The position numbers and the translations under genes are program-made. A stretch of 64,000 bases of DNA from contig NZ_CP014145.1 of assembly GCF_001542775.1 (NCBI RefSeq), forward strand, positions 310,001-374,000. Reading direction: 5' to 3'. Positions 1 through 64,000 of the stretch are shown here, in pieces (the stretch's first letter is position 1; each line of letters opens with the position of its first letter). This DNA comes from Microterricola viridarii. GTDB lineage: Bacteria > Actinomycetota > Actinomycetes > Actinomycetales > Microbacteriaceae. The notes under the pieces are model-generated. The model made no database searches, had not been told where the DNA came from, and saw only the letters and a list, made by a program, of their open reading frames with translations.

Positions 1-749
1 TGAACCCCGGAACAGGCATCGACCTGGCCAAGGCCACCGAGATCGCGATCGCGGCCAAGTTCCCGGCCGAGCTCGTCGACAAGGTCGCCGAGGTCTTCGT
101 CAAGCTCTACGCCGTGTACACCGGTGAAGATGCGACCCTGGTCGAGGTCAACCCCCTCGTCCTCACCGAGGAAGGCGACATCGTCGCCCTCGACGGCAAG
201 GTCAGCCTCGACGAGAACGCCGGATTCCGTCACCCGCACCACGAGGAGCTCGAGGACCAGGCCGCGGCCGACCCGCTCGAGGCCAAGGCGAAGGCTGCCG
301 ACCTCAACTACGTCAAGCTCGACGGCTCCGTCGGCGTCATCGGCAACGGTGCAGGCCTCGTCATGTCGACCCTCGACGTCGTCGCGTACGCCGGTGAGAA
401 CCACGGCGGCGTCAAGCCCGCCAACTTCCTCGACATCGGAGGCGGAGCTTCCGCCGAGGTGATGGCGGCCGGCCTCGACGTGATCCTCGGTGACCCGCAG
501 GTCAAGAGCGTCTTCGTCAACGTCTTCGGCGGCATCACCGCCTGTGACGCGGTCGCCAAGGGCATCGTCGGCGCGCTCGCCGAGCTCGGTTCCGCAGCGA
601 ACAAGCCCCTCGTCGTGCGCCTCGACGGCAACAACGTCGAAGAAGGCCGCCGCATCCTGAACGAGGCCAACCACCCGCTGGTGACCCTGGCCGCCACCAT
701 GGACGAGGGCGCCGACAAGGCCGCCGAGCTCGCCAACGCAGCGAAGTAA
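1..749 (+). CDS. sucC: Succinyl-CoA synthetase (ADP-forming) beta subunit, 3' part
   Basis: This is the C-terminal 248 residues of the beta subunit of succinyl-CoA synthetase, the TCA-cycle enzyme that makes a nucleoside triphosphate from succinyl-CoA; the 5' end lies outside the window and the reading frame is open from base 3. The visible part holds the end of the ATP-grasp domain (VEVNPLVL) and the CoA-ligase domain with [20 protein letters not shown] and NVFGGIT. It ends 12 nt before sucD, which follows in the same operon. Identification rests on these family motifs and on the sucD neighbour and is secure. Confidence 0.97.
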
Positions 750-761
750 GGAATCCGAGAT

Positions 762-1664
762 ATGTCAATCTTCGTCAACAAGGACTCCAAGGTCATCGTG
801 CAGGGCATCACCGGCGGTGAGGGCACCAAGCACACCGCCCTCATGCTGAAGGCCGGCACCCAGATCGTCGGCGGCGTGAATGCCCGCAAGGCAGGCACCA
901 CCGTTCTGCACACCGACGCAGACGGCAACTCGATCGAGCTGCCCGTCTTCGCCACCGTTGCAGAGGCCATGGAGCAGACCGGCGCCGACGTGTCGATCGC
1001 CTTCGTGCCGCCTGCCTTCACCAAGGATGCCGTCGTCGAGGCCATCGAGGCCGAGATCCCGCTGCTGGTCATCATCACCGAGGGCGTGCCCGTGCGCGAC
1101 TCGGCCGAGTTCTGGGCCCTCGCCCAGGACAAGGGCAACAAGACCCGCATCATCGGCCCGAACTGCCCCGGCATCATCACCCCCGGTGAGGCCCTCGTTG
1201 GCATCACCCCGGCGAACATCACCGGCAAGGGTCCGATCGGCCTCGTCTCCAAGTCGGGCACCCTGACCTACCAGATGATGTACGAGCTGCGCGACCTCGG
1301 TTTCTCGACCGCGATCGGCATCGGTGGTGACCCCATCATCGGCACCACGCACATCGATGCACTCGCTGCGTTCGAGGCTGACCCCGAGACCAAGGCGATC
1401 GTCATGATCGGTGAGATCGGTGGCGACGCCGAGGAGCGCGCGGCCGAGTTCATCAAGGCCAACGTCACGAAGCCCGTTGTCGGCTACGTGGCCGGCTTCA
1501 CGGCGCCGGAGGGCAAGACCATGGGCCACGCCGGCGCCATCGTCTCCGGCTCGGCCGGAACCGCTCAGGCCAAGAAGGAGGCCCTCGAGGCCGCAGGCGT
1601 CAAGGTCGGCAAGACGCCGTCCGAGACGGCCGCCCTGCTGCGCGAGGTGTACGCCGCCCTCTAG
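762..1664 (+). CDS. sucD: Succinyl-CoA synthetase alpha subunit
   Basis: Alpha subunit of succinyl-CoA synthetase, 300 residues, the usual length of the family. The N-terminal CoA-binding Rossmann fold carries [10 protein letters not shown], and the phosphohistidine loop is visible as [10 protein letters not shown] at about residue 250. The ATG is preceded by AAGGA, and the gene sits 12 nt behind sucC, so the two subunits are co-translated. A strong hairpin closes the operon directly downstream. Confidence 0.98.
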
Positions 1665-1682
1665 GCTGCACCGCTGCACTCG

Positions 1683-1716
1683 AAGGCCCGTCCCGCTCGC
1701 GCGGGGCGGGCCTTCT
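1683..1716 (+). terminator. Terminator after sucCD
   Basis: A GC-rich hairpin with arms AAGGCCCGTCCCGC and GCGGGGCGGGCCTT (one G-T pair) around a 4-nt loop, followed by TCT. It lies 18 nt after the sucD stop codon and fits a factor-independent terminator. Confidence 0.8.
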
Positions 1717-1798
1717 GCGTGCCCCGCACGGAATATTGGCTCTGTCGCGCGGGGCGGCGCGTGGCTACAGTGGGCACAGCAGGCGGAGGAGGCACGTC

Positions 1799-3259
1799 AT
1801 GGCCCGAGGCAGTAGCGCAGATTTGGAGGCGCTCGTCGCCCGGTTGCAGCGTGAGAACGCGGCGCTCCGGGCAGGTGAGGTTCCGGATACCGGCCCCGAC
1901 GTCATCCCGGTCGAGATCATCGCGACCCCGCATCGGCGCAGCCGCGGCTGGTCGGTGCTTTCTGCCATCCTCATCGTGGTCGGCCTGCTTCTGGCGCCGA
2001 TCGCGGTGGTGTCAAGCTGGGCGAAAGCGCAGCTGAGCAGCGCCGACCAGTTCGTGGCTACGTTCGCGCCGCTGGCCGAGGACCCCGCCGTGCAGAACTA
2101 CATCTCCGACCAGCTCGTCACCGCCATCGAGGCGCACGTCGACATTGCCGGAATCACGTCGGAGCTCTTCGACGGGATCAGCCAGCTCGGGCTCCCGCCG
2201 CGGGCGGCCGACGCGCTGAAGCTGCTTGAGGCGCCAGCGGTCGCGGGCGTCAAGAACCTCGTCTCGACCACCGTCGACAAACTCGTAGCCTCAGACGCCT
2301 TCAAAGACCTGTGGGCGCAGGCCCTCCGCGTCAGCCACAACCAGTTGACGGCCACCCTGGAGGGCCAGTCCAACGCGGCGCTGTCGATCAGCGGCAACGG
2401 TGAGCTCGGCATCCAGATCGGGCCGCTCGTGGATGCGGTGAAGCAGCGGCTGGTCGATCAGGGTTTCGGGTTCGCCGCGAGCATCCCCACAGTGCAGCTC
2501 ACCGTCGTGGTCGCGACGGCCGACGCCTTCACGACCGTGCAGCTCGTCTACGGCCTGGCGATCGCGGTCGGCATCTGGCTGCCCATCATCGCGCTGCTGC
2601 TGCTGGCGGCTGGCGTGCTCCTGGCCCGGCGCCGGGTGAACGCGCTGGTGGCCACCTCCGTCGCGTTGGGCGTCGTCATGCTGATCTTGGCCGCCGGCTT
2701 CGGAATCGGCCGGCTCTTCTTCGTCGCCGGGGTGTCGCCGAGCGTGCTGCCGGCCGATGCGGCCGGGGCGATCTACGACCAGGTGATCCAGCTCATGCAG
2801 TCGACGACCACGGCCATCACCGTGTTGGCGTTCACGATCGCGCTGATCGCCTGGTTCAGCGGGCCGTACTCGCTCGCCGTGAAGCTGCGCGGGCTGATCG
2901 GATCCGGCCTCGACTCCGCGCGCGGCGCGGCAGAGCAGCGGGGCATCACGACCGGCCGCTTCGGGCGGTGGATGTACCGCCAGCGGGTGCTGGTGCGCGT
3001 GCTGATCGCCGTGGTGGCCAGCGCCGTGCTGCTGCTCTCCCGGCCGCTGCACGCCGGCATCATCGTCTGGACGGCCGTCTTGGCGTTGCTGGCCGTGCTC
3101 GTTGCCGAGCTGCTGCAGCGCGACGGATCAGAGCCCGCCGCGCCGTCGGGTGGCGCCGAGGATCCCCTCGCCGAGGATCCCCTCGGACCGGAGGGCCCTG
3201 ATGCGGCGCGCCCGGTCGCAGAAGACGAGCTTGTGCAAAGCAGTGACAAGCAGCCCTAA
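1799..3259 (+). CDS. Multi-pass membrane protein of the sucCD-purNH locus
   Basis: A 486-residue membrane protein of unknown function. Residues 1-30 form a short charged, coiled-coil-like helix; a first membrane helix lies at about 51-73, followed by about 180 residues likely outside the membrane and at least four further helices; the tail is acidic with a tandem AEDPL repeat encoded by a 15-bp duplication near 3158-3187. The ATG at 1799 is chosen because GGAGGAGG stands 6 nt upstream; an in-frame TTG at 1736 lacks such a site. A TACAGT box at 1766-1771 is a possible -10. Its position between sucD and perM matches the mycobacterial locus, but I cannot assign a function. Confidence 0.85.
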   Translation: MARGSSADLEALVARLQRENAALRAGEVPDTGPDVIPVEIIATPHRRSRGWSVLSAILIVVGLLLAPIAVVSSWAKAQLSSADQFVATFAPLAEDPAVQNYISDQLVTAIEAHVDIAGITSELFDGISQLGLPPRAADALKLLEAPAVAGVKNLVSTTVDKLVASDAFKDLWAQALRVSHNQLTATLEGQSNAALSISGNGELGIQIGPLVDAVKQRLVDQGFGFAASIPTVQLTVVVATADAFTTVQLVYGLAIAVGIWLPIIALLLLAAGVLLARRRVNALVATSVALGVVMLILAAGFGIGRLFFVAGVSPSVLPADAAGAIYDQVIQLMQSTTTAITVLAFTIALIAWFSGPYSLAVKLRGLIGSGLDSARGAAEQRGITTGRFGRWMYRQRVLVRVLIAVVASAVLLLSRPLHAGIIVWTAVLALLAVLVAELLQRDGSEPAAPSGGAEDPLAEDPLGPEGPDAARPVAEDELVQSSDKQP

Positions 3260-3271
3260 GCGAGTAATACT
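3243..3271 (+). promoter_or_regulatory. Promoter of a leaderless small gene, inside the end of the upstream gene
   Basis: GTGACA (3243-3248, five of six bases of a -35 box) is followed after 16 bp by TAATAC (3265-3270). The next ATG is at 3278, so transcription would begin at or next to the start codon. The -35 box lies inside the last codons of the preceding membrane-protein gene. Confidence 0.6.
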
Positions 3272-3277
3272 CAGCTT

Positions 3278-3400
3278 ATGGACTACGAACTCCTGCAAAC
3301 TGTGTTCCGGCTCGGCCTGGTCACCTTCGCCTCGGTCATGATCATCATCGGCCTCGCCTGCCTGGTCGCCCTCGCCAAGGCGCCGTACCGCAATAAGTAG
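3278..3400 (+). CDS. 40-residue single-helix membrane protein
   Basis: A short ORF of 40 residues starting MDYELLQTVFRLGL. Residues about 10-33 form one hydrophobic helix and the C terminus is basic (KAPYRNK), so the tail should face the cytoplasm. There is no Shine-Dalgarno site, but a good -10 element ends 7 nt before the ATG, which points to a leaderless mRNA. It lies between the large membrane protein and the PerM-like gene. Function unknown; coding status is inferred from the dedicated promoter, the codon pattern and the clean membrane helix. Confidence 0.6.
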   Translation: MDYELLQTVFRLGLVTFASVMIIIGLACLVALAKAPYRNK

Positions 3401-3470
3401 CCGACTGCTTTGCCGGGGCTCCGCGCTTCTGCGGGCCCGGCCGCATGTGCGCGGGTAGGCTCGTGCGAGC

Positions 3471-4724
3471 ATGAACCGCATAACCATCGCCCTGCTCGCC
3501 GCCCTCGAAGCGGCCATCGCCGTCGCCATCGGGCTCGGCATCGCCCTCGTGCCGTTGACCATCCTCTGGGCGACCGGCAGCGGCTTGAGCACCGACTGGA
3601 CCGTGTTCTGGCGCGCCGCCTCCGACGTCTGGCTGCTCGGCCACGGTGTGAACCTCACACTCACCCTGCCCACCGCGTTCGTGAGCGTGCTGGCGCTTCC
3701 CGGCGCGGATGCCGCTTTCACGCTCTCGCTCGCGCCCCTCGGTTTCGCCCTGCTCACCATCGTGCTCGGCATCGGCGCCGGCCGCCGGGCGGGCAGCTCC
3801 CCACATCCGCTGCAGGCGGCCCTGATCGTCGTCGCAGTGTTCTGGGTATTGGCCAGCCTCGTAGCCCTGAGCGCCGGGCACCCCATCGCCACCCCCGCCG
3901 CCGGCAGCGCGCAGCTCCTGCCCGGCCTCATCTACACGGCGGCCGTCATCACCGGCCTCGCGCTCTCCCGCCGGGCCGTGCTGGGCACGGCCGGCCGGCG
4001 CCTAGCCGGCTCGGTACGCGACTGGGTGGACGAGCTGCCGCCCACCGCCGTGCGGCTGGTCGCCGAGGGGCTGCGCGGCGGAACCATCGCCGCGGCCGTG
4101 GTCGTCGCGGCCGGTGGCCTGCTGTTCTGCTTCTCGCTGCTCAGCAACTTCGCCACCGTCATCGGGCTCTACGAGTCGCTACAGGCCGGGGCGCTTGGCG
4201 GCATCGCGCTGACCCTGCTGCAACTGGCTCTGTTGCCGAACGCCGTGATCTGGTCCGCCAGTTGGGTCGTCGGCCCCGGTTTCGCCGTCGGCGTTGGCAG
4301 CAGCGTCTCGCCCGGCGCCACCGTGCTCGGGCCCGTGCCCGGCCTGCCGCTGCTCGGCGCGCTGCCCGACGGGGCGACGGGGCCGGGGTTCCTGGTGCTG
4401 TTGGTGCCGATCCTGGCCGGCTTCGCCGTCGGCATGCTGCTGCGCCAGCGGATGCCGCAGGCCAAGCCGCGCGCGCGGCTGCTGATCGGCTACGGACTCG
4501 CCGTCGGCGTGACCACCGGCGTGATCCTGGGGCTGCTGGCCTGGATCTCCGCCGGCGCGGCCGGACCCGGCCGGCTGCAGGAGCTCGGGCCCAACCCGTG
4601 GCTGGTCGCCGCGTTCGCCGCCCTCGAGGTGGCGCTGCCGGCGATGCTCGGTTTGTACGCGGGCTCCGTCGCCAAGCTCCCGATGCGACGCGGCCGCAGC
4701 ACGGTCTCCGAACCGGCCGCCTGA
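3471..4724 (+). CDS. perM: DUF6350 / PerM-like polytopic membrane protein
   Basis: A 417-residue protein made almost entirely of hydrophobic helices (eight or more). In mycobacteria the gene between sucCD and purN is PerM, a DUF6350 membrane protein linked to cell division; the same position and overall architecture lead to this call, which I infer from context rather than from a catalytic motif. A TAGGCT hexamer at 3456-3461 lies 9 nt before the ATG, so the transcript has almost no leader. The intergenic gap before purN is only 23 nt. Confidence 0.75.
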   Translation: MNRITIALLAALEAAIAVAIGLGIALVPLTILWATGSGLSTDWTVFWRAASDVWLLGHGVNLTLTLPTAFVSVLALPGADAAFTLSLAPLGFALLTIVLGIGAGRRAGSSPHPLQAALIVVAVFWVLASLVALSAGHPIATPAAGSAQLLPGLIYTAAVITGLALSRRAVLGTAGRRLAGSVRDWVDELPPTAVRLVAEGLRGGTIAAAVVVAAGGLLFCFSLLSNFATVIGLYESLQAGALGGIALTLLQLALLPNAVIWSASWVVGPGFAVGVGSSVSPGATVLGPVPGLPLLGALPDGATGPGFLVLLVPILAGFAVGMLLRQRMPQAKPRARLLIGYGLAVGVTTGVILGLLAWISAGAAGPGRLQELGPNPWLVAAFAALEVALPAMLGLYAGSVAKLPMRRGRSTVSEPAA

Positions 4725-4735
4725 GTTCGCTGCGA

Positions 4736-4741
4736 TAGGCT
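4736..4741 (+). promoter_or_regulatory. -10 element of leaderless purN
   Basis: TAGGCT followed by exactly six bases and the GTG start of purN. No ribosome-binding site is present, consistent with leaderless transcription from the start codon. Confidence 0.55.
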
Positions 4742-4747
4742 CGACAC

Positions 4748-5341
4748 GTGCTGAAGCTCGTCGTGTTGATCTCTGGAACCGGATCGAACCTTCGGGCACT
4801 GCTCGAAGCCGCGCAGGACGATGACTTCGGCGCCCGCGTCGTCGCCATCGGCGCCGACCGCGACGCCGACGGCCTTGCCCTCGGCGAGGAATTCGGCATC
4901 CCGACCTTCACCGTGCCGTTCACGTCCTTCCCCGACCGGGCCAGCTGGGGCGACGAGCTTCTCGCGCAGGTGCAGCAGTGGCAACCGGACCTGGTGGTGC
5001 TCAGCGGCCTGATGCGCCTGGTGCCGCCGCGTTTCGTGGCCGCGCTCACGCCCAACCTGCTGAACACGCACCCCGCCTACCTGCCCGAGTTCCCCGGCGC
5101 GCACGGAGTGCGCGACGCGATCGCCGCCGGCGTCGATCAGAGTGGGGCGAGCCTGATCATCGTTGACAACAGCGTCGACGGCGGCCCCATCGTCGCGCAG
5201 GAACGCGTCAGCGTGCTGCCCGGTGACACCGAGCATGATCTGCACGAGCGCATCAAACCCGTCGAACGCCGCCTGCTGATCCAGGCTGTGCGCGACATCG
5301 CCGACGGCCACGTCAATCTCAAGGAGTTCAGCACGCAATGA
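4748..5341 (+). CDS. purN: Phosphoribosylglycinamide formyltransferase
   Basis: GAR transformylase, which uses 10-formyltetrahydrofolate to formylate glycinamide ribonucleotide in purine synthesis. The 197-residue length is typical. The N terminus carries [14 protein letters not shown], and the catalytic region reads [17 protein letters not shown] with the Asn and His of the active site, followed by VDGGPIVAQ with the conserved Asp. The start is a GTG six bases after a TAGGCT box. Its last four bases overlap purH (ATGA). Confidence 0.96.
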
Positions 5342-6942
5342 GCGGTCCCAGCCACGACCCGTCCCTCTACCGTCCGCGCGACATCGTCGCAGTGCGGCGC
5401 GCACTGCTCTCGGTGAGCGACAAGACCGACCTCCTCGAGCTGGCTGCGGCGCTGTCGGCATCCGGTGTCGAGATCGTCTCCACTGGCTCGACCGCGTCGA
5501 CGATCCGCGACGCCGGCTTTGCCGTGACGGATGTCGCCAGCGTCACCGGCTTCGCCGAGGCGCTCGACGGCCGCGTCAAGACGCTGCACCCCGCCGTGCA
5601 CGCCGGCCTGCTCGCCGACCTGCGCCTCGAGTCGCACGAGGCCCAGCTGCTCGAGCTCGGCATCGCGCCGTTCGAGCTCGTCGTCGTGAACCTCTACCCC
5701 TTCGCCGAGACGGTCGCCTCCGGTGCGCCCGCCGCCGACATCGTCGAGCAGATCGACATCGGCGGCCCCGCCATGGTGCGCGCATCGGCCAAGAACCACG
5801 CCAACGTGGCCATCGTGGTCTCGCCGACCCGCTACCCCGAGATCATTGCAGCGCTGCAGGCCGGCGGCACCACGCTGGCCGCGCGCCAGGCACTGGCCGC
5901 CGAGGCGTTCCGTCACACCGCCAGCTACGACGTCAATGTCGCCAGCTGGATCGGCACCGTCGTCGCCCCCGACGACGAGGGAACCGGCTTCCCCGGCTGG
6001 GTCGGCGCCACCTGGACCCGCCAGCAGTCGCTGCGCTACGGCGAGAACTCGCACCAGGCCGCCGCGCTTTACCGCAACCGCGAGGGCGGCGGCATCGCTC
6101 AGGCGGAGCAGCTGCACGGCAAGGAGATGTCGTACAACAACTTCGTCGACGCCGACGCGGCCGTGCGCGCCGCCTACGACTTCGCCGAGCCGGCCGTCGC
6201 CATCATCAAGCACGCCAACCCCTGCGGCATCGCCGTGGCCGCAGTCGGGGCTGTCGACCCCATCGCCTCAGCACACGAGCGGGCGCACGCCTGCGACCCC
6301 GTGTCGGCATTCGGCGGCGTCATCGCCAGCAACCGCACCGTCACCGCCGAGATGGCCCGCACCGTCAGCGGCATCTTCACGGAAGTGCTCGTCGCCCCCG
6401 GCTTCGAGCCTGAGGCGATTGAGATCCTCACCGCCAAGAAGAACATCCGCCTGCTCCAGCTGCCGGCCGACTACCGCCCCACGGCCACCGAGATCCGCCA
6501 GATCACCGGTGGACTGCTGATGCAGCAGGCCGACTCCTTCACCGACTTCAGCTCGGCCGGGTGGACGCTCGCCGCCGGCACCGAGGTTGACCCGGCGACC
6601 CGCGCCGACCTCGAGTTCGCCTGGCGGGCCTGCCGCGCGGTCAAATCCAACGGCATCCTCCTCGCCTCCGGCGGAGCCTCCGTCGGCGTCGGCATGGGCC
6701 AGGTCAACCGCGTCGACTCCTGCCACCTGGCGGTGAACCGGGCCGGCGAGCGCGCCGCCGGTTCGGTCGCGGCATCCGACGCCTTCTTCCCCTTCGCCGA
6801 CGGCCTGCAGGTGCTGCTCGACGCCGGCGTCACGGCCGTCGTGCAGCCCGGTGGCTCGGTGCGCGATGAGGAGGTCATTGCCGCCGCGAACGCCGCCGGC
6901 GTGACCATGTACTTCACCGGGGAACGCCACTTCTTCCACTAG
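5338..6942 (+). CDS. purH: Bifunctional AICAR formyltransferase / IMP cyclohydrolase
   Basis: The enzyme of the last two steps of IMP synthesis, 534 residues. The N-terminal MGS-like cyclohydrolase domain (about 1-190) has the phosphate-loop residues STGSTAST and GRVKTLHP; the C-terminal transformylase domain contains the Lys-His pair in IIKHANPCG. It is translationally coupled to purN through an ATGA overlap, giving a purNH operon. A long hairpin follows the stop codon. Confidence 0.98.
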
Positions 6943-6956
6943 AAGTCACACCCCGA

Positions 6957-6997
6957 AGACGACCGGATGCCGCAACAGTGGCATCCGGTCGTCTCTG
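6957..6997 (+). terminator. Terminator after purH built from an inverted GGATGCC pair
   Basis: Perfect 14-bp arms GACGACCGGATGCC (6958-6971) and GGCATCCGGTCGTC (6980-6993) around an 8-nt loop, followed by TCTGTGT. The arms contain the window-wide repeated motif CGGATGCC in both orientations. Confidence 0.85.
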
Positions 6998-7016
6998 TGT
7001 GGGGTCGCTGTCGCGG

Positions 7017-7022
7017 TAGTCT
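7017..7022 (+). promoter_or_regulatory. -10 element of the leaderless dimethylargininase gene
   Basis: TAGTCT ends six bases before the ATG at 7029 and no ribosome-binding site is seen, so the mRNA probably starts at the initiation codon. Confidence 0.55.
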
Positions 7023-7028
7023 CGCTGC

Positions 7029-8327
7029 ATGACTTCTTCGGATGCCGCCGCCGCCGACACCCCTGCCCCGCCCACTGTGAACCCCATCCCGCCGGCCCGA
7101 CCCGTGCGCCGCCCGGAGCGGCCGCGCAGTACCTCGGCCTCCGTGCTTTCGGCCCTCACCGTGGCACTCGGCGCCTACCTCGTGACCGTGCTCGGCTACT
7201 TCATCAGCAGTGGCCAGCAGAGCCAGGCGATCAGCCAATTCGGCGGATTCTTCGCACTGCCCGCCTTGATCGCCTTCGTGCTGCTGGCTGTGTTCAACCT
7301 GCTCGGTGCCACGCGCGCCTGGCTGCCCGCCCTCGCCGGCGGACTCGGCGCCGGCATCGTCGGGGCTCTGCTCGGCTCGGCTGTCCTGCTCTCGGCCTCC
7401 ACCGGCAACATCTTCGCCTCCGATGTCGTCGTCTACCTGTTCGGCAGCCTGGTCGGCTTCAACCTGCTGTTCGTGCTCTCCGTCGCCATCCTCTCTGCCC
7501 TGCTCGGGCCGCGCGTGTACGACTCTGTCATGGGGTTCCGCACCATTGGGCGTCGCACGGGGGAGCGCCACGTGGCGCTCGTGCGCATCCCGGCGTCCAA
7601 CCTCGCCGACGGTGAGCTGACACACATCGACCGCATCCCGGTCAACATCGAGCTTGCCGACCAGCAGTGGGACAACTACTGCGCCGCCCTGGACGCGGAG
7701 GGCTGGGAGACGATCGAAGTTCCGGCCGCACCCGAGATGGCCGATTCGGTGTTCATCGAGGACGCCGTCGTCATGTTCGGCGAGCTGGCCGTGATCACCA
7801 ACCCGGGCGCCGAGTCGCGCAGCGGCGAGATCGTCGGCGCCGAGCAGGCCGTGCGCGAGCTCGGTGGGCTGATGATCCAGCGCATCAGCGCCCCCGGCAC
7901 CCTCGACGGTGGTGACGTGCTGAAGATCGGCATGACCGTCTACGTCGGCCGCTCCCTGCGCACGAACGCGGAGGGCATCCGCCAGCTGCGCGTCATGCTG
8001 GCCCCGCACGGCTACACGGTCGTCGCGGTGCCGCTCAGCAAGGCGCTGCACCTGAAGAGCTCCGTCACCGCGCTGCCGGACGGCACCGTGATCGGCTGGG
8101 CTCCCGTCGTCGACCACCCCGAGCTCTTCGACCGCTTCCTGGCGATGCCGGAGGAGTCCGGCGCGGCCGTCGTCGTGCTCAGCCCGGACACCGTGCTGAT
8201 GGCGGCATCCGCCCCGCAGAGCGCCGCCCTCATCGCCGACCTCGGCTACCGGGTCGTCACCGTCGACATCTCGGAGTTCGAGAAGCTGGAGGGCTGCGTC
8301 ACCTGCCTCAGCGTGCGCGTGCGCTGA
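7029..8327 (+). CDS. Membrane-anchored dimethylargininase (N-terminal transmembrane domain fused to DDAH)
   Basis: A 432-residue two-part protein. Residues about 1-40 are Ala/Pro-rich, about 40-160 hold four hydrophobic helices, and about 165-432 form an amidinotransferase-fold domain of the NG,NG-dimethylarginine dimethylaminohydrolase type. This enzyme class hydrolyses methylated arginines to citrulline. The catalytic His is visible in KALHLKSSVTAL (about residue 340) and the nucleophilic Cys in the C-terminal LEGCVTCLSVRVR (second Cys, about 426). Known bacterial DDAHs are soluble and about 250-290 residues, so the membrane domain is an addition. The start has no Shine-Dalgarno site and looks leaderless. 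Confidence 0.85.
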   Translation: MTSSDAAAADTPAPPTVNPIPPARPVRRPERPRSTSASVLSALTVALGAYLVTVLGYFISSGQQSQAISQFGGFFALPALIAFVLLAVFNLLGATRAWLPALAGGLGAGIVGALLGSAVLLSASTGNIFASDVVVYLFGSLVGFNLLFVLSVAILSALLGPRVYDSVMGFRTIGRRTGERHVALVRIPASNLADGELTHIDRIPVNIELADQQWDNYCAALDAEGWETIEVPAAPEMADSVFIEDAVVMFGELAVITNPGAESRSGEIVGAEQAVRELGGLMIQRISAPGTLDGGDVLKIGMTVYVGRSLRTNAEGIRQLRVMLAPHGYTVVAVPLSKALHLKSSVTALPDGTVIGWAPVVDHPELFDRFLAMPEESGAAVVVLSPDTVLMAASAPQSAALIADLGYRVVTVDISEFEKLEGCVTCLSVRVR

Positions 8328-8347
8328 GCCGCCCCTGTTCTGACCCC

Positions 8348-8380
8348 AGCCCGCGCGGACCTTCGGCCCGCGCGGGCTTG
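8348..8380 (+). terminator. Terminator after the dimethylargininase gene
   Basis: Arms AGCCCGCGCGG (8348-8358) and CCGCGCGGGCT (8368-8378) are perfectly complementary and are followed by TGTCTGTG. Confidence 0.75.
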
Positions 8381-8455
8381 TCTGTGTGCCCAGCCCTTGA
8401 TTCGGCCGACACCCACCCCACCTGGCAGCCCGCAACAATCGGTGCCGAAAAGCCC

Positions 8456-8485
8456 TTGCGCCCACGCTGGCCCGCCCCATATTCT
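8456..8485 (+). promoter_or_regulatory. Promoter of the ABC exporter operon
   Basis: TTGCGC (8456-8461) and TATTCT (8480-8485) are separated by 18 bp. Transcription from about 8492 would give a leader of roughly 335 nt before the first exporter gene, which includes a small ORF with a strong ribosome-binding site. Confidence 0.5.
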
Positions 8486-8562
8486 GTAAGGCTGTGCGCA
8501 GCGCCGGTTCGGATGACGCGTGCGCAGCACCGGATGACACAACGACGCGCCAGGAGGATGCA

Positions 8563-8664
8563 ATGACACAGACAGCACACACCACGGTTCAGAGCCGTTA
8601 TGTGGGTGGCGCTGCCCGTGGCGCGTCCCCCCGCCCCGCCCGCGTCCTTCTCCCGGCGCACTAG
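8563..8664 (+). CDS. 33-residue leader peptide upstream of the ABC exporter
   Basis: A short ORF ([13 protein letters not shown] to VLLPAH) with an excellent ribosome-binding site AGGAGG 5 nt before the ATG. The C-terminal half is rich in Arg and Pro ([13 protein letters not shown]). It lies alone in the long leader of a heterodimeric ABC exporter operon whose own start is a weak TTG. This is the layout of a translation-sensing leader peptide, as known for the Bacillus BmrCD exporter, but the role here is inference. No similarity to a named peptide is recognised. Confidence 0.5.
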
Positions 8665-8723
8665 GCGACGCCGCACAGGCACCGCCCAGCAGCCCGCCCT
8701 CGCGCGAGCTACCGCTCTTCACA

Positions 8724-8743
8724 CGGAGACCACGTCGTCTCCG
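8724..8743 (+). other. Leader hairpin before the ABC exporter
   Basis: CGGAGAC (8724-8730) and GTCTCCG (8737-8743) form a perfect 7-bp stem with a 6-nt loop between the leader-peptide stop and the exporter start. A further short palindrome, GTCCGGCCGGAC, follows near 8760. No T-tract follows, so it is at most one arm of an attenuation or translation-control structure. Confidence 0.35.
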
Positions 8744-8828
8744 CCCGTTCGCGCCGCCCGTCCGGCCGGACCGAATCTGCGACCGCGCGACCGCGGCCCT
8801 CGCACCACTCACTACTTGGGGAACCACC

Positions 8829-10748
8829 TTGTCTTCAACCGCTGAACTCCAGCAGCCGCCCACTCCACCCGGCGACGCGCAACGGCTGGGCGCCGTGCGC
8901 GCCCTCTGGCGCCTCCGCACTTACGTCGGCCCGGCCATGCCCGCCTTCGTCGGCAGCATGCTGGCCGCGCTCGTCGCGCAGCTCATCGCCCTGACCATCC
9001 CGCAGGTGCTGCAGCAGATCGTCGACGGCCCGCTCGCGAACCGCGACGCGAGCGCCGTTGTGCCGCTCGCCCTGCTCATCTTCGTGCTCGGTGCCATCGA
9101 GGCGCTGCTCTACGGCCTGCGCCGCTGGCTCGTCGTCGGCCCCGGAACCCGGGTCGAGGCGCGCATGCGCAACACCCTGTACGCCAAGTTGCAAGACCTG
9201 CCGGTCAACTTCCACGACAAGTGGCCGAGCGGCCAGCTGCTCTCGCGCGCCGTCAGCGACCTCGGCCTGATCCGCCGCTGGCTCTCCTTCGGCCTCGTGC
9301 TGACCGTTGTCAACGTCATCGTGATCATCGTCGGTGTCGGCATCCTGATGTCGATGAACTGGATCCTCGGGCTCATCTTCCTGGTCTGTTCGTTGCCGCT
9401 GTGGTGGGCCGGCTACCGCTTTGAGGGGCGCTACTCCGAGAAGTCCAGGCTCAGCCAGGACCAGGCCGGCGACCTCGCCACCGCCGTGGAGGAGTCCGTG
9501 CACGGCATCCGCGTGCTCAAGGCCTTCGGACGGGGCAAGCACGCCCTGTCCAACTTCCGCAGCCAGGCCGAGTCGCTGCGCAGCACCGAGATCGCCAAGG
9601 CACACCTGGACGCCAACATCTGGGTCTGGATCATGGTCATCCCGGCGGTCGCACTCGCCCTCTGCCTGGTTGCCGGCGTCTGGCTGGCCGCGCAGGGGCA
9701 GCTCACCGTCGGCGAGCTCGTCGCCTTCTTCGCGACGGCCACCGTGCTCGCCTGGCCGATCGAGTCGATCGGCTTCATGCTGGCCTTCGCCCTCGACGCG
9801 CGCACGGCAACAGACCGCTTCTTCGACATCATCGACAGCGAGAACACGATCACCGACCCGGAGCACCCCCGAAGCCTGGAGCGCCCGCGCGGCGAGCTCG
9901 CCTTCACCGACGTGCATTTCCGCTACCAGGACTCCCCGGAGCGATTCGGCGACCTGCTCGACGGCATCGACCTCGTGCTCACGCCGGGCGAGACCATGGC
10001 GCTGGTCGGGCTCACCGGCTGTGGCAAGACGACCATGACGGCCCTCACCACGCGCCTCTACGACGTCACCGCAGGCTCGGTCACGCTCGACGGGGTCGAC
10101 GTGCGGGCGTTCACGCGCGAGGAACTGCGCACGCACGTCGCGATGGCGTTCGAGGATGCCACACTGTTCAGCGCCTCGGTGCGCGAGAACGTGCTGCTCG
10201 GCCGTCCGGAGCTGGCCGGCGACGACCCTGCCGTCCGGGCGGAGGCCGACCGCGTGCTCGAGCAGGCGCTCGCCATCGCGCAGGCGGCGTTCGCCTACGA
10301 GCTGCCAGAGGGCGTCGAGACCCGTGTCGGCGAGGAGGGGATGAGCCTCTCCGGCGGCCAGCGCCAGCGCCTGGCCCTGGCCCGTGCCGTCGCCGCCCGG
10401 CCGGCTGTGCTCGTGCTCGACGACCCGCTGTCCGCGCTCGACGTCACCACGGAGGCCAAGGTCGAGGCCGCGCTGCGCGAGGTCCTCGCCTCGACGACGG
10501 CGCTGATCGTCGCGCACCGGCCGTCGACGGTCATGCTCGCCGACCGGGTCGCCCTGCTGGAGGACGGCCGCATCACCGCCGTCGGAACGCACTCCGAGCT
10601 GCTGCGCACGAGCGAGCACTACCGCTTCGTGATCACCAGCCTGGAGCAGGACGCGCGGCTGCTCGCCGGCGTCGAAGAGGCCGGGCCTGAGCCTGATCCC
10701 GACCAGATCATCGAAGAGAACGCAACGCGAGAGGAGGCGACCCGATGA
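8829..10748 (+). CDS. Heterodimeric ABC exporter, subunit with the degenerate ATP site
   Basis: A 639-residue half-transporter: a six-helix export domain (about 30-330) and an ATPase domain (about 360-600) with Walker [10 protein letters not shown], signature [14 protein letters not shown] and Walker [13 protein letters not shown]. The residue after the Walker B Asp is Asp instead of the catalytic Glu, a hallmark of one partner of heterodimeric exporters, which typically expel drugs or lipids. The start is taken as TTG at 8829 with only a weak upstream GGGG. It overlaps the next gene by 4 nt (ATGA), so both halves are made together. Confidence 0.9.
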
Positions 10749-12550
10749 GCGTCACTGGAGTTCAGGGCGAAGAGCAGAGCGAGTACAGCGCGGCCGAGTC
10801 CAAGCAGATCCGTGCCCGCTCGCGGTCCCTGCTGGCTTCGCTGCTCAAACCGCTGCACGCGAAGTTGTGGGTCACGGCCGCCGCCATCGTCGTGTCGTCG
10901 GCGGCGCAGGTCGCCGGCCCGGCGATCATCGCCTACGGCATCGACGAGGGCATCCCGGCGCTGATCGACCAGAACTGGTACCCCGCTGCCTTCGCCGGCT
11001 TTGCCTACCTGTTCACCGGCCTCATCGGCGCGGTGCTGATCGCCAGCTACATCCGGATGTCGGCCAGGATCAGCCAGGCGGTGCTCATCGACCTGCGCAC
11101 CCGGGTGTTCCTGCACACGCAGCGGCTGAGCCTGGAGTTCCACGAGTCCTACACCTCTGGCCGGATCATCTCGCGCCAGACCAGCGACCTCGATGCGATC
11201 CGCGAACTTCTCGACGAGGGTCTCACGCTGCTCGTGCGTGGGCTCATGTACATGGTGTTCACGGCCGTCATGCTGCTGATCCTGGACGCGCCGTCCGGGC
11301 TGGTGCTGCTGGCCTCGCTGATCCCGCTCGGCATCCTCACCCGCTGGTTCCAGCTGCGCTCGCAGACGCAGTTCCGGCGCTCCCGGGTGGCATCCGCCAA
11401 GCTCATCGTGCAGTTCGTCGAGACCATGACCGGCATCCGCGCGGTCAAGGCATTCCGCAAGGAGAAGCGCAACGAGAAGGACTTCGGCGTGCTCGTCGAG
11501 GACTACCGCACGGTGAACGCCAAGGTGCTCGGCCTGTTCGCGGTATTCAACCCCGGTCTGGCCCTGATCGGCAACACCGCGGTCGCGGTCACGCTCCTCT
11601 GGGGTGGGTTCCGCGTGGTCGACGGCAGCCTCGAGGTGGGCGTGCTGCTGGCCGCCGTGCTCTACACCAAGCGATTCTTCGACCCGATGGAGGACATGGC
11701 GATGTTCTACAACGGCTACCAGTCGGCCTCCAGCGCGCTGGAGAAGATCTCCGGCGTGCTCGAGGAGCAGCCGAGCGTGCCCGACCCGGTCACGCCCGTC
11801 GACCTGTGGAACGCCGACGGAACGGTGCGCTTCGATCGGGTGCGATTCGGCTACACGCCGGGCCGCGACATCCTGCCCGAGTTCACCCTCGAGATCCCGG
11901 CCGGTCAGACGATCGCCCTTGTCGGGTCGACCGGCGCGGGCAAGACGACGCTGGCCAAGCTCATCTCGCGCTTCTACGACCCCAGCGATGGCCGGGTCAC
12001 GCTCGACGGCGTCGACCTGCGCGACCTGCACCCGAAGGACCTGCGTCGGGCCATCGTGATGGTCACCCAGGAGGCCTACCTGTTCTCCGGAACGGTCGCC
12101 GACAACATCGCCATCGGCAAGCCTGATGCCACGCTCGATGAGATCAGAGCGGCGGCGCGTGCCGTCGGCGCCCACGACTTCATCGAGTCGCTGCCGAACG
12201 GATACGACAGCGACGTGAACAAGCGCGGCGGCCGGGTGAGCGCCGGTCAGCGCCAGCTGATCTCGTTCGCCCGCGCCTTCCTGGCGAACCCGGCGGTGCT
12301 GATCCTGGACGAGGCGACCAGCTCGCTCGACATCCCGAGCGAGCGACTGGTGCAGCAGGCGCTGCAGACGCTGCTCGCCGACCGCACCGCGGTGATCATC
12401 GCGCACCGGCTCTCGACGGTGTCGATCGCCGACCGGGTGCTGGTGATGGAGCACGGCCGCATCGTGGAGGACGGCACACCGGAGCAGCTGATCGGCGGAA
12501 CCGGCCGTTTCGCCCAGCTGCACGCCGCCTGGCGGGACTCACTGGTCTAG
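10745..12550 (+). CDS. Heterodimeric ABC exporter, subunit with the catalytic Glu
   Basis: A 601-residue half-transporter that pairs with the preceding one. It has a six-helix domain (about 40-330) and an ATPase domain with Walker [10 protein letters not shown] and Walker [14 protein letters not shown], where the catalytic Glu is present. Its signature reads VSAGQRQ in place of LSGGQ. The two subunits are therefore complementary: Walker A/B of subunit one and this altered signature form a non-canonical site, while the other composite site is complete. This asymmetry is established for heterodimeric exporters such as TM287/288 and BmrCD. Substrate unknown. Confidence 0.92.
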
Positions 12551-12578
12551 GCGCCCGCACCCAGGCCGCACACAAATG

Positions 12579-12626
12579 AGCGGCCCGCCACCTCCGTCGT
12601 CGGGTACCAGGAGGTAGCGGGCCGCT
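12579..12626 (+). terminator. Long hairpin after the ABC exporter operon
   Basis: AGCGGCCCGC (12579-12588) pairs with GCGGGCCGCT (12617-12626), and the stem continues as CCTCC with GGAGG after one mismatch. It lies 29 nt after the stop codon. There is no T-run, so termination is likely but not certain. Confidence 0.65.
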
Positions 12627-12789
12627 GCACCTCACCCAGTGTGACCGGCCCCACCTTGCTGAGCATCGGGGAATCCCCTGAGCTAGTGAGCGTCGCTCAG
12701 CTTTTGCGCGGCGGCCGGGCGCGGGCCCACCGCGCACTCAGGGTCTACCCCGATAGCGGCGTGCGCGCGCCCACCGTGACAATCGAACC

Positions 12790-13140
12790 ATGAACGCACG
12801 GGTGCTGATCGTCGACGACCATCCCGGGTTCCGTGAGCAGGCCAGGCGCCTGCTCGAGCTCGAGGCGTTCATCGTTGTGGGGGACACGGCCACCGCTGAG
12901 GGTGGTGTGCAATTGGCCTCGATTCTGACCCCTGACCTGATTTTGCTTGACGTAATGCTGCCTGATGCGGTGGGATTCGATGTAGTACCGCTCCTGCGTG
13001 AGCAGGGTGCTGTGGTGATCGTGCTCATCTCCAGCCACGACCGGAGTGATTACGGCTGCCGCATCGAACTGTGCGGTGCCGATGGGTTCATTCCGAAAGA
13101 CGAGCTTTCCGGCGAGTCGCTGCGTCAGTTCGTCGCATGA
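12790..13140 (+). CDS. Stand-alone receiver-domain response regulator
   Basis: A 116-residue protein consisting only of a CheY-like receiver: acidic pair D9/D10, phosphoacceptor D54 in LILLDVMLPD, the Ser of ISSHD and K103 in FIPKDEL are all present, and there is no output domain. A GACAAT hexamer lies six bases before the ATG, suggesting a leaderless mRNA. It precedes a NarL-type regulator and a histidine kinase, so it may be a phosphate sink or second target of that kinase. A few stretches are less GC-rich than the neighbouring genes. Confidence 0.85.
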   Translation: MNARVLIVDDHPGFREQARRLLELEAFIVVGDTATAEGGVQLASILTPDLILLDVMLPDAVGFDVVPLLREQGAVVIVLISSHDRSDYGCRIELCGADGFIPKDELSGESLRQFVA

Positions 13141-13149
13141 GCGAGGACG

Positions 13150-13833
13150 TTGCCGGTGGTTGCCGAGACTGTTCCGGGTGTCGAGCGTGCTCCGTTGCGC
13201 GTTGCGATCGCCGATGACTCCCTTCTCCTGCGCAGCGGAATTGAGACAGTGCTCCTCGCACACGGCCTCGACGTCGTCGCCTCCTTGGACAGCGCCGCCG
13301 GGCTGAGCGAGCTCGTCGAGGACGAGCATCTCGATGCGGTCGTGCTCGACATCCGGATGCCGCCGACGCACACCGACGAGGGCCTGGTCGCCCTCGAGCA
13401 GCTGCGCGCGGCCGGCGCCACGGTGGGCGTGCTGATGCTCTCGATGTACGCGACCCCCTCCTACGCGATCCGGGCGATGAGCGTCGGCGGCGGCACCGGC
13501 TACCTGCTGAAGGACCGCATCGCCGACCCGTCGTCGTTCGTGCACGCCATCGCGACCGTCGCTGGCGGCGGCTCCGTCGTCGATCCAGAGGTGGTCGCCC
13601 ACCTGGTCGGCACGCCCAGTTCCAGCGCGCTCAGCACGCTGACCCCGCGCGAGCGCGAGGTGCTGACGCTGATGGCGCAGGGAAAGTCCAACGGCGGCAT
13701 CGCCTCCGGGCTGTTCCTCAGCCTGAAGACCGTTGAGACGCACATCGGCAGCATCATGGCCAAACTCGGCATCGACGACTCACCGGGTGAGCACCGCAGG
13801 GTGCTCGCCGTGCTCAGGCTGCTCGGGCCGTGA
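13150..13833 (+). CDS. NarL/FixJ-family response regulator
   Basis: A 227-residue DNA-binding response regulator. The receiver has the acidic pair in VAIADDS, phosphoacceptor Asp about 67 in AVVLDIRMP and the Lys of GYLLKDR; the C-terminal LuxR-type HTH reads LTPREREVLTLMAQGKS and SLKTVETHIGSIMAKLGI. The start is either TTG 13150 or GTG 13156; GAGGA upstream is better spaced for the GTG. The stop overlaps the kinase start (GTGA), so kinase and regulator form a cognate pair. Confidence 0.93.
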   Translation: MPVVAETVPGVERAPLRVAIADDSLLLRSGIETVLLAHGLDVVASLDSAAGLSELVEDEHLDAVVLDIRMPPTHTDEGLVALEQLRAAGATVGVLMLSMYATPSYAIRAMSVGGGTGYLLKDRIADPSSFVHAIATVAGGGSVVDPEVVAHLVGTPSSSALSTLTPREREVLTLMAQGKSNGGIASGLFLSLKTVETHIGSIMAKLGIDDSPGEHRRVLAVLRLLGP

Positions 13834-15617
13834 CGGCCGCGGTGCCGTGGGGGCGGCTGTCGCTCGTCTGGCTGGCCGTCGGCGTGGTGCTCTTCACCGA
13901 GATCGTCGGCTCTGCAGCCGCCGCCCGTGTGCCGGTCTGGACCGCGCCGTACACGGTGATGCACACGGCGGTCGGCCTCTGTTACGCGATCTGTGCCTGG
14001 ATGGCCTGGCGTAGCGCCGACGCGACGATTCCCGGCCGCCTCATGATCGCGGTGGCGTTCCTCTGGCTGCCGCCGACCTTCATCTCCGCCACCGGGCAGA
14101 TCGGCTGGCTGTGGCCGCTGCTCGAGGGCGTCGAGGTGGTGTGGGCCGTGCTGGTCGGCGCCATCGTGCTGATCTACCCGGCCGGCAAACTGCACGGCCG
14201 GATCGACGTGGGGATCGCCGTCGCGGCCGTGACAGCGCTGTCGATCCGTTTCGTCTGCGCGCTGTTTTTCAACCAGCCGGTCGATGGCAGCCGCAACGTG
14301 GCCCCGAACCCCTACGCGCTCGTGGTGGGCGATGAGATCTTCATCTTCGCCGACCGGGCGTTCCGGCTCTTCGGCGTCGCGCTCATCCTGCTGATCATCG
14401 TGGTGGTGGCCGGGCGCTGGCTGCGCGGCAGCACCCCGGCCCGGCACATCGCCTTCGTCATGCCCGTTGCCCTCGTGCTCTGGTCGGCCGCAATCGCCTA
14501 CGAGACGCTCGTGTTCTCGGTCGGCGGCAGCGTGCTCGAGGTGCTCGGCTACATCTCGCTCGCCGCCACTGCGACGGTGCCCATCGGTTTCGTCGCCGGC
14601 CTGAGCTACCTGCTCAGCCTGCGCGGCCGGGTCTCAGACCTGATGGTGATCACCCGGGACGGCGTCGACCGCACCCTCTGGCAGGCGATCCTGGCCGACA
14701 CACTCCGTGACCCGTCGCTGCGCGTCTACTGGTGGGAGGAGCCCGAATCCCGCTACGTCGACTCGCACGGCCGGGCGGCGACCCCGAGCGTTGCCGGCAT
14801 GGGGGAGCACCGCCAGGGGGCGCTGCTGCCGATCAACACCCCGGACGGCCCACTGGCCGTCATCCGGCACGACAGCGCGTTGAGCGAGAACGCGAACCTG
14901 CTCGATGCCGTCTCGACGGCGCTCCGGCTGAGCGTGGACAACGGCCGGCTGCGCGACGAGCTTGAGGCGACGCTGCGCGAGGTGCGCGAGTCGCGGCTGC
15001 GCATCGTCGACGCGGGCATCGAGGCGCGGCGACAGCTCGAGCGTGACCTGCACGACGGCTCGCAGCAGTCGCTCGTGGCGCTCGCCCTGCGGCTGCGGAT
15101 GGCGGCAGGCCGGGCCGAGCAGCTCGGGCAGCACGACATGGCCGCCGACCTGGACGCGGCCCTGGAACAGCTCTCGGCCGCGCTGAAGCAGCTGCGCGAG
15201 CTGGCCCGCGGAATCCACCCCACCTCTCTCACCGTCGGCGGGCTGGCCACCGCCGTGCCGGAGCTGGTCGCCCACTCGCCCGTGCCGATCGAGATGCGCC
15301 TGGTCATCGACCGCCGGCCGCCGGCCGTCGTGGAGGCGACCGTTTACTTCTTCGTCGCCGAGTGCCTCACCAACATCGCCAAGTACGCCGAGGCGCAGGC
15401 CGGCCGCGTCGCGGTGACGGCCAGCGCCACCGAGCTGATGATCGAAGTGGCGGATGACGGCAGGGGAGGCGCGTCGCTCGGGCTCGGCAGCGGCCTGCTC
15501 GGCCTGATCGACCGGGTCGAGACGCTGGGTGGCCGGGTTGAGCTGCGCAGCGTGCCGGAGCAGGGCACCACCGTCAGCGCGTGGATCCCGCTGGCGGGCG
15601 CGCCAGAAGATCACTGA
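13830..15617 (+). CDS. Membrane sensor histidine kinase (HisKA_3 type)
   Basis: A 595-residue sensor kinase. About ten hydrophobic segments fill residues 1-270, then a linker resembling a degenerate GAF region (about 275-370), a dimerisation helix with the phosphorylated His in RRQLERDLHDGSQQ, and an ATP-binding domain with FFVAECLTNIAKYAEA and DDGRGG. NarL-type kinases of this class pair with regulators like the one directly upstream. The GTG start overlaps the stop of that regulator. Ligand unknown. Confidence 0.92.
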   Translation: MTAAVPWGRLSLVWLAVGVVLFTEIVGSAAAARVPVWTAPYTVMHTAVGLCYAICAWMAWRSADATIPGRLMIAVAFLWLPPTFISATGQIGWLWPLLEGVEVVWAVLVGAIVLIYPAGKLHGRIDVGIAVAAVTALSIRFVCALFFNQPVDGSRNVAPNPYALVVGDEIFIFADRAFRLFGVALILLIIVVVAGRWLRGSTPARHIAFVMPVALVLWSAAIAYETLVFSVGGSVLEVLGYISLAATATVPIGFVAGLSYLLSLRGRVSDLMVITRDGVDRTLWQAILADTLRDPSLRVYWWEEPESRYVDSHGRAATPSVAGMGEHRQGALLPINTPDGPLAVIRHDSALSENANLLDAVSTALRLSVDNGRLRDELEATLREVRESRLRIVDAGIEARRQLERDLHDGSQQSLVALALRLRMAAGRAEQLGQHDMAADLDAALEQLSAALKQLRELARGIHPTSLTVGGLATAVPELVAHSPVPIEMRLVIDRRPPAVVEATVYFFVAECLTNIAKYAEAQAGRVAVTASATELMIEVADDGRGGASLGLGSGLLGLIDRVETLGGRVELRSVPEQGTTVSAWIPLAGAPEDH

Positions 15618-15672
15618 CGCCGGCAGAGCTGACGCCGGCAGAGCTGACGCCGGCAGAGCCGACGCCGGTCAG
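15614..15672. repeat. 15-bp tandem repeat between convergent genes
   Basis: CTGACGCCGGCAGAG is repeated three times exactly and a fourth time with changes, starting at the stop codon of the kinase and running into the last codons of the alkyltransferase-like gene on the other strand. Confidence 0.85.
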
Positions 15673-15983
15673 GGCCGCCAGCGTGCAGCCGCGTAGTCGA
15701 CCCGGTAGCCGTCATCCGTCGTCGTCGAGATCAGCGGGGTGCCCTCCGCGGTGTAGTACGGCAGGGCGCGGGCGGCGAGCCCCCGCGGCGGGTGCCCGCC
15801 GGCGCGCAGCACACGCCACCACGGTGACGCGGAGCCGTAGTAGGCCATCACCTGGCCGACGGCGCGCGCTCCACGGGAGCCGAGCATCGCCGCCACGTCG
15901 CCGTAGCTGAGCACCTGCCCGGCCGGGATGTCATCGACGACGGCCAACACGGCCTCGGCGAAGCCGCGGTCGGGGGCAGGCAT
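15669..15983 (-). CDS. Alkyltransferase-like (ATL) DNA-repair protein without active-site Cys
   Basis: A 104-residue protein with the DNA-binding fold of O6-alkylguanine-DNA alkyltransferases (IPAGQVLSYGDVAAMLG, RAVGQVM). Where true alkyltransferases have PCHR, this one has SPWWRVLRAGG, so the acceptor Cys is replaced by Trp. ATL proteins bind alkylated guanine and flag it for nucleotide excision repair. The ATG at 15983 was chosen because upstream codons are non-conserved and overlap the neighbouring acetyltransferase gene. It follows that gene by 8 nt and is probably co-transcribed. The last codons overlap a tandem repeat. Confidence 0.9.
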   Translation of the reverse strand: MPAPDRGFAEAVLAVVDDIPAGQVLSYGDVAAMLGSRGARAVGQVMAYYGSASPWWRVLRAGGHPPRGLAARALPYYTAEGTPLISTTTDDGYRVDYAAARWRP

Positions 15984-15991
15984 GTGCGCGG

Positions 15992-16447
15992 TTAGGAGAT
16001 CTGGAGGGCGCCGATGACGTCGCCGTACTGCGTCTCGCCGATGTCGATGAAGCCGATGCGGTGGAAGAACGCCTCGGGGCCGGTCTCGCCGGGCTCCCAC
16101 ATGACGGTGATCTGGTCGACGCCGCGCTTCTTCGCCTCCTCGGCCAGCGCCTGCGCCGCGAAACGGCCGACGCCCTTGCCCTGCGCCTCGGCGTCGACGT
16201 TGATGCGCCAGATGCAGGCGCGGAACTCCTCGCGGTCATTCTCCGGGTCGAAGTTGCCGTGGATGAAACCGACGACCTTGTCGTCCTGCAGCACCACACG
16301 CTGCCAGGCGGCACCGGGTGTCAGCACGGCGGTCTCCGCGGAGTAGGAGACGGGCGTGATGAACTGCTCTTGCCCGGGCTTCAGGCTCAAGTTGTTCGCC
16401 GCGACGACGTTCGAGGCGGACAGTTCTTCGAGTCGCAATTCAGCCAT
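15992..16447 (-). CDS. GNAT-family N-acetyltransferase
   Basis: A 151-residue acetyltransferase. The acetyl-CoA loop is visible as VDAEAQGKGVGRFAAQAL, followed by FFHRIGFIDIGE typical of the C-terminal strand. The N terminus (LRLEELSASNVVAANNLSLK) resembles spermine/spermidine-type acetyltransferases, but the substrate cannot be read from the sequence. The ATG follows a TAGCCT box by six bases without a ribosome-binding site. The ATL gene follows on the same strand. Confidence 0.85.
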   Translation of the reverse strand: MAELRLEELSASNVVAANNLSLKPGQEQFITPVSYSAETAVLTPGAAWQRVVLQDDKVVGFIHGNFDPENDREEFRACIWRINVDAEAQGKGVGRFAAQALAEEAKKRGVDQITVMWEPGETGPEAFFHRIGFIDIGETQYGDVIGALQIS

Positions 16448-16453
16448 GGCCTT

Positions 16454-16459
16454 AGGCTA
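16454..16459 (-). promoter_or_regulatory. -10 element of the leaderless GNAT gene
   Basis: On the minus strand TAGCCT is followed by AAGGCC and the ATG, the same six-base spacing seen at several other starts in the window. Confidence 0.5.
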
Positions 16460-16496
16460 ACCCGCCGAGACCTGATCGGGGTAGTTGAGGGATTCT

Positions 16497-16707
16497 CTCG
16501 ATGTCGGGACAGTTGCCGACCTCGGTATCGAGAAGCGCAATGAGACCAGTGACCAGATCGCGATCGACGCCGCACACGCGATCCGAAGCACGGTGTCCGC
16601 GTCACGTGCGCCACCACCACCCCGACGAGGCCAGGGTCGAGGAATTCGGCCTGGAGAAGATGGGGAAGAGCCCGAACGGCACCATCCGCACCATCCTCGG
16701 CGGCACT
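16497..16707 (+). pseudogene. Remnant of NADP-type isocitrate dehydrogenase (N-terminal part, frameshifted)
   Basis: Three reading frames in succession encode pieces of the N-terminal region of an animal/actinobacterial-type NADP isocitrate dehydrogenase. The first frame gives DLGIEKRNETSDQIAIDAAH, then a shift is needed for the HGV..CATTTP stretch, then a second shift gives PDEARVEEFGLEKMGKSPNG followed by TIRTILGG. The family reads DLGIENRDATNDQ, CATITPDEARVEEF and KSPNGTIRNILGG at these places. Only about 70 of roughly 400 codons remain, with no start and no catalytic domain, so this is a decayed or rearranged fragment. It ends at a tandem repeat upstream of the metal ATPase gene. Confidence 0.85.
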
Positions 16708-16757
16708 GGGGCAGGCAGCACTGAGGCGGGCGGCACTGAGGCGGGCAGCACTGAGGC
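16699..16757 (+). repeat. Tandem repeat at the broken end of the isocitrate dehydrogenase remnant
   Basis: About four imperfect copies of a 15-bp unit of the form GGCACTGAGGCGGGC start exactly where similarity to isocitrate dehydrogenase stops, with alternate copies carrying A or G at the first base. Confidence 0.75.
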
Positions 16758-16806
16758 CAGCCTGCGCTTGCTGGCGGTGCCGCCCCGCGTGCGCCAAGCT
16801 CGGAGC

Positions 16807-18678
16807 ATGGCTTGGATCATGACGAACGCCCGCCGTTACCCGCTGCTGACCACCACCGTACTTGTGGGCCTTCTGGGCATCGTGCTCTGGGCGTTCGGTT
16901 TGGGGAGCGAGCCCGTCAACCTGGTGCGCTGGCTGTTCAGCGGCTTCGCCCTGTTCGTTGCCGTGCTGCAGGCCATCCAGATGGTCCGCGACATCATGCG
17001 TGGGCACTGGGGCCTCGACATCCTGGCCGTCACCGCCATCGTCGCGACCGTGCTGGTCGACGAGTACGTGGCGAGCATCGTGATCGTGCTCATGCTGACC
17101 GGTGGAGAGGCGCTCGAGGACTACGCGGCCGGCCGCGCCAAGCGGGAGCTCAACGCGCTGCTGGAGAAGAGCCCGCAGTCTGCGCACCGGGTGCTCCCGG
17201 GCGGCGGCATCGAGGAGGTGCCGGTGGCCGAGGTCAAGGTCGGCGACACGCTACTGCTGCGCCCGGCCGAGATCGTGCCCGTCGACGGCGAGCTGCTGGA
17301 CGTCGGCGGCGTGTTCGACGAGTCGTCGCTGACGGGTGAGAGCGTGCCGGTGGAGCGGGCCGTCGGTGACGCGGTGCTGAGCGGCGCCGTCAACGGGCAG
17401 GCCGCCGTGCAGATCACGGCCACCGCCACGGCAGAGAACAGCCAGTACCAGCGCATCGTCGCCCTGGTCGCGGCCGCCGGCGAGAGCAAAGCCCCCGTGG
17501 TGCGGCTGGCCGACCGATACGCGGTGCCGTTCACCCTGTTCTCGCTGGCGCTGGCCGGCGTGGCCTGGGCGGTCAGCGGCGACCCGGTGCGGTTCGCAGA
17601 AGTGCTCGTGGTCGCCACCCCGTGCCCGCTGCTGATCGCCGCCCCCGTCGCATTCATGGGCGGCATGAGCCGGGCCGCCCGCAACGGCGTGATCGTCAAG
17701 GGCGGCGGAGTGCTCGAAACGCTCTCCCGGGCCCGCACCGTCGTCTTCGACAAGACCGGAACGCTCACCCACGGGACCCCGAGCCTGACAGCGGTGCGCC
17801 CGGCTCCCGGCTTCGACGCCGACGAGGTGCTTGCGCTCGCGGCATCCGCAGAACAGTACTCCTCGCACGTGCTGGCGGCCTCGATCATGCGCGCAGCCGA
17901 GGAGCGCGGCCTCACCCTGCGCCCGGCCAAGACCGCCCGCGAGGTGGCCACACACGGCGTCGTCGCCGACATCGACGGCCGGGTCGTCACCATCGGCAAG
18001 CTGGCTTTCGTGCGGGATGCCGCCCCGGACGCCCGCGCGACGGAGCTGGTCGGCGGCGAGCTCTCGATCGCGGTCGCCGTCGACGGCCGATTCGCCGGTT
18101 CGATCGTGGCCAGCGACAGTGTGCGGGGCAACGCGGCGGCCACCATCGCGGCGCTGCGCGAACTCGGGGTGCGCGAGAGCATGATCTTGACCGGGGATGC
18201 CCGGGCAACGGCCAGCCACGTGGCCGAGGAGCTCGGGATCACCCGGGTGCAGGCCGAGTGCCTTCCGCAGGACAAGGTCATCACGGTCAGGGCGGTCACC
18301 GAGCGGCCCGTGATCATGGTCGGCGACGGCGTGAACGATGCCCCGGTGCTGGCCGCCGCCGACGTCGGCATCGCCATGGGGGCCAAGGGGGCGACGGCCG
18401 CCAGCGAGTCTGCCGACGTGGTGATCATGGTCGACGACATCTCGCGGGCGGCCAGGGCGGTGCAGATCGGCCACGACACCGTGCGCATCGCCCTGCAGAG
18501 CATCTGGATCGGCATCGCCTTCAGCGTCGTGCTGATGCTCATCGCCGCCTTCGGCGTGATCCCGGCCACCGTGGGTGCCGTGCTGCAGGAGGTGGTGGAC
18601 CTCGTGACGATCCTGAACGCCCTGCGGGCGATCGGGCGCCGCCGTGACGCGCACTGGAACGTGCCGTCCGCCCCGTAG
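16807..18678 (+). CDS. P1B-type heavy-metal-transporting ATPase with a TPC motif
   Basis: A P-type ATPase of about 623 residues. It has the actuator motif SSLTGES, phosphorylation motif DKTGTLTHG and hinge MVGDGVNDAPVL. The membrane metal-site motif reads ATPCPLLIAAP, that is TPC instead of the CPC of Cu or Zn pumps; TPC is listed for the P1B-5 group, whose substrates are uncertain (Ni/Fe suggested). In the nucleotide domain the usual His-Pro dipeptide is His-Val (SSHVLA). No N-terminal metal-binding domain is present. The start is uncertain: ATG 16807 is preferred because upstream in-frame sequence is the isocitrate dehydrogenase remnant and repeats. Confidence 0.88.
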   Translation: MAWIMTNARRYPLLTTTVLVGLLGIVLWAFGLGSEPVNLVRWLFSGFALFVAVLQAIQMVRDIMRGHWGLDILAVTAIVATVLVDEYVASIVIVLMLTGGEALEDYAAGRAKRELNALLEKSPQSAHRVLPGGGIEEVPVAEVKVGDTLLLRPAEIVPVDGELLDVGGVFDESSLTGESVPVERAVGDAVLSGAVNGQAAVQITATATAENSQYQRIVALVAAAGESKAPVVRLADRYAVPFTLFSLALAGVAWAVSGDPVRFAEVLVVATPCPLLIAAPVAFMGGMSRAARNGVIVKGGGVLETLSRARTVVFDKTGTLTHGTPSLTAVRPAPGFDADEVLALAASAEQYSSHVLAASIMRAAEERGLTLRPAKTAREVATHGVVADIDGRVVTIGKLAFVRDAAPDARATELVGGELSIAVAVDGRFAGSIVASDSVRGNAAATIAALRELGVRESMILTGDARATASHVAEELGITRVQAECLPQDKVITVRAVTERPVIMVGDGVNDAPVLAAADVGIAMGAKGATAASESADVVIMVDDISRAARAVQIGHDTVRIALQSIWIGIAFSVVLMLIAAFGVIPATVGAVLQEVVDLVTILNALRAIGRRRDAHWNVPSAP

Positions 18679-18762
18679 CCGGGCGGGAATCCCGGCCGCC
18701 GCGCCCGCGGATTGGGCCAAGATCACGAATCGATAACCCCTAGAAAAAAATCTGGATCGAGC

Positions 18763-18799
18763 TTGCACATTGTTTGTTCGTAAGCTTTACTAACAAACA
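18763..18799 (+). promoter_or_regulatory. Promoter and dyad operator of the ROK regulator gene
   Basis: TTGCAC (18763-18768) and TTTACT (18786-18791) are 17 bp apart. A large dyad covers the -10 region up to the start codon: TGTTTGTT (18771-18778) and AACAAACA (18792-18799) are perfect inverted repeats, and inside them GTAA and TTAC pair again. This resembles operators of ROK repressors and its overlap with the promoter and ATG implies autorepression. Confidence 0.7.
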
Positions 18800-19956
18800 T
18801 GACCGCAACGCAGCCCAGTCATGGGCGCATCCTCAGGCCCACCGCAAAGGTGCTGCCGGAGCATGCCCGCGGCCACAATCGCTCGCTCGTCCTGCAGACG
18901 TTGTACCGCCAGGGCCCGCAGAGCCGCGCCGACGTATCGCGGGAGACCGGGCTGACTCGGGTCACCATCTCCGACCTCGTCGCCGAGCTGATGCTGGACG
19001 GTTTCGTCATCGAGCTCGGCCAGCGTGAGTCTGCCCGCCCCGGCAAGCCGGCGACCATGATCGACATCGACCGCACCGCCTTCCAGATCATCGGCGTCGA
19101 TCTCTCCGACCAGCACATGCGGGCCGCCCTGCTCGACCTGGACGGCACCGTGCTCGACCGCGAGAACGCCGACCGCGCCGGGCGCACCGGCGACGACGCG
19201 CTCGCCGTTGTCGTCGGTCTGATCGAGGCGCTGACGCTGCGTGCCACGGCACCCCTGCTCGGCATCGGCGTCGGCTCGCCCGGCATCGTCGACGCAGAGG
19301 GCACCGTGCTCACCGCGCCCAACCTGGCCTGGACCCGGCTCCCGCTGCAGCGACTGCTGCAGGAGAGCTTCGGGGCCCCCGTGCTCGTGGCCAACGACGC
19401 CGACGTCGCCGTGCTCGCCGAGCACAGCTTCGGCGGCGCCAGCGGAGACGTCATGCTGGTCAAAGTGGGCGCCGGCGTCGGTGCCGGCCTGCTCCTCGGC
19501 GGCCGCCCGTTCTACGGGAGCAATTCCGCCGCCGGTGAGATCGGCCACGTCGTGATCGGCACCGATGGCGGCCCCGCCTGCGCGTGCGGCAAGATCGGCT
19601 GCCTCGAGGCCTGGCTGAGCGTGCCCCGCCTGACCGCGCAGCTCGCCACCACCACGGGCACGGAGGCTGAACAGGCCGCCGCGCGCGAACTCATTCTTCG
19701 GGAGGCAGGTCGCCGGCTCGGCATTATCCTGGCCCCCGTCGTCGGAGCACTCAACCTCTCAGAGATTGTGTTGAGCGGCCCGACGGAACTACTTGATGGC
19801 CCGCTGGCAACAGCAACCGTCGAGACACTCCGGAAGCGAACGATGGCCGAGTTCACTGGTGATCTCGCCCTCCGGATGACCTCGCTGGCGCAGGACGACA
19901 TCGTCTTGCGCGGCGCGGCTGTCATGGTCCTTTCAGGACAACTCGGGGTCTCATAG
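18799..19956 (+). CDS. ROK-family transcriptional repressor of an amino-sugar operon
   Basis: A 385-residue regulator with an N-terminal winged-helix HTH (RADVSRETGLTRVTISDLVA, about residues 50-75) and a C-terminal ROK sugar-sensing domain with VGVGAGLLLGG and the zinc cluster CACGKIGCLEA. ROK repressors such as NagC respond to amino sugars or their phosphates. It starts the operon of ABC importer, hexosaminidase, kinase and NagB, and lies under a dyad operator that overlaps its own start codon. The short distance from -10 to ATG suggests a leaderless transcript. Confidence 0.92.
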   Translation: MTATQPSHGRILRPTAKVLPEHARGHNRSLVLQTLYRQGPQSRADVSRETGLTRVTISDLVAELMLDGFVIELGQRESARPGKPATMIDIDRTAFQIIGVDLSDQHMRAALLDLDGTVLDRENADRAGRTGDDALAVVVGLIEALTLRATAPLLGIGVGSPGIVDAEGTVLTAPNLAWTRLPLQRLLQESFGAPVLVANDADVAVLAEHSFGGASGDVMLVKVGAGVGAGLLLGGRPFYGSNSAAGEIGHVVIGTDGGPACACGKIGCLEAWLSVPRLTAQLATTTGTEAEQAAARELILREAGRRLGIILAPVVGALNLSEIVLSGPTELLDGPLATATVETLRKRTMAEFTGDLALRMTSLAQDDIVLRGAAVMVLSGQLGVS

Positions 19957-20005
19957 AGGCCTCGTCTCGCACCACCACACCCAACCAAGAGTAAAGGAAT
20001 CCGCA

Positions 20006-21310
20006 ATGAAGAGAAGGTATGCAGCCCTCGCACTGGGCACCGCAGCGGCACTCGTTCTTGCTGGTTGCAGCGCAACCACCGGCAACGAAGGCGGTAACAC
20101 CGGCGGTACCGCCGAGGGTCAGAACATCACGCTGTGGCTGATGGGTGGCGACACCCCGGACACGCTCCGTGACTACCTCAAGACCGAGTACAAGGACGCC
20201 ACCGGCGGCACCCTCACGATCGAGGAGCAGGGCTGGGGCGATGCCCTCGCCAAGCTGACCACCTCGCTGCCTGACGCGGCGAACACCCCCGATGTCGTCG
20301 AGATCGGAAACACCTGGTCGCCCACGTTCACCAACGTTGGCGCGTTCAGCGACGTCAGCGACCTGGTCGACGAGCTCGGCGGCGACAAGCTGATCCAGTC
20401 CTTCGTCGAGGTCGGCAAGGTCGACGGCGCCAACTACGCGCTGCCGTACTACTTCGGCTCGCGCTACAACTTCTACCGCAAGGACATCTGGGCTGCAGCC
20501 GGCAAGACCGTCCCCACGACCCTCGCCGAGTTCGACGAGACCGTGAAGGCGCTCCGCACCGACGGCCAGTCCGGCTTCTACATCGGTGGCTCCGACTGGC
20601 GCAACGCCATCTCCTGGATCTTCGCCAACGGTGGAGAGCTCGCGGAGAAGGACGGCGACAAGTGGACCTCCACCCTCTCGTCCGAGAACAGCCAGAAGGG
20701 CATCGCCCAGTTCGCCGAGCTGTTCAAGGGTGCGTCGCTCGCACCGGCGACCGAGTTCGACAGCACGCCGTGGGTCAACATCAACAACAACGAGGCGACC
20801 GGCGCCCCCGAGGCCGCGACGATCATCGCTCCGGGCTGGGCTCACTGGTCCATCGGTGACCTCGCCGCCGACCCCAAGGACGCAACCAAGACGGTCGCGA
20901 CCTGGAACGACGACGTGTTCGGCACCTTCGTGCTCCCGGGTGTCGACGGCGGCGCAGCCCCCGTCTTCGCCGGTGGCTCGAACATCGCCATCTCGGCCGC
21001 CAGCAAGAACCAGGAAGGCTCGCGCGAGCTGCTGAAGATCGTCTTCTCCCCGGAGTACCAGCAGCTCCTCGGCGAGAACGGCCTCGGCCCGGCCAACCTG
21101 GACTACGCATCGGCTCTCGGTGACGACCAGTTCGCCGCTGCACTGATCGAGTCCGCTGCCTCCTCCAAGCTGACCCCCGCCGCTCCCGGCTGGGCAGCTG
21201 TCGAGGGTGCCGCACTGCTCGAGGAGTTCTTCGGCAAGGTCTCCGCCGGCGGCGACATCAAGGCGCTCTCCGCTGAGTACGACGAGAAGATCACCGCGCT
21301 GCTCAACTAG
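20006..21310 (+). CDS. Sugar ABC transporter substrate-binding lipoprotein (amino-sugar/chitooligosaccharide type)
   Basis: A 434-residue CUT1-family binding protein. The signal peptide ends in the lipobox LVLAGC with the modified Cys at 21, followed by a Gly/Thr-rich tether and a bilobed binding domain containing VVEIGNTWSP and WAHWSIGDLA. It captures the sugar outside the cell for the two permeases that follow. No ATPase gene is in the operon, so a shared MsiK-type ATPase elsewhere is likely, as is usual in actinobacteria. The ligand is inferred from the neighbouring hexosaminidase, kinase and NagB. RBS AAAGGA precedes the ATG. Confidence 0.9.
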   Translation: MKRRYAALALGTAAALVLAGCSATTGNEGGNTGGTAEGQNITLWLMGGDTPDTLRDYLKTEYKDATGGTLTIEEQGWGDALAKLTTSLPDAANTPDVVEIGNTWSPTFTNVGAFSDVSDLVDELGGDKLIQSFVEVGKVDGANYALPYYFGSRYNFYRKDIWAAAGKTVPTTLAEFDETVKALRTDGQSGFYIGGSDWRNAISWIFANGGELAEKDGDKWTSTLSSENSQKGIAQFAELFKGASLAPATEFDSTPWVNINNNEATGAPEAATIIAPGWAHWSIGDLAADPKDATKTVATWNDDVFGTFVLPGVDGGAAPVFAGGSNIAISAASKNQEGSRELLKIVFSPEYQQLLGENGLGPANLDYASALGDDQFAAALIESAASSKLTPAAPGWAAVEGAALLEEFFGKVSAGGDIKALSAEYDEKITALLN

Positions 21311-21319
21311 CAGCATCCG

Positions 21320-21392
21320 TAACACCAGCAACACCAGCAACACCAGTTACACCAGCAACACCAGGGGCCGCGGGAGGACATTCCGCGGCCCC
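21320..21392 (+). terminator. 9-bp repeats and attenuating hairpin between binding-protein and permease genes
   Basis: Five 9-bp units of the form CAACACCAG (21320-21364) run into a perfect 10-bp stem, GGGGCCGCGG (21364-21373) and CCGCGGCCCC (21383-21392). Such hairpins after binding-protein genes commonly let that gene be expressed more than the permeases. Confidence 0.65.
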
Positions 21393-21441
21393 TGCCCCTG
21401 AAACCATCGCTTTCGCTCGCACCAGAAAGGAGGATGAGACA

Positions 21442-22398
21442 ATGAGCTCTACCGTTGCCACCGCGCCGGAGCAGGCCACGAAGCAGGACAGCCGAGTCGC
21501 CAGACCCCGGCGCCGCGTCCCCGCACCCTACTTCCTCCTCATCCCATCCGTCGTCATCCTCCTGATCGGCATGGGCTATCCGCTCATCTGGCAGACCATC
21601 ACCTCCTTCCAGGAGTTCGGCCTGTCGCAGCAGTTCGGCCAGCCCGCGCCCTTCGTCGGCTTCGCGAACTACATCGAACTCGCCGGCAACCCTGTCATGT
21701 GGGGCGTGGTCGGCCGTTCGCTGCTGTTCATGGCAGTGACCGCGATCATCACGCTCGCCGTTGGACTGCTGCTCGCAGTGCTGATGACGGCCGTCGGCAA
21801 GGTCGTGCGCCTCACCCTGCAGATCTCGCTCCTGCTCGCCTGGGCGATGCCAGTCGTCGCCGCCATGACCGTGTGGATCTGGCTCTTCGACCGCCGCCGC
21901 GGCGTCGTCAACTACCTGCTCGACATGATCCCCGGCGTCGAGATGAACCGCTTCGCCTGGCTCGAGAACCCCTTCACCTTCTTCATGGTCGCGAGCATCA
22001 TCGTGATCTGGATGTCGGTGCCGTTCGTCGCATTCTCCGTCTACGCGGGCCTCACCCAGGTCTCCGACGAGGTGCTCGAGGCCGCCCAGCTCGACGGTGC
22101 CAGCGGCTGGCAGCGCCTCCGGTTCATCATCATGCCGATGATCCGCCCGGTCATCGCCATCGTGCTCCTGCTGCAGCTCATCTGGGACCTGCGCGTCTTC
22201 ACCCAGATCACGATGCTGCAGGACGCCGGCTCCCGAGCCTCTGAGTTCGACCTGCTCGGCACCTACATCTACAAGCTCGGCGCCGGATCGCAGGACTTCG
22301 GCATGGCCTCGGCCGTCTCGATCTTCGTGCTCCTGCTCACGTTCGCGATCAGCTGGTACTACGTGCGCAGCCTTCTCAAGGAGGACGAACAGTCATGA
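21442..22398 (+). CDS. Sugar ABC transporter permease (MalF-like)
   Basis: A 318-residue inner-membrane permease with six hydrophobic helices. The cytoplasmic EAA loop that contacts the ATPase is visible as VLEAAQLDGASGWQRLRFI. Its ATG is preceded by AAAGGAGG and the stop overlaps the next permease by 4 nt. It forms the transmembrane channel of the amino-sugar importer with the following gene. Confidence 0.93.
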   Translation: MSSTVATAPEQATKQDSRVARPRRRVPAPYFLLIPSVVILLIGMGYPLIWQTITSFQEFGLSQQFGQPAPFVGFANYIELAGNPVMWGVVGRSLLFMAVTAIITLAVGLLLAVLMTAVGKVVRLTLQISLLLAWAMPVVAAMTVWIWLFDRRRGVVNYLLDMIPGVEMNRFAWLENPFTFFMVASIIVIWMSVPFVAFSVYAGLTQVSDEVLEAAQLDGASGWQRLRFIIMPMIRPVIAIVLLLQLIWDLRVFTQITMLQDAGSRASEFDLLGTYIYKLGAGSQDFGMASAVSIFVLLLTFAISWYYVRSLLKEDEQS

Positions 22399-23312
22399 CC
22401 ACCGCAACCACCCCCAACCACACGCAGCTCCTGACCTCTGGTCGGTCCGGCCGCGCCGCGAAGCTGCGCACCCGTCAGCCGCTGCGTCTGAGCCGCGTGC
22501 TCTACTCGGTGCTCGCCATCGTCATCGCCCTCGGCTGGGTCTTCCCGGTCTACTGGATGATCAACTCCTCGCTGCTGCCCAACCGCACGCTGCAGTCCTT
22601 CATCCCGACCTTCGTGCCCATCAACGGTTCGCTGAACAACTACTCCAACGCACTGGAGAACGGCTCGTTCTTCTCGGCGCTCGGCATCAGCCTCTCGGTC
22701 ACCCTCATCGCCGTGTTCTTCTGCCTGCTCTTCGCTTTCCTCGCTGCGGTGGCCATCAGCCGCTTCCGGTTCAAGGGTCGCAAGAGCTTCGTCCTCGCCG
22801 TCCTTATCGTGCAGATGCTGCCGGCCGAAGGCCTGTTCATCGCCCAGTACAAGATGGTGGCCAGCGTCGGGCTGCTGAACTCCATCATCGGCGTGAGTGT
22901 CATCTACACCGCCGCCGTCGTGCCGTTCACGATCTGGATGCTGCGCGGCTTCGTCGCCGGCATCCCGGCCGACCTCGAAGAGGCAGCCATGGTCGACGGC
23001 CTGAGCCGCACCCAGGCGTTCATGCGCATCACCTTCCCGCTGCTGGCCCCCGGGCTCGTCGCATCCGGTGTCTTCGCCTTCCTCCAGGCCTGGAACGAGT
23101 TCACGGTGGCCCTCGTGCTGTTGCCGGCCGAGGCGATGCAGACGCTGCCGCTGTGGCTGCGCGGATTCATCCAGGCCAGCGCCACGCGTGAGACGGACTG
23201 GGGCCAAGTCATGGCCGCCTCGACGCTCGTCGCGGTGCCCGTCATCGTCTTCTTCCTCATCGTCCAGGGTCGCATGACCAGCGGGCTCGTCGCGGGGGCG
23301 GTCAAGGGATGA
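22395..23312 (+). CDS. Sugar ABC transporter permease (MalG-like)
   Basis: A 305-residue permease, second half of the importer channel, with about six membrane helices and the EAA loop DLEEAAMVDGLSRTQAFMRI. ATGA overlap with the first permease and with the downstream hexosaminidase gene ties the importer to intracellular sugar cleavage. Confidence 0.93.
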   Translation: MTTATTPNHTQLLTSGRSGRAAKLRTRQPLRLSRVLYSVLAIVIALGWVFPVYWMINSSLLPNRTLQSFIPTFVPINGSLNNYSNALENGSFFSALGISLSVTLIAVFFCLLFAFLAAVAISRFRFKGRKSFVLAVLIVQMLPAEGLFIAQYKMVASVGLLNSIIGVSVIYTAAVVPFTIWMLRGFVAGIPADLEEAAMVDGLSRTQAFMRITFPLLAPGLVASGVFAFLQAWNEFTVALVLLPAEAMQTLPLWLRGFIQASATRETDWGQVMAASTLVAVPVIVFFLIVQGRMTSGLVAGAVKG

Positions 23313-24841
23313 CGCTGCTGGAGAGCGATCCGAGCACGCAGGAAGCACTGCGAGGCCGGATCGCCAGAACACTGCTGCCCGGATTCGTGGGCCCGACGCT
23401 GCCGGACTGGCTGGAGGAGCGCCTGCGCGGCGGGCTGGGCGGGGTCTGCCTGTTCGGAACCAACATCGAGTCGATGCCGCAACTGCGCGCGCTGACCGCC
23501 GCCATCCGCGCGGCCAACCCGCTCGCCGTCATCGCCATCGACGAAGAGGGCGGCGACGTCACCCGGCTGTACTACGCCGTCGGCTCGCCCTACCCGGGCG
23601 CAGCGGTGCTCGGCCGCGCCGACGACCTCGCACACACGGAGAACGTGGGCAGGCTGGTCGGCTGGGAGCTGCGCCGGACCGGCTGCACCCTCAACTTCGC
23701 CCCCTCCATCGACATCAACTCCAACCCGAACAACCCCGTCATCGGTGTGCGCAGCTTCGGCGCGGACGCCGCCACCGTCGCCGCGCACGGCGCCGCATGG
23801 ATCCGCGGGCACCAGCAGACCGGTGTGGCCGTCAGCGCCAAGCACTTCCCCGGCCACGGCGACACCGCCGTGGACTCGCACCTCGCACTGCCGGTGATCG
23901 ACCGCAGTGCCGCCGAACTGCGTGAGCGCGAGCTCGTGCCGTTCCGCGCCGCGGTCGCCGCCGGGGCCCGCACCATCATGAGCTCGCACATCCTGCTGCC
24001 GCAGCTGGACGCCGAGCTGCCCGCCACGTTCTCGCGCACAATCCTGCAGGGCCTGCTCCGCGAGGAGCTCGGCTTCGACGGCGTCATCGTCACCGACGCC
24101 CTCGACATGAAGGGCGCCAGCGGCGAGCACGGTATCGCCGAGGCGGCCGTGCTGGCCCTCGCGGCCGGTTGCGACCTGCTCTGCATCGGCACCGAGAACA
24201 CCGACGCACAGCTGGCCGAGATCGAGGAGACCGTGCTGGCCGCCCTGGCCGCCGGGCTCATCGAGCCCGAGCGCATCGCCGAGGCCGCTGGCCGCGTCAT
24301 CCGCCTGGCCGAGGAATCGCTCGCACTCGAGGCCAGTGTGCCGGTGCCGGATGCCGTCGATCCGGCCGTTGACCCGACGCTCGCCGCGGCGCGCGTCGCC
24401 GCGACCTTCCACGTCTCGGACGACGCGGCGCGCTGGCTCGCCGCCGGCGGCTCCGCACCGAGCATTGTTCGGATCGACACCGAGGCGAACATCGCCGTCG
24501 GTGTCGCCCCGTGGGGCCCGTTCGCCGCCCTGAACGACGAGGCGGGCAGCGACCCGCTCTGGGTCGGGCCGAACGTACACATCGTCGCGGAGGGCGCCCC
24601 TGCGCTCCCGCAGCTTGCCCACCGCGTCATCGTCGTCGGCAAGGACAACCACCGGCACGACTTCGCTCGCGCCGCGATCGACGGCATCCGTGCCAGCGGT
24701 TCCGACGTGCTCGTGGTCGACATGGGCTGGCCGTCCGACGAACTCGACTACGCCGATATCGCGACCTTCGGCGCCTCGCGCCTGCTCGGCCACGCCCTGC
24801 TCGAACTGCTCGGCGCGCCGGCGGGGGAGCGCGCAGCGTGA
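23309..24841 (+). CDS. nagZ: Cytoplasmic beta-N-acetylhexosaminidase, GH3 (NagZ-like)
   Basis: A 510-residue glycoside hydrolase family 3 enzyme without signal peptide. The NagZ-type motif KHFPGHGDT is present with the His that serves as acid/base, and the nucleophile Asp is in VTDALDM. It should split imported GlcNAc-containing disaccharides. The C-terminal 170 residues are an additional domain that is common in actinobacterial forms. It overlaps the preceding permease and following kinase genes by 4 nt, so uptake, cleavage and phosphorylation are translated together. Whether the natural substrate is chitobiose or cell-wall muropeptide sugar cannot be decided here. Confidence 0.88.
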   Translation: MTLLESDPSTQEALRGRIARTLLPGFVGPTLPDWLEERLRGGLGGVCLFGTNIESMPQLRALTAAIRAANPLAVIAIDEEGGDVTRLYYAVGSPYPGAAVLGRADDLAHTENVGRLVGWELRRTGCTLNFAPSIDINSNPNNPVIGVRSFGADAATVAAHGAAWIRGHQQTGVAVSAKHFPGHGDTAVDSHLALPVIDRSAAELRERELVPFRAAVAAGARTIMSSHILLPQLDAELPATFSRTILQGLLREELGFDGVIVTDALDMKGASGEHGIAEAAVLALAAGCDLLCIGTENTDAQLAEIEETVLAALAAGLIEPERIAEAAGRVIRLAEESLALEASVPVPDAVDPAVDPTLAAARVAATFHVSDDAARWLAAGGSAPSIVRIDTEANIAVGVAPWGPFAALNDEAGSDPLWVGPNVHIVAEGAPALPQLAHRVIVVGKDNHRHDFARAAIDGIRASGSDVLVVDMGWPSDELDYADIATFGASRLLGHALLELLGAPAGERAA

Positions 24842-25824
24842 GAATCGGCGTTGACATCGGCGGCACCAAGACGGCTGCCATCGCCGTGGCCGACGACGGC
24901 AGCTTCGGCGAACCGCTGCGTCGGGCCACCGGCTTCGGGGCCCGTGAAGTGCTGGACAGCGCCGAGGCCAGCGTGCGTGCCCTCGCGGCCCGGGCCGGCC
25001 TCGACGTCTCGGCGTTCACCTCGATCGGCGTCGGCATCCCCGGTGCCGTCGACAACGCGAACGGCATCGTTTCGCACGCCGTGAACCTGGGCGTCTCCGA
25101 GCTGGCGCTCGGCCGCGAGCTGGGCGAGCGCATCGGCGTGCCCGTGCGGGTCGAGAACGACGTGAAGGCGGCCGCGCTCGGTGCGCACCGCTTGACCACG
25201 GACACCCTGGCGACGGCCAGCCTGGAGGCGGATCGCCCGGCGTTGGACCGGCCAACCGCTGACGGCGTGGGTGCCGCATCCGGCAACCCGGTCGGCGGCA
25301 GCATGGCGTACCTCAACCTCGGTACCGGTTTGGCTGCCGGCATCGTGCAACAGGGGGTGCTGCTGCGCGGCGCCACCGGAACCGCCGGAGAGATCGGGCA
25401 CCTGCCGATCGACCCTGCCGGGGTGCTCTGCGGCTGTGGCCAGGTGGGCTGCTTGGAGACCGTCGCATCCGGTTCGGCCATTACCCGAATGTGGCCGAGC
25501 CGGGCCGAGTACCCGGCGTTGGAGCTGTTCGAGCTGGCCGCGGCCGGCGACGCCCGCGCGCTCGCTGTGCAGCGCACATTCTTCGAGGGAGTGGCGGCCG
25601 GGGTGCGCACCCTCGTGCTCACCGTCGACGTCGACCGGGTCGTGATCGGCGGCGGATTGAGCGCCCTCGGCGACCCGCTGCTTCGCGGCGTTCGCGGTGT
25701 ACTGGCAGACTGGTCTTCGAGCTCACCGTTCCTTGCCTCCCTGGCCCTGTCCGAACGCGTGCGGCTCATCCCCATCGGATTTCCTGCCGCAGCCTTCGGC
25801 GCGGCATTAGTAGGAGTGAAATAG
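24838..25824 (+). CDS. ROK-family amino-sugar kinase (N-acetylglucosamine kinase)
   Basis: A 328-residue sugar kinase. The ATP-binding motif VDIGGTKTAAIAV is at the N terminus, the sugar-binding Asn-Asp in VENDVKAAAL, GEIGHLPID follows, and the zinc cluster reads CGCGQVGCLE. The GTG start overlaps the nagZ stop (GTGA). Between hexosaminidase and NagB the obvious job is to phosphorylate GlcNAc at C6. Confidence 0.88.
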   Translation: MRIGVDIGGTKTAAIAVADDGSFGEPLRRATGFGAREVLDSAEASVRALAARAGLDVSAFTSIGVGIPGAVDNANGIVSHAVNLGVSELALGRELGERIGVPVRVENDVKAAALGAHRLTTDTLATASLEADRPALDRPTADGVGAASGNPVGGSMAYLNLGTGLAAGIVQQGVLLRGATGTAGEIGHLPIDPAGVLCGCGQVGCLETVASGSAITRMWPSRAEYPALELFELAAAGDARALAVQRTFFEGVAAGVRTLVLTVDVDRVVIGGGLSALGDPLLRGVRGVLADWSSSSPFLASLALSERVRLIPIGFPAAAFGAALVGVK

Positions 25825-26609
25825 TGGCTGAAATCGTCATTGTCCAGAACGCGGATGCCGCCGGCGAACTGGTCGCCGACGCGATCCTGCGCCTGGTCGC
25901 CCGCACCCCGGACGCCGTGCTCGGGCTGGCAACGGGTTCGACCCCGCTGTCGAGCTACCAGGCGTTGGCGGCCAAGGTCGCCGCGCAGCGCGTGGACCTC
26001 GGATCGGTGCGTGGATTCGCGCTCGACGAGTACGTCGGCATCCCGGTCGAGCACCCGGAGAGCTACCGCTCGGTGATCAACCGCGAGGTGGTGCAGCCGC
26101 TCGGCATGAACCCGGAGCTCGTGCACGTGCCGAACGGTGCGTTGGACGGCATCCAGACCGCGGGCGACGAGTACGAGGCGGCGATTCTCGCGGCCGGAGG
26201 CATCGACCTGCAGATCCTCGGCATCGGCCGCACCGGCCACGTCGGCTTCAACGAGCCCGGCTCGTCGCTGTCGTCGCTGACGCGCACGAAGACGCTCACC
26301 GAGCAGACCCGCATCGACAACGCGCGCTTCTTCGACTCCATCGACGAGGTGCCCGTGCACTGCATCACGCAGGGCCTCGGCACGATCCTGCGGGCACGCC
26401 ACCTGGTGCTGCTGGCCTTCGGCGAGGCCAAGGCCGACGCCATCGCCGCCGCTGTCGAGGGCCCCGTGACGGCCAGCCAGCCCGGATCGGTGATACAGCT
26501 GCACCCGCACGCCACGGTCATCGTCGATGAGGCCGCCGCCTCCAAGCTCGCGAACATCGACTATTACCGCCACGTGTGGAACACCCGCTTCGACTGGGAA
26601 GAGCTCTAA
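25824..26609 (+). CDS. nagB: Glucosamine-6-phosphate deaminase
   Basis: A 261-residue NagB, converting glucosamine 6-phosphate to fructose 6-phosphate and ammonia. Motifs: GLATGSTP, the catalytic Asp in FALDEYVG, and GIGRTGHVGFNEPGSS with the catalytic His. GTG at 25824 is chosen because TAGGAG stands 7 nt upstream and the codon overlaps the kinase stop by one base. NagA, needed before this step, is not in this operon but in the GalNAc-type cluster at 29.4-30.6 kb. Confidence 0.97.
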   Translation: MAEIVIVQNADAAGELVADAILRLVARTPDAVLGLATGSTPLSSYQALAAKVAAQRVDLGSVRGFALDEYVGIPVEHPESYRSVINREVVQPLGMNPELVHVPNGALDGIQTAGDEYEAAILAAGGIDLQILGIGRTGHVGFNEPGSSLSSLTRTKTLTEQTRIDNARFFDSIDEVPVHCITQGLGTILRARHLVLLAFGEAKADAIAAAVEGPVTASQPGSVIQLHPHATVIVDEAAASKLANIDYYRHVWNTRFDWEEL

Positions 26610-26623
26610 AGGCTCACCCCGGC

Positions 26624-26670
26624 ACACAGAAGCCCCGCATCTCGCTGAGATGCGGGGCTTCTGTGTTTGG
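26624..26670 (+). terminator. Terminator of the amino-sugar operon
   Basis: A perfect 20-bp hairpin, 26624-26643 pairing with 26647-26666 around a 3-nt loop, with core AGCCCCGCATCTC, followed by TTGG. It lies 14 nt after the nagB stop and can serve the convergent gene too. Confidence 0.9.
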
Positions 26671-26718
26671 TCTAATGCGCCGTTTGGTCGAATGCGCCGG
26701 TTGAGTCGCGTGCGCCGG

Positions 26719-27096
26719 CTAGATGCGGCGGCGGCCGTTGACCACGCCGCTGACCGTGGCCAGCAGGGCGAAGCCACCGGCGACGATGGGCTGGCCCATG
26801 CCCCACCAGGCGAGGGCGACGGAGCCCATGACGATGATCTCGAACAGGGCGCGGCCGAATGCATCGACCTGGAACACGGCCTTGGGTGAGAGGAACAACG
26901 CCCAGAGCAGCACGGCGAGAAGCGGTGCGCCGATTCCGAACGCGATGCCGGGCCACGGCATCGGCCACTGGGTGAAGCCCCAGATCGCCAGCGAGACGAC
27001 GGCGACGATCTCCAACAGGAAGCGGACGATGTCGTTCGGGGTCACGCGGGCTGTCGCGAGTGCGGTCGGGTTCGAAGTTTCGGGCGTATCGGTCAC
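26719..27096 (-). CDS. YrdB-family (DUF2568) membrane protein
   Basis: A 125-residue protein with four hydrophobic helices, WGFTQWPMPWPGIAFGIGAP in its first third and a basic tail GRRRI, fitting the YrdB/DUF2568 family of unknown function. The GTG start follows a minus-strand TAGGCT by six bases, so the transcript is probably leaderless. It is downstream of purU on the same strand but has its own promoter. Confidence 0.8.
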   Translation of the reverse strand: MTDTPETSNPTALATARVTPNDIVRFLLEIVAVVSLAIWGFTQWPMPWPGIAFGIGAPLLAVLLWALFLSPKAVFQVDAFGRALFEIIVMGSVALAWWGMGQPIVAGGFALLATVSGVVNGRRRI

Positions 27097-27102
27097 CCCA
27101 CA

Positions 27103-27108
27103 AGCCTA
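27103..27108 (-). promoter_or_regulatory. -10 element of the leaderless yrdB-type gene
   Basis: On the minus strand TAGGCT is followed by TGTGGG and the GTG start codon; it lies in the 22-nt gap behind purU. Confidence 0.55.
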
Positions 27109-27118
27109 ACCGGAGTGG

Positions 27119-27999
27119 CTAGCGGAAGATGATCGTGCGGGCGCCGTCCAGCAGCACCCGATCCTCCGCGAACCACTTCACGGCCTGGGTGAGCGTGCGG
27201 CTCTCCTCGTCCTGGCCGATGGCGACCAGTTCGGCCGGGCTGCGGGAGTGGTCGACGCGCACCACATTCTGTTCGATGATCGGCCCCTCGTCGAGGTCGC
27301 TGGTGACGAAGTGCGCCGTCGCGCCGATCAGCTTGACGCCGCGGGCGTGCGCCTGCTTGTAGGGGTTCGCGCCCTTGAAGCCGGGCAGGAAGCTGTGGTG
27401 GATGTTGATGGCGCGGCCCTCGAGGGCGGCGCACAGCTCGGGGGAGAGGATCTGCATGTACCGGGCCAGCACGACCAGCTCGATCTCGTGCTCGGCGACC
27501 GCGCGGAGCACGCGCTGTTCGAAGGCGGCCTTGCTGGCGGCATCCGTCACCGGGTGCGCCTCGAACGGCACTCCGTAGAAGCCGGCCAGGTCGCGCAGGC
27601 TGCCGTGGTTGGAGAGCACGAGAGGGATGTGCACCGGCAGCAGGCCGGCCCGCTGACGGAACAGCATGTCGTTCACGCAGTGCGCCGCTGTCGAGGCCAG
27701 CACGAGGGTGCGGAGCGGCCGACCGACGACGTCCAGGCGCCAGTTCATGGCGTAGTGCGCGACGACGGGGGCCAGGGCCGCCTCGAGCACCCCGCGCGCC
27801 GCCAGGGTCTCGATCTGCAGCCGCATGAAGAAGCGGCCGGTGTCGTTGCTGGCGAACTGCTGGCTCTCGGTGATGTTGCCGCCGGCCTGCACCACGGCGC
27901 CACTGATCGCGTGCACGATGCCCGGACCGTCGACGCAGATGAGCGTCAGCACCCAGTGATGTTGGGCAGGCGGGGCGTGAGGGCGGCGTCGAACTCCAT
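27119..27999 (-). CDS. purU: Formyltetrahydrofolate deformylase, with apparent N-terminal frameshift
   Basis: PurU releases formate from 10-formyltetrahydrofolate. An N-terminal ACT domain (LTLICVDGPGIVHAISGAV) precedes a transformylase-fold domain with NIHHSFLPGFKGANPY and VTSDLDEGPIIEQ; the active-site Asn, His and Asp are intact. The best start is ATG at 27999, with GGAGGG just upstream (MEFDAALTPRLP), but this frame stops after 17 codons; one extra C in the CCC at 27964-27966 would join it to the main frame at the conserved HWVLTL. Without that correction the protein must start at GTG 27952, losing only a few residues. A sequencing error or a real frameshift are both possible. Confidence 0.9.
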
Positions 28000-28196
28000 C
28001 CCTCCAGCCTAGCCAGTCCGAGCCGTGGCGCGTGTGGCGCGTGCCGTAGGCTGGATGCGGTCGCGCGAACGCGCACGGCCCTGGGCGCGCACAACAGCGC
28101 GTAGTCGACCCGCCCCTCTCCTGCAGCTCCTGCTCCGGCTGAGTGCCTCCTTCTCCCGAGGTTGAGGCGGGGAACGCCATTCATGGGTAATCACGA

Positions 28197-29402
28197 ATGA
28201 CTGAAACATCTCCCTCCCGCACGACCCCGCCCGCATTCCCCTGGGTGGGGCTGCTCACCCTGGCCGTCGCCGTGTTCCTCTCGATCACGATCGAGATGCT
28301 GCCGATGGGCCTGCTTCCCGACATGAGCGCCGAGCTCGGTGCCAGCGAGCCGGAGGTCGGCCTGCTGGTGAGCGTCTTCGCCTTCACCGTCGTCCTCTCC
28401 AGCGCCCCGCTGATGGCCCTGACCCGCCGACTGCCGCGGCAACCGCTGCTCGTCGGGGTACTGGTGATCCTCGCGCTGTCCGCCGTGCTGACGGCCATCG
28501 CCCCCAGCTACGAGTTCATCGTGGCCACCCGGGTGCTCGGCGGCGCCGCGCACGGGCTGTTCTGGTCCATCGTCGGCGCCTACGCCGGTCACCTGGTGCC
28601 CAAGGAGCAACTGGCACGCGCCGTGGCCATCACCACGGCGGGCGGCTCGCTCGCCTTCGTGCTCGGCGTCCCGCTCGGCACGGCGCTCGGGCACGCCTTC
28701 GGCTGGCGCGTGGCGTTCGCCGGAATCGCCGGCCTCACCCTCCTCGGCGCCCTCCTGGTCTGGCGGCTGCTGCCCGGCGTGCAGCACCGGCACGCTCCGG
28801 CCGACGGCGCCGAGCAGGTCTCGGTGCGCCGCGACCCGACCCTCGTCGGCGTGATCGTGGTCTGCGTCGTCACCGGCGTCGTCATGATCGGCCAGTACGC
28901 GGTCTACACCTACATCGCGCCATACCTGATCGAGGTGCTCGGGGCGGATGCCGCGGCCGTCGGCCCGCTGCTGTTCGGCTACGGCATCGCCGGCGCGCTC
29001 GGCCTCCTGCTCGCCGGCACGGTGCTCGGCCGGCACCCGACCCGCGGCCTGCTCATCGCCTTCGCCGGCGTCGGCGTCGGGGTCGCCGCGCTCGCCCTGT
29101 TCAGCGAGACGCCAGCGCTCGCCATCGCCGCGTTCCTGTTCTGGGGCGTGGCCTTCGGCGCGCTGCCGCCGATGCTCAACACGCGCCTGTTGCACACGGC
29201 ATCCGCCCGCATCAGGGACGCCGCAGCGGCGTTCTACACGACGGCGTTCAACCTCGGCATCGGCGGCGGCGCGCTGCTCGGGGCGGCGCTCTACGCCACC
29301 CTCGGGCTGCAGGCACTGCCCTGGGTGTTCGTCGGCATCCTGGCGCTCTCCTTCGTGCTCGTGCTGGTCACCTCGAGGCGCCCGCACGTGCACCCGCACT
29401 AG
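28197..29402 (+). CDS. MFS exporter of the DHA1 (AraJ/YdhP-like) type
   Basis: A 401-residue twelve-helix transporter. Features typical of sugar- or drug-efflux DHA1 proteins are VFLSITIEMLPMGLLP in helix 1, ATRVLGGAAHGLFWS in helix 4 and LGVPLGTALGHAFGWRVAF in helix 5. The tail is His-rich (RRPHVHPH). It is divergent from purU, and its stop is only 10 bp from the end of convergent nagA. Substrate not determinable. Confidence 0.88.
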   Translation: MTETSPSRTTPPAFPWVGLLTLAVAVFLSITIEMLPMGLLPDMSAELGASEPEVGLLVSVFAFTVVLSSAPLMALTRRLPRQPLLVGVLVILALSAVLTAIAPSYEFIVATRVLGGAAHGLFWSIVGAYAGHLVPKEQLARAVAITTAGGSLAFVLGVPLGTALGHAFGWRVAFAGIAGLTLLGALLVWRLLPGVQHRHAPADGAEQVSVRRDPTLVGVIVVCVVTGVVMIGQYAVYTYIAPYLIEVLGADAAAVGPLLFGYGIAGALGLLLAGTVLGRHPTRGLLIAFAGVGVGVAALALFSETPALAIAAFLFWGVAFGALPPMLNTRLLHTASARIRDAAAAFYTTAFNLGIGGGALLGAALYATLGLQALPWVFVGILALSFVLVLVTSRRPHVHPH

Positions 29403-29412
29403 CTGGACTGCA

Positions 29413-30600
29413 TCAGACCAGCTGCGCCCCGTTGGCCCAGACAGCCGCCACGGTGAAGTCGTCGTTCAGGATGAGCGCGTCGGCGGCGAACCCGGCCGCG
29501 AGCGTGCCGAGGTCGTCGCCGCGCCCGATGGCGCGGGCGGGGACGGCCGTGACCGCCTCGATAGCGGTCTCGATGCCGATGCCGACCTCGGTGACCGCGC
29601 GGCGCACCGCGTCGTCGAGGGTGAGCGTCGAGCCGGCGATGGAGCCGCCGTCGACGAGCCGGGCGACGCCATCCGTGACGGTCACCGCGAGGGCGCCGAG
29701 GAGGTAGTCGCCGTCGGCCGATCCGGTCGCCGCCATGGCATCGGTGATGAGCGCGATGCGACCGGGGGCGGCGTTGAACGCCATCCGCACGACTTCGGGG
29801 TGCACGTGCGTGCCGTCGTTGATGACCTCGAGCGTGACGCCGCCGGCGTGCATGGCGGCGGCGACGGGGCCGGGGGCGCGGTGGTGGATGCCGCGCATGC
29901 CGTTGAAGGCATGAGTCAGGATGCTGGCCCCGGCGTTGAAGGCCGCGAGGGCCTGGTCGTAGTCGGCGGCGGTGTGGCCGACGGCGACGGCGACCCCCGC
30001 GTCGACCAGGCGGGCGATCGCCTCCTGAGCGCCCGGCAGCTCGGGGGCGAGGGTGATCTGGCGGAGGGTGCCCGAGGCGGCATCCAGCATCGCATCCAGC
30101 TCGGCGGGGGCCGCCGAGCGCAGCAGCGCCTCGTTGTGCGCGCCCTTGTAGGTGGTGTCGAGGAACGGGCCCTCCAGGTGTGAGCCGAGCACCAGCGGGT
30201 CGATCGAGGCCAACTCCGCGACGGTGCGCAGGCTGCCGAGCAGTGCCGGGCCGGTGTTGGTGACGAAGGAGATGACCGAGCGGGTGGTGCCGTGCGCGCG
30301 GTGCACGGCGAGCGCGGCGCGGATGCCGTCGATGCCGTCGTCGAAGGCGGCGCCGCCCGCGCCGTGGCAGTGGATGTCGACGAAGCCGGGGGTGAGCCAG
30401 CGGCCGCCTGCGTCGGTGACCGCGGTCTCTGCGGAGGCCAGCTCGCGCCAGCCGTCCCCGCTGCCCACGGTGAGCACGCGTTCGCCGGAGAACGCCACCC
30501 AGGCGTCCGCGGTGATCTGCCCGCCGGTGACGAGGCGGGCGGAGTGGATGACGATCGTTGCGGGGCTGAGGGGATTCGGGTTCACGGCATTAGTGCTCAC
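29413..30600 (-). CDS. nagA: N-acetylglucosamine-6-phosphate deacetylase
   Basis: A 395-residue amidohydrolase that removes acetate from GlcNAc-6-P or GalNAc-6-P. Motifs: metal-binding FVDIHCHGAGG, SHLEGPFLD with the metal Glu, AVGHTAA, HAFNGM and the catalytic Asp in ALITDAMAA. The GTG start overlaps the stop of the DeoR gene (GTGA), so it is the last gene of the AgaS-kinase-aldolase operon. It is the only deacetylase in the window and probably serves both amino-sugar pathways. Confidence 0.95.
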   Translation of the reverse strand: MSTNAVNPNPLSPATIVIHSARLVTGGQITADAWVAFSGERVLTVGSGDGWRELASAETAVTDAGGRWLTPGFVDIHCHGAGGAAFDDGIDGIRAALAVHRAHGTTRSVISFVTNTGPALLGSLRTVAELASIDPLVLGSHLEGPFLDTTYKGAHNEALLRSAAPAELDAMLDAASGTLRQITLAPELPGAQEAIARLVDAGVAVAVGHTAADYDQALAAFNAGASILTHAFNGMRGIHHRAPGPVAAAMHAGGVTLEVINDGTHVHPEVVRMAFNAAPGRIALITDAMAATGSADGDYLLGALAVTVTDGVARLVDGGSIAGSTLTLDDAVRRAVTEVGIGIETAIEAVTAVPARAIGRGDDLGTLAAGFAADALILNDDFTVAAVWANGAQLV

Positions 30601-31385
30601 TGAGCGATGATCACGTCATATCCGTGTTCGGTCAAGGCGGCGCGCTGTTCTGCGGTGATTCCGGCGTCGGTGATGACGGTGCCGAACAGCCGGGCGTCGC
30701 CCATGGCGGCGAAGGCCTTCTTGCCAATCTTGCTGGAATCCGTCACAAGCACGGCGCGGGCGGCCCTGGAGGCCATGAGCCGGTTGACGCTGGCCTCGCG
30801 CTCGTCCTGCGTGGTCGCGCCGAGCACCGGGTCGAGGCCGTTCGCGCCGATGAAGGCGATGTCCAGCGTCACGCTGTTCAGTACCGCCGCGGCGTAGTCG
30901 CCGACCAACTCGTAGGAGCGCGCGTGCACGACGCCGCCGGTCATCACCGTTTTGATCTGCGGACGCATCGCCAGCTGGGAGGCGATGTTGATGGCATTGG
31001 TGACGACGGTCAGATTGGCCTGCGGGCCCGCCTCGGCCAGATCGGGCCGGATGCCGAGCGCGGAGGCGATCACCGTCGATGTCGTGCCGCCGGAGAGGCC
31101 GACGACGGCGCCGCGCGGCGTCATGGCGCTGGCCGCCCTGGCGATCGCCGACTTCTCCTCCGCGTGCTGCTGCAGCTTGTAGCGCAGCGGGAGGTCGTAG
31201 GCGACGGTCTGCCCGATCGCCCCTCCCCGGGTGCGGGTGAGGAGGTTCTGCGCAGCCAGTGTGTCCAGGTCGCGGCGCGCGGTGGCGGGCGAGACGTCGA
31301 GTCGGCTGACGATGTCGTCCACCTCGACCTGCCCGTCGGCGGCGAGCAGGTCCAGGACGGCGTTGAGTCGTTCGGCGCGGTTCAT
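30597..31385 (-). CDS. DeoR-family transcriptional regulator
   Basis: A 262-residue regulator with an N-terminal DeoR HTH (DIVSRLDVSPATARRDLDTL) and a DeoRC sugar-phosphate sensor domain (GGTTSTVIA, DIAFIGANGLD, DSSKIGKKAF). AgaR and GlpR belong to this family and respond to sugar phosphates. It overlaps the aldolase gene by ATGA and nagA by GTGA, so it is expressed with the genes it probably controls. Confidence 0.93.
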   Translation of the reverse strand: MNRAERLNAVLDLLAADGQVEVDDIVSRLDVSPATARRDLDTLAAQNLLTRTRGGAIGQTVAYDLPLRYKLQQHAEEKSAIARAASAMTPRGAVVGLSGGTTSTVIASALGIRPDLAEAGPQANLTVVTNAINIASQLAMRPQIKTVMTGGVVHARSYELVGDYAAAVLNSVTLDIAFIGANGLDPVLGATTQDEREASVNRLMASRAARAVLVTDSSKIGKKAFAAMGDARLFGTVITDAGITAEQRAALTEHGYDVIIAQ

Positions 31386-32239
31386 GCCAAGACCTCCATC
31401 GGGGTGCGCAGGGCGAACAGTTCCAGCAGCCTGGCCGCCTCGGCGGTGACCGCCGCCCGGCCAGTGGCGATGTAGGTGCGGGAGTCGACCACGGCGGGGT
31501 TGGCGTGCAGGTAACCGCGCAGCGCCTCCGTGAAGTGCACGTTCAGGTGTGTGGACACGTTGATCTTGGTCATGCCGGCCAGGATGGCAGCCTGGATCTG
31601 CGCGTCGGATGCCCCGGAGGAGCCGTGCAGCACGAGCGGCACGTCGAGCGCCGCGCGCAGCTCGGCGATCAGCGCGGTGTCGAGGCTGGCGGAGCGCTCC
31701 GTCATCGCGTGCGAGGATCCGACGGCCACGGCGAGGGCGTCCACGCCGGTGGCGGCGACGAACGCCGCCGCCTCGGCCGGGTCCGTGCGCACGCCGGGGG
31801 CGTGGGCGCCGTCCTTGCCGCCGACCTTGCCGAGCTCTGCCTCCACGTAGACGCCGGCGGCGTGCGCGCGCTCGACGACCCGCGCGGTGATGGCGACGTT
31901 CTCGGCGTAGGCCAGGTGCGCCCCGTCGTACATGACGGAGCCGAAACCGAGGTCGATGGCCCGGTAGGCGAGCTGCTCGTCCTCCGCGTGGTCGAGGTGC
32001 ACGGCGACCGGGGCGGTGGAAGCACCGGCGATGGCGAGCGTGGCCAGGGCGATCGGCTCCAGCGCGCCATGGTAGCCGGCGCAGTTCTCGGAGATCTGCA
32101 GGATGACGGGCAGCCCGGCGGCCTCGGCGGCGGCAACCAGCGCCTCGGCTGTCTCGAGGTGGATCACGTTGAACGCGCCGATGCCGGTGCCGGCGGCCGC
32201 GGCATCCGTCATCAGGGTGCGGGTCGGGGTCAGCGTCAT
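31382..32239 (-). CDS. Class II ketose-bisphosphate aldolase (tagatose-1,6-bisphosphate aldolase type)
   Basis: A 285-residue zinc-dependent aldolase: HLDHAEDEQL with the zinc His and proton-transfer Asp, VEAELGKVGG, and the second zinc His in VLHGSSGASD followed by KINVSTHLN. In a cluster with AgaS and a PfkB kinase it most likely cleaves tagatose 1,6-bisphosphate to glyceraldehyde-3-P and DHAP, as AgaY/KbaY does; fructose bisphosphate cannot be excluded. It overlaps both neighbouring genes by 4 nt. Confidence 0.88.
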   Translation of the reverse strand: MTLTPTRTLMTDAAAAGTGIGAFNVIHLETAEALVAAAEAAGLPVILQISENCAGYHGALEPIALATLAIAGASTAPVAVHLDHAEDEQLAYRAIDLGFGSVMYDGAHLAYAENVAITARVVERAHAAGVYVEAELGKVGGKDGAHAPGVRTDPAEAAAFVAATGVDALAVAVGSSHAMTERSASLDTALIAELRAALDVPLVLHGSSGASDAQIQAAILAGMTKINVSTHLNVHFTEALRGYLHANPAVVDSRTYIATGRAAVTAEAARLLELFALRTPMEVLA

Positions 32240-33183
32240 GAGGGGGTCTCCGTGTGGCGTTCGATGCGGATGGTGGTCGACAACTCGTCATGCAGGGGGG
32301 AGATCTCGCCGGCCAGCGGCATGAGCACCGCGGCGGCCGACCACGCCGTCGCCCGGCGCAGGATCGCCTCGGCGGGCGGGGTGGCACCCGGCGACTCCGC
32401 GAAGCAGCTCGCGACGGCGGCGACGGCGGCGTCGCCGGCCCCGGTCGGGTTGCCGGCCAGCGGCTCGGGCAGCCGGGCGCTCAGGTGGCCGGACGGGTCA
32501 TCGGCGCTGACCGCGATCATGCCGGCGCTGCCGAGCGAGAGCAGCACGAGCCGGGCGCCGCGCGCGATCAGGGAGCGCGCGCCGCGAATCGGGTCGGCGA
32601 TGTCAGTGGCCGCGACGAGCTCGTCGCGGTTCGGCTTGAGCACCGTGGCGCCCGCATCGGCGGCCGCGAGCAGGGCGGGGCCGGAGGTGTCGATAATGCT
32701 CGGGATGCCGGCCGCCGCGGCCCGGCGCACCAGCCCGGAGTAGAAGTCGGTGTCGGCACCGGGCGGCAGGCTGCCGGAGCCGACCAGACAGCTGGCGCCG
32801 GGAAGCGCATCGTCGACGGCGGCCAGGAGATCGGCCCACTCGGCGGCGCTGTGGTCCTCGCCGTACTCGTTGAAGATACTGGTCTCGTCCGCGCCCGCGT
32901 CGTAGAGGGCGAGGGAGCGTCGGGTGCTCGCAGCGACGGGAACCAGGGTGTGCGGGACGCCGCTCGCGCTCAGTTCGAGTTCGAGTTCTGCCCCGGTCGT
33001 TCCGCCCGCGGTGGCGATGGCGAGAACGGCGAGGCCCTGCTGGTCGGCGACGCGCGCCACGTTGAGACTCTTGCCGCCCGCACGGGCCATGCCGCTCGGC
33101 ACCCGGTGGGTGGCGCCGGGCTCGATCCTGTCCACCCACCAGGTGAGGTCGAGGGCGGCGTTGGGGGTCACAGTGATGATCAT
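32236..33183 (-). CDS. 1-phosphofructokinase/tagatose-6-phosphate kinase (PfkB family)
   Basis: A 315-residue PfkB-type kinase with N-terminal ITVTPNAALDLTW, ARAGGKSLNVARV (sugar binding) and the anion-hole/catalytic motif GNPTGAGDAAVAA. In this gene order it should phosphorylate tagatose 6-phosphate before the aldolase step. The start ATG at 33183 overlaps the stop of the ROK kinase; upstream in-frame sequence belongs to that gene. Confidence 0.88.
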   Translation of the reverse strand: MIITVTPNAALDLTWWVDRIEPGATHRVPSGMARAGGKSLNVARVADQQGLAVLAIATAGGTTGAELELELSASGVPHTLVPVAASTRRSLALYDAGADETSIFNEYGEDHSAAEWADLLAAVDDALPGASCLVGSGSLPPGADTDFYSGLVRRAAAAGIPSIIDTSGPALLAAADAGATVLKPNRDELVAATDIADPIRGARSLIARGARLVLLSLGSAGMIAVSADDPSGHLSARLPEPLAGNPTGAGDAAVAAVASCFAESPGATPPAEAILRRATAWSAAAVLMPLAGEISPLHDELSTTIRIERHTETPS

Positions 33184-34139
33184 GCCGTGTGCTCCGTCTG
33201 GACCAGGTCGCGGGCGCGCAGGGCCGCCCCAATGAGTCCGGCATTCTCGCCGATCTGGGCGGCGACGATACGCGGCCGGCGGTGGAAGGTGAGCATGCCG
33301 TCGAGGGCCGCCTCCAGCGGCTCGAACAGGGCGGGTCCGGCCTGTGCGAGCCCGCCGCCGAGCACGACGACCTCGGGCGCGATGATCGTGATGACCTGGG
33401 CGATGCCCAGTGCCAGGGCGTGCACGGCCTCGTCCCAGACCGCCTGCGCGAGCGGGTCGCCGGCCTGGGCGCGCTGCAAGACGGCACGGGCGCCTTCCGC
33501 AGGCGTGCCGCTGCGCTCGGCGTAGCGGCGCGCGATCGCGCCGGCCGAGGCGATCGCCTCCAGGTGGCCGCGGCCGCCGCACGAGCAGTCGGGGCCGTCC
33601 GCCACGATGGAATGGCCGATCTCGCCGGCGTAGCCGCCGGCGATGTGCGGCCGGCCGTCGACGAAGAAGGCTCCGGCAAGACCGGTGCCGATCACGAGGA
33701 CGGCGGCGTCCTGCGTGCCGCGGGCCGCCCCGAGGCGGAACTCGGCCTCGCCGGCTCCGCGCACGTCATGGCCGAAGGCGACGGGCAGGCCGAGGAGCTC
33801 CACGCCGAGGTCGCGGAACGGTGCGTCCCGCCAGCCCAGGTTGGCGGCGAACACGCCGATGCCGTTTTCATCGTCGACGAGCCCCGGCACGATGATGCCC
33901 GCCGCGCGCGGGGCGACGGCGGGGAACTCGCGGGCATACCGGGCGGTGATCTCGGCCGCGAGGGCGAGGACCGCGCTCGGGGTCTCTGCACCGGCAAGCG
34001 GTGTCGGTGTGCGGGTCAGACCGAGCATGGTGCCGTCCCCGGCGAACAGTGCGGACTTCGTGTCGGTGCCGCCGACGTCGAAGGCGACGACGGCGGCACC
34101 GGGGCCGAGCGGGTGTGGGGGCATGGGAGCGGGAATCAC
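33180..34139 (-). CDS. ROK-family kinase, probable N-acetylgalactosamine kinase
   Basis: A 319-residue ROK kinase: ATP site AFDVGGTDTKSALF, GHDVRGAGEAE where the sugar-binding Asp lies, GTGLAGAFFVDG and EIGHSIV. The zinc cluster reads CSCGGRGHLEA, with His in place of the last Cys (typical GCLE). GTG start 34139 overlaps the agaS stop. In place of the PTS used by E. coli, a kinase would produce GalNAc-6-P here; this substrate is inferred from AgaS, PfkB and aldolase neighbours. Confidence 0.82.
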   Translation of the reverse strand: MIPAPMPPHPLGPGAAVVAFDVGGTDTKSALFAGDGTMLGLTRTPTPLAGAETPSAVLALAAEITARYAREFPAVAPRAAGIIVPGLVDDENGIGVFAANLGWRDAPFRDLGVELLGLPVAFGHDVRGAGEAEFRLGAARGTQDAAVLVIGTGLAGAFFVDGRPHIAGGYAGEIGHSIVADGPDCSCGGRGHLEAIASAGAIARRYAERSGTPAEGARAVLQRAQAGDPLAQAVWDEAVHALALGIAQVITIIAPEVVVLGGGLAQAGPALFEPLEAALDGMLTFHRRPRIVAAQIGENAGLIGAALRARDLVQTEHTA

Positions 34140-35044
34140 TCGCTCAGGATGACAGAACGCGTGAGGTTGCGGGGTGCGTCGGCGTTCAGACCCTTGGCGC
34201 GGGCGCGCTCCAGCGAGACGCGCTGGGCGCGGATCAGGTCGGCCAGCGGGTCGAGCGAGCTCGTCTCGAAGCGTGCGCCGGTGCGCGCGACATCCGCCGC
34301 CAGCCCCACCGGGGCCTCGCCGAACATCCAGGTGACGCGGCCGGGGGCGGCGATCGCGATCGGGCCGTGGCGGTACTCCATCGCCGGGTAGGACTCTGTC
34401 CAGGACTGTGAGGCCTCGCGCATCTTGAGGCCGGCCTCGTGGGCGAGCCCAACCGTCCAGCCGCGGCCGAGGAAGGTGTACTGCTCGGCGGTGAGCAGCT
34501 CCTCGTCGAGCGGAGCGTCAACGGCGGTCTGGGCGTCGGCGATGGCGGTGTCCAGGTTCTCGCCGAGCGACGCGCGCAGGAACGTGAGGGCCGTGGTGGC
34601 GAAACGGGTCTGCACGACGGACTGCTCGTCTGCGAAGGGCAGCTTGACCAGATCGTCGACGTCGTCGACGAAGGGGGAGTTCACGTCGCCGACGATGCCG
34701 ATGATGCGCTTGGCTCCGCGCTGGGCGCGTACCAACTCGAGCACCTCTGAGGTGGTGCCGGAGCGTGTCAGCGCGATGATCGCGTCGTAGTCGCGGTCGA
34801 CGAAGGCCTCGGATGCCGCATACGCGTCGGTCACACCCTGGCCGCTGCGCTCGCGCAGCTCGGCATAGGCCTGTGCCATGAACCAGGACGTTCCGCAGCC
34901 GACGATGGCCACCTTCTGCCCGGCGGCAGGCATGAGCTCCTGCTCCGCGGTGAGCGCGGCGGCACGCGCCCACACCTCGGGCTGCGAGGCGAGCTCGAGC
35001 GCCATGTGCTCCGGCGCTGAGACGGTGTGCTGGGGGTCGGTCAT
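34136..35044 (-). CDS. agaS: SIS-domain sugar isomerase/deaminase (AgaS-like)
   Basis: A 302-residue protein with two SIS domains (VGCGTSWFMAQAYAEL, ALTRSGTTSEVLELV, and EYRHGPIAI in the second). It resembles the isomerase half of glucosamine-6-P synthase and AgaS, which turns galactosamine 6-phosphate into tagatose 6-phosphate and ammonia. It is the first gene of the minus-strand operon, with AGGAG 6 nt before the ATG, and faces a divergent sugar importer. Confidence 0.85.
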   Translation of the reverse strand: MTDPQHTVSAPEHMALELASQPEVWARAAALTAEQELMPAAGQKVAIVGCGTSWFMAQAYAELRERSGQGVTDAYAASEAFVDRDYDAIIALTRSGTTSEVLELVRAQRGAKRIIGIVGDVNSPFVDDVDDLVKLPFADEQSVVQTRFATTALTFLRASLGENLDTAIADAQTAVDAPLDEELLTAEQYTFLGRGWTVGLAHEAGLKMREASQSWTESYPAMEYRHGPIAIAAPGRVTWMFGEAPVGLAADVARTGARFETSSLDPLADLIRAQRVSLERARAKGLNADAPRNLTRSVILSE

Positions 35045-35417
35045 GAGTTCTCCTGGGGTGTTGGGGGCCGGGGCAGCCCGTTCGAGGGCGAACTCACGGT
35101 GACTGCAGAACTGATTGATACTGACTGTAACTCTCGCATACTAATCATATGAATGCGCATAAGGCGACGATTGCTCGCAAAAGGTTGATTTGTAAAGGAC
35201 CTATATAAAAAGCAGGTAACGATTCGGACGCGGTGTTGACGGGCGGGCCATCGCCCGACATGCTTTCGATCACCCAGTGAATGATCGTGATTGTTTGCTG
35301 GCCCAAATGGTCATGAAACATCACACCAGCATGCTGGGTAATTGTTTCCGGCGAAACGCACTGTCGCGTGAGGCTCCTTCGCCGGCAGCGCATCCCAATA
35401 CGAGTGAGGAAGCACTA
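35045..35417. promoter_or_regulatory. AT-rich divergent control region between agaS operon and sugar importer
   Basis: This 373-bp gap is visibly richer in A+T than the rest of the window. Seen in it: TAGTAT (minus strand, 35138-35143) as a possible -10 toward agaS; TTGACG (35236-35241) followed after 17 bp by CATGCT as a possible promoter toward the importer; a CGGGCG/CGCCCG hairpin near 35240-35258; and an imperfect dyad GTGATTGTTT / GAAACATCAC between about 35287 and 35323, a candidate site for the DeoR regulator. None is certain. Confidence 0.4.
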
Positions 35418-36674
35418 ATGAAGAAGACTCTGCGCGTCGGAGCCATGGTCGCCACGGCGGCACTGGCAACCATGACGCTCGCATCCTGCGGATTCGGCGG
35501 CGGCGCGGGCGAGGGCGGCGGTGACGCCAGCGGTTCGGCTGTCACCCTGAATCTGCTCGTTCCCAGCTACTCCGACAACACCCAGGGACTCTGGGAGGAC
35601 GTCATCGCCGGTTTCGAGGACGCCAACCCCGACATCAAGGTCAAGCTCGAGGTGCAGTCGTGGGACAACCTCGACTCGGTCATCACCACCAAGGTGTCTG
35701 GCAACCAGGCGCCCGATATCTACAACGGCGGCCCCTTCGCCGGCTTCGCCGCCGATGACCTGCTCTACACGACCGAAGAGGTCGTCTCGCCGGAGACCTT
35801 CTCCGACTTCCAGGACACGTTCATCGACAACGCCTCGGTCGACGGAACCGCATACGGACTCCCGCTGATCGCTTCCGCCCGCGCGCTGTTCGTCAACAAC
35901 GACCTGCTGGAGCAGGCCGGCGCGAAGATCCCCGCCACGTGGGACGAGCTGCTCGAATCGGCCAAGAAGGTGTCAGCACTCGGCAACGGCATCGCCGGCT
36001 ACGGCATGCCGCTCGGCTCCGAGGAGGCGCAGGCGGAGGCCGCCGTGTGGCTCTGGGGTGGTGGCGGCACCTTCGGTGACGCGAAGACCATCACGGTCGA
36101 CACCCCCGAGAACCTGGTGGGCGCCGCATTCATTCAGAAGATGGTCACCGAGGGCGCCACCCAGGCCGACGCCGGGTCGACCGACCGCAGCCCGCTGATG
36201 GACATCTTCGTCCAGGGCAAGATCGGCATGCAGGTCGGCCTTCCGCCGACAGTCGGGCAGATCGCCAAGGGTAACCCGGACCTCAACTACACGATCGCCC
36301 CGATCCCCACCCAGGACGGCAGCGCCCTCACCGTCGGCGTCGCCGACCACCTGATGGCGTTCAAGAACGACGGCACGAAGCAGGAGGCGATCACGAAGTT
36401 CTTCGACTACTACTTCTCGCCCGAGGTCTACGTGCCGTGGGTGCAGACGGAGGGCTTCCTGCCCACCACGAAGTCCGGTGCCGAGCAGCTCAACGGCGAG
36501 GAGTCGCTGAAGCCGTTCCTCGACGCGCTGCCCGCCGCGGAGTTCTACCCGAGCACCAACGCCAAGTGGTCCGCCACCGACGCAGCGTTCAAGGCGCTCT
36601 TCGGCCAGCTGGCACAGGGCAAGGATGCCGCGGGCGTACTCGCCGAGATCCAGGCGCAGTCCGACGCCGGATAA
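35418..36674 (+). CDS. Sugar ABC transporter substrate-binding lipoprotein (GalNAc cluster)
   Basis: A 418-residue CUT1-type binding protein. The signal peptide ends in the lipobox TLASC with the lipidated Cys at 24, followed by a Gly-rich linker. The mature part has NLLVPSYSDNTQGLW and GVADHLMAFKN typical of sugar-binding proteins. ATG 35418 has GTGAGGA 7 nt upstream. Its divergent position to AgaS suggests N-acetylgalactosamine or a GalNAc-containing sugar as ligand (inference). Confidence 0.9.
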   Translation: MKKTLRVGAMVATAALATMTLASCGFGGGAGEGGGDASGSAVTLNLLVPSYSDNTQGLWEDVIAGFEDANPDIKVKLEVQSWDNLDSVITTKVSGNQAPDIYNGGPFAGFAADDLLYTTEEVVSPETFSDFQDTFIDNASVDGTAYGLPLIASARALFVNNDLLEQAGAKIPATWDELLESAKKVSALGNGIAGYGMPLGSEEAQAEAAVWLWGGGGTFGDAKTITVDTPENLVGAAFIQKMVTEGATQADAGSTDRSPLMDIFVQGKIGMQVGLPPTVGQIAKGNPDLNYTIAPIPTQDGSALTVGVADHLMAFKNDGTKQEAITKFFDYYFSPEVYVPWVQTEGFLPTTKSGAEQLNGEESLKPFLDALPAAEFYPSTNAKWSATDAAFKALFGQLAQGKDAAGVLAEIQAQSDAG

Positions 36675-36714
36675 GCAAGAGAACCGACACCGTGGGATCG
36701 ATGAAAGCAGCGAG

Positions 36715-37665
36715 ATGAGCAAGACAACGAAGCAGAAGACATCGATCCCTGCGGGGGCGGCCACCGGCCGCCCCCGCAGCGGGACGGGCGGGAAAGACCT
36801 GCTCGACGCGCTGCCGTGGATCGCCCCCGTGCTGGCCCTCATCGTCGGCGTGGTGTTCTTCCCCGCCGGCGTCATGTTCTACAACTCGACCCGCGACATC
36901 AGCCAGAGCGGGATCGACAAGGGGCCCGTCGGCTTCGACAACTACCTCGAGGTCTTCAACTTCGCCTATTTCTGGCCGATCTTCGGCAGAACGATCGTCT
37001 GGGTCCTCGCCGTCGTCGTGTTGACCGTGCTGCTCTCGCTCGCGCTCGCACAACTGCTGAACAAGGCGTTCCCCGGCCGTCAGCTGGTGCGGCTCGCCGT
37101 GATCGTGCCCTGGGCGGCATCCGTGGTCATGACGACGATGGTCATCTACTACGGCCTCGAGCCGTACTTTGGAATCATCAACAAGTTCCTGGTGGACGTC
37201 GGCCTCATCGACACCCCGGAGGGCTTCGGCTGGACGAGGAACGCGGACACGGCATTCGCCTGGTCCATCGTGATCGCCGTCTTCGTCTCGCTGCCGTTCA
37301 CCACCTACACGATCCTGGCCGGCCTGCAGGGCGTGCCGGGCGACGCCATCGAAGCCGCCAAGATGGACGGGGCCAGCCCGTCCCGCACCTATTTCAGCAT
37401 CGTGCTGCCGCAGCTGCGTGGGGCGATCAGCGTCGCCGTGCTGATCAACATCATCAACGTGTTCAACTCACTGCCCATCCTCAAGGTGATGACGGGCTCG
37501 ATACCCGGCTACGACGCCGACACGATCATGACGATGATCTTCAAGTACATCCAGAACCAGCACAAGCTCGACGTTGCCAGTGCGCTGAGCGTCGTCGCGT
37601 TTGTGATCGTGATCGTGATCGTGGCGATCTACGTCAAGGTCGTCAAGCCCATGAAGGAGGTCTGA
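36715..37665 (+). CDS. Sugar ABC transporter permease (MalF-like)
   Basis: A 316-residue permease: a basic 30-residue N terminus, then six membrane helices and the EAA loop DAIEAAKMDGASPSRTYFSI that contacts the ATPase. It follows the binding-protein gene by 40 nt and precedes its partner permease by 2 nt. Confidence 0.92.
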   Translation: MSKTTKQKTSIPAGAATGRPRSGTGGKDLLDALPWIAPVLALIVGVVFFPAGVMFYNSTRDISQSGIDKGPVGFDNYLEVFNFAYFWPIFGRTIVWVLAVVVLTVLLSLALAQLLNKAFPGRQLVRLAVIVPWAASVVMTTMVIYYGLEPYFGIINKFLVDVGLIDTPEGFGWTRNADTAFAWSIVIAVFVSLPFTTYTILAGLQGVPGDAIEAAKMDGASPSRTYFSIVLPQLRGAISVAVLINIINVFNSLPILKVMTGSIPGYDADTIMTMIFKYIQNQHKLDVASALSVVAFVIVIVIVAIYVKVVKPMKEV

Positions 37666-37667
37666 TC

Positions 37668-38588
37668 GTGAGCACCGCGACCCTGCCGGAGCAGAGTACC
37701 CACGCCTCGGCCGTCCCCAGGCCGCCCGTCAAGCGCAAGCGGCGCTATACCGAGGACCAGGTCTCGGCCGGCAAGGTCGCCTGGCGGATGGCCGCCGGCC
37801 TGGCCGTGCTGCTGATCTTCATCCTGCCGTACGTCATCATGTTCTTCGGCTCGGTCAAGTCCAAGTCCGAGATCCGCTCCGTCGACCCTACCTACCTGCC
37901 GACGGAGTGGCACTGGGAGAACTACATCACGATGTGGTCGACGCCAGAGACACCTCTGGTGCAGAACCTTGTGTCGACGATCGTCATCTCGGTCTTCGCG
38001 ACGCTGCTGGTGCTGCTCGTGGCGCTGCCCGCCGCCTACTACACGGCCAGGTTCAAGTTCCCGGGCCGCATGGTGTTCCTCTTCCTCGTGATCGTCACCC
38101 AGATGCTGCAGCCGGCTGTGCTGACCTCCGGGCTGTTCCGCCAATTCGTCACGCTCGGGCTGGCGGACACCTGGCTCGCGATGATCCTCGTCAACGCGGC
38201 CTTCAACCTGTCGTTCGCGGTGTGGATCATGCACAGCTTCTTCGCCGGCATCCCCAAGGAGGTCGACGAGGCCGCCCAGATCGACGGGGCGTCCCGACTC
38301 ACCGTGCTGTTTCGGATCAACCTGCCGCTGGTGTGGCCCGGCATCGTCACCGCCATCGTGTTCACCTTCGTCGCGTGCTGGAACGAGTTCGCGGCGTCGC
38401 TGGTGATCCTCTCCACGGCCGGCAACCAGCCGCTCTCCGTCGCGCTGACGAAGTTCGTCGGTCAGTACGAGACCAGCTGGCAGTACGTCTTCGGCGTCTC
38501 GATCGTGGCGATCATTCCCGTCGTTGTGCTGTTCATGCTGATCGAGAAGCGCCTTGTCGGTGGACTGACCGCAGGCAGCGTCAAGTAG
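37668..38588 (+). CDS. Sugar ABC transporter permease (MalG-like)
   Basis: A 306-residue permease with six helices and the EAA loop EVDEAAQIDGASRLTVLFRI. The GTG start at 37668 is set by AAGGAGG 7 nt upstream. As in the first amino-sugar cluster no ATPase is encoded, so the importer probably borrows a shared ATPase. A long hairpin lies 16 nt downstream. Confidence 0.92.
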   Translation: MSTATLPEQSTHASAVPRPPVKRKRRYTEDQVSAGKVAWRMAAGLAVLLIFILPYVIMFFGSVKSKSEIRSVDPTYLPTEWHWENYITMWSTPETPLVQNLVSTIVISVFATLLVLLVALPAAYYTARFKFPGRMVFLFLVIVTQMLQPAVLTSGLFRQFVTLGLADTWLAMILVNAAFNLSFAVWIMHSFFAGIPKEVDEAAQIDGASRLTVLFRINLPLVWPGIVTAIVFTFVACWNEFAASLVILSTAGNQPLSVALTKFVGQYETSWQYVFGVSIVAIIPVVVLFMLIEKRLVGGLTAGSVK

Positions 38589-38604
38589 CCGTCGCGCCTC
38601 CGCG

Positions 38605-38671
38605 GGAGGTGAAAGTGGGCGAGGGAGGCCCGATTCTTCGGAACCGGCCTCCCTCGCTCGCTTGTGCCTCC
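38605..38671. repeat. 67-bp hairpin element, copy 1
   Basis: Starts GGAGGTGA and ends TGCCTCC. The inner stem GGGCGAGGGAGGCC pairs with GGCCTCCCTCGCTC. It lies between the convergent permease gene and DUF559 gene and can terminate both. Its length and outer sequences are identical in design to the copy at 39621-39687, with compensating changes in the stem. Confidence 0.8.
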
Positions 38672-38684
38672 GGTGTGGGCGTGG

Positions 38685-39515
38685 TCAGCGGGCCAGGTGT
38701 GCCCCGCGCGCCATCGCGGCGAGGATCTGTGCCTCCACGGTGGGCCAGTCGAACAGGATCTGCTTGTAATCGAAGCGGAGAACCGTGTAACCGCGCAGCA
38801 CGAGGCGGCGATCCGCGGCGATGTCCCTCCCGCGCTGATCGGCCTGATGGTAGGCGAAGCCATCGATCTGGAGGACGAGCCGTTCACCGATCAGCCCGTC
38901 GAGCCGGTGGCCATCAACCAGCACCTGCTGTTGCACCCGGATGCCGAGCCGCTCCAGGCGTACCCGCGGGATCGTCTCGATGCCTGAGTAGGAGAGGCTG
39001 GTGCTCGCCGTTCGCACACGGTTCGCGGCGGCACTCCGGAGGTGCAGGCCCGCCAGGTACTCGGGGCTGAACGCGTCGCGGTTCTGCGCCGACTCCCACA
39101 CCGCGAGCGCATTTTCGAAGGGTTGGCAGTCGGCGATATGCACGAGCGCATTCTCCAGGGGCTCGACGAGGCCGTACCGCGGGCTCGGCAGGGGGCCTCT
39201 GCCCCAGTGGGCCCGGTGCGGGCCCGCATCGAAGTGGCCGGCATTGGGCGGAACTGAGAGGTGTAGCAGGCCGTCGTCCAGATGCCAGAGCCCGAAGTGT
39301 GCCGCGGCGCTCAAACAGCTGAGTCGCGCCCCGAGTGTGGCCGCCACGAGGAGGTTCTCGGGGGCCGCGGGGGTCGCGAGCCATCGACGGCGGATGCGGC
39401 GGACTCGGCGTTCGGCGATCGCGGCGCGCATGGCATAGCTGGTGTAACCGGCGCGTTCCACGTCGTAGAGGTGGGCGGTCCCGGAGTGGGTGTTGAGCCA
39501 GTCGGCGAGGTGCAT
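38685..39515 (-). CDS. AbiEi-like N-terminal domain plus DUF559 (Vsr-like) endonuclease domain protein
   Basis: A 276-residue protein. The first about 90 residues (TSYAMRAAIAERRVRRIRRR) resemble the winged-helix domain of AbiEi-type antitoxins; the C-terminal about 110 residues carry DUF559 nuclease features: LVLQIDGFAYH, RDIAADRRLVLRGYTVLRF and a following basic/aromatic stretch. Such proteins are common in Microbacteriaceae and their function is unknown. The ATG at 39515 follows GACACT by six bases (possible leaderless start). The gene splits a GalNAc-type cluster and is bracketed by two related hairpins, suggesting that it was inserted. Confidence 0.82.
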   Translation of the reverse strand: MHLADWLNTHSGTAHLYDVERAGYTSYAMRAAIAERRVRRIRRRWLATPAAPENLLVAATLGARLSCLSAAAHFGLWHLDDGLLHLSVPPNAGHFDAGPHRAHWGRGPLPSPRYGLVEPLENALVHIADCQPFENALAVWESAQNRDAFSPEYLAGLHLRSAAANRVRTASTSLSYSGIETIPRVRLERLGIRVQQQVLVDGHRLDGLIGERLVLQIDGFAYHQADQRGRDIAADRRLVLRGYTVLRFDYKQILFDWPTVEAQILAAMARGAHLAR

Positions 39516-39620
39516 GCGTTCAGTGTCGCCCGCAGCTCCCGTTCGCGGAATGTCCGCGGGGCCCGCTGTGCACAACTCGCGTGCGGGGCGCCCTGTGGAC
39601 AGCTCCCGTTCGCACGGGCG

Positions 39621-39687
39621 GGAGGTGATGGTGAGCAGGGGAGGCCACTCCGCGCGCGAGCGGCCTCCCCTGCTCACTCTTGCCTCC
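39621..39687. repeat. 67-bp hairpin element, copy 2
   Basis: Same length and ends as copy 1 (GGAGGTGA...TGCCTCC). The inner stem is a perfect 16-bp pair, GTGAGCAGGGGAGGCC (39631-39646) with GGCCTCCCCTGCTCAC (39662-39677). It starts 6 bp after the end of the GH20 gene, for which it would be the terminator. Confidence 0.8.
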
Positions 39688-39692
39688 CGCGG

Positions 39693-41246
39693 CTAGCGCC
39701 GGCTCAGTTCGGGGGAGCGGTGGTAGCGGACGCCGAGGGCGTCGAGCCGCTCCACGAACGCGGCGAGGCGGGGCGAGAACTCCGCGAAGCTGCGCGTGGC
39801 GGCATCCGGGGCAGCGCCAGGGACGCCTGCCGGGGCGGGCGACCAGGCGATCTCGGCGATCGGAGCCAGCCGGGGGAACACCATGAACTCGACGTCGTCG
39901 ATGCCGTCGAGCGTCTCCGTCCAGACCGGGGCCTCCACGCCGAGGATGGCGGCCTCGTCGAGGCCGGTCACGATGGCGGTCGGCTCCCAGGAGTACGCCT
40001 CCTCGACCGAGGTGGGCCCGTCGGCCCAGAGCTGGCCGAGCCGGTCGGTGTCTGGGTAGTGCATGTCGAGGTAGCTGACGTCGGACGGCGACATGATGAC
40101 CTGGCCGCCCTGCTCGACGAAGCTCAACGTGTGCGGTGCGGCATCGGCCCGCGGGGTGACGAAGTCCCAGTACTGCCCGATGGTTCCGGGCGCCAGCTCG
40201 CGCGACTGCCCCATCTCGTGCCACCCGATCACGGTCTTGCCCGAGGCCGCCCCGATCTCGCTGGCTCGGGACACGAACGCAGAGAACTCCGCACTGCTGA
40301 GCTGCAGCGACTCGTCGCCGCCGAGGTGGATGTACGGGCCGGGCGTGATCTCGGCGAGCTCGCGCACGACGTCCTCGACGAAGCGCCAGGTGGCGTCCGC
40401 TGTGGTGTCGACGGTGCTGAATCCCACCTCGACGCCGCGGTAGGGCTCGGTGGCGACGCCACCGATGTTGAGCTCCGGGTAGCTGGCCAGCGCGGCATTG
40501 GTGTGCCCGGGCAGGTCGATCTCCGGCACGAGCGTGATGAAGCGGCTGGCCGCGTAGTCGACGATCTCGGTGTAGTCGGCCTTCGTGTAGAAACCGCCGC
40601 CACCCAGCACCGACGTCGAGGCACCGATCTCGGTCAGTCGAGGCCAGCTGTCGATCTGCAGCCGCCAGCCTTGGTCGTCGGTCAGGTGCAGGTGCAGCAC
40701 GTTGAGCTTCAGCAGGGCGATGTCGTCGATGTAGCGCTTGACCGCGGCCACGCTGAAGACGTTGCGGGCGACGTCGAGCATGGCGCCCCGGTAGGCGAAG
40801 CGGGGCGCGTCCTCGATCTGGACGGCCGGCGTGGTCCATTCCACGTCGTCGGACACGCGGGTGGAGCCGTCGAGGGCGGCCTCGATCCGGGCCGGGAAGA
40901 GCTGGCGCAGCGTCTGCACGCCGGAGAAGAGCCCCTCGGCGCTCGCCGCGGTCACGGTGATGCCGTCGGCGTCGGCGTGCAGCGAGTAGCCGGGCGCCGC
41001 GGAGTCGTCGATGACGAGGCGGATGCCGGGGGCCGCGGCATCCGCGCCCAGCGGATTCACGGCCAGCTCGAAGCCGGTGCGCGGGCGCAGCAGCTCGCCG
41101 AGGTACTCGCCGACGGCCGCAGCAGCGGAGAGCTGCTCGGCGGAGTCGCCGGTCGCGGAGATGGAGCTCTGCGCCCCCAGGGTGAAACCGTCGCCGGGGA
41201 GTTCGGTCACCGAGGCGGGTGCTGGCACGATCGCGATGTTGGGCAT
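39693..41246 (-). CDS. Beta-N-acetylhexosaminidase, GH20
   Basis: A 517-residue GH20 enzyme. Residues about 1-130 form the small alpha/beta domain; the barrel follows with LNVLHLHLTDDQGWRLQID, VPEIDLPGHT and the catalytic Asp-Glu pair in IHLGGDESL. There is no signal peptide, so it acts in the cytoplasm on imported beta-linked GlcNAc or GalNAc oligosaccharides. AAGGA precedes the ATG. Together with the GH3 enzyme at 23.3 kb it gives the cell two intracellular hexosaminidases, one near each importer. Confidence 0.95.
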   Translation of the reverse strand: MPNIAIVPAPASVTELPGDGFTLGAQSSISATGDSAEQLSAAAAVGEYLGELLRPRTGFELAVNPLGADAAAPGIRLVIDDSAAPGYSLHADADGITVTAASAEGLFSGVQTLRQLFPARIEAALDGSTRVSDDVEWTTPAVQIEDAPRFAYRGAMLDVARNVFSVAAVKRYIDDIALLKLNVLHLHLTDDQGWRLQIDSWPRLTEIGASTSVLGGGGFYTKADYTEIVDYAASRFITLVPEIDLPGHTNAALASYPELNIGGVATEPYRGVEVGFSTVDTTADATWRFVEDVVRELAEITPGPYIHLGGDESLQLSSAEFSAFVSRASEIGAASGKTVIGWHEMGQSRELAPGTIGQYWDFVTPRADAAPHTLSFVEQGGQVIMSPSDVSYLDMHYPDTDRLGQLWADGPTSVEEAYSWEPTAIVTGLDEAAILGVEAPVWTETLDGIDDVEFMVFPRLAPIAEIAWSPAPAGVPGAAPDAATRSFAEFSPRLAAFVERLDALGVRYHRSPELSRR

Positions 41247-41378
41247 GCGTTCCTTCTCTGCTGTGCCGGCAAGCCGGGAATCAGTTGCCCGAGTATGTCA
41301 AGTTTCCTTACTACTGCGCAAGTGCTCGCGGCCTACCCGTCCGGGGTTCCGGGCGGCCCGGGGGAGCCGCTAGGCTGG

Positions 41379-41457
41379 ACGCGTCGCAACTGGCGTTCGG
41401 ATGGGTCACCATCGGGGAGCGACTGATCACGGTTAGTGGCCGCACGCCTGGGCCACG
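41379..41457 (+). ncRNA. ZTP (pfl) riboswitch controlling glyA-folD
   Basis: The conserved elements of the ZTP riboswitch are visible in order: GTCGCAACTGGCG at 41383-41395, a short hairpin ATGGG/CACCAT, GGGGAGCGAC (41414-41423) whose GCGAC pairs with the first GTCGC, then GTGGCC (41436-41441) and GGCCAC (41451-41456) enclosing CCGCACGCCTGGGCC. The class senses ZMP/ZTP, the purine intermediate that accumulates when 10-formyl-THF is short, and is known upstream of folD, glyA and purH. A TAGGCT box at 41371-41376 is a plausible -10 immediately upstream. The start codon is about 85 nt downstream. Confidence 0.9.
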
Positions 41458-41542
41458 ACGACTCGCTTTATCCTGTTAAAAACCGGGTAACGCGTGAAAC
41501 ACGTCCACCGTTTGATCAGTACCCCTTCATTAGGAGTTGCCA

Positions 41543-42820
41543 GTGTCTGTTCCCTCCACGTTCAACCAGCCGCTTGAGGTTGTCGACCCCGAGATCGCCG
41601 CCGTCCTCGAGCAGGAGCTCGGTCGTCAGCGCGACTACCTTGAGATGATCGCGAGCGAGAACTTCGTTCCCGTCTCCGTCCTGCAGTCGCAGGGCTCCGT
41701 GCTCACCAACAAGTACGCGGAGGGCTACCCGGGCCGCCGCTACTACGGCGGCTGCGAGTACGTCGACATCGCCGAGTCGCTCGCCATCTCGCGCGCCAAG
41801 AGCCTGTTCAACGCCGAGTACGCCAACGTCCAGCCGCACTCCGGAGCCACCGCCAACGCGGCCGTGCTGAGCGCCATCGCCACCCCCGGCGACACCATCC
41901 TCGGCCTCGAGCTGGCCCACGGCGGCCACCTCACGCACGGCATGAAGCTCAACTTCTCCGGCAAGCTCTACAACGCCGTCTCCTACGGTGTCGACCCGGA
42001 AACCTTCCTCGTCGACATGAACGTCGTGCGCGACAAGGCCCTCGAGCACCGCCCGCAGGTCATCATCGCCGGCTGGTCGGCCTACCCGCGCCAGCTCGAC
42101 TTCGCCGCGTTCCGCGCCATCGCCGACGAGGTCGGCGCCAAGCTCTGGGTCGACATGGCGCACTTCGCCGGACTCGTCGCCGCTGGCCTGCACCCGTCGC
42201 CGATCCCCTTCGCGGATGTCGTCTCCACCACCGTGCACAAGACGCTCGCCGGCCCGCGCTCCGGCCTGATCCTCTCCCGCGACATGGAGCTGGCCAAGAA
42301 GCTCAACTCCAACGTCTTCCCCGGCCAGCAGGGCGGCCCGCTCATGCACGTGATCGCCGCCAAGGCGACCGCGTTCCTGCTCGCGGCCCAGCCCGAGTTC
42401 GCCGACCGCCAGGCACGCACCCTGAGCGGCGCCCGCCTGCTCGCCGAGCGCCTCGTCGCCGACGACTCGCGCGCCGCCGGCATTGACGTGCTCACCGGCG
42501 GCACCGACGTGCACCTGGTGCTCGCCGACCTGCGCAACTCCGAGATCGACGGCCAGCAGGCCGAGGACGCCCTCCACGCCGTTGGCATCACGGTCAACCG
42601 CAACTCGGTGCCGTTCGACCCGCGCCCGCCGATGGTCACCTCCGGCCTCCGCATCGGCACCCCGGCGCTGGCCACGCGTGGCTTCGGCGACGTGGAGTTC
42701 ACCGAGGTCGCCGACGTGATCGCCGAGACGCTCAAGCCGGGTGCCGACATCGCCGGCCTGCGCGCCCGCGTCAAGGTGCTCACCGACGCGTTCCCGCTGT
42801 ACCCGGGACTGCAGCAGTAA
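41543..42820 (+). CDS. glyA: Serine hydroxymethyltransferase
   Basis: A 425-residue PLP enzyme that makes glycine and 5,10-methylene-THF from serine. The N-terminal [13 protein letters not shown] and [16 protein letters not shown] motifs and the PLP-lysine motif [14 protein letters not shown] are present. GTG 41543 is chosen because TAGGAG ends 6 nt before it; the upstream TTG 41537 touches that site. It is under a ZTP riboswitch and shares one base with the folD start (TAATG). Confidence 0.98.
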
Positions 42821-43704
42821 TGACGGCCATCACGCTGGACGGGGTTGCCACGGCATCCGCCGTCAAGGCCGAACTGGCCGACCGCATCGCGGCGCTCCGG
42901 GCCCAGGGCATCGTGCCCGGGCTCGGCACGCTGCTCGTCGGTGATGACCCGGGCTCGCGCAGCTACGTCGCGGGCAAGCACCGCGACTGCGCAGAGGTCG
43001 GAATCGAATCGATCCGCGTCGACCTGCCCGCGACGGCGAGCAATGCCGACGTGCTGGCGGCCATCGAGGAGCTCAACGCGAACCCGGCCGTCACCGGCTA
43101 CATCGTGCAGCTGCCGCTGCCGAAGGGGCTCGACGAGCACGCCGCCCTCGAGGCGATCGACCCGGCCAAGGACGCCGACGGCCTGCACCCGACGAACCTC
43201 GGGCGCCTGGTGCTCGGCATCGAGGGCGAGCTGGACTCGCCCCTGCCCTGCACGCCGGCTGGCATCGTCGAGATGCTGCAGCGCTACAACGTTCCGATCA
43301 GCGGCAAGCATGTCGTCGTGGTCGGCCGCGGTCTCACCGTCGGTCGCCCGCTCGGCCTGCTGTTCACACGCAAGGGGCTGGATGCGACCGTCACGCTGAC
43401 GCATTCCCGCACGGTCGACCTGGCCGCCGAGGTGCGCCGGGCCGACATCGTGGTGGCGGCCGTCGGCGTTGCGCACCTGATCAAGCCGGAGTGGATCAAG
43501 CCGGGCGCCGCCGTGCTGGACGTGGGCATCACCCGCGTGCAGGACGAGGAGACCGGCAAGGGCAAGCTGACCGGCGACGTCGATCCCGGCGTTGCCGAGG
43601 TTGCCGGCTATCTCTCGCCGAACCCCGGCGGGGTGGGCCCGATGACCCGCGCCATGCTGCTCCGCAACGTGGTGCAGGCCGCCGAGAGGCTTGTGCGCGC
43701 TTAG
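42820..43704 (+). CDS. folD: Methylenetetrahydrofolate dehydrogenase/cyclohydrolase
   Basis: A 294-residue FolD that interconverts methylene-, methenyl- and 10-formyl-THF. Typical motifs: [17 protein letters not shown] with the catalytic Lys, [48 protein letters not shown] (a Leu where Ser is usual) and [16 protein letters not shown]. It is coupled to glyA and regulated with it by the ZTP riboswitch, linking folate one-carbon supply to purine demand. Confidence 0.98.
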
Positions 43705-43710
43705 CAACGC

Positions 43711-43765
43711 ACCGGATGCCGCGTGCGCCGGCCCCTGAAGGGGCGGCTGCACGCGGCATCCGTCG
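43711..43765. terminator. Bidirectional terminator built from an inverted CGGATGCCG pair
   Basis: CGGATGCCGCGTGC (43713-43726) pairs perfectly with GCACGCGGCATCCG (43749-43762); an inner GCCCCTGAAGGGGC hairpin completes the structure. It lies between the convergent folD and small membrane-protein genes and contains the window-wide 9-mer in both orientations. Confidence 0.85.
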
Positions 43766-43777
43766 TTAAAGGCTCGG

Positions 43778-43966
43778 CTAGAAACCGCCGGAGCGGCCTT
43801 GGTCGATCTGCTGCTGGATCTCGGCCTGCGCGCGGGCCGCCTCGGCATCCACGCCGTCGACGGACACCTGCTGGAACGGCCGCCGTCCCACGACGAGTGC
43901 CAGGATCAGGATCCCCGCCAGGACCACGCCGCCGCCGGCCACCAGTGCCGCCACGAGTCCAGTCAT
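43778..43966 (-). CDS. 62-residue single-helix membrane protein
   Basis: A small protein with one hydrophobic helix (about residues 3-27), then a charged tail VDGVDAEAARAQAEIQQQID that should form an amphipathic helix. GGAGGGTG precedes the ATG. It is convergent with folD and divergent from arsC. Function unknown; coding support is the good ribosome-binding site and protein-like composition. Confidence 0.65.
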   Translation of the reverse strand: MTGLVAALVAGGGVVLAGILILALVVGRRPFQQVSVDGVDAEAARAQAEIQQQIDQGRSGGF

Positions 43967-44012
43967 CGCCCACCCTCCCGTTGGTTCCGGACAGCGTAGC
44001 CCCGGGAGCGCC

Positions 44013-44018
44013 GATAAT
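44013..44018 (+). promoter_or_regulatory. -10 element of leaderless arsC
   Basis: GATAAT stands six bases before the ATG at 44025 and no ribosome-binding site is apparent. Confidence 0.5.
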
Positions 44019-44024
44019 GGAAGC

Positions 44025-44426
44025 ATGACCTCACCCAGCGTGCTCTTCGTCTGTGTCCACAATGCCGGCCGCTCACAGATGGCGGCCGGGCTGTTGCGGG
44101 AGCTCTCCGGCGGACGGGTCGAGGTGCTCTCGGCCGGCTCGCTGCCGGCCGACCAGATCAACCCGATTGCGGTGCAGGCGATGGCCGAGCTCGGCATCGA
44201 CATCGCGGGGCAGGCGCCGAAGGTGCTCACCGTCGATGCCGTGCGCGAGTCTGACGTCGTCATCACCATGGGCTGCGGCGACGTCTGCCCGATCTTCCCC
44301 GGCAAGCGTTACGAGGACTGGGAACTGGACGATCCGGCCGGCCAGGGCATCGAGGCCGTGCGGCCGATCCGCGACGAGATCAAGGCGCGCGTCGAGGCGT
44401 TGCTGGGCGAGCTGCTGCCCGCCTAG
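44025..44426 (+). CDS. arsC: ArsC-type arsenate reductase / low-molecular-weight phosphatase family protein
   Basis: A 133-residue protein of the LMW tyrosine phosphatase fold. The P-loop CX5R is CVHNAGRS at the N terminus, and a later CGDVCP gives the further cysteines used in arsenate reduction by the ArsC/mycothiol-linked enzymes. It would reduce arsenate to arsenite in the cytoplasm. No other ars gene is nearby. The last codons (CTGCTGCCCGCCTAG) have been copied into the tandem array that follows. Confidence 0.88.
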   Translation: MTSPSVLFVCVHNAGRSQMAAGLLRELSGGRVEVLSAGSLPADQINPIAVQAMAELGIDIAGQAPKVLTVDAVRESDVVITMGCGDVCPIFPGKRYEDWELDDPAGQGIEAVRPIRDEIKARVEALLGELLPA

Positions 44427-44440
44427 TCGACCGGCACCAA

Positions 44441-44551
44441 CCCGTTGGTCGAGTAGCGAGGAACGAGCGTATCGAGACCTCGCACGGGGCTCGGTTTCTG
44501 GCGCTGGCGCGCGCTCGATACGGCCCTGGCGGGCCTCCTCGACCAGCGGGG
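44441..44551. repeat. Intergenic palindromic repeat element of the GTTGGTCGAG family
   Basis: Ends are inverted: CCCGTTGGTCGAG (44441-44453) and CTCGACCAGCGGG (44538-44550). Inside, CGTATCGAG (44468-44476) and CTCGATACG (44513-44521) pair again. This type of dispersed element is familiar from Microbacteriaceae intergenic regions. It has no ORF of its own. Confidence 0.75.
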
Positions 44552-44718
44552 GATGGCTGGCGGGGGCTGCTGCCCGCCTAGTCGACCGGCGTGGGATGGC
44601 TGGAGGGGCTGCTGCCCGCCTAGTCGACCGGCGTGGGATGGCTGGAGGGGCTGCTGCCCGCCTAGTCGACCGGCGTGGGATGGCTGGAGGGGCTGCTGCC
44701 CGCCTAGTCGACCGGCGT
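44552..44718. repeat. 42-bp tandem array regenerated from the arsC/carbonic-anhydrase gene junction
   Basis: The string TAGTCGACCGG recurs at 44578, 44620, 44662 and 44704 with a period of 42 bp, after a first occurrence at the arsC stop (44424). Every unit contains CTGCTGCCCGCCTAG, the end of arsC, fused to CTAGTCGACCGGCGTGG, the end of the opposite gene. The units are otherwise identical apart from the first. Confidence 0.9.
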
Positions 44719-45240
44719 GGTGTGCAGTTCGACGTGGCGCAGGTAGTTCACGGCGTTGTTGCGGATGCCGGCGCGCTCGGCATCCGTCAGCGCGCGCCGC
44801 ACCTTCGCCGGCACCCCGGCGACAAGCGATCCCGGCGGCACGACCGTGCCCTCGAGCACCACGGCCCCGGCCGCCACGAGCGAGCCGGCACCGATGACCG
44901 CGCCGTTCAGCACCGTCGCCGACATGCCGATCAGACTGCCGTCCTCGACGGTGCAGCCGTGCAGCACGGCCCCGTGCCCGACCGACACGTCGCGGCCGAT
45001 GGTGAGCGGGTAGCCGGCGTCCACATGGCAGGAGACGTTGTCCTGCAGGTTGGAGCCAACGCCGAGGGTGATCGGCTCCTGCTCGGCCCGCAGCACGGCG
45101 TTGTACCAGACGCTCGAATCCTCGGCGAGGGTGATCTGCCCGACGAGCACGGCGCCGGCGGCCACGAAGGCCGATTCGGCGATTTCGGGGGCCGGAAGGC
45201 CATGGAGCGGAAGCACGCGCGCGAACGGATCGATGTTCAT
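44704..45240 (-). CDS. Gamma-carbonic-anhydrase-like left-handed beta-helix protein
   Basis: A 178-residue hexapeptide-repeat protein of the PaaY/gamma-carbonic-anhydrase family. Metal-binding His candidates are in NVSCHVDAG and SVGHGAVLHG, with SVWYNAVLRAEQEPITLG before them. The family hydrates CO2 or acts as thioesterase/acyltransferase; which applies here is open. ATG 45240 follows a minus-strand TATGCT by six bases. The last codons lie inside a 42-bp tandem array, and the stop overlaps the array version of the arsC stop. Confidence 0.85.
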   Translation of the reverse strand: MNIDPFARVLPLHGLPAPEIAESAFVAAGAVLVGQITLAEDSSVWYNAVLRAEQEPITLGVGSNLQDNVSCHVDAGYPLTIGRDVSVGHGAVLHGCTVEDGSLIGMSATVLNGAVIGAGSLVAAGAVVLEGTVVPPGSLVAGVPAKVRRALTDAERAGIRNNAVNYLRHVELHTTPVD

Positions 45241-45246
45241 GTCGCC

Positions 45247-45252
45247 AGCATA
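45247..45252 (-). promoter_or_regulatory. -10 element of the leaderless gamma-carbonic-anhydrase-like gene
   Basis: Minus-strand TATGCT, then GGCGAC, then ATG. Its partner promoter for the divergent ybaK-type gene lies only 18 bp away. Confidence 0.55.
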
Positions 45253-45269
45253 ATGTGCGCCGGTCGCCC

Positions 45270-45275
45270 TAGGAT
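45270..45275 (+). promoter_or_regulatory. -10 element of the leaderless ybaK-type gene
   Basis: TAGGAT followed by six bases and the ATG at 45282. Two divergent leaderless genes thus share a 41-bp start-to-start interval. Confidence 0.55.
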
Positions 45276-45281
45276 CGGGGC

Positions 45282-45764
45282 ATGGTGAACACCGAACATC
45301 CCGCCGTTGACCGTGTGCGCGAGGCACTGGCCGCGCACGGCGTGACCCCAGAGATCCGCTGGTTCGACGAGGCGACCCCGACCGCGCAGGCCGCAGCCGA
45401 CGCCATCGGCATCGAGCTCGGCCAGATCGCGAACTCGCTCGTCTTCACGCTCGACGGCGAGCCGCTGCTCGTGCTGACCTCCGGCGCGCACCGGGTCGAC
45501 ACGGCCTGGCTGGGGCAGCAGCTCGGCGGCACGATCGCGCGGGCCAGCAAGGAGACGGTGAAGGATGCCACCGGCCAGGTGATCGGCGGGGTCGCCCCGC
45601 TCGGCCACCCCGCACCGGTGCGAACCCTCGTCGACGTCGCCCTCGCCGAGTACGACGAGGTGTGGGCGGCCGCCGGGCACGCCCACACCGTGTTCCCCAC
45701 CAGCTACGCCGAGCTGCTGCGGGTCACCGGCGGCACCCCGATCGCCGTCGAGCCCCCCGCCTAA
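45282..45764 (+). CDS. YbaK/EbsC-family aminoacyl-tRNA deacylase
   Basis: A 160-residue protein of the YbaK/ProX family that hydrolyses mischarged tRNAs such as Cys-tRNA(Pro). Seen: SLVFTLDGEPLLVLTSGAHRV, with the conserved Lys after it represented in RASKETVKDATGQVIGGVAP, and GHPAPVRTLVD. It is divergent from the carbonic-anhydrase-like gene and followed by a very long palindrome. Confidence 0.9.
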   Translation: MVNTEHPAVDRVREALAAHGVTPEIRWFDEATPTAQAAADAIGIELGQIANSLVFTLDGEPLLVLTSGAHRVDTAWLGQQLGGTIARASKETVKDATGQVIGGVAPLGHPAPVRTLVDVALAEYDEVWAAAGHAHTVFPTSYAELLRVTGGTPIAVEPPA

Positions 45765-45837
45765 AATTCCGTTGAGAGCGGTCAAATGGCCGCTTTTTGT
45801 CGCTAAAAGCGGCCATTTGACCGCTCTCAACGGAATT
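45765..45837. terminator. 73-bp perfect palindrome between convergent genes
   Basis: Two 33-bp arms (45765-45797 and 45805-45837) are perfectly complementary around a 7-nt loop TGTCGCT. The arm starts AATTCCGTTGAGAGCGG and ends GGCCGCTTTT. T-runs on both strands fit bidirectional termination of ybaK and dhaK, but the stem is far longer than a terminator requires and A+T-richer than its surroundings. Confidence 0.85.
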
Positions 45838-45841
45838 GGGG

Positions 45842-46837
45842 CTAGAAGATGCGGGCGCCGATCTCGGCTGGCGCGGCGAGCAGGCCCTCGATCTCGTCGT
45901 CGAGCTTGACCAGCGTGATCGACGCACCGGCCATGTCGAGCGAGGTGCAGTACTCGCCGACATAGCTGCGGGCCACCGTGATGCCCTGTGCGGCCAGCTT
46001 CTCGTGGGCGATGCCGTACACCAGATAGAGCTCGCTGATCGGGGTGCCGCCGAGGCCGTTGACCATCAGCGCGACGCGGTCGCCGCTGACATAGGGCAGG
46101 TCGGCCACGACCGGCTCCAGCAGGATGTCGACGAGCTCGTTCGCGGGCACGATCTTCGCGCGCCGGCGGCCGGGCTCGCCGTGGATGCCGACGCCGATCT
46201 CGATCTCGTCATCGCCCAGCTCGAACAGCGGGGCGCCCTTCGCTGGGGGAGTGCACGCGGTCAGCGCCAGTCCCATCGAGCGGGTCACCGACACCACCTT
46301 CTCGCCGATGCGCATCAGCTCGTCCAGATCGGCCCCGGCCTCCGCGGCCGCCCCGACCGCCTTGATGACGAAGAAGTTGCCGGCGACGCCGCGCCGGCCG
46401 ACCGTCCAGGTGGAGTCCTTGACCGCGACATCGTCGTCGATGAACAGGGTCTTGACGTTCACGCCGTCGGCCAGACTCAGCTCCTGTGCCATGTCGAAGG
46501 CCATCCGGTCGCCGGTGTAGTTGTTGACGAGCAGCAGCACGCCCTTGGGGGAGTTCAGCAGCTTCGTGGTCTCGTACACGTAGTCCATCGGCGGAGCGGC
46601 GAACACGTCGCCCGGGCAGGCGGCGTCGAGCATGCCGGGGCCCACCGCCATGACGTGCGCCGGCTCGTGCCCGGAGCCGGAGCCCTGCACGATCGACACC
46701 TTGTCGGCGCGCGGCGCATCGGCGCGCATGATCAGGTTGTACTCCGGCACGTATTTGAGGGTGTCGGGATTGGCCAGTGCGAGCCCCTTGAGCATCTCCG
46801 GCACGAACTGCTGGGGGTCGTTGACGAATTTCTTCAT
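45842..46837 (-). CDS. dhaK: Dihydroxyacetone kinase, DhaK subunit
   Basis: A 331-residue DhaK. Substrate-binding motifs GSGSGHEPAHVMAVGPGMLD and LLLVNNYTGD are present, and the His that binds the ketose covalently is in GVGIHGEPGRRR. It works with DhaL, which supplies ATP. There is no PTS-type dhaM nearby, so an ATP-dependent kinase is likely. The substrate may be dihydroxyacetone or another short ketose; the neighbouring aldolase and HAD phosphatase argue for a dedicated pathway. It is the last gene of the operon. Confidence 0.93.
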   Translation of the reverse strand: MKKFVNDPQQFVPEMLKGLALANPDTLKYVPEYNLIMRADAPRADKVSIVQGSGSGHEPAHVMAVGPGMLDAACPGDVFAAPPMDYVYETTKLLNSPKGVLLLVNNYTGDRMAFDMAQELSLADGVNVKTLFIDDDVAVKDSTWTVGRRGVAGNFFVIKAVGAAAEAGADLDELMRIGEKVVSVTRSMGLALTACTPPAKGAPLFELGDDEIEIGVGIHGEPGRRRAKIVPANELVDILLEPVVADLPYVSGDRVALMVNGLGGTPISELYLVYGIAHEKLAAQGITVARSYVGEYCTSLDMAGASITLVKLDDEIEGLLAAPAEIGARIF

Positions 46838-46862
46838 GGGATTTCCTCCACGGATCGGTGGT

Positions 46863-47561
46863 TCAGATGGCGTAGTCAGAGTTGGGGGAGTCGGAGCCAG
46901 GGGATTCTGAAGCGGAGCTGGCGTCGTCCTTGGCGCCCCAGCTCGAGGCGAGGGCTTCCGCGATCACGGCGACTGCGACGGCCCCGGCATCCGGCGAGCC
47001 GATGCTGCGCTCTCCGGTGTATGCCGCACGCCCGCGCTTGGCGATCATCGGTGTCGTCGCGTCGGCGGCGGCGCGGGCGGATGCCGCGGCCGACGCCATG
47101 ACGGCCGCGCCGCCGTCGCCGTTGGCGACGCCTTGCTCGATCGCATCGGTCAGGGGAGCAAGCGCGTCGAGCAGGGTCTTGTCGCCGAGGGACGCCCCGC
47201 CGCGCGCCATGATCCCCTCAATCGCCGAGCGCAGCATGGTGACGGCGTCCGCGCCGCCGAGCTCATCGCCGCGGCCCTTCGCGACGGCGGCCGAACGCAG
47301 GAAAGCGGTGCCCCAGATCGGCCCGGACGTGCCGCCGATCCGGCCGGTGATCGTGATGCCGACCTTCTGCAGAAACGTGCCGATGTCTGTGCGGTCGTAG
47401 CTGTCCCAGTCCTTCAGCACGATCTCGAATCCGCGCGCCAGCGAGAAGCCGAAGTCGCCGTCGCCGACGACGGAGTCGAGGTCGCCGAAGTACTTCTCGT
47501 TGTCGACGGCCGTCTGCGCAATGGTGCGCACGATGAACTCGGTGTCGTTGAGGCTCGTCAT
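46863..47561 (-). CDS. dhaL: Dihydroxyacetone kinase, DhaL (ATP-binding) subunit
   Basis: A 232-residue DhaL. The Mg-ATP Asp residues are in VVGDGDFGFSLARG, GGTSGPIWGTAF follows, and GERSIGSPDAGA is near the C terminus. The last 20 residues are an acidic Ser/Asp-rich tail. The start overlaps the end of the HAD gene by 4 nt, and dhaK follows 25 nt downstream on the minus strand. Confidence 0.93.
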   Translation of the reverse strand: MTSLNDTEFIVRTIAQTAVDNEKYFGDLDSVVGDGDFGFSLARGFEIVLKDWDSYDRTDIGTFLQKVGITITGRIGGTSGPIWGTAFLRSAAVAKGRGDELGGADAVTMLRSAIEGIMARGGASLGDKTLLDALAPLTDAIEQGVANGDGGAAVMASAAASARAAADATTPMIAKRGRAAYTGERSIGSPDAGAVAVAVIAEALASSWGAKDDASSASESPGSDSPNSDYAI

Positions 47562-48352
47562 GTCTCATCCTGTCCTGTGGGCGGCCGCGGGCTCTCGAGC
47601 AGCCGGGTGACGGTCGCGAGCGTGATGTGTGGCCCGGGCGCCAGCCCGAGCGGGTCGGCGAGCACGCGGGCCGGCTCGTGGGCATCGCCGAGCGAGCTGA
47701 CGACGAGGGATGCGCCCGTGAAGTCCTCGTCGGCCGTGTAGCCGCTGACGGTGACGAGGGTGCGGATGCCCGCCGCGAGGGCGGCCTGTGCCCCGTTGCC
47801 GCTGTCCTCGACCACGACGGCCTGGTCGGCGTCGATGCCGAGCTCGTGCAGGGCGAGCAGGTAGATGTCGGGGGCGGGCTTCTTGTGCGCCACGATGTCG
47901 CCGGCGAACACGCGGAAGTGGACGGCATCCGCCCCGACAGCGTGCTCGAGCACGGCACGCACCGCCGGCTCGGCCGAGGTGGATGCGACGGCCAACTGCC
48001 AGCCGGCCGCCGCAGCCTCGGCCACGAGGCGGGCGATGCCGGGGCGGGCGGGCAACGCCCCACTGTCGATGAGCTCGGTGTAGATGGCCGTCTTGCGTTT
48101 GTGCCAGGCGGCGAGCAGTTCGCGCTGGCCGTCCGGGTCAGCCGGGAGGCCGTTGGCGGCGACGAACTCCGGCGTGAGCAGGCTCGCCATGCGCTCCTTG
48201 CCGCCGCCGATCAGCACCTTGACGGCGTAGTCGTCGTCGCTCCAGCGAACCGGAATGTCGAACTCGGCGAACGTGGCGTTGAACGCCGGCAGGTGGCCGT
48301 TGCGCTCCGTGTCGGCCAGCACCCCGTCGCAGTCGAAGATCAGCGCCGGCAT
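47558..48352 (-). CDS. HAD-superfamily phosphatase (CbbY/PGMB-like)
   Basis: A 264-residue HAD enzyme. The nucleophile motif is ALIFDCDGVLADTE, motif II AVASTSAEPAV, motif III AHKKPAPDIY and motif IV VVVEDSGNGAQAA. This subfamily includes phosphatases and beta-phosphoglucomutases acting on sugar phosphates. It lies between the aldolase and DhaL genes with 1-nt and overlapping junctions, so a role in the same pathway is likely; the substrate is unknown. Confidence 0.87.
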   Translation of the reverse strand: MPALIFDCDGVLADTERNGHLPAFNATFAEFDIPVRWSDDDYAVKVLIGGGKERMASLLTPEFVAANGLPADPDGQRELLAAWHKRKTAIYTELIDSGALPARPGIARLVAEAAAAGWQLAVASTSAEPAVRAVLEHAVGADAVHFRVFAGDIVAHKKPAPDIYLLALHELGIDADQAVVVEDSGNGAQAALAAGIRTLVTVSGYTADEDFTGASLVVSSLGDAHEPARVLADPLGLAPGPHITLATVTRLLESPRPPTGQDET

Positions 48353-48353
48353 G

Positions 48354-49214
48354 TCACCACGCCTTGCCCGCGCTGCCGAACGTGCCGGCGAGGCCGGTCG
48401 TGAGAGCGACGATGTGCGCGCGCACGTCGGCGAACAGCGACGGCGGGTCCCACTTGTTCGCGGCCTCCGCGGTCTTCAGGAAGTTCAGGCTGGAGGTCAT
48501 GAACTCGATCTTCAGTGCCGTGGAGATGTTGACCTTGGCACAGCCGCGGGCGATGAGGTCGGCGAACTGGGCGTCCGTCATGCCGCTGCCGCCGTGCAGG
48601 GCGATGGGCGTCCCGCTGGCCTCGACGAGATCGCTGACCCGCTGGAAGTCGAGGTCGGGGGTGGCCGAGTAGACGCCGTGGGCATTGCCGATCGACGGCG
48701 CGAACACGTCGACGCCCGTCGCGCGGATGAAGCCGAGTGCGGTCTCCAGACTCTGCCTGCGCGTCTCGGTGTCCACGCCGATGCCGTCTTCGACGCCCTT
48801 GATCGCCTCGATCTCGCCCTCGACGTGGGCACCGTAGCGGCGGGCTTCTGCGACGACCTCGATCGTCTGCCGCTGGTTCTCCTCCACGGGCAGGGTCGAG
48901 GCGTCGAAGAGCACCGAGTTCCACCCGATCTCGAGGCACTCGCTGATGACGGCGCGCTCCGGACAGTGGTCGAGGTGCAGTGTCACCGGCACGTCGATGT
49001 CTTTCGTCATGGCGGTCCACATCGCGAACAGAACCTCGGCGCCGATCGATTTCACCGTCTTGACGGAGGTCTGCACGATGACGGGGGAGCGGGCCTCGAC
49101 GGCCCCGGCCAGCACTGCCTCCAGCGTGAGGTCATTGACGATGTTGATGGCGGGCACGCCGTATCTCTCCTGGAATGCCGTGTCGACAATCTCACGCAGC
49201 GATACGACAGCCAT
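48354..49214 (-). CDS. Class II ketose-phosphate aldolase
   Basis: A 286-residue zinc aldolase distinct from the tagatose-type enzyme at 31.4 kb. Motifs: TLHLDHCPERAVI (zinc His and catalytic Asp), VEGEIEAIKGVEDG, ALHGGSGMTD with the second zinc His and KVNISTALKIEF. In an operon with DhaK/DhaL it might cleave or form a ketose 1-phosphate or bisphosphate. Of two ATGs, 49214 is chosen because GAGGAGG is then 6 nt upstream, while ATG 49220 touches it. First gene of the operon. Confidence 0.88.
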   Translation of the reverse strand: MAVVSLREIVDTAFQERYGVPAINIVNDLTLEAVLAGAVEARSPVIVQTSVKTVKSIGAEVLFAMWTAMTKDIDVPVTLHLDHCPERAVISECLEIGWNSVLFDASTLPVEENQRQTIEVVAEARRYGAHVEGEIEAIKGVEDGIGVDTETRRQSLETALGFIRATGVDVFAPSIGNAHGVYSATPDLDFQRVSDLVEASGTPIALHGGSGMTDAQFADLIARGCAKVNISTALKIEFMTSSLNFLKTAEAANKWDPPSLFADVRAHIVALTTGLAGTFGSAGKAW

Positions 49215-49279
49215 GGTCATCCTCCTCGTCGCCTGCTGCCACGGTAGGCGGGCGGATGACGGCAGGACAGGCGAGGTTT

Positions 49280-49297
49280 CCCTACCGCGGGGTAGGG
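49280..49297. promoter_or_regulatory. Dyad upstream of the aldolase-HAD-dhaLK operon
   Basis: CCCTACC and GGTAGGG are perfect inverted repeats around GCGG, lying across the stop codon of the LuxR-type regulator gene and about 66 bp before the aldolase ATG. On the minus strand TGTCCT (49264-49269) and TACCGT (49241-49246), 17 bp apart, could be the promoter, which would place the dyad just upstream of -35 as for an activator. Confidence 0.45.
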
Positions 49298-51138
49298 GAA
49301 CCCTCCACACGCGCTGCCCGCGCGGCGAGGGCGGTGCGGTTGGCGGCACCCGTCTTGCGCAGGATCGCACCGACATGCTTCTCGACGGTCTTCACCGAGA
49401 TGCGCAGAGCGGTCGCGATCACCTTGTCCGGCAGGCCGCGCTCGACCAGCGCGCGCACTTCGCGCTCTCTGGCGGTGAGGTGTGCGCTGTCTGCCGTGCC
49501 GGGGGCGGCCGCCAGTCGGCTGAGAAACGCCGAGGACAGCAGCGACTCACCACGCGCTGCCGCGACGACGGCGCGGGTGAGCTCGATGGGGTCCGCGGCA
49601 TACTCGACGAACCCGGTCGCGCCGATGCGGGCGGCGCCCCGCATCCGCTCATCGCTGGCATTTCGCACGATCAGCACGACGGATGCCCGCGGGTCGAAGG
49701 CGCGCAGGTAGGAGGTGAGCTGCGCGCCGTCGATGTGCGGGAGGTCGAGGTTCGCCAGCACGACGTGTGGCCGCAACAGCTCGTAGGCCTCCAGGGCGGC
49801 GCCCGCCTCGGCGATCTCACCGACGACCTCGATGTCGGGCTCCACATGGCCGAGCACGCGCACGAGCCCCGCACGCACGACAGCGTTCTCATGCACGACG
49901 AGCACCCGCCAGCGGGAGCGGGAATCGAGCGCGCCCGCCGCCGTCGACGGCAGCTCGGCGCGCACCCTGGTGCCCCAGTGCGGTGTCGACTCGATGTGCA
50001 GGGTGCCGCCGAGGCGTGCGGCGCGGGAGGCGAGGCTCTGCAGGCCGAGCCCGCGAGACGCGGGATGCCGCGCATCGCCGATCGCCTCGATGTCAAAGCC
50101 CTGGCCGTCATCCTCGACCAGCGCGCTCACGCTCTGGCTACCGTAGACGAGCCCGACCCGCACCTGGTGGGCCTGCGCGTGCTCGACCACGTTGGTGAGC
50201 GACTCCTGCACGATGCGGAAGAGCTGCCTGGCCGTCTCGGCCGGAAGCGGCTCCGGATCGCCGACCACCACGAGGTGCGTCTCGACTTGCACGGTGGATT
50301 CGACCCAGGCCAGTTCCAGGGCGATCGCGTCGGTGAGGGAGCGGCCGTCGAGCAGGGCGGGGCCGAGCCCGACCGCCGTGCGCCTGGTCTCGTCCAGCGC
50401 GGAGCGGGCCGCCGACCGCGCCTGTCCGATCGCGTGCCTGGGGCCGGCATCCGTGCTCGCCTTCTCGGCCGCGTCCAGGTGCAGCAGCACCGAGACGAGC
50501 CCGCGTCCGATCGTGTCGTGCAGGTCGCGCACGACGCGCTCCCGCTCATCGAGCACAGCCGATTCGCGCTCCCTGTCGGCCGTCAGCGCGTGCAGCCGCG
50601 CATTCGTGATGGCGATGGCCGCGTGCGTCGCGAACAGCTCGACGAGGCGCGCGTCGGCATCCGTGAACCGGCGTCCGGCCTCCCGGCTGAAAACGACGGC
50701 GCTGCCGATGATGCGGCCGTCCCAGCGAATGGGAACACCGATGACCCCGTGCAGCGATGCCCGCTCGGCGTCGTGGATGTGCCCGCCGCGCACCTCGGAG
50801 TACTCGTCGAACAGCACCGAGTCGCGGGCACGGACGATCGCGCCCGTCACGCCCTCGTTCAGCGGGAATGTCTGGCCGGAGAGGCAGCCGACGCCGACGT
50901 CGACCTCTTTGCGGTATGTGCCGGCCGCCTCGTCGACGGTGCAGATGGAGCCGCTGTCACAGCCCAGCAGCTCCATCGTGTGGCGCAGGATCCGCTCCAG
51001 CAGCGGCCCGAGCTCGAACTGCCCGGCGAGATCGGCGGCGAGGGCGGCGAGAGCTTGGTAGCGCGCGGCCTCACCTGAAGGATTGTCTGAGGGGTTGACA
51101 GAGGATTCGGGCGTGGCGGATGCCGGCGAATTCTCCAT
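49282..51138 (-). CDS. GAF sensor kinase fused to degenerate receiver and LuxR-type HTH
   Basis: A 618-residue single-chain regulator. Order: GAF domain (about 30-190), HisKA_3 helix with RVVRDLHDTIGRGL, ATPase domain (IVQESLTNVVEHA, VEDDGQGF, GLGLQSLASRA; to about 400), receiver-like domain (about 410-530) and C-terminal LuxR HTH (LTAREREVRALVERGLPDKV, SVKTVEKHVGAIL). In the receiver the acidic pair is His-Glu (LVVHENA), the phosphoacceptor position is Asn (LANLDLPHIDG) and the conserved Lys is missing, so phosphorylation looks impossible. ATG 51138 has GGAGAG 8 nt upstream. It directly precedes the aldolase-HAD-dhaLK operon on the same strand. Confidence 0.9.
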   Translation of the reverse strand: MENSPASATPESSVNPSDNPSGEAARYQALAALAADLAGQFELGPLLERILRHTMELLGCDSGSICTVDEAAGTYRKEVDVGVGCLSGQTFPLNEGVTGAIVRARDSVLFDEYSEVRGGHIHDAERASLHGVIGVPIRWDGRIIGSAVVFSREAGRRFTDADARLVELFATHAAIAITNARLHALTADRERESAVLDERERVVRDLHDTIGRGLVSVLLHLDAAEKASTDAGPRHAIGQARSAARSALDETRRTAVGLGPALLDGRSLTDAIALELAWVESTVQVETHLVVVGDPEPLPAETARQLFRIVQESLTNVVEHAQAHQVRVGLVYGSQSVSALVEDDGQGFDIEAIGDARHPASRGLGLQSLASRAARLGGTLHIESTPHWGTRVRAELPSTAAGALDSRSRWRVLVVHENAVVRAGLVRVLGHVEPDIEVVGEIAEAGAALEAYELLRPHVVLANLDLPHIDGAQLTSYLRAFDPRASVVLIVRNASDERMRGAARIGATGFVEYAADPIELTRAVVAAARGESLLSSAFLSRLAAAPGTADSAHLTAREREVRALVERGLPDKVIATALRISVKTVEKHVGAILRKTGAANRTALAARAARVEGSPTPR

Positions 51139-51226
51139 GAGCAACACTCTCCGTCGATGTGTGCGTGGTACCCACTCACATCATGCGCCGTGGCGCGCCG
51201 GAGCGCTAGGTGCAGCCGCCCAGAAC

Positions 51227-53101
51227 CTAGACGAGCAGCTGGTGCTTCGCGAGCTCCTTGTAGAGCGGGGTCGAGGCGACGAGCTCCGAGTGCGTGCCGG
51301 TGCCGACGACCTCGCCGTGGTCGAGCACCACGATCTGGTCGCTGTCCACCACGGTGGAGAGCCGGTGCGCGATGACGATGAGGGTGCGCCCCTCGGCGAC
51401 GGCATCGATCGCGGCGCGCATCATCTGCTCGTTCACGCCGTCCAGGCTCGAGGTCGACTCGTCCAGCAGCAGGATCGGGGGAGCCGCGAGCAGCGCCCGG
51501 GCGATCGCGAGGCGCTGGCGTTCGCCGCCGGAGAGCATGACGCCGTCCTCGCCGACCGGGGCGCTCAGGCCGAGCGGGTTGCGCTCAAGCACCTCGCCGA
51601 GGTTCACGGCGCGCAGAACCCGCTCGCACTCCTCGTCGGTGGCATCCGGGGTCGCCAGCATCAGGTTCTCGCGCAGGGTGCCGGCCAGCACCGGGGCGTC
51701 CTGCTCGACGTAGCCGATCTGGGCGCGCAGCTCGGTGCGCGGCAGCGTGCGGATGTCGAGGCCGGCGAGTCGCACGACACCGACACTCGGGTCGTAGAAG
51801 CGCTCGATCAGGGCGAGGATGGTGCTCTTGCCCGCGCCGGACGGCCCGACCAGGGCGGTGCGCTGGCCGCGCGGCGCGCTGAACGAGACGCCGCGGAGCA
51901 CCGGCTGTCGGTCGGTGACGTTGCCCTCTGGCAGGTGCTCGTCGGCGCTCTCGTTGTCCGGGTCGGCCTCGTCGGAGCGGGTGCGCGCGTAGGCGAAGTG
52001 CACATCCTCGAAGGCGATGGCGGTGTCATCCATCGACAGCAGCGCCGACAACTCGTTCGGGGTGACGTCGGCGAGCGGGGCGATCTCGCGGTCGTAGTCG
52101 GTCTCGCTCGGCAGCTCGATGATCTCCTGGATGCGGCCGAGCGCGCCGAGGGCCGAGTTCACCGAGGTGATCGCGCCGAAGGCGGTGCCGAGCGGCATGA
52201 TCAGCATGAACAGGAAGAGGATGAACGCGACCAGGCTGGCCACGGTGATGGCGCCGCTGGCGACGCGGAAACCTCCGACGCCGAGCACGACCAGCAGAGA
52301 CACCTGCATGGCGATGCCGGCGACAGGAACGACGAGGGCCGAGATGCTGGCGACGCGGATGCCGGCGCTCCAGGCCCCCTTGGCCTCCTCGCCGACGGCG
52401 GCGATCTCGCGGTCTGTGGCGTTGGAGGCGCGCACGGTGCGCACGGCGCTGATGGCACGCTCGACGGCGGCGGCCAGGTCGCCCACCTTGGTCTGCGCCT
52501 GCAGGCTGGCGGTGCGGATGCGGGCGGCGAGCAGCACGACGGTCACCACAGAGACGGTGATGACGAGCAGGGTGAGGCCGAGCAGCACCGGGTCGATGAT
52601 CAGCATGGCGATCAGCGCGCCGATGAAGGTGAGCGAGCCACCGATGGCATCGACGAGGCCCTGGGTGAGCACGGCCCGCAGCAGTGTGGTGTCGCTGCCG
52701 ACGCGGGAGACCAAGTCACCGGTGCGGCGGGTGTCGAACTCGGCGATCGGCAGGTGCAGCATGCGGGCGACGAGCTGGCGGCGGCTGGAGAGCACGACGC
52801 CCTCGCCGGTGCGCTGCAGCAGGTAGTGCTGGTAGCCGCTGATCAGTGCGGCGACGACGACCAGGGCGACGAGCACCCAGACCAGGTTGCCGAGCGGCTC
52901 GTTGGCCTGCACGACGGTGATGAGCTGGCTGACCAGCAGCGGCTGGGCCAGGCTGGCGGCGGCGCCGAGGATGCTCAGCACGATGACGACGCTGAGCACC
53001 GCCTTGTGCTCGAGCAGATAGGGCACGAGCTGGCTGAACTTCGCGCGCGGGCCGGTTTGCGGTGTGCGTCTGTTTCGACCCAGTGTGCGTGCGTTGCTCA
53101 T
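51227..53101 (-). CDS. ABC-type multidrug/lipid exporter (homodimeric type)
   Basis: A 624-residue half-transporter: six-helix export domain (about 25-320) and ATPase domain with Walker A GPSGAGKST, signature LSGGERQRLAIARAL, Walker B ILLLDESTSSLD with the catalytic Glu, and AHRLSTV. Between them is an insertion rich in Asp/Glu (about 365-400). All catalytic residues are complete, so it can work as a homodimer, unlike the pair at 8.8-12.6 kb. ATG 53101 has AAGGGAG upstream. Substrate unknown. Confidence 0.92.
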   Translation of the reverse strand: MSNARTLGRNRRTPQTGPRAKFSQLVPYLLEHKAVLSVVIVLSILGAAASLAQPLLVSQLITVVQANEPLGNLVWVLVALVVVAALISGYQHYLLQRTGEGVVLSSRRQLVARMLHLPIAEFDTRRTGDLVSRVGSDTTLLRAVLTQGLVDAIGGSLTFIGALIAMLIIDPVLLGLTLLVITVSVVTVVLLAARIRTASLQAQTKVGDLAAAVERAISAVRTVRASNATDREIAAVGEEAKGAWSAGIRVASISALVVPVAGIAMQVSLLVVLGVGGFRVASGAITVASLVAFILFLFMLIMPLGTAFGAITSVNSALGALGRIQEIIELPSETDYDREIAPLADVTPNELSALLSMDDTAIAFEDVHFAYARTRSDEADPDNESADEHLPEGNVTDRQPVLRGVSFSAPRGQRTALVGPSGAGKSTILALIERFYDPSVGVVRLAGLDIRTLPRTELRAQIGYVEQDAPVLAGTLRENLMLATPDATDEECERVLRAVNLGEVLERNPLGLSAPVGEDGVMLSGGERQRLAIARALLAAPPILLLDESTSSLDGVNEQMMRAAIDAVAEGRTLIVIAHRLSTVVDSDQIVVLDHGEVVGTGTHSELVASTPLYKELAKHQLLV

Positions 53102-53119
53102 TGCTCCCTTTCGCGCTGG

Positions 53120-53162
53120 CGGATGCCGCATACAACCCTAAGTCAGTTGCCTGCGGCATCCG
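53120..53162 (-). terminator. Hairpin from an inverted CGGATGCCGCA pair
   Basis: CGGATGCCGCA (53120-53130) and TGCGGCATCCG (53152-53162) are perfect 11-bp inverted repeats with a 21-nt loop, placed between the MFS gene and the ABC gene, both on the minus strand. Confidence 0.6.
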
Positions 53163-53184
53163 CCCAGAAAAGGGGGACAAACGA

Positions 53185-54543
53185 CTAGGCGTCGATGTCG
53201 TTGTCCTTCGTCTCCTTCGAGACGATCAGGGCGATGAGGGTGAGCACGGCCATCGCGGCCAGGTAGATGCCGACCCAGAACGGGCTGCCGTCGCCGGCGC
53301 TCCAGAGGGCGACGGCGATGAACGGGGCGACGGCCGCACCGAGGATCGACGACACGTTGTAGCTGATGCCGGAGCCGGTGTAGCGCACGTTCGTCGGGAA
53401 CAGCTCGGGCAGCAGCGCGCCCATCGGGCCGAAGGTGAGGCCCATCAGCGAGAAGCCGATGATCAGCCAGGCCATGACGCCGACGAAGCCGGCACCGAGC
53501 AGCGGCACCCAGAGCAGGCCGAACACGATGATGCCGAGCGTCACCCAGATCAGCGTCTTGCGCCGCCCCCATCGGTCGGCCAGCACGCCCGAGACCAGAG
53601 TGAAGACACCGAAGAAGAGCACGCCGCCGATGAGCATGAGCACGAACGTCGTGTAGGAGTAGCCGAGGCCCGGCAGCACGGCGGCGTCGGTGGGCGACTG
53701 CGGAGCGCGGCCGTAGCTGAGCGAGAACGTCGTCATCAGGTAGAACAGCACGTAGGTGGCGAGCATGAAGAAGGTGCCGAGGATCAGCTTGCGCCAGTGC
53801 ATCTTGAAGACGGTGACGAGCGGAGTCTTCGTGAGCTTGCCGGTGGCGGATGCCGTCGAGAACGCGGTGCTCTCGACGAGTCGCAGGCGCACCCACAGGC
53901 CGACAATGACCATGACCACCGAGAACAGGAACGGGATGCGCCAGCCCCACTCGAGGAACGCCTGTGAGGGCATCGAGGGGTCATCGGAGGGGAGCACTGC
54001 GGCGATGATCAGGAACAGGCCGTTCGCGATGATGAAGCCGATCGGGGCGCCCAGCTGCGGGAAGGTGCCGTACCAGGCGCGCTTGCCCTTCGGGGCGTTC
54101 TCGGTGGCGACGAGCGCGGCACCGGACCATTCGCCGCCGAGCGCGAAGCCCTGCGCGATGCGGAGGACGACGAGCAGCAACGGGGCAAGCCAGCCGACCA
54201 TGGCGTAGGTGGGCAGCACGCCGATCAGGAATGTCGCGATGCCCATGGTGAGCAGTGCGCCGACCAGGGTGGCCTTGCGGCCGTGCCTGTCGCCGAGGTG
54301 GCCGAACAGGATCGCGCCGAGCGGACGGGCGACCATGGCGGCGCCGAAGACCGCGAAGGACTGCAGCAGGGCCGTGGTGGGGTCACCGGTGGGGAAGAAG
54401 AGGTGGGGGAAGACGAGGACGGCTGCGGTCGCGTAGACGTAGAAGTCGTAGAACTCGATCGTCGTGCCGATGAGGCTGGCCAGGATGACCCGGCTGCGTG
54501 GATTTGCGGGTGCGGCCGTGGCGACCGCGGGTGATGCTGACAT
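53185..54543 (-). CDS. MFS transporter, metabolite:H+ symporter (MHS) family
   Basis: A 452-residue twelve-helix transporter of the shikimate/proline-betaine type: TTIEFYDFYVYATAAVLVF in helix 1, GHLGDRHGRKATLVGAL, RIAQGFALGGEWSGAALVA and a large loop with STAFSTASATGKLTKTP. ATG 54543 was preferred to an upstream in-frame GTG at 54570 for lack of a better ribosome-binding site; GGAG lies 12 nt away. Substrate, probably an organic acid or zwitterion, is not determinable. Confidence 0.88.
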   Translation of the reverse strand: MSASPAVATAAPANPRSRVILASLIGTTIEFYDFYVYATAAVLVFPHLFFPTGDPTTALLQSFAVFGAAMVARPLGAILFGHLGDRHGRKATLVGALLTMGIATFLIGVLPTYAMVGWLAPLLLVVLRIAQGFALGGEWSGAALVATENAPKGKRAWYGTFPQLGAPIGFIIANGLFLIIAAVLPSDDPSMPSQAFLEWGWRIPFLFSVVMVIVGLWVRLRLVESTAFSTASATGKLTKTPLVTVFKMHWRKLILGTFFMLATYVLFYLMTTFSLSYGRAPQSPTDAAVLPGLGYSYTTFVLMLIGGVLFFGVFTLVSGVLADRWGRRKTLIWVTLGIIVFGLLWVPLLGAGFVGVMAWLIIGFSLMGLTFGPMGALLPELFPTNVRYTGSGISYNVSSILGAAVAPFIAVALWSAGDGSPFWVGIYLAAMAVLTLIALIVSKETKDNDIDA

Positions 54544-54766
54544 GCGAGGAAAAGCTCCGATGCGACGCACTCGGGGTGCGCGAGAAAGATGGACCGCGCT
54601 AAGCGTGCGTCGATCTGGCGTCGCGGACTGCGGAGGGTGAGAAGTCGTGCTGCTTGTGGCAACCGTTCAAGCGTATGCGAAGTCGAACACTGCTCACGAA
54701 TCGCCGGCGGGCGCCGGTGCCGCCAGATCCCCATCGAAAGACTGATGCGGCAAGGCCTTGGCTGGA

Positions 54767-54772
54767 TAGGCT
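54767..54772 (+). promoter_or_regulatory. -10 element of the leaderless DUF2269-like gene
   Basis: TAGGCT, then GGGGGT, then the ATG at 54779. The rest of the 235-bp gap behind the MFS gene shows nothing else I can name. Confidence 0.5.
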
Positions 54773-54778
54773 GGGGGT

Positions 54779-55234
54779 ATGGAAACCCTGTTCAGCATCT
54801 TGCACGTCGTCACCGCCGTGTTCATCGTCGGCCCGATGGCCATCCTCCCCATGTCCGCCATGCGCGCGGTCCGAGCCGGCAACGGCTCCCAGGTCGCGAC
54901 GCTGGCCAAGTCCACCAACCTGTTCAGCCTGCTCTCGCTGCTCGTCGTCGTCTTCGGCTTCGGCGTCATGGGAATGGCCGACCCGAAGTACAACCTCTCG
55001 ATCACCACCCCGTGGGTGCTGTGGTCGATCATCCTCTACCTCGTGGCCCTCGCCATCAGCCTCTTCGTCGTGGTGCCGACCATGCGCAAGGCCGCCGAGG
55101 CGCTCGGCGCCGTCGACGCCTCCAACCCGGCCGCCGCCGCGACGACCACGAGCTACCCGGCCATCGCAGCCGGCAGCGGTGTGGCTTCGCTGCTGCTCGT
55201 CGCCGTGGTCGTGCTGATGGTCTGGAAGCCGTAA
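54779..55234 (+). CDS. DUF2269-like integral membrane protein
   Basis: A 151-residue protein with four hydrophobic helices, starting METLFSILHVVTAVFIVGP as in DUF2269-type proteins of unknown function. An Ala/Thr-rich stretch (AAAATTTSYPAIAAG) links helices three and four. The ATG has a TAGGCT box six bases upstream and no ribosome-binding site. It is convergent with the riboflavin operon. Confidence 0.75.
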   Translation: METLFSILHVVTAVFIVGPMAILPMSAMRAVRAGNGSQVATLAKSTNLFSLLSLLVVVFGFGVMGMADPKYNLSITTPWVLWSIILYLVALAISLFVVVPTMRKAAEALGAVDASNPAAAATTTSYPAIAAGSGVASLLLVAVVVLMVWKP

Positions 55235-55239
55235 CAACC

Positions 55240-55445
55240 GGTTTCGACAGGCTCAACCAGCGGGGGATCCCGCCGGTTGGGCCTGTTCTCGTTAAGCGCG
55301 CAGCGCCCGCAGGTTGGCGAAAACCCGCTGGTTGGCGAAAACCCGCTGGTTGGCAAAAAACCCGCTGGTTGAGCCTGTCGAAACCCCTCGAGGGTTGGAC
55401 AGGCCCGGCCAGCGGATTTCTCGTTAAGAGCGCAGCGCCCGCAGG
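55240..55445. repeat. Repeat cluster between convergent genes, with a copy of the ribH 3' end
   Basis: Perfect 25-bp inverted repeats lie at 55240-55264 and 55361-55385; their core is TTTCGACAGGCTCAACCAG, a repeat family familiar from Microbacteriaceae and Arthrobacter. Between them are about three copies of an 18-bp unit CGCTGGTTGGCGAAAACC (55326-55363). In addition, 27 bp at 55287-55313 (TCTCGTTAAGCGCGCAGCGC...) match 55419-55445, the true end of ribH, with one mismatch. Confidence 0.85.
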
Positions 55446-55906
55446 GTGAGCGCGGTGGCGATGGCCGCGGTCGCGGCTTCCTCGCCCTTGTCTTCCTTCG
55501 AGCCGGGCAGGCCGGCACGGTCGATGCCCTGCTGCTCGTCGTCCAGGGTGAGCACGCCGAAGCCGACGGGCTTGCCCGTGTCGAGGGCGACCCGGGTGAG
55601 GCCGTCGGTGGCCGCAGCCGAGACGTACTCGAAGTGCGGGGTGCCGCCGCGGATGATGACACCGAGCGCGACGACGGCATCCGCCCCCGCCTCCAGGGCC
55701 GCCTTGCAGACGACGGGCAGCTCGAAGCTGCCAGGCACCCGCACGATCTCGTAGTCGGCGCCAGACGCCTCAAGCACCCGCACCGCCCCGGCGATCAGGC
55801 CGTCGGTGATGATCTCGTGCCAGTGCCCGGCGACGACCACGACGCGCAGCCCCTGCGCGTCGAGGTTCGGGGTGAGTGCCGCCGTGGGGGATCCTGCTCC
55901 GCTCAT
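55424..55906 (-). CDS. ribH: 6,7-Dimethyl-8-ribityllumazine synthase
   Basis: Lumazine synthase, 160 residues, joins 5-amino-6-ribitylaminouracil with dihydroxybutanone phosphate. Motifs [45 protein letters not shown] with the catalytic His, and [12 protein letters not shown]. It overlaps ribBA by ATGA and is the last gene of the riboflavin operon; its final 8 codons are duplicated in the downstream repeat cluster. Confidence 0.97.
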
Positions 55907-57195
55907 GATGCGTGCCCTTCCAGTGTGTTGAGGAGTTGGTCTGTGCTGCCGTCGGCCAGCTGGTCGTTGTCGATGGAGTGGCCCATCCGGTTGCGCTTGG
56001 TGTCGAGGTAGCCCTCGTTGTATGCGCCGACGCCGACGACCAGCGGCACCCGCTCGCCCACCTGCACGCCGTGCAGCTCAAGCTGGCGCACCTTCTCGGG
56101 GTTGTTGGTGAGCAGGCGCACGGAGTGCACCCCCATGTCCTCGAGGATGGCCGCGGCCGCGCCGTAGTCGCGGGAGTCGGCCGGCAGGCCGAGTGCGAGG
56201 TTGGCGTCGAGCGTGTCGAGCCCGTCCTCCTGCAGCCGGTAGGCGCGCAGCTTGTTGATCAGGCCGATGCCGCGGCCCTCGTGCCCGCGCAGGTAGATGA
56301 CGATGCCGCCGTCGCGCTGCACGGTCTCCAACGCCGAGTCCAGCTGCGGGCCGCACTCGCACTTGAGCGAGCCGAAGGCCTCGCCCGTCAGGCACTCGGA
56401 GTGCACACGCACGAGCGGGGAGTCGCTCAGGTCGCCGGCCACGATGGCGACGTGGTCGGCTCCGCTCACCCGGTCGCGGTAGGCGCGCACCCGGAACGGT
56501 CCGTGCCGGGTCGGCACGGTGGTCTCGACCTCGAAGGCGACCCGGGGGTTCTCGACGACGGATGCCGGGGCGCCGGTCGCCACCTCGTGCTGCGTACGCA
56601 GCCAGTCGGCGATCGCGGCGACGGTGGTGACGGGCAGACCGTCGCGCTCGCCGAGGGCGAGCAGCCCGGGCAGGCGCATCATCTCGCCGTCATCCGCCAC
56701 AAGCTCACCGATCACGCCCACCGGGGAGAGACCGGCCAGCTTCATCAGGTCGACGGCGGCCTCGGTGTGGCCGGCGCGCTCACGCACGCCGCCCGCGACT
56801 GCCCGCAGCGGCAGCACGTGCCCGGGGCGGATCAGGCTGGTCGAGAGGGACTCGGGGTCGGCGAGCACGCGCAGTGTGCGGGCACGGTCTGCGGCGCTGA
56901 TGCCCGTCGTCACCCGCTCGGCGGCGTCGACGGTGATCGTGTAGGCGGTGTTGCGGGCGTCCTGACTGTCGACGACCATCAGCGGCAGGCCGAGGCGGTC
57001 GGCGTACTCGGCCGGCATCGGAGCACAGAGGAACCCGCTGGTGTTGCGCACCATCCAGGCGATCCACTCCTGGCTGGCCAGCTCGGCCGCGAGGATGGCG
57101 TCGCCCTCGTTCTCGCGCCCCTCGTCGTCGGCGACGATGACGGGCCGGCCCGCGCGCAGTGCCTCGAGAACCTCGGGCATGGTGGACAGACTCAT
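55903..57195 (-). CDS. ribBA: Bifunctional dihydroxybutanone-phosphate synthase / GTP cyclohydrolase II
   Basis: A 430-residue fusion. RibB half (about 1-205): [14 protein letters not shown] with the acidic loop and [21 protein letters not shown]. RibA half: [20 protein letters not shown] with the zinc Cys residues, [12 protein letters not shown] and [11 protein letters not shown]. It supplies both riboflavin precursors from ribulose 5-phosphate and GTP. ATG 57195 has GAGGAG 6 nt upstream and overlaps the ribE stop. Confidence 0.97.
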
Positions 57196-57827
57196 GAGTT
57201 GCTCCTCACTGGGGTAGCGGCATTCTGCATGGCGAACATTCGTGCAACATGACGAGCCAGGATGTCGGTTTCGATGTTGACCCGGTCGCCGACAACGCGC
57301 TGGCCGAGGGTCGTCGCGGTGAGCGTCTCGGGAATCAGCGACACCTCGAACCACTGCTCGGCCTCGTCGGCCGGGCTCACGTTGCTCACCGTGAGCGAGA
57401 CGCCATCGACGGCGATGGAGCCCTTGTCGACGACGAGGGGGGCGTGCTCGGCGCCCAGGCTGAAGCGCAGCACGCGCCAGGCGCTGCCGGGGGTGACGGC
57501 GAGCACTGTCGCGGTGCCATCGATGTGGCCCTGCACGATGTGCCCGCCGAGCCGGCTGTTGACGGCGGCGGCCCGCTCGAGGTTGACGGCCGTGCCCTGC
57601 ACCGCACCGGCGAGGGTGCTCATGGCGAGCGTCTGGGCCATCACGTCGACGGTGAACGACTCCGTGTCGCGGTCGACGACCGTCAGGCAGACGCCGCTCA
57701 CTGCGATGGAGTCGCCGTGTCCGGCGTCGCTTGTGACGAGCGGCCCGCGCACCGTGATCCTGGCGGCATCGCTTGTGCGCTCGATCCGCTCGATGCGGCC
57801 GAGCTCCTCGATGATTCCTGTAAACAC
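57192..57827 (-). CDS. ribE: Riboflavin synthase, alpha subunit
   Basis: A 211-residue riboflavin synthase with two lumazine-binding barrels: MFTGIIEELGRI at the N terminus, DSIAVSGVCLTVV in the first repeat and GSIAVDGVSLTVS in the second, plus GGHIVQGHIDG. It dismutates two lumazines to riboflavin. GTG 57827 has AAAGGA 7 nt upstream and lies one base after ribD. Confidence 0.96.
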   Translation of the reverse strand: MFTGIIEELGRIERIERTSDAARITVRGPLVTSDAGHGDSIAVSGVCLTVVDRDTESFTVDVMAQTLAMSTLAGAVQGTAVNLERAAAVNSRLGGHIVQGHIDGTATVLAVTPGSAWRVLRFSLGAEHAPLVVDKGSIAVDGVSLTVSNVSPADEAEQWFEVSLIPETLTATTLGQRVVGDRVNIETDILARHVARMFAMQNAATPVRSNS

Positions 57828-57828
57828 C

Positions 57829-58854
57829 TCAGTGTCCTTTCACGGGTCGGGCAACGACGAGAAGGTCGTCACCAAGTTGTTCGACGCTGGCCAGCTCAAG
57901 GCGCAGCGCCTCGTCGATGGAGGCGATGCCGAGTTCGCCGAGCGCGAGTTTCGGGCCGCCGAGCAGCAGCGGGGCGAGATAGACGAGCAGCTCATCGACC
58001 AGACCGGCGGCGATGAACGCACTGGCCAGGGTCGGGCCGCCCTCGACGAAGAGCGAGCGGATGCCGCGGCCGTGCAGCTCGGCCAGCTGGGCGGGCAGGT
58101 CGCGGCCGTCGGCGAAGAGAGGCGCGTGCGGGTGGCGGCGGAGCGCGGCATCCGCCGGCGTCTGGCGGCTGCCGAACACGACGGGGATGGGCTGACTGGG
58201 CAGCAGGCCGCCGGCGGCGTCGCGGGCGGTGAGAGAGGGGTCGTCGGCGAGCACGGTTCCGGTTCCGACGGCGATCGCGTCGGCGGCCGCGCGGCGGCGG
58301 TGCACGTCGAGACGGGCAGCGGGCCCGGTGATCCACTGGCTGCTGCCGTCGGCCGCGGCGGCGCGGCCGTCGAGACTGGACGCCCACTTGACGGTGACCA
58401 GCGGGCGGCCGAGGCGGGCAGCGGGCAGCCAGTCGCCGAGAACTGCCTCGCCCTCGGAGCGCAGCAGCCCGCCCTCGACGTCGATGCCGGCGGCGCGGAG
58501 TCGGGCGGCTCCGCCAGAGGACGCCTCGCCCGGGTCGTCGACGGAGTAGACGACGCGGCCGATGCCGGCCTCGATCAGCGCCTCGGCGCAGGGGCCGGTG
58601 CGGCCGTGGTGGTTGCAGGGTTCCAAGGTGACCACGGCGGTCGCACCGCGGGCTGCCCCGGGGGCGAGCTGAGAGAGGGCGTCAACCTCGGCGTGCGGGG
58701 TGCCTGCACCGCGGTGCCAGCCCTCGGCCAGAACGGTGCCGTCGGCGGCAAGCAGCACGCACCCGACCTGCGGGTTCGCCCCGCGGGCAGGGCCGTTGGC
58801 GGCGAGCACGAAGGCGCGGCGCAGAGCGTCCTCGATGTGTGCACTCGGTCCCAT
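57829..58854 (-). CDS. ribD: Diaminohydroxyphosphoribosylaminopyrimidine deaminase / reductase
   Basis: A 341-residue bifunctional enzyme. The deaminase part has the zinc motifs TPHAEVDAL and LEPCNHHGRTGPCAEALI; the reductase part has VTVKWASSLDGRAAAADG and LFVEGGPTLASAF. It performs the second and third steps from GTP. ATG 58854 is preferred because AAGGA is correctly spaced upstream; a longer in-frame ORF would run into the riboswitch. First gene of the rib operon. Confidence 0.96.
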   Translation of the reverse strand: MGPSAHIEDALRRAFVLAANGPARGANPQVGCVLLAADGTVLAEGWHRGAGTPHAEVDALSQLAPGAARGATAVVTLEPCNHHGRTGPCAEALIEAGIGRVVYSVDDPGEASSGGAARLRAAGIDVEGGLLRSEGEAVLGDWLPAARLGRPLVTVKWASSLDGRAAAADGSSQWITGPAARLDVHRRRAAADAIAVGTGTVLADDPSLTARDAAGGLLPSQPIPVVFGSRQTPADAALRRHPHAPLFADGRDLPAQLAELHGRGIRSLFVEGGPTLASAFIAAGLVDELLVYLAPLLLGGPKLALGELGIASIDEALRLELASVEQLGDDLLVVARPVKGH

Positions 58855-58957
58855 GGCAGTCCTTGTTGTCAGGTACTCCGGGGGTCGCGAGCGTGCTCGA
58901 GGTTCGCCGATCGCCGAGCGAACAGGGATTCCCTGAACACCACAAACAATCGACGCG

Positions 58958-59087
58958 TGCATCCTCCCATCCGGACTTTAACCGTCGGTGCCGGAATTTC
59001 ACCGGCTCAACCGTCTCTTCCTTGCGGAGGACACGGCTCGCGGACTTTCACCGCCGGTTCGGATTCTCACCGACCCCGGAGCACGTT
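58958..59087 (-). ncRNA. FMN riboswitch (RFN element) of the rib operon
   Basis: On the minus strand the conserved RFN blocks appear in order: GTGCTCCGGGGTCGGTGAGA and ATCCGAACCGGCGG, GTGAAAGTCCGCGAGCC, then GACGGTTGAGCCGGTGAAAT and TCCGGCACCGACGGTTAAAG, and finally GTCCGGATGGGAGGATGC. It binds FMN and shuts down riboflavin genes. About 100 nt separate it from ribD; there GTTCGC and GCGAAC can form a hairpin that may belong to the expression platform. Confidence 0.95.
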
Positions 59088-59156
59088 TCTTGCTTCTGAG
59101 TCTAGGCCAACGCACCCGGCCGGGATCTATTCCCGTCACCTCCGGCACCGTGCGGG

Positions 59157-59762
59157 GGAGGGTCGTCTTTCTGTTCCCCGTTGGCTCGAGGGAGCGTCAG
59201 CGACCGAAGCCGGCAGCGCGGCGGATGCCGGGCGGCTGTGCCGGGTCGGCTCCGGGGCTTCGGGGGCTGCGCTGCTCCTTCGTCGCGGCGCGGCCCCTCG
59301 AGCCAGCGGGGGAGAGGCGTCTGGTGCACCTCCCGTTAGCTCGGGGGGAGGGCCGTCTTCCTGTTCCTCGTTGGCTCGAGGGAGCGTCAGCGACCGAAGC
59401 CGACAGCGCGGCGGATGCCGGGCGGCTGTGCCGGGTCGGCTCCGGGGCTTCGGGGGCTGCGCTGCTCCTTCATCGCGGCGCGGCCCCCTCGAGCCAGCGG
59501 GGGAGAGGCGTCTGGGCACCTCCCCGTTGGCTCGAGGGAGCGCCGTCTTTCTGTTCCCCGTTGGCTCGAGGGAGCGCCAGCGACCGAAGCCGACGGCGCG
59601 GCGGATGCCGGGCAGCTGTGCCGGGTTGGCTCCGGGGCTTCGGGGGCTGCGCTGCTCCTTCGTCGCGGCGCGGCCCCCTCGAGCCAGCGGGGGAGAGGAG
59701 GAGCCTGGGCACCTGCCTCCCCGTTGGCTCGAGGGAGCGCCAGCGACCGAAGCCGACGGCGC
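59157..59762. repeat. 190-bp tandem repeats (three copies plus a fragment)
   Basis: The string TTGGCTCGAGGGAGCG occurs at 59181, 59371, 59561 and 59724, so two full periods of 190 bp and a shorter one of 163 bp. Each full copy is bounded by inverted arms GTTGGCTCGAGGG and CCCTCGAGCCA, with about 100 bp of conserved interior including GCGACCGAAGCC and the motif CGGATGCCG. The last copy is cut after about 40 bp next to the SorC gene. Copies differ at a few percent of positions. The array starts about 70 bp behind the FMN riboswitch; no convincing gene is seen in it. Confidence 0.9.
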
Positions 59763-59764
59763 CC

Positions 59765-60733
59765 TTACTCGAGCAGGGCGCGGGCCGTCGACTCGTCGGT
59801 GATGAGGTCGGTCACGAGCTCGGCGCGGAGCGCGCCGCGCAGGCTCGGCAGCTTGGAGAGGCCGGCCACGACGCAGACGCGGCGGGGCGTCGCCCGCAGC
59901 ACGTCGAAGCTCGGCCCGGTGCTGCGCTCATTCAGGGCGATGCCGTTGGTCGACCCGTCGGCGCGGTAGAACACCGTCGCCACGTCGCCGATGGCGCCGT
60001 CGCGGCTGAGCGACTGGAAGTCCTCCGGCTCGAGGTACCCGCCGGCGTAAACGTGGCTCGGCACCTCGGCGAAGGGCGAGCCGATGCCGAAGAGGGCGAC
60101 GTCCATGTTCGCCTGCATCTGCAGCACGCGCTCGGTCGAGCGCTCCCGCCACATCGCGTTCTTCGTGGCCGGGTCGTCGAAGAAGGCCGGAACGGGGAAC
60201 TGCTGCACGTGCGCGCCATAGGCGTCACCGAAGCGGCGCAGGATCTCGGAGGCGTAGAGGATGCCGGTGGTGCGCATGTTGCCGGCGCCGTTCAGCTGCA
60301 CGATCTGGGAGTTGTGGGTCTGCTTGGGGATGAGGTGCCGGCTGAGCGCGCCCATCGTCGAACCCCAGGCGATGCCGAGCGACATGTTGGAGTCGAAGAA
60401 TTGGCCGAGAATTCGTGCAGCCGAGAGCGCCACGCGCTCCAGTCGGTCGACGTCGCTGGCATTCTCCGGCACGGGCACGACGTGCGCGCGTACCCCGTGC
60501 TGTTCCAGGATGGCCTCCTCGATCCGGCCCGGCATGTCACGCGGCGAGCGGATCTGGATGTCGACGAGCCCGCTGGCCCTGGCGTGGCTGAGCAGCCGGG
60601 AGACCGAGGAACGCGAGGTGTGCAGTTCGTGGGCGATGGCATCCATCGTGAGGTCCTGCATGTAGTAGAGGTGTGCGGCGCGCAGGGCGTCGCCTGTCCT
60701 GCCACCCTCGGATGTCGTGTCGAGCTCGCTCAT
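59765..60733 (-). CDS. SorC/DeoR-type sugar-binding transcriptional regulator of glycerol genes
   Basis: A 322-residue SorC-family regulator: N-terminal HTH (AHLYYMQDLTMDAIAHELHT, SRSSVSRLLSHARASGLVDI) and a large phosphosugar-sensing domain (GIAWGSTM, LNGAGNMRTTG, DVALFGIGSP). It is divergent from glpD, and palindromes matching each other lie in front of glpD and glpF, so it probably controls glycerol use in response to a phosphorylated intermediate. ATG 60733 has AGGA 9 nt upstream; longer in-frame codons overlap the operator. Confidence 0.88.
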   Translation of the reverse strand: MSELDTTSEGGRTGDALRAAHLYYMQDLTMDAIAHELHTSRSSVSRLLSHARASGLVDIQIRSPRDMPGRIEEAILEQHGVRAHVVPVPENASDVDRLERVALSAARILGQFFDSNMSLGIAWGSTMGALSRHLIPKQTHNSQIVQLNGAGNMRTTGILYASEILRRFGDAYGAHVQQFPVPAFFDDPATKNAMWRERSTERVLQMQANMDVALFGIGSPFAEVPSHVYAGGYLEPEDFQSLSRDGAIGDVATVFYRADGSTNGIALNERSTGPSFDVLRATPRRVCVVAGLSKLPSLRGALRAELVTDLITDESTARALLE

Positions 60734-60763
60734 GACCGGTTCCTGCTCTCCCTGCACAAGTGC

Positions 60764-60777
60764 TGCACATATGTGCA
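60764..60777. promoter_or_regulatory. Operator palindrome TGCACATATGTGCA
   Basis: A perfect 14-bp palindrome in the gap between the divergent SorC-type gene and glpD. A 12-of-14 match (TGCACGGATGTGCA) lies at 62704-62717 before glpF. Likely binding sites of the SorC-type regulator. Confidence 0.6.
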
Positions 60778-60793
60778 TGGGCTTTGAAAGATT

Positions 60794-60826
60794 GTGCGTA
60801 TGTGTTCAAGATGTATTCATACACAC
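60794..60826. promoter_or_regulatory. Second dyad and promoter region of glpD
   Basis: GTGCGTATG and CATACACAC are imperfect inverted repeats centred near 60810. TTGTGC (60792-60797) with TATTCA (60814-60819), or TTGAAA (60784-60789) with CAAGAT (60807-60812), could be the glpD promoter lying inside this dyad. Confidence 0.4.
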
Positions 60827-60911
60827 GCGGTGGCGAAGATGCAAACAGCGGTGTTCCCTGAACCTGAGGAACGACGACGAGCAGACGCTGGTCGGGAAGC
60901 GAGAGAACGAG

Positions 60912-62648
60912 ATGTCGGCAAACGAGAACAACGGCACCCGCGAAACCGTCGCAGCGCTGCAGCAGAAGACCCACAGCAGCGTGCTCATCATCGGTGCGGG
61001 CATCAACGGCATCGCCACGTTCCGCGACCTCGCCCTGCAGGGCATCGACGTCACTCTGGTCGAGCGCGGCGACTTCGTCTCCGGAGCATCCAGCGCCTCC
61101 TCGCACATGATTCACGGCGGCGTGCGCTACCTCGAGAACGGCGAGTTCCGTTTGGTCAAGGAGTCTGTCGAGGAGCGCAACAGCCTCATCAAGATCGCCC
61201 CGCACTACGTCAAGCCGCTGAAGACCACGGTGCCGATCTTCTCCACCTTCTCCGGCATCCTCTCCGCGCCGCTGCGCTTCCTGACGCACCGTTCCGGCAA
61301 GCCCACCGAGCGTGGCGCGCTGCTGATCAAGGTCGGCATGACGCTGTACGACTCCTTCTCGCGCGACGGCGGCAGCGTGCCCCGCCACGAGTTCCGCGGC
61401 CGCACGGAGTCGCTGCGCCAGCTGCCGGCGCTGAACCCCGCGCTCAAGTACACGGCCACCTACTACGACGCCTCGATGCACGACCCGGAGCGCCTCGCCC
61501 TCGACGTGCTGCACGACGGCCTCGCCGCCGGCCCGCACGCCCGTGCCGTCAACTACGTGGAGGCTGTCGGCCTCGACGCGGGTGGCGTCAAGCTGCGCGA
61601 CACCGTCACCGGCGAGGAGTTCGGCATGAGCGCCGACGTCATCGTCAACACCACCGGCCCCTGGACCGACCTCACCAACAATGCGCTCGGCCGCCCCAGC
61701 ACGTTCATGGGCGGCACCAAGGGTTCGCACATCGTGCTCGACAACCCGGAGCTGCTGGCGGCCACCGACGGCCGCGAGATCTTCTTCGAGCACGAGGACG
61801 GCCGCATCGTGCTGATCTACCCGCTCAAGGGCCGGGTCCTGGTCGGAACCACCGACCTCGAGCACGACATGACCAAGCCGATCCGCTGCACCGAGGACGA
61901 GGTCGACTACTTCTTCGAACTCATCGCGCACGTTTTCCCAAGCATCCCCGTCGACCGCGACGACATCGTGTTCCGCTTCTCCGGAGTGCGCCCGCTGCCC
62001 CGCCACGACGACGAGGCACCCGGCTTCGTCTCCCGCGACTACCGCATCGAGAAGAGCGAGATCAACGAGCTGCCCGGCAGCACTCTGCTCAGCCTGGTCG
62101 GCGGCAAGTGGACCACGTTCCGCGCCCTCGCCGAGCACCTGAGCAACGACATCCTGGGCCTCATCGGCAAGCCGCGCACCCAGAGCACCGAGGGCCTGGC
62201 CATCGGCGGCGGCAAGGGCTTCCCGCAGACGGATGACGCACGCCAGGTGTGGCTCGCCACCTACGGCGAGGAGCTCGGCCGTGAGCGTGCCGCCCAGCTG
62301 CTCGCCCGCTACGGCACCCGCGCAGAGCCGCTGATCGCCGAACTGACCGCCGATGGGTCGACCCCGGACGCCCCGCTCGTCGGAGCCGAGGACTACTCGC
62401 GCCGCGAGATCGCCTACATCGTGGCGACAGAGCAGCCCGTGCACCTGCAGGACGTCGTGCTGCGCCGCACCAGCCTGGCCTTCGTCGGCGCGCTGAGCAC
62501 CGGCCTCCTCGAGGAGCTCGCCGGGATCATGGCCGGCGTGCTCGGCTGGAGCGAGACCCGCACGAGCGTCGAGATCGCCTCGACCCGCGCGGAGCTGGCC
62601 GAGGTGCACGGTGTGCAGCTCGAGTCCACGCAGCTGGCCAACGCCTAG
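60912..62648 (+). CDS. glpD: Glycerol-3-phosphate dehydrogenase (FAD-dependent)
   Basis: A 578-residue flavoprotein that oxidises glycerol 3-phosphate to DHAP at the membrane. FAD site VLIIGAGINGIATFRDLA and VERGDFVSGASSASSHMIHG at the N terminus, GGVRYLENGEFRLVKE, and SLVGGKWTTFRALAEH later; the C-terminal domain has YIVATEQPVHLQDVVLRRT. ATG 60912 is chosen as the first Met after the operator region, with a weak purine-rich site upstream. It heads the glycerol genes. Confidence 0.96.
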   Translation: MSANENNGTRETVAALQQKTHSSVLIIGAGINGIATFRDLALQGIDVTLVERGDFVSGASSASSHMIHGGVRYLENGEFRLVKESVEERNSLIKIAPHYVKPLKTTVPIFSTFSGILSAPLRFLTHRSGKPTERGALLIKVGMTLYDSFSRDGGSVPRHEFRGRTESLRQLPALNPALKYTATYYDASMHDPERLALDVLHDGLAAGPHARAVNYVEAVGLDAGGVKLRDTVTGEEFGMSADVIVNTTGPWTDLTNNALGRPSTFMGGTKGSHIVLDNPELLAATDGREIFFEHEDGRIVLIYPLKGRVLVGTTDLEHDMTKPIRCTEDEVDYFFELIAHVFPSIPVDRDDIVFRFSGVRPLPRHDDEAPGFVSRDYRIEKSEINELPGSTLLSLVGGKWTTFRALAEHLSNDILGLIGKPRTQSTEGLAIGGGKGFPQTDDARQVWLATYGEELGRERAAQLLARYGTRAEPLIAELTADGSTPDAPLVGAEDYSRREIAYIVATEQPVHLQDVVLRRTSLAFVGALSTGLLEELAGIMAGVLGWSETRTSVEIASTRAELAEVHGVQLESTQLANA

Positions 62649-62667
62649 CGGCTCAGAACGGGGAGAT

Positions 62668-62717
62668 GACGCCGGGGACACCGGCGTCTGAACGTTCCGA
62701 GAATGCACGGATGTGCA
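62668..62717 (+). promoter_or_regulatory. glpD hairpin and operator before glpF
   Basis: GACGCCGG (62668-62675) and CCGGCGTC (62681-62688) form an 8-bp hairpin after glpD. Downstream, TGCACGGATGTGCA (62704-62717) resembles the perfect palindrome before glpD. A TACGGT box at 62752-62757 may be the glpF -10. The rest of the 190-bp gap shows nothing further. Confidence 0.5.
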
Positions 62718-62838
62718 CGCGAAACGACTCTTTTGCCCTGTGAGTGCCGGATACGGTTCTAAGCGGATTCCTCGAATCCGCCACAGTTCGCCCGGATCTC
62801 ACCGGCGTGGATGACGAAAGAAATATCGGAAGGTCAAC

Positions 62839-63612
62839 GTGGACAACCTCGGAATTGTGTTCCTCTCTGAGCTGGTGGGAACCGCCATGCTCGTGCTGCT
62901 CGGTGGAGGCGTCGTCGCAAACGTCATCCTCGCCAAGACCAAGGGCTTCGGCGGCGGCACCCTGATGATCAACATCGGCTGGGGCCTCGCGGTCTTCGCC
63001 GGTGTCATCGTCTCGTATGCGTCAGGTGCACACCTGAACCCCGCCGTCACGCTCGGCCTCGTCGCCAGCGGAGCCCAGGACTTCGGCAACGCAGCCATGG
63101 GCACGACCGTCGCGGTGTCCGTCGTCTCGGTGCTGGCCTACATCTCCGCCCAGCTCGTCGGTGCCATCATCGGCGCCGTCGTGATGTGGCTCGGCTACAA
63201 GCAGCACTTCGATGCTGAGCCGGATGCCGCCACCAAGCTCGGCGTCTTCTCCACGGGCCCGGCCATCCGCTCCTACGGCTGGAACCTCGTCACCGAGATC
63301 ATCGGCACCTTCGTGCTCGTGTTCGTCGTCATCGGCTTCGGCCGCAACGGTGACGGCGGCGGCCTGGCCGCCCTCGGCGCCCTGCCCGTCGCCCTGCTCG
63401 TGATCGGTATCGGCGCCTCCCTCGGTGGCCCCACCGGCTACGCCATCAACCCGGCCCGTGACCTGGGCCCGCGCATCGCGCACTTCTTCCTGCCGATCAA
63501 GGGCAAGGGCGGCTCCGACTGGAGTTACTCCTGGGTGCCCGTGGTCGGCCCGATCATCGGTGGTGTGCTCGCCGGTGTCGCTTCGACCGCGCTGCTGCCG
63601 ATCCTCGGCTAG
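62839..63612 (+). CDS. glpF: Glycerol uptake facilitator (aquaglyceroporin)
   Basis: A 257-residue MIP-family channel with six helices and both NPA boxes: [13 protein letters not shown] and [13 protein letters not shown]. The Asp after the second NPAR is the hallmark of glycerol rather than water channels. GTG 62839 has GGAAGG upstream. It brings glycerol in for the kinase encoded next. Confidence 0.95.
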
Positions 63613-63665
63613 TCAGCGGCATCCGAACCCCTCACACCTCACCCGATTACAAAGGAGTTATCAGC

Positions 63666-64000
63666 ATGGCTGACTACGTACTCGCGATTGACCAGGGCAC
63701 CACGAGCTCGCGCGCCATCATCTTCGACAAGGCCGGGTCGATCATCTCGACCGGCCAGCTCGAGCACGAGCAGATCATGACCCAGGCCGGCTGGGTCGAA
63801 CACGACGCGCTGGAGATCTGGGGCAACGTGCGCGAGGTGATTGGCCAGGCCCTCGGCAAGGCGAACCTCACCCGGCACGATGTTGCCTCGATCGGCATCA
63901 CCAACCAGCGCGAGACCGCGGTGGTCTGGAACCGGAACACCGGCGTGCCCGTCTACAACGCCATCGTCTGGCAGGACACCCGCACGCAGGACATCGTCGA
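63666..64000 (+). CDS. glpK: Glycerol kinase, 5' part
   Basis: The first about 111 residues of an FGGY kinase: [20 protein letters not shown] (phosphate-binding loop), [28 protein letters not shown] and IVWQDTRTQ are typical of glycerol kinase. ATG 63666 is preceded by AAAGGAG. It lies 53 nt behind glpF. The 3' end is outside the window. Confidence 0.97.

Follow-up and report, generated by a model that had tools for sequence, protein, structure and literature searches.

An over-represented nine-base word in Microterricola viridarii and its likeness to DNA uptake sequences

To our knowledge, only two Gram-negative families are known to have uptake words that mark DNA as self. Those of the Neisseriaceae (DUS) are present in thousands of copies, and those of the Pasteurellaceae (USS) in over 1,000 copies with conserved AT-rich flanks. 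Chi sites are likewise highly over-represented oligomers that differ between genera, and for these a strong leading-strand bias is expected. The same two Gram-negative families are named for uptake words in the abstract of PMC7811141. The uptake sequences of Neisseriaceae have been described as dialects around a common core (PMC3630211). Uptake words have been reported to form terminator hairpins: where intergenic regions of N. meningitidis have a confident terminator, 81% of their words are part of it, and the word of Haemophilus ducreyi lacks two bases of the one usual in Pasteurellaceae (PMC1852404). Elsewhere, HIP1 of cyanobacteria has been reported as a group-wide iterated word that is linked to orphan methyltransferases and replaced in some genomes (PMC4390886). 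Among actinobacteria, Micrococcus luteus has been described as being transformed by means of ComEA, ComEC and Tad pili (PMC8467076, PMC6370729), and in PMC8467076 the terms "uptake sequence" and "sequence-specific" have 0 occurrences.

The word described here, CGGATGCCG, is like the Neisseriaceae DUS in being of ~10 bp, non-palindromic, present on both strands, arranged in head-to-head hairpins after genes and divided into lineage dialects with a short core. Unlike the DUS, it belongs to a monoderm high-GC family, has the core GGAT (or GGA) and not CTG and does not have PilB-type genes universally among its carriers. With the Pasteurellaceae USS it shares a count of more than 1,000 copies and, as described in PMC1852404, a 9-bp length, opposite-strand pairs making hairpins and a shortened variant in one species, but the phylum is different and conserved AT-rich flanks are lacking. 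As in M. luteus, both ComEA and ComEC are present.

Abundance and placement of the word

The window, which is the whole stretch of DNA analysed (64 kb), holds the following copies, their placement in genes resting on a home-made gene finder:

3706..63625, both strands: 50 exact copies of CGGATGCCG, 26 on the + and 24 on the - strand, 40 within predicted genes and 10 intergenic
59153..59698, no strand assigned: tandem repeat with a 190-bp unit in 2.9 copies, carrying the words at 59222, 59412 and 59602 (190 apart)
63617..63625, - strand: last copy of the window, intergenic, directly after predicted gene 62839-63612

An earlier reading of the sequence alone had listed 39 positions, of which 38 are exact and one was off by ten (8213 for 8203), but the total is 50, with eleven copies absent from that list (4449, 9503, 11431, 13354, 24348, 24682, 27538, 30320, 31048, 38938 and 52356). 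The excess over chance that it claimed is real and stronger than was first claimed. In 100 dinucleotide-preserving shuffles of the window the mean was 2.94 copies and the maximum 7, and CGGATGCCG is the top 9-mer of the window by count, the runner-up having 33. The whole 3.69 Mb chromosome contains 2,299 copies (1161/1138 on the two strands) against 125 of the reversed word and, as for DUS and USS, the density is ~1 copy per 1-2 kb, far above chance. In an 864-kb sample 534 copies were observed against an order-3 expectation of 48.7.

Inside genes, where 445 of these 534 copies lie, only 64 would be expected after within-gene synonymous shuffling. The sister word CGGACGCCG is far from equally abundant, being depleted in genes with 41 copies against 120 under the same shuffle and 81 when the next base is kept. 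Neither the synonymous nor the next-base-preserving shuffles reach the count of CGGATGCCG, and neither of the refuting outcomes named beforehand, a model that predicts the count or an equally abundant sister word, was seen. The proposed enrichment of GAT for Asp and GCA for Ala was borne out, as in the context CG-GAY-GCC-G GAT is used in 216 of 240 cases (elsewhere 14.4% of 13,585) and in CG-GCN-TCC-G GCA in 122 of 145 (elsewhere 8.2% of 34,420). The coding copies fall into all six classes of frame and orientation (216, 122, 71, 21, 12 and 3, none being empty) and the signal therefore sits in the DNA, not in protein or mRNA. CGGATGCCG is a genuine word, neither an artefact of base composition nor of codons.

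Copies in genes of at least 300 bp are orientated 239 one way and 205 the other, and are spread along the whole gene. Density is barely higher in intergenic than in coding DNA (0.69 vs 0.60 per kb), and among intergenic regions those that separate convergent genes are the richest (15 copies in 13.5 kb) and those that separate divergent genes the poorest (14 in 31.1 kb). Gap lengths are near random (CV 1.07 over 529 gaps). As with DUS and USS, the strands are used equally and without replication polarity: no leading-strand bias was found over 140 kb next to the origin region, on its far side, in the word-rich genome G106 (57 vs 58), and strand counts in five blocks of the present genome, G000, were 26/24, 66/68, 60/43, 50/61 and 80/56. 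The flanks are nearly uninformative: no position up to 25 nt from the 534 copies exceeds 0.18 bit, and this is largely codon periodicity. The word does not fit a REP, MITE or other mobile repeat, as there are no conserved flanks beyond the core that are copied as a unit.

Clear depletion in foreign DNA, which a DUS or USS would lead one to expect, was not found: phage Min1, a single case, has 1 copy vs 1.8 expected, the 17.3 kb of the window left unaligned to G063 carry 18 copies and are no poorer in the word than the rest, and of three low-GC gaps two motif-free ones proved to be rRNA operons.

Maintenance, dialects and inverted pairs

The word is maintained between species. In three comparisons 33 of 47, 20 of 32 and 19 of 32 orthologous sites were kept exactly, against 47%, 26.5% and 25.7% of composition-matched 9-mers (Fisher p 0.002, 2e-5 and 6e-5). 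Sites also turn over, with 14/8, 12/11 and 13/11 found only in the window or only in the relative, gains being close in number to losses. At changed sites T5C is the commonest single difference, and all nine positions are hit over the three comparisons.

Dialects exist, in that the word differs by lineage and the core is mostly common. Many relatives poor in CGGATGCCG are enriched in another word, mostly with GGAT, such as GGATGCCTC, GCGGATCC, AGGATCC, GCAGGATCC and others, and some dialects contain GGATCC. Two dialects occur within one genus, as G079 has 1,452 copies of GGATGCCTC and 800 of CGGATGCCG and G142 has 466 and 3,084 respectively. In 160 kb of the sister species G164 there are 5 copies of CGGATGCCG (9.0 expected) and 124 of GCGGATCC (35.7 expected); its GCGGATCCG resembles GCGGATGCCG with one base removed, which parallels the shortened word described for H. 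ducreyi. CGGATGCCG is nearly absent from G051 and G121 (14 and 10 copies), yet a GCGGATC word is enriched in both. The lineage dialects around a common core are thus like those of DUS and USS, but not every sampled genome shows a word: the single top word lacks GGATG and GGATC in 14 of 33 sampled genomes, and none of the top three has either in 10 of 33. Outside the family, which we infer to be the Microbacteriaceae, no excess of CGGATGCCG was seen in 55 genomes and no GGAT top word in 39 loci.

As is the case for DUS and USS, copies also come as head-to-head pairs that form hairpins after genes, and in the window the following were found:

6957..6994, + strand: hairpin just after purH (PF01808), exact copy at 6964 and imperfect partner TGGCATCCG
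43713..43762, no strand assigned: hairpin between folD (PF02882/PF00763) and a convergent predicted gene, exact copies at 43713 (+) and 43754 (-)
53120..53162, - strand: hairpin just downstream of an MFS transporter gene (53185-54543, -; PF00083/PF07690), exact copies at 53120 (+) and 53154 (-)
41020..41044, no strand assigned: inverted pair 7 nt apart in a GH20 family gene (39693-41246, -; PF00728)
44762..44786, no strand assigned: inverted pair 7 nt apart in predicted gene 44704-45240 (-)

All three hairpins that had been proposed, after purH, folD and the transporter gene (then called MHS), do fold, with energies in that order of -42.3 (z -7.6), -50.0 (z -6.3) and -45.6 kcal/mol (z -5.9), and for each 0 of 200 shuffles were as good, but the purH hairpin pairs its exact copy with an imperfect one, the copies at 6964 and 7039 having the same orientation. 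The two intragenic pairs (41020/41036 and 44762/44778) lie where they had been placed. More generally, 17 of 21 pairs less than 60 nt apart face each other (p 1e-7 against one quarter), as do 8 of 8 close pairs that share one intergenic interval. A hairpin partner is present for 47 of 83 intergenic copies and the opposite arrangement for 17 of 83 (p 3e-6), the former being a different measure from the 81% given for N. meningitidis. In smaller samples of other dialects the preference is weak (7 vs 5 of 15 in G164, 2 vs 1 of 5 in G047). As the U-run following the hairpins was not consistent in the sequences inspected, they can only be called putative terminators.

Competence genes and competing explanations

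The check for com genes that had been suggested showed that all of 12 word-rich genomes have ComEA and DprA and that 293 of 299 family genomes have ComEC, and G000 has a type IV pilus cluster (PilB-PilT-PilC-pilin) and a comEA-comEC operon. Competence genes are present as in organisms with DUS or USS, but do not predict the word, because ComEC is also found where the word is rare. Among 20 word-rich genomes 15 have a PilB-type ATPase, and among as many word-poor ones 10 do (Fisher p 0.19). It is missing from the word-rich G106, G258, G057, G060 and G142, where only lower-scoring members of its family were found; G142 is the one with the most copies.

The failure of com and PilB-type genes to predict the word would suit a site for a chromosomal protein (nucleoid-associated, or active in replication, segregation or repair) needed about every 1.6 kb, with dialects as drifting specificity, as would the conserved sites and their near-uniform, non-polar distribution on both strands. 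We regard this as rather unlikely, as an essential chromosomal protein would not be expected to switch its site within one genus (g79, g85) and the head-to-head intergenic hairpin bias is given no role. It is improbable that the word, in the manner of HIP1, is wholly or at its core the target of an orphan DNA methyltransferase and is kept by repair or other effects of methylation. One orphan methyltransferase of the N6/N4 type (L220:3237-4259), a relative of M.RsrI and CcrM, has homologues in 40 of the 42 family genomes that were searched and one close and one weak match in 10 genomes outside the family, and the two family genomes without it are G051 and G121, which nearly lack CGGATGCCG; however, these are still enriched in the GCGGATC word, and the enzyme occurs in all 20 word-rich genomes of the panel and in 18 of its 20 word-poor ones. 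Its segment from DPPF to DFFAGSG, which we take to be the place of target recognition, is almost the same in 24 family proteins (at least nine top words) and in outgroup G303, with the exception of a variable low-complexity insertion soon after DPPF, so that, unlike the HIP1 case, the enzyme does not vary with dialect in its presumed recognition region. HIP1 too gives way to other words in some genomes (PMC4390886), but HIP1 is a palindrome and most words here are not, CGGATGCCG itself being neither palindromic nor an octamer of that kind (GATC/CGATCG). C5 methyltransferases turned up in only 5 of 12 word-rich genomes, and none in G000. On these tests the methylation alternative that had been offered is disfavoured.

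A recombination site was a further alternative offered. Like Chi, CGGATGCCG is over-represented, family-specific and genus-variable with many copies in genes, but a Chi-like site guiding an enzyme of the RecBCD, AddAB or AdnAB type is quite improbable: strand polarity is absent, both beside the G106 origin and in the five G000 blocks, which makes a polar site unlikely, and the word is longer than Chi and has a hairpin pairing that would be unexplained. Hairpins after genes and the density peak between convergent genes, with the low between divergent ones, would fit a signal for transcription termination or another RNA-level role that later spread into genes. This has very little probability, and an RNA-level signal as primary cause is unlikely, as most copies are single, the great majority lie within genes in both orientations and the U-run is inconsistent. 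Finally, deamination of methylated CGGACGCCG, or a codon-pair preference, was tested and not supported, and is hardly credible. GAC to GAT is a C-to-T change, CGGACGCCG is depleted and T5C is the commonest orthologous difference, but CGGATGCCG and CGGACGCCG together number 486 in genes vs ~184 expected, and copies therefore arose from other words too; differences fall at all nine positions, and the shuffles do not reproduce the count.

A possible self-mark of the family

It is about evenly balanced whether the family as a whole has a genomic self-mark with the action of a DNA uptake sequence, CGGATGCCG being this species' dialect of it. The analogy with uptake sequences that was drawn at the outset stands for strand equality, occupation of all frames, intergenic hairpin pairing, mostly core-sharing dialects and maintenance between species; because the PilB-type gene does not track the word, the uptake reading is a lead only. 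In such a system the DNA-binding part of the transformation machinery would prefer word-bearing DNA, the candidates for this reader being a pilin, from either a Tad or a type IV pilus, and a protein that works together with ComEA/ComEC. Word-bearing DNA of relatives would be taken up and recombined in more often, and copies would therefore accumulate wherever the protein code tolerates them, facing intergenic copies forming hairpins after genes that are probably terminators. A shift in receptor preference would lead to a shifted word and hence a new dialect, which may limit exchange to kin.

The wider claim is more tentative and falls short of an even chance: that the family marks its own DNA with a dialect word (GGAT, in one branch GGAGG) that shifts between genera and even congeneric species, as a monoderm system of uptake or kin recognition that would be independent of Neisseria and Haemophilus and would act via Tad or type IV pili and ComEA/ComEC. 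Even if the uptake reading is wrong, a family-wide word with a strong synonymous codon bias matters for studies of codon usage, recombination and methylation. If it is true, a monoderm actinobacterial family would provide an independent case, with natural switches of dialect from one sister species to another, and the questions of how uptake words originate, by what they are read and whether they act as a genetic barrier between species would become testable.

Abundance, gene context and layout of the word

The word CGGATGCCG (CGGCATCCG in the other orientation) is the commonest 9-mer within the window, where it occurs 50 times (26 on the plus and 24 on the minus strand, 40 of the 50 inside predicted genes), with shuffled windows (n=100) reaching 7 copies at most. 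The sequence-only reading had listed 39 positions, of which 38 are exact, one was wrong by ten, and eleven copies had been overlooked. The whole chromosome of the genome holding the window, G000 (one contig, 3,689,726 bp), contains 1161 + 1138 copies, against 125 of the reversed control, the word read backwards. In a composition sample of 864 kb, made up of the window and 800 kb from four other places in G000, 534 copies were found vs 48.7 expected under an order-3 Markov model, and the word tops all 9-mers by order-3 z, with REP-like words outscoring it at 11 and 12 bases.

Other words also stand out in G000. The REP-like CGTATCGAGACC, GACAGGCTCAAC and GACCGAAGCCAA are strongly over-represented (loci L001-L040), as are TATCGAGA words, the latter likewise in a second genome, G045 (L176-L177). 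ATGCAT, a palindrome, occurs about six times less often than expected in the 864-kb sample (14 vs 88.7), is low in genome G106 too, and could be a restriction or methylation target.

Using the output of a home-made gene finder, 445 copies in the 864-kb sample lie in predicted genes, 83 are intergenic and 6 fall on borders, which corresponds to 0.60 per kb in genes and 0.69 between them. After within-gene synonymous codon shuffling 64.2 genic copies (sd 6.5) are expected, and 66.5 with the next base kept, which rules out codon bias or a Markov artefact. It had been claimed that the word imposes codons otherwise avoided, and indeed Asp is encoded by GAT in 216 of 240 motif contexts vs 14.4% elsewhere, and Ala by GCA in 122 of 145 vs 8.2%. 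Without the two bases CG ahead of the Asp codon GAT drops to 169 of 579, so nearly the whole word matters. Genic copies fall in all six combinations of reading frame and orientation (216, 122, 71, 21, 12 and 3), and the flanks contribute little signal; many words one mismatch away occur about as often as expected, and some variants at positions 1, 6, 7 and 9 are in 2.5 to 5.5-fold excess. A deamination origin involving the sister word CGGACGCCG was ruled out, as totals are not conserved and changes hit all positions.

Copies are spaced almost at random (CV 1.07 over 529 gaps averaging 1.6 kb) and counts per 5-kb window are near Poisson (variance/mean 1.04). The two strands carry 57 and 58 copies in the first 140 kb of G106, the start of which was read as dnaA-dnaN-recF-gyrB-gyrA with gene names given by eye from translations, and 66/68, 60/43, 50/61 and 80/56 in 200-kb blocks of G000; there is therefore no Chi- or KOPS-like polarity, and a strand-polar site of that kind was rejected on this ground. 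Three of the window copies belong to a repeat:

Window 59153-59698: 190-bp tandem repeat, intergenic with respect to predicted genes, 2.9 copies with 94% matches, with three CGGATGCCG copies spaced 190 bp

Pairs of copies less than 60 nt apart are not enriched (21 vs about 19 expected at random), and 17 of the 21 stand head to head as CGGATGCCG...CGGCATCCG (p 1e-7 against a quarter), including 8 of the 8 that share one intergenic interval. A partner arranged as for a hairpin (at most 2 mismatches) accompanies 47 of the 83 intergenic copies, the opposite arrangement 17. Hairpin vs opposite partners number 15 vs 6 of 19 for GGATGCCG and 7 vs 4 of 14 for CGGATGCCG in G106, just 7 vs 5 of 15 for GCGGATCC in G164, and 2 vs 1 of 5 for GCAGGATCC in G047. 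Among intergenic regions, those flanked by convergent genes have the highest density (1.11 per kb), followed by tandem (0.72) and divergent (0.45) arrangements.

Distribution, maintenance and dialects

In a survey of 299 family genomes drawn from a larger group, each of the five that belong to the genus of G000 has 2,299 to 2,536 copies and the rest 1 to 3,084, with wide differences within genera (2245, 175, 1818, 2826 and 1224 in genus g85). Fifty-five genomes from 19 other families of the order have 18 to 340, never exceeding the reversed control by more than a factor of about 2.8. Word-rich named loci (copies per 21 kb) include Agromyces fucosus (13), Microbacterium ulmi (14), Compostimonas (11) and Glaciibacter (7). 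Judged by FolD, the closest named relatives come for the most part from Microbacteriaceae, Agromyces among them, which points to that family, the single best match being a Psychromicrobium silvestre record. The folD loci in L041 (that species), L086 (Vibrio cholerae 35D) and L106 (Sporosarcina beigongshangi) look misplaced for their record names, possibly through contamination or mislabelling.

Between species, window sites are kept exactly in the orthologous stretch at 33 of 47 (G129), 20 of 32 (G063) and 19 of 32 (G182) alignable positions, vs 47.3%, 26.5% and 25.7% for composition-matched 9-mers (p 0.002, 2e-5 and 6e-5). The 80 kb of these relatives hold 55, 53 and 57 copies, with 8, 11 and 11 sites found only in the relative and 14, 12 and 13 only in the window. 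This retention, the relatives' copy numbers and the gains beside losses are read as signs of a word that is both retained and formed anew, and not of a decaying relic.

Over-represented words were surveyed in 33 genomes besides G000 (40 kb each for 30, 120-160 kb for three). In word-rich genomes CGGATGCCG-type words are among the most over-represented, and many relatives poor in CGGATGCCG have other enriched words, here called dialects, mostly sharing GGAT. Synonymous shuffles back several of these and are weaker for GCGGATCG in G051, TCCGGATC and GGATGCGG.

Words enriched in relatives: observed, expected; then observed vs expected under synonymous shuffling where given
GGATGCCTC, G079: 20, 0.8; 20 vs 0.6
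AGCGGATGC, G008: 13, 0.8
GGATGCCC, G074: 17, 2.8
GCGGATCC, G164: 124, 35.7; 109 vs 22.9
AGGATCC, G004: 38, 8.8; 34 vs 4.4
GCAGGATCC, G047: 15, 0.8; 10 vs 0.6
CGGATCCC, G034 (not its top word): 28, 7.1
TCCGGATC, G096: 12, 0.3; 7 vs 1.6
GCGGATCG, G051: 24, 4.2; 22 vs 7.2
GCGGATCG, G121: 9, 2.2
GGAGGCGCG, G035: 27, 2.4; 19 vs 3.9
CTGGAGGC, G031: 11, 1.8
GGATGCGG, G020 (GGATGCG among its most over-represented words): shuffle 13 vs 6.0

The survey gave no convincing word in G016, G017, G024, G033, G042, G045, G050 or G073 and a weak one in G055. Whole-genome counts of GGATGCCTC are 1,452 (G079), 1,118 (G240), 466 (G142) and 72 (G000), its reversed control reaching at most 15 per genome in the 22 genomes counted. 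GGATG or GGATC lies in the single top 7-/8-mer of 19 of the 33 genomes and within the top three of 23 (40-kb samples), the background being 1.1-1.5% of all 7- and 8-mers. Among named loci of 15-21 kb (19 of 80 dropped for length under 15 kb), one or the other is in the top 7-mer of 11 of 22 from Microbacteriaceae vs 0 of 39 others, with family assigned from record titles. Top words there include GGATCCC in Clavibacter (one locus), GGAGGC in Rathayibacter and Frigoribacterium (one each) and GCGGATC in one of two Leucobacter loci. As the genomes are related, dialect occurrences are not independent events. An apparent avoidance of GGATCC in word-rich genomes was dropped because the GGAT excess inflates the expectation.

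Depletion of the word in low-GC islands was attractive at first, and was then dropped since, of three such gaps inspected, two proved to be rRNA operons and the third is an ORFan stretch beside a tRNA. One locus has a possible genomic island:

L022:4400-13600: GC-poor stretch, many ORFs without Pfam match, tRNA at the end

A scan of viral contigs for paired words gave at least 120 matches vs 67 for the reversed control.

Candidate machinery and the reading of the word

Methylation was considered as a cause. A C5 methyltransferase was rejected, being present in only 5 of 12 word-rich genomes. A second candidate is an orphan enzyme:

L220:3237-4259: orphan N6/N4-type DNA methyltransferase, related to M.RsrI and CcrM

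A search of 42 family genomes found this gene in 40, word-poor ones among them, and in 10 genomes of other families there was one close match (outgroup G303) and one weak. Across 25 aligned sequences (24 from the family and G303) the DPPF-to-DFFAGSG segment, the presumed recognition region, is nearly identical despite differing top words, the variable part being a low-complexity insertion shortly after DPPF. Seven of 32 genes, with the motif pattern unmatched, stand outside the alignment (G047, G096, G074, G009, G106, G258 and G180), so the comparison does not cover the top words of the first three. The enzyme was set aside as dialect determinant; its near-invariant segment argues against it setting the dialect.

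Competence genes are widespread: ComEC is present in 293 of 299 family genomes, ComEA and DprA in all 12 of the word-rich ones searched, and G000, presumably Gram-positive, has a comEA-comEC operon and a pilus cluster:

L222:1149-10000: type IV pilus cluster (PilB, PilT, PilC, pilin-like genes)

A PilB-type pilus is unsupported as common denominator, the ATPase (E 3e-136 or better) occurring in 15 of 20 word-rich vs 10 of 20 word-poor genomes (p 0.19) and missing from G142, G106, G258, G057 and G060. According to PMC8467076, transformation of Micrococcus luteus requires tad genes, and PilB absence therefore does not exclude uptake.

It would seem unlikely that the word is a nucleoid site, and quite improbable that it resembles HIP1, the iterated cyanobacterial palindrome. 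Searches of open-access PMC text brought up, among the matches listed, no description of a comparable word for this family; the sole occurrence of CGGATGCCG in PMC12089995 is in a probe table. The nearest published parallel, from excerpts of PMC3630211, is that of DNA uptake sequence (DUS) dialects sharing a common core, and a second, from excerpts of PMC1852404, is that of uptake words lying inside terminator hairpins, the word of Haemophilus ducreyi being a shortened one. On the present analysis a DUS-like mark of self fits the evidence best, a reading which we hold to be about evenly poised.
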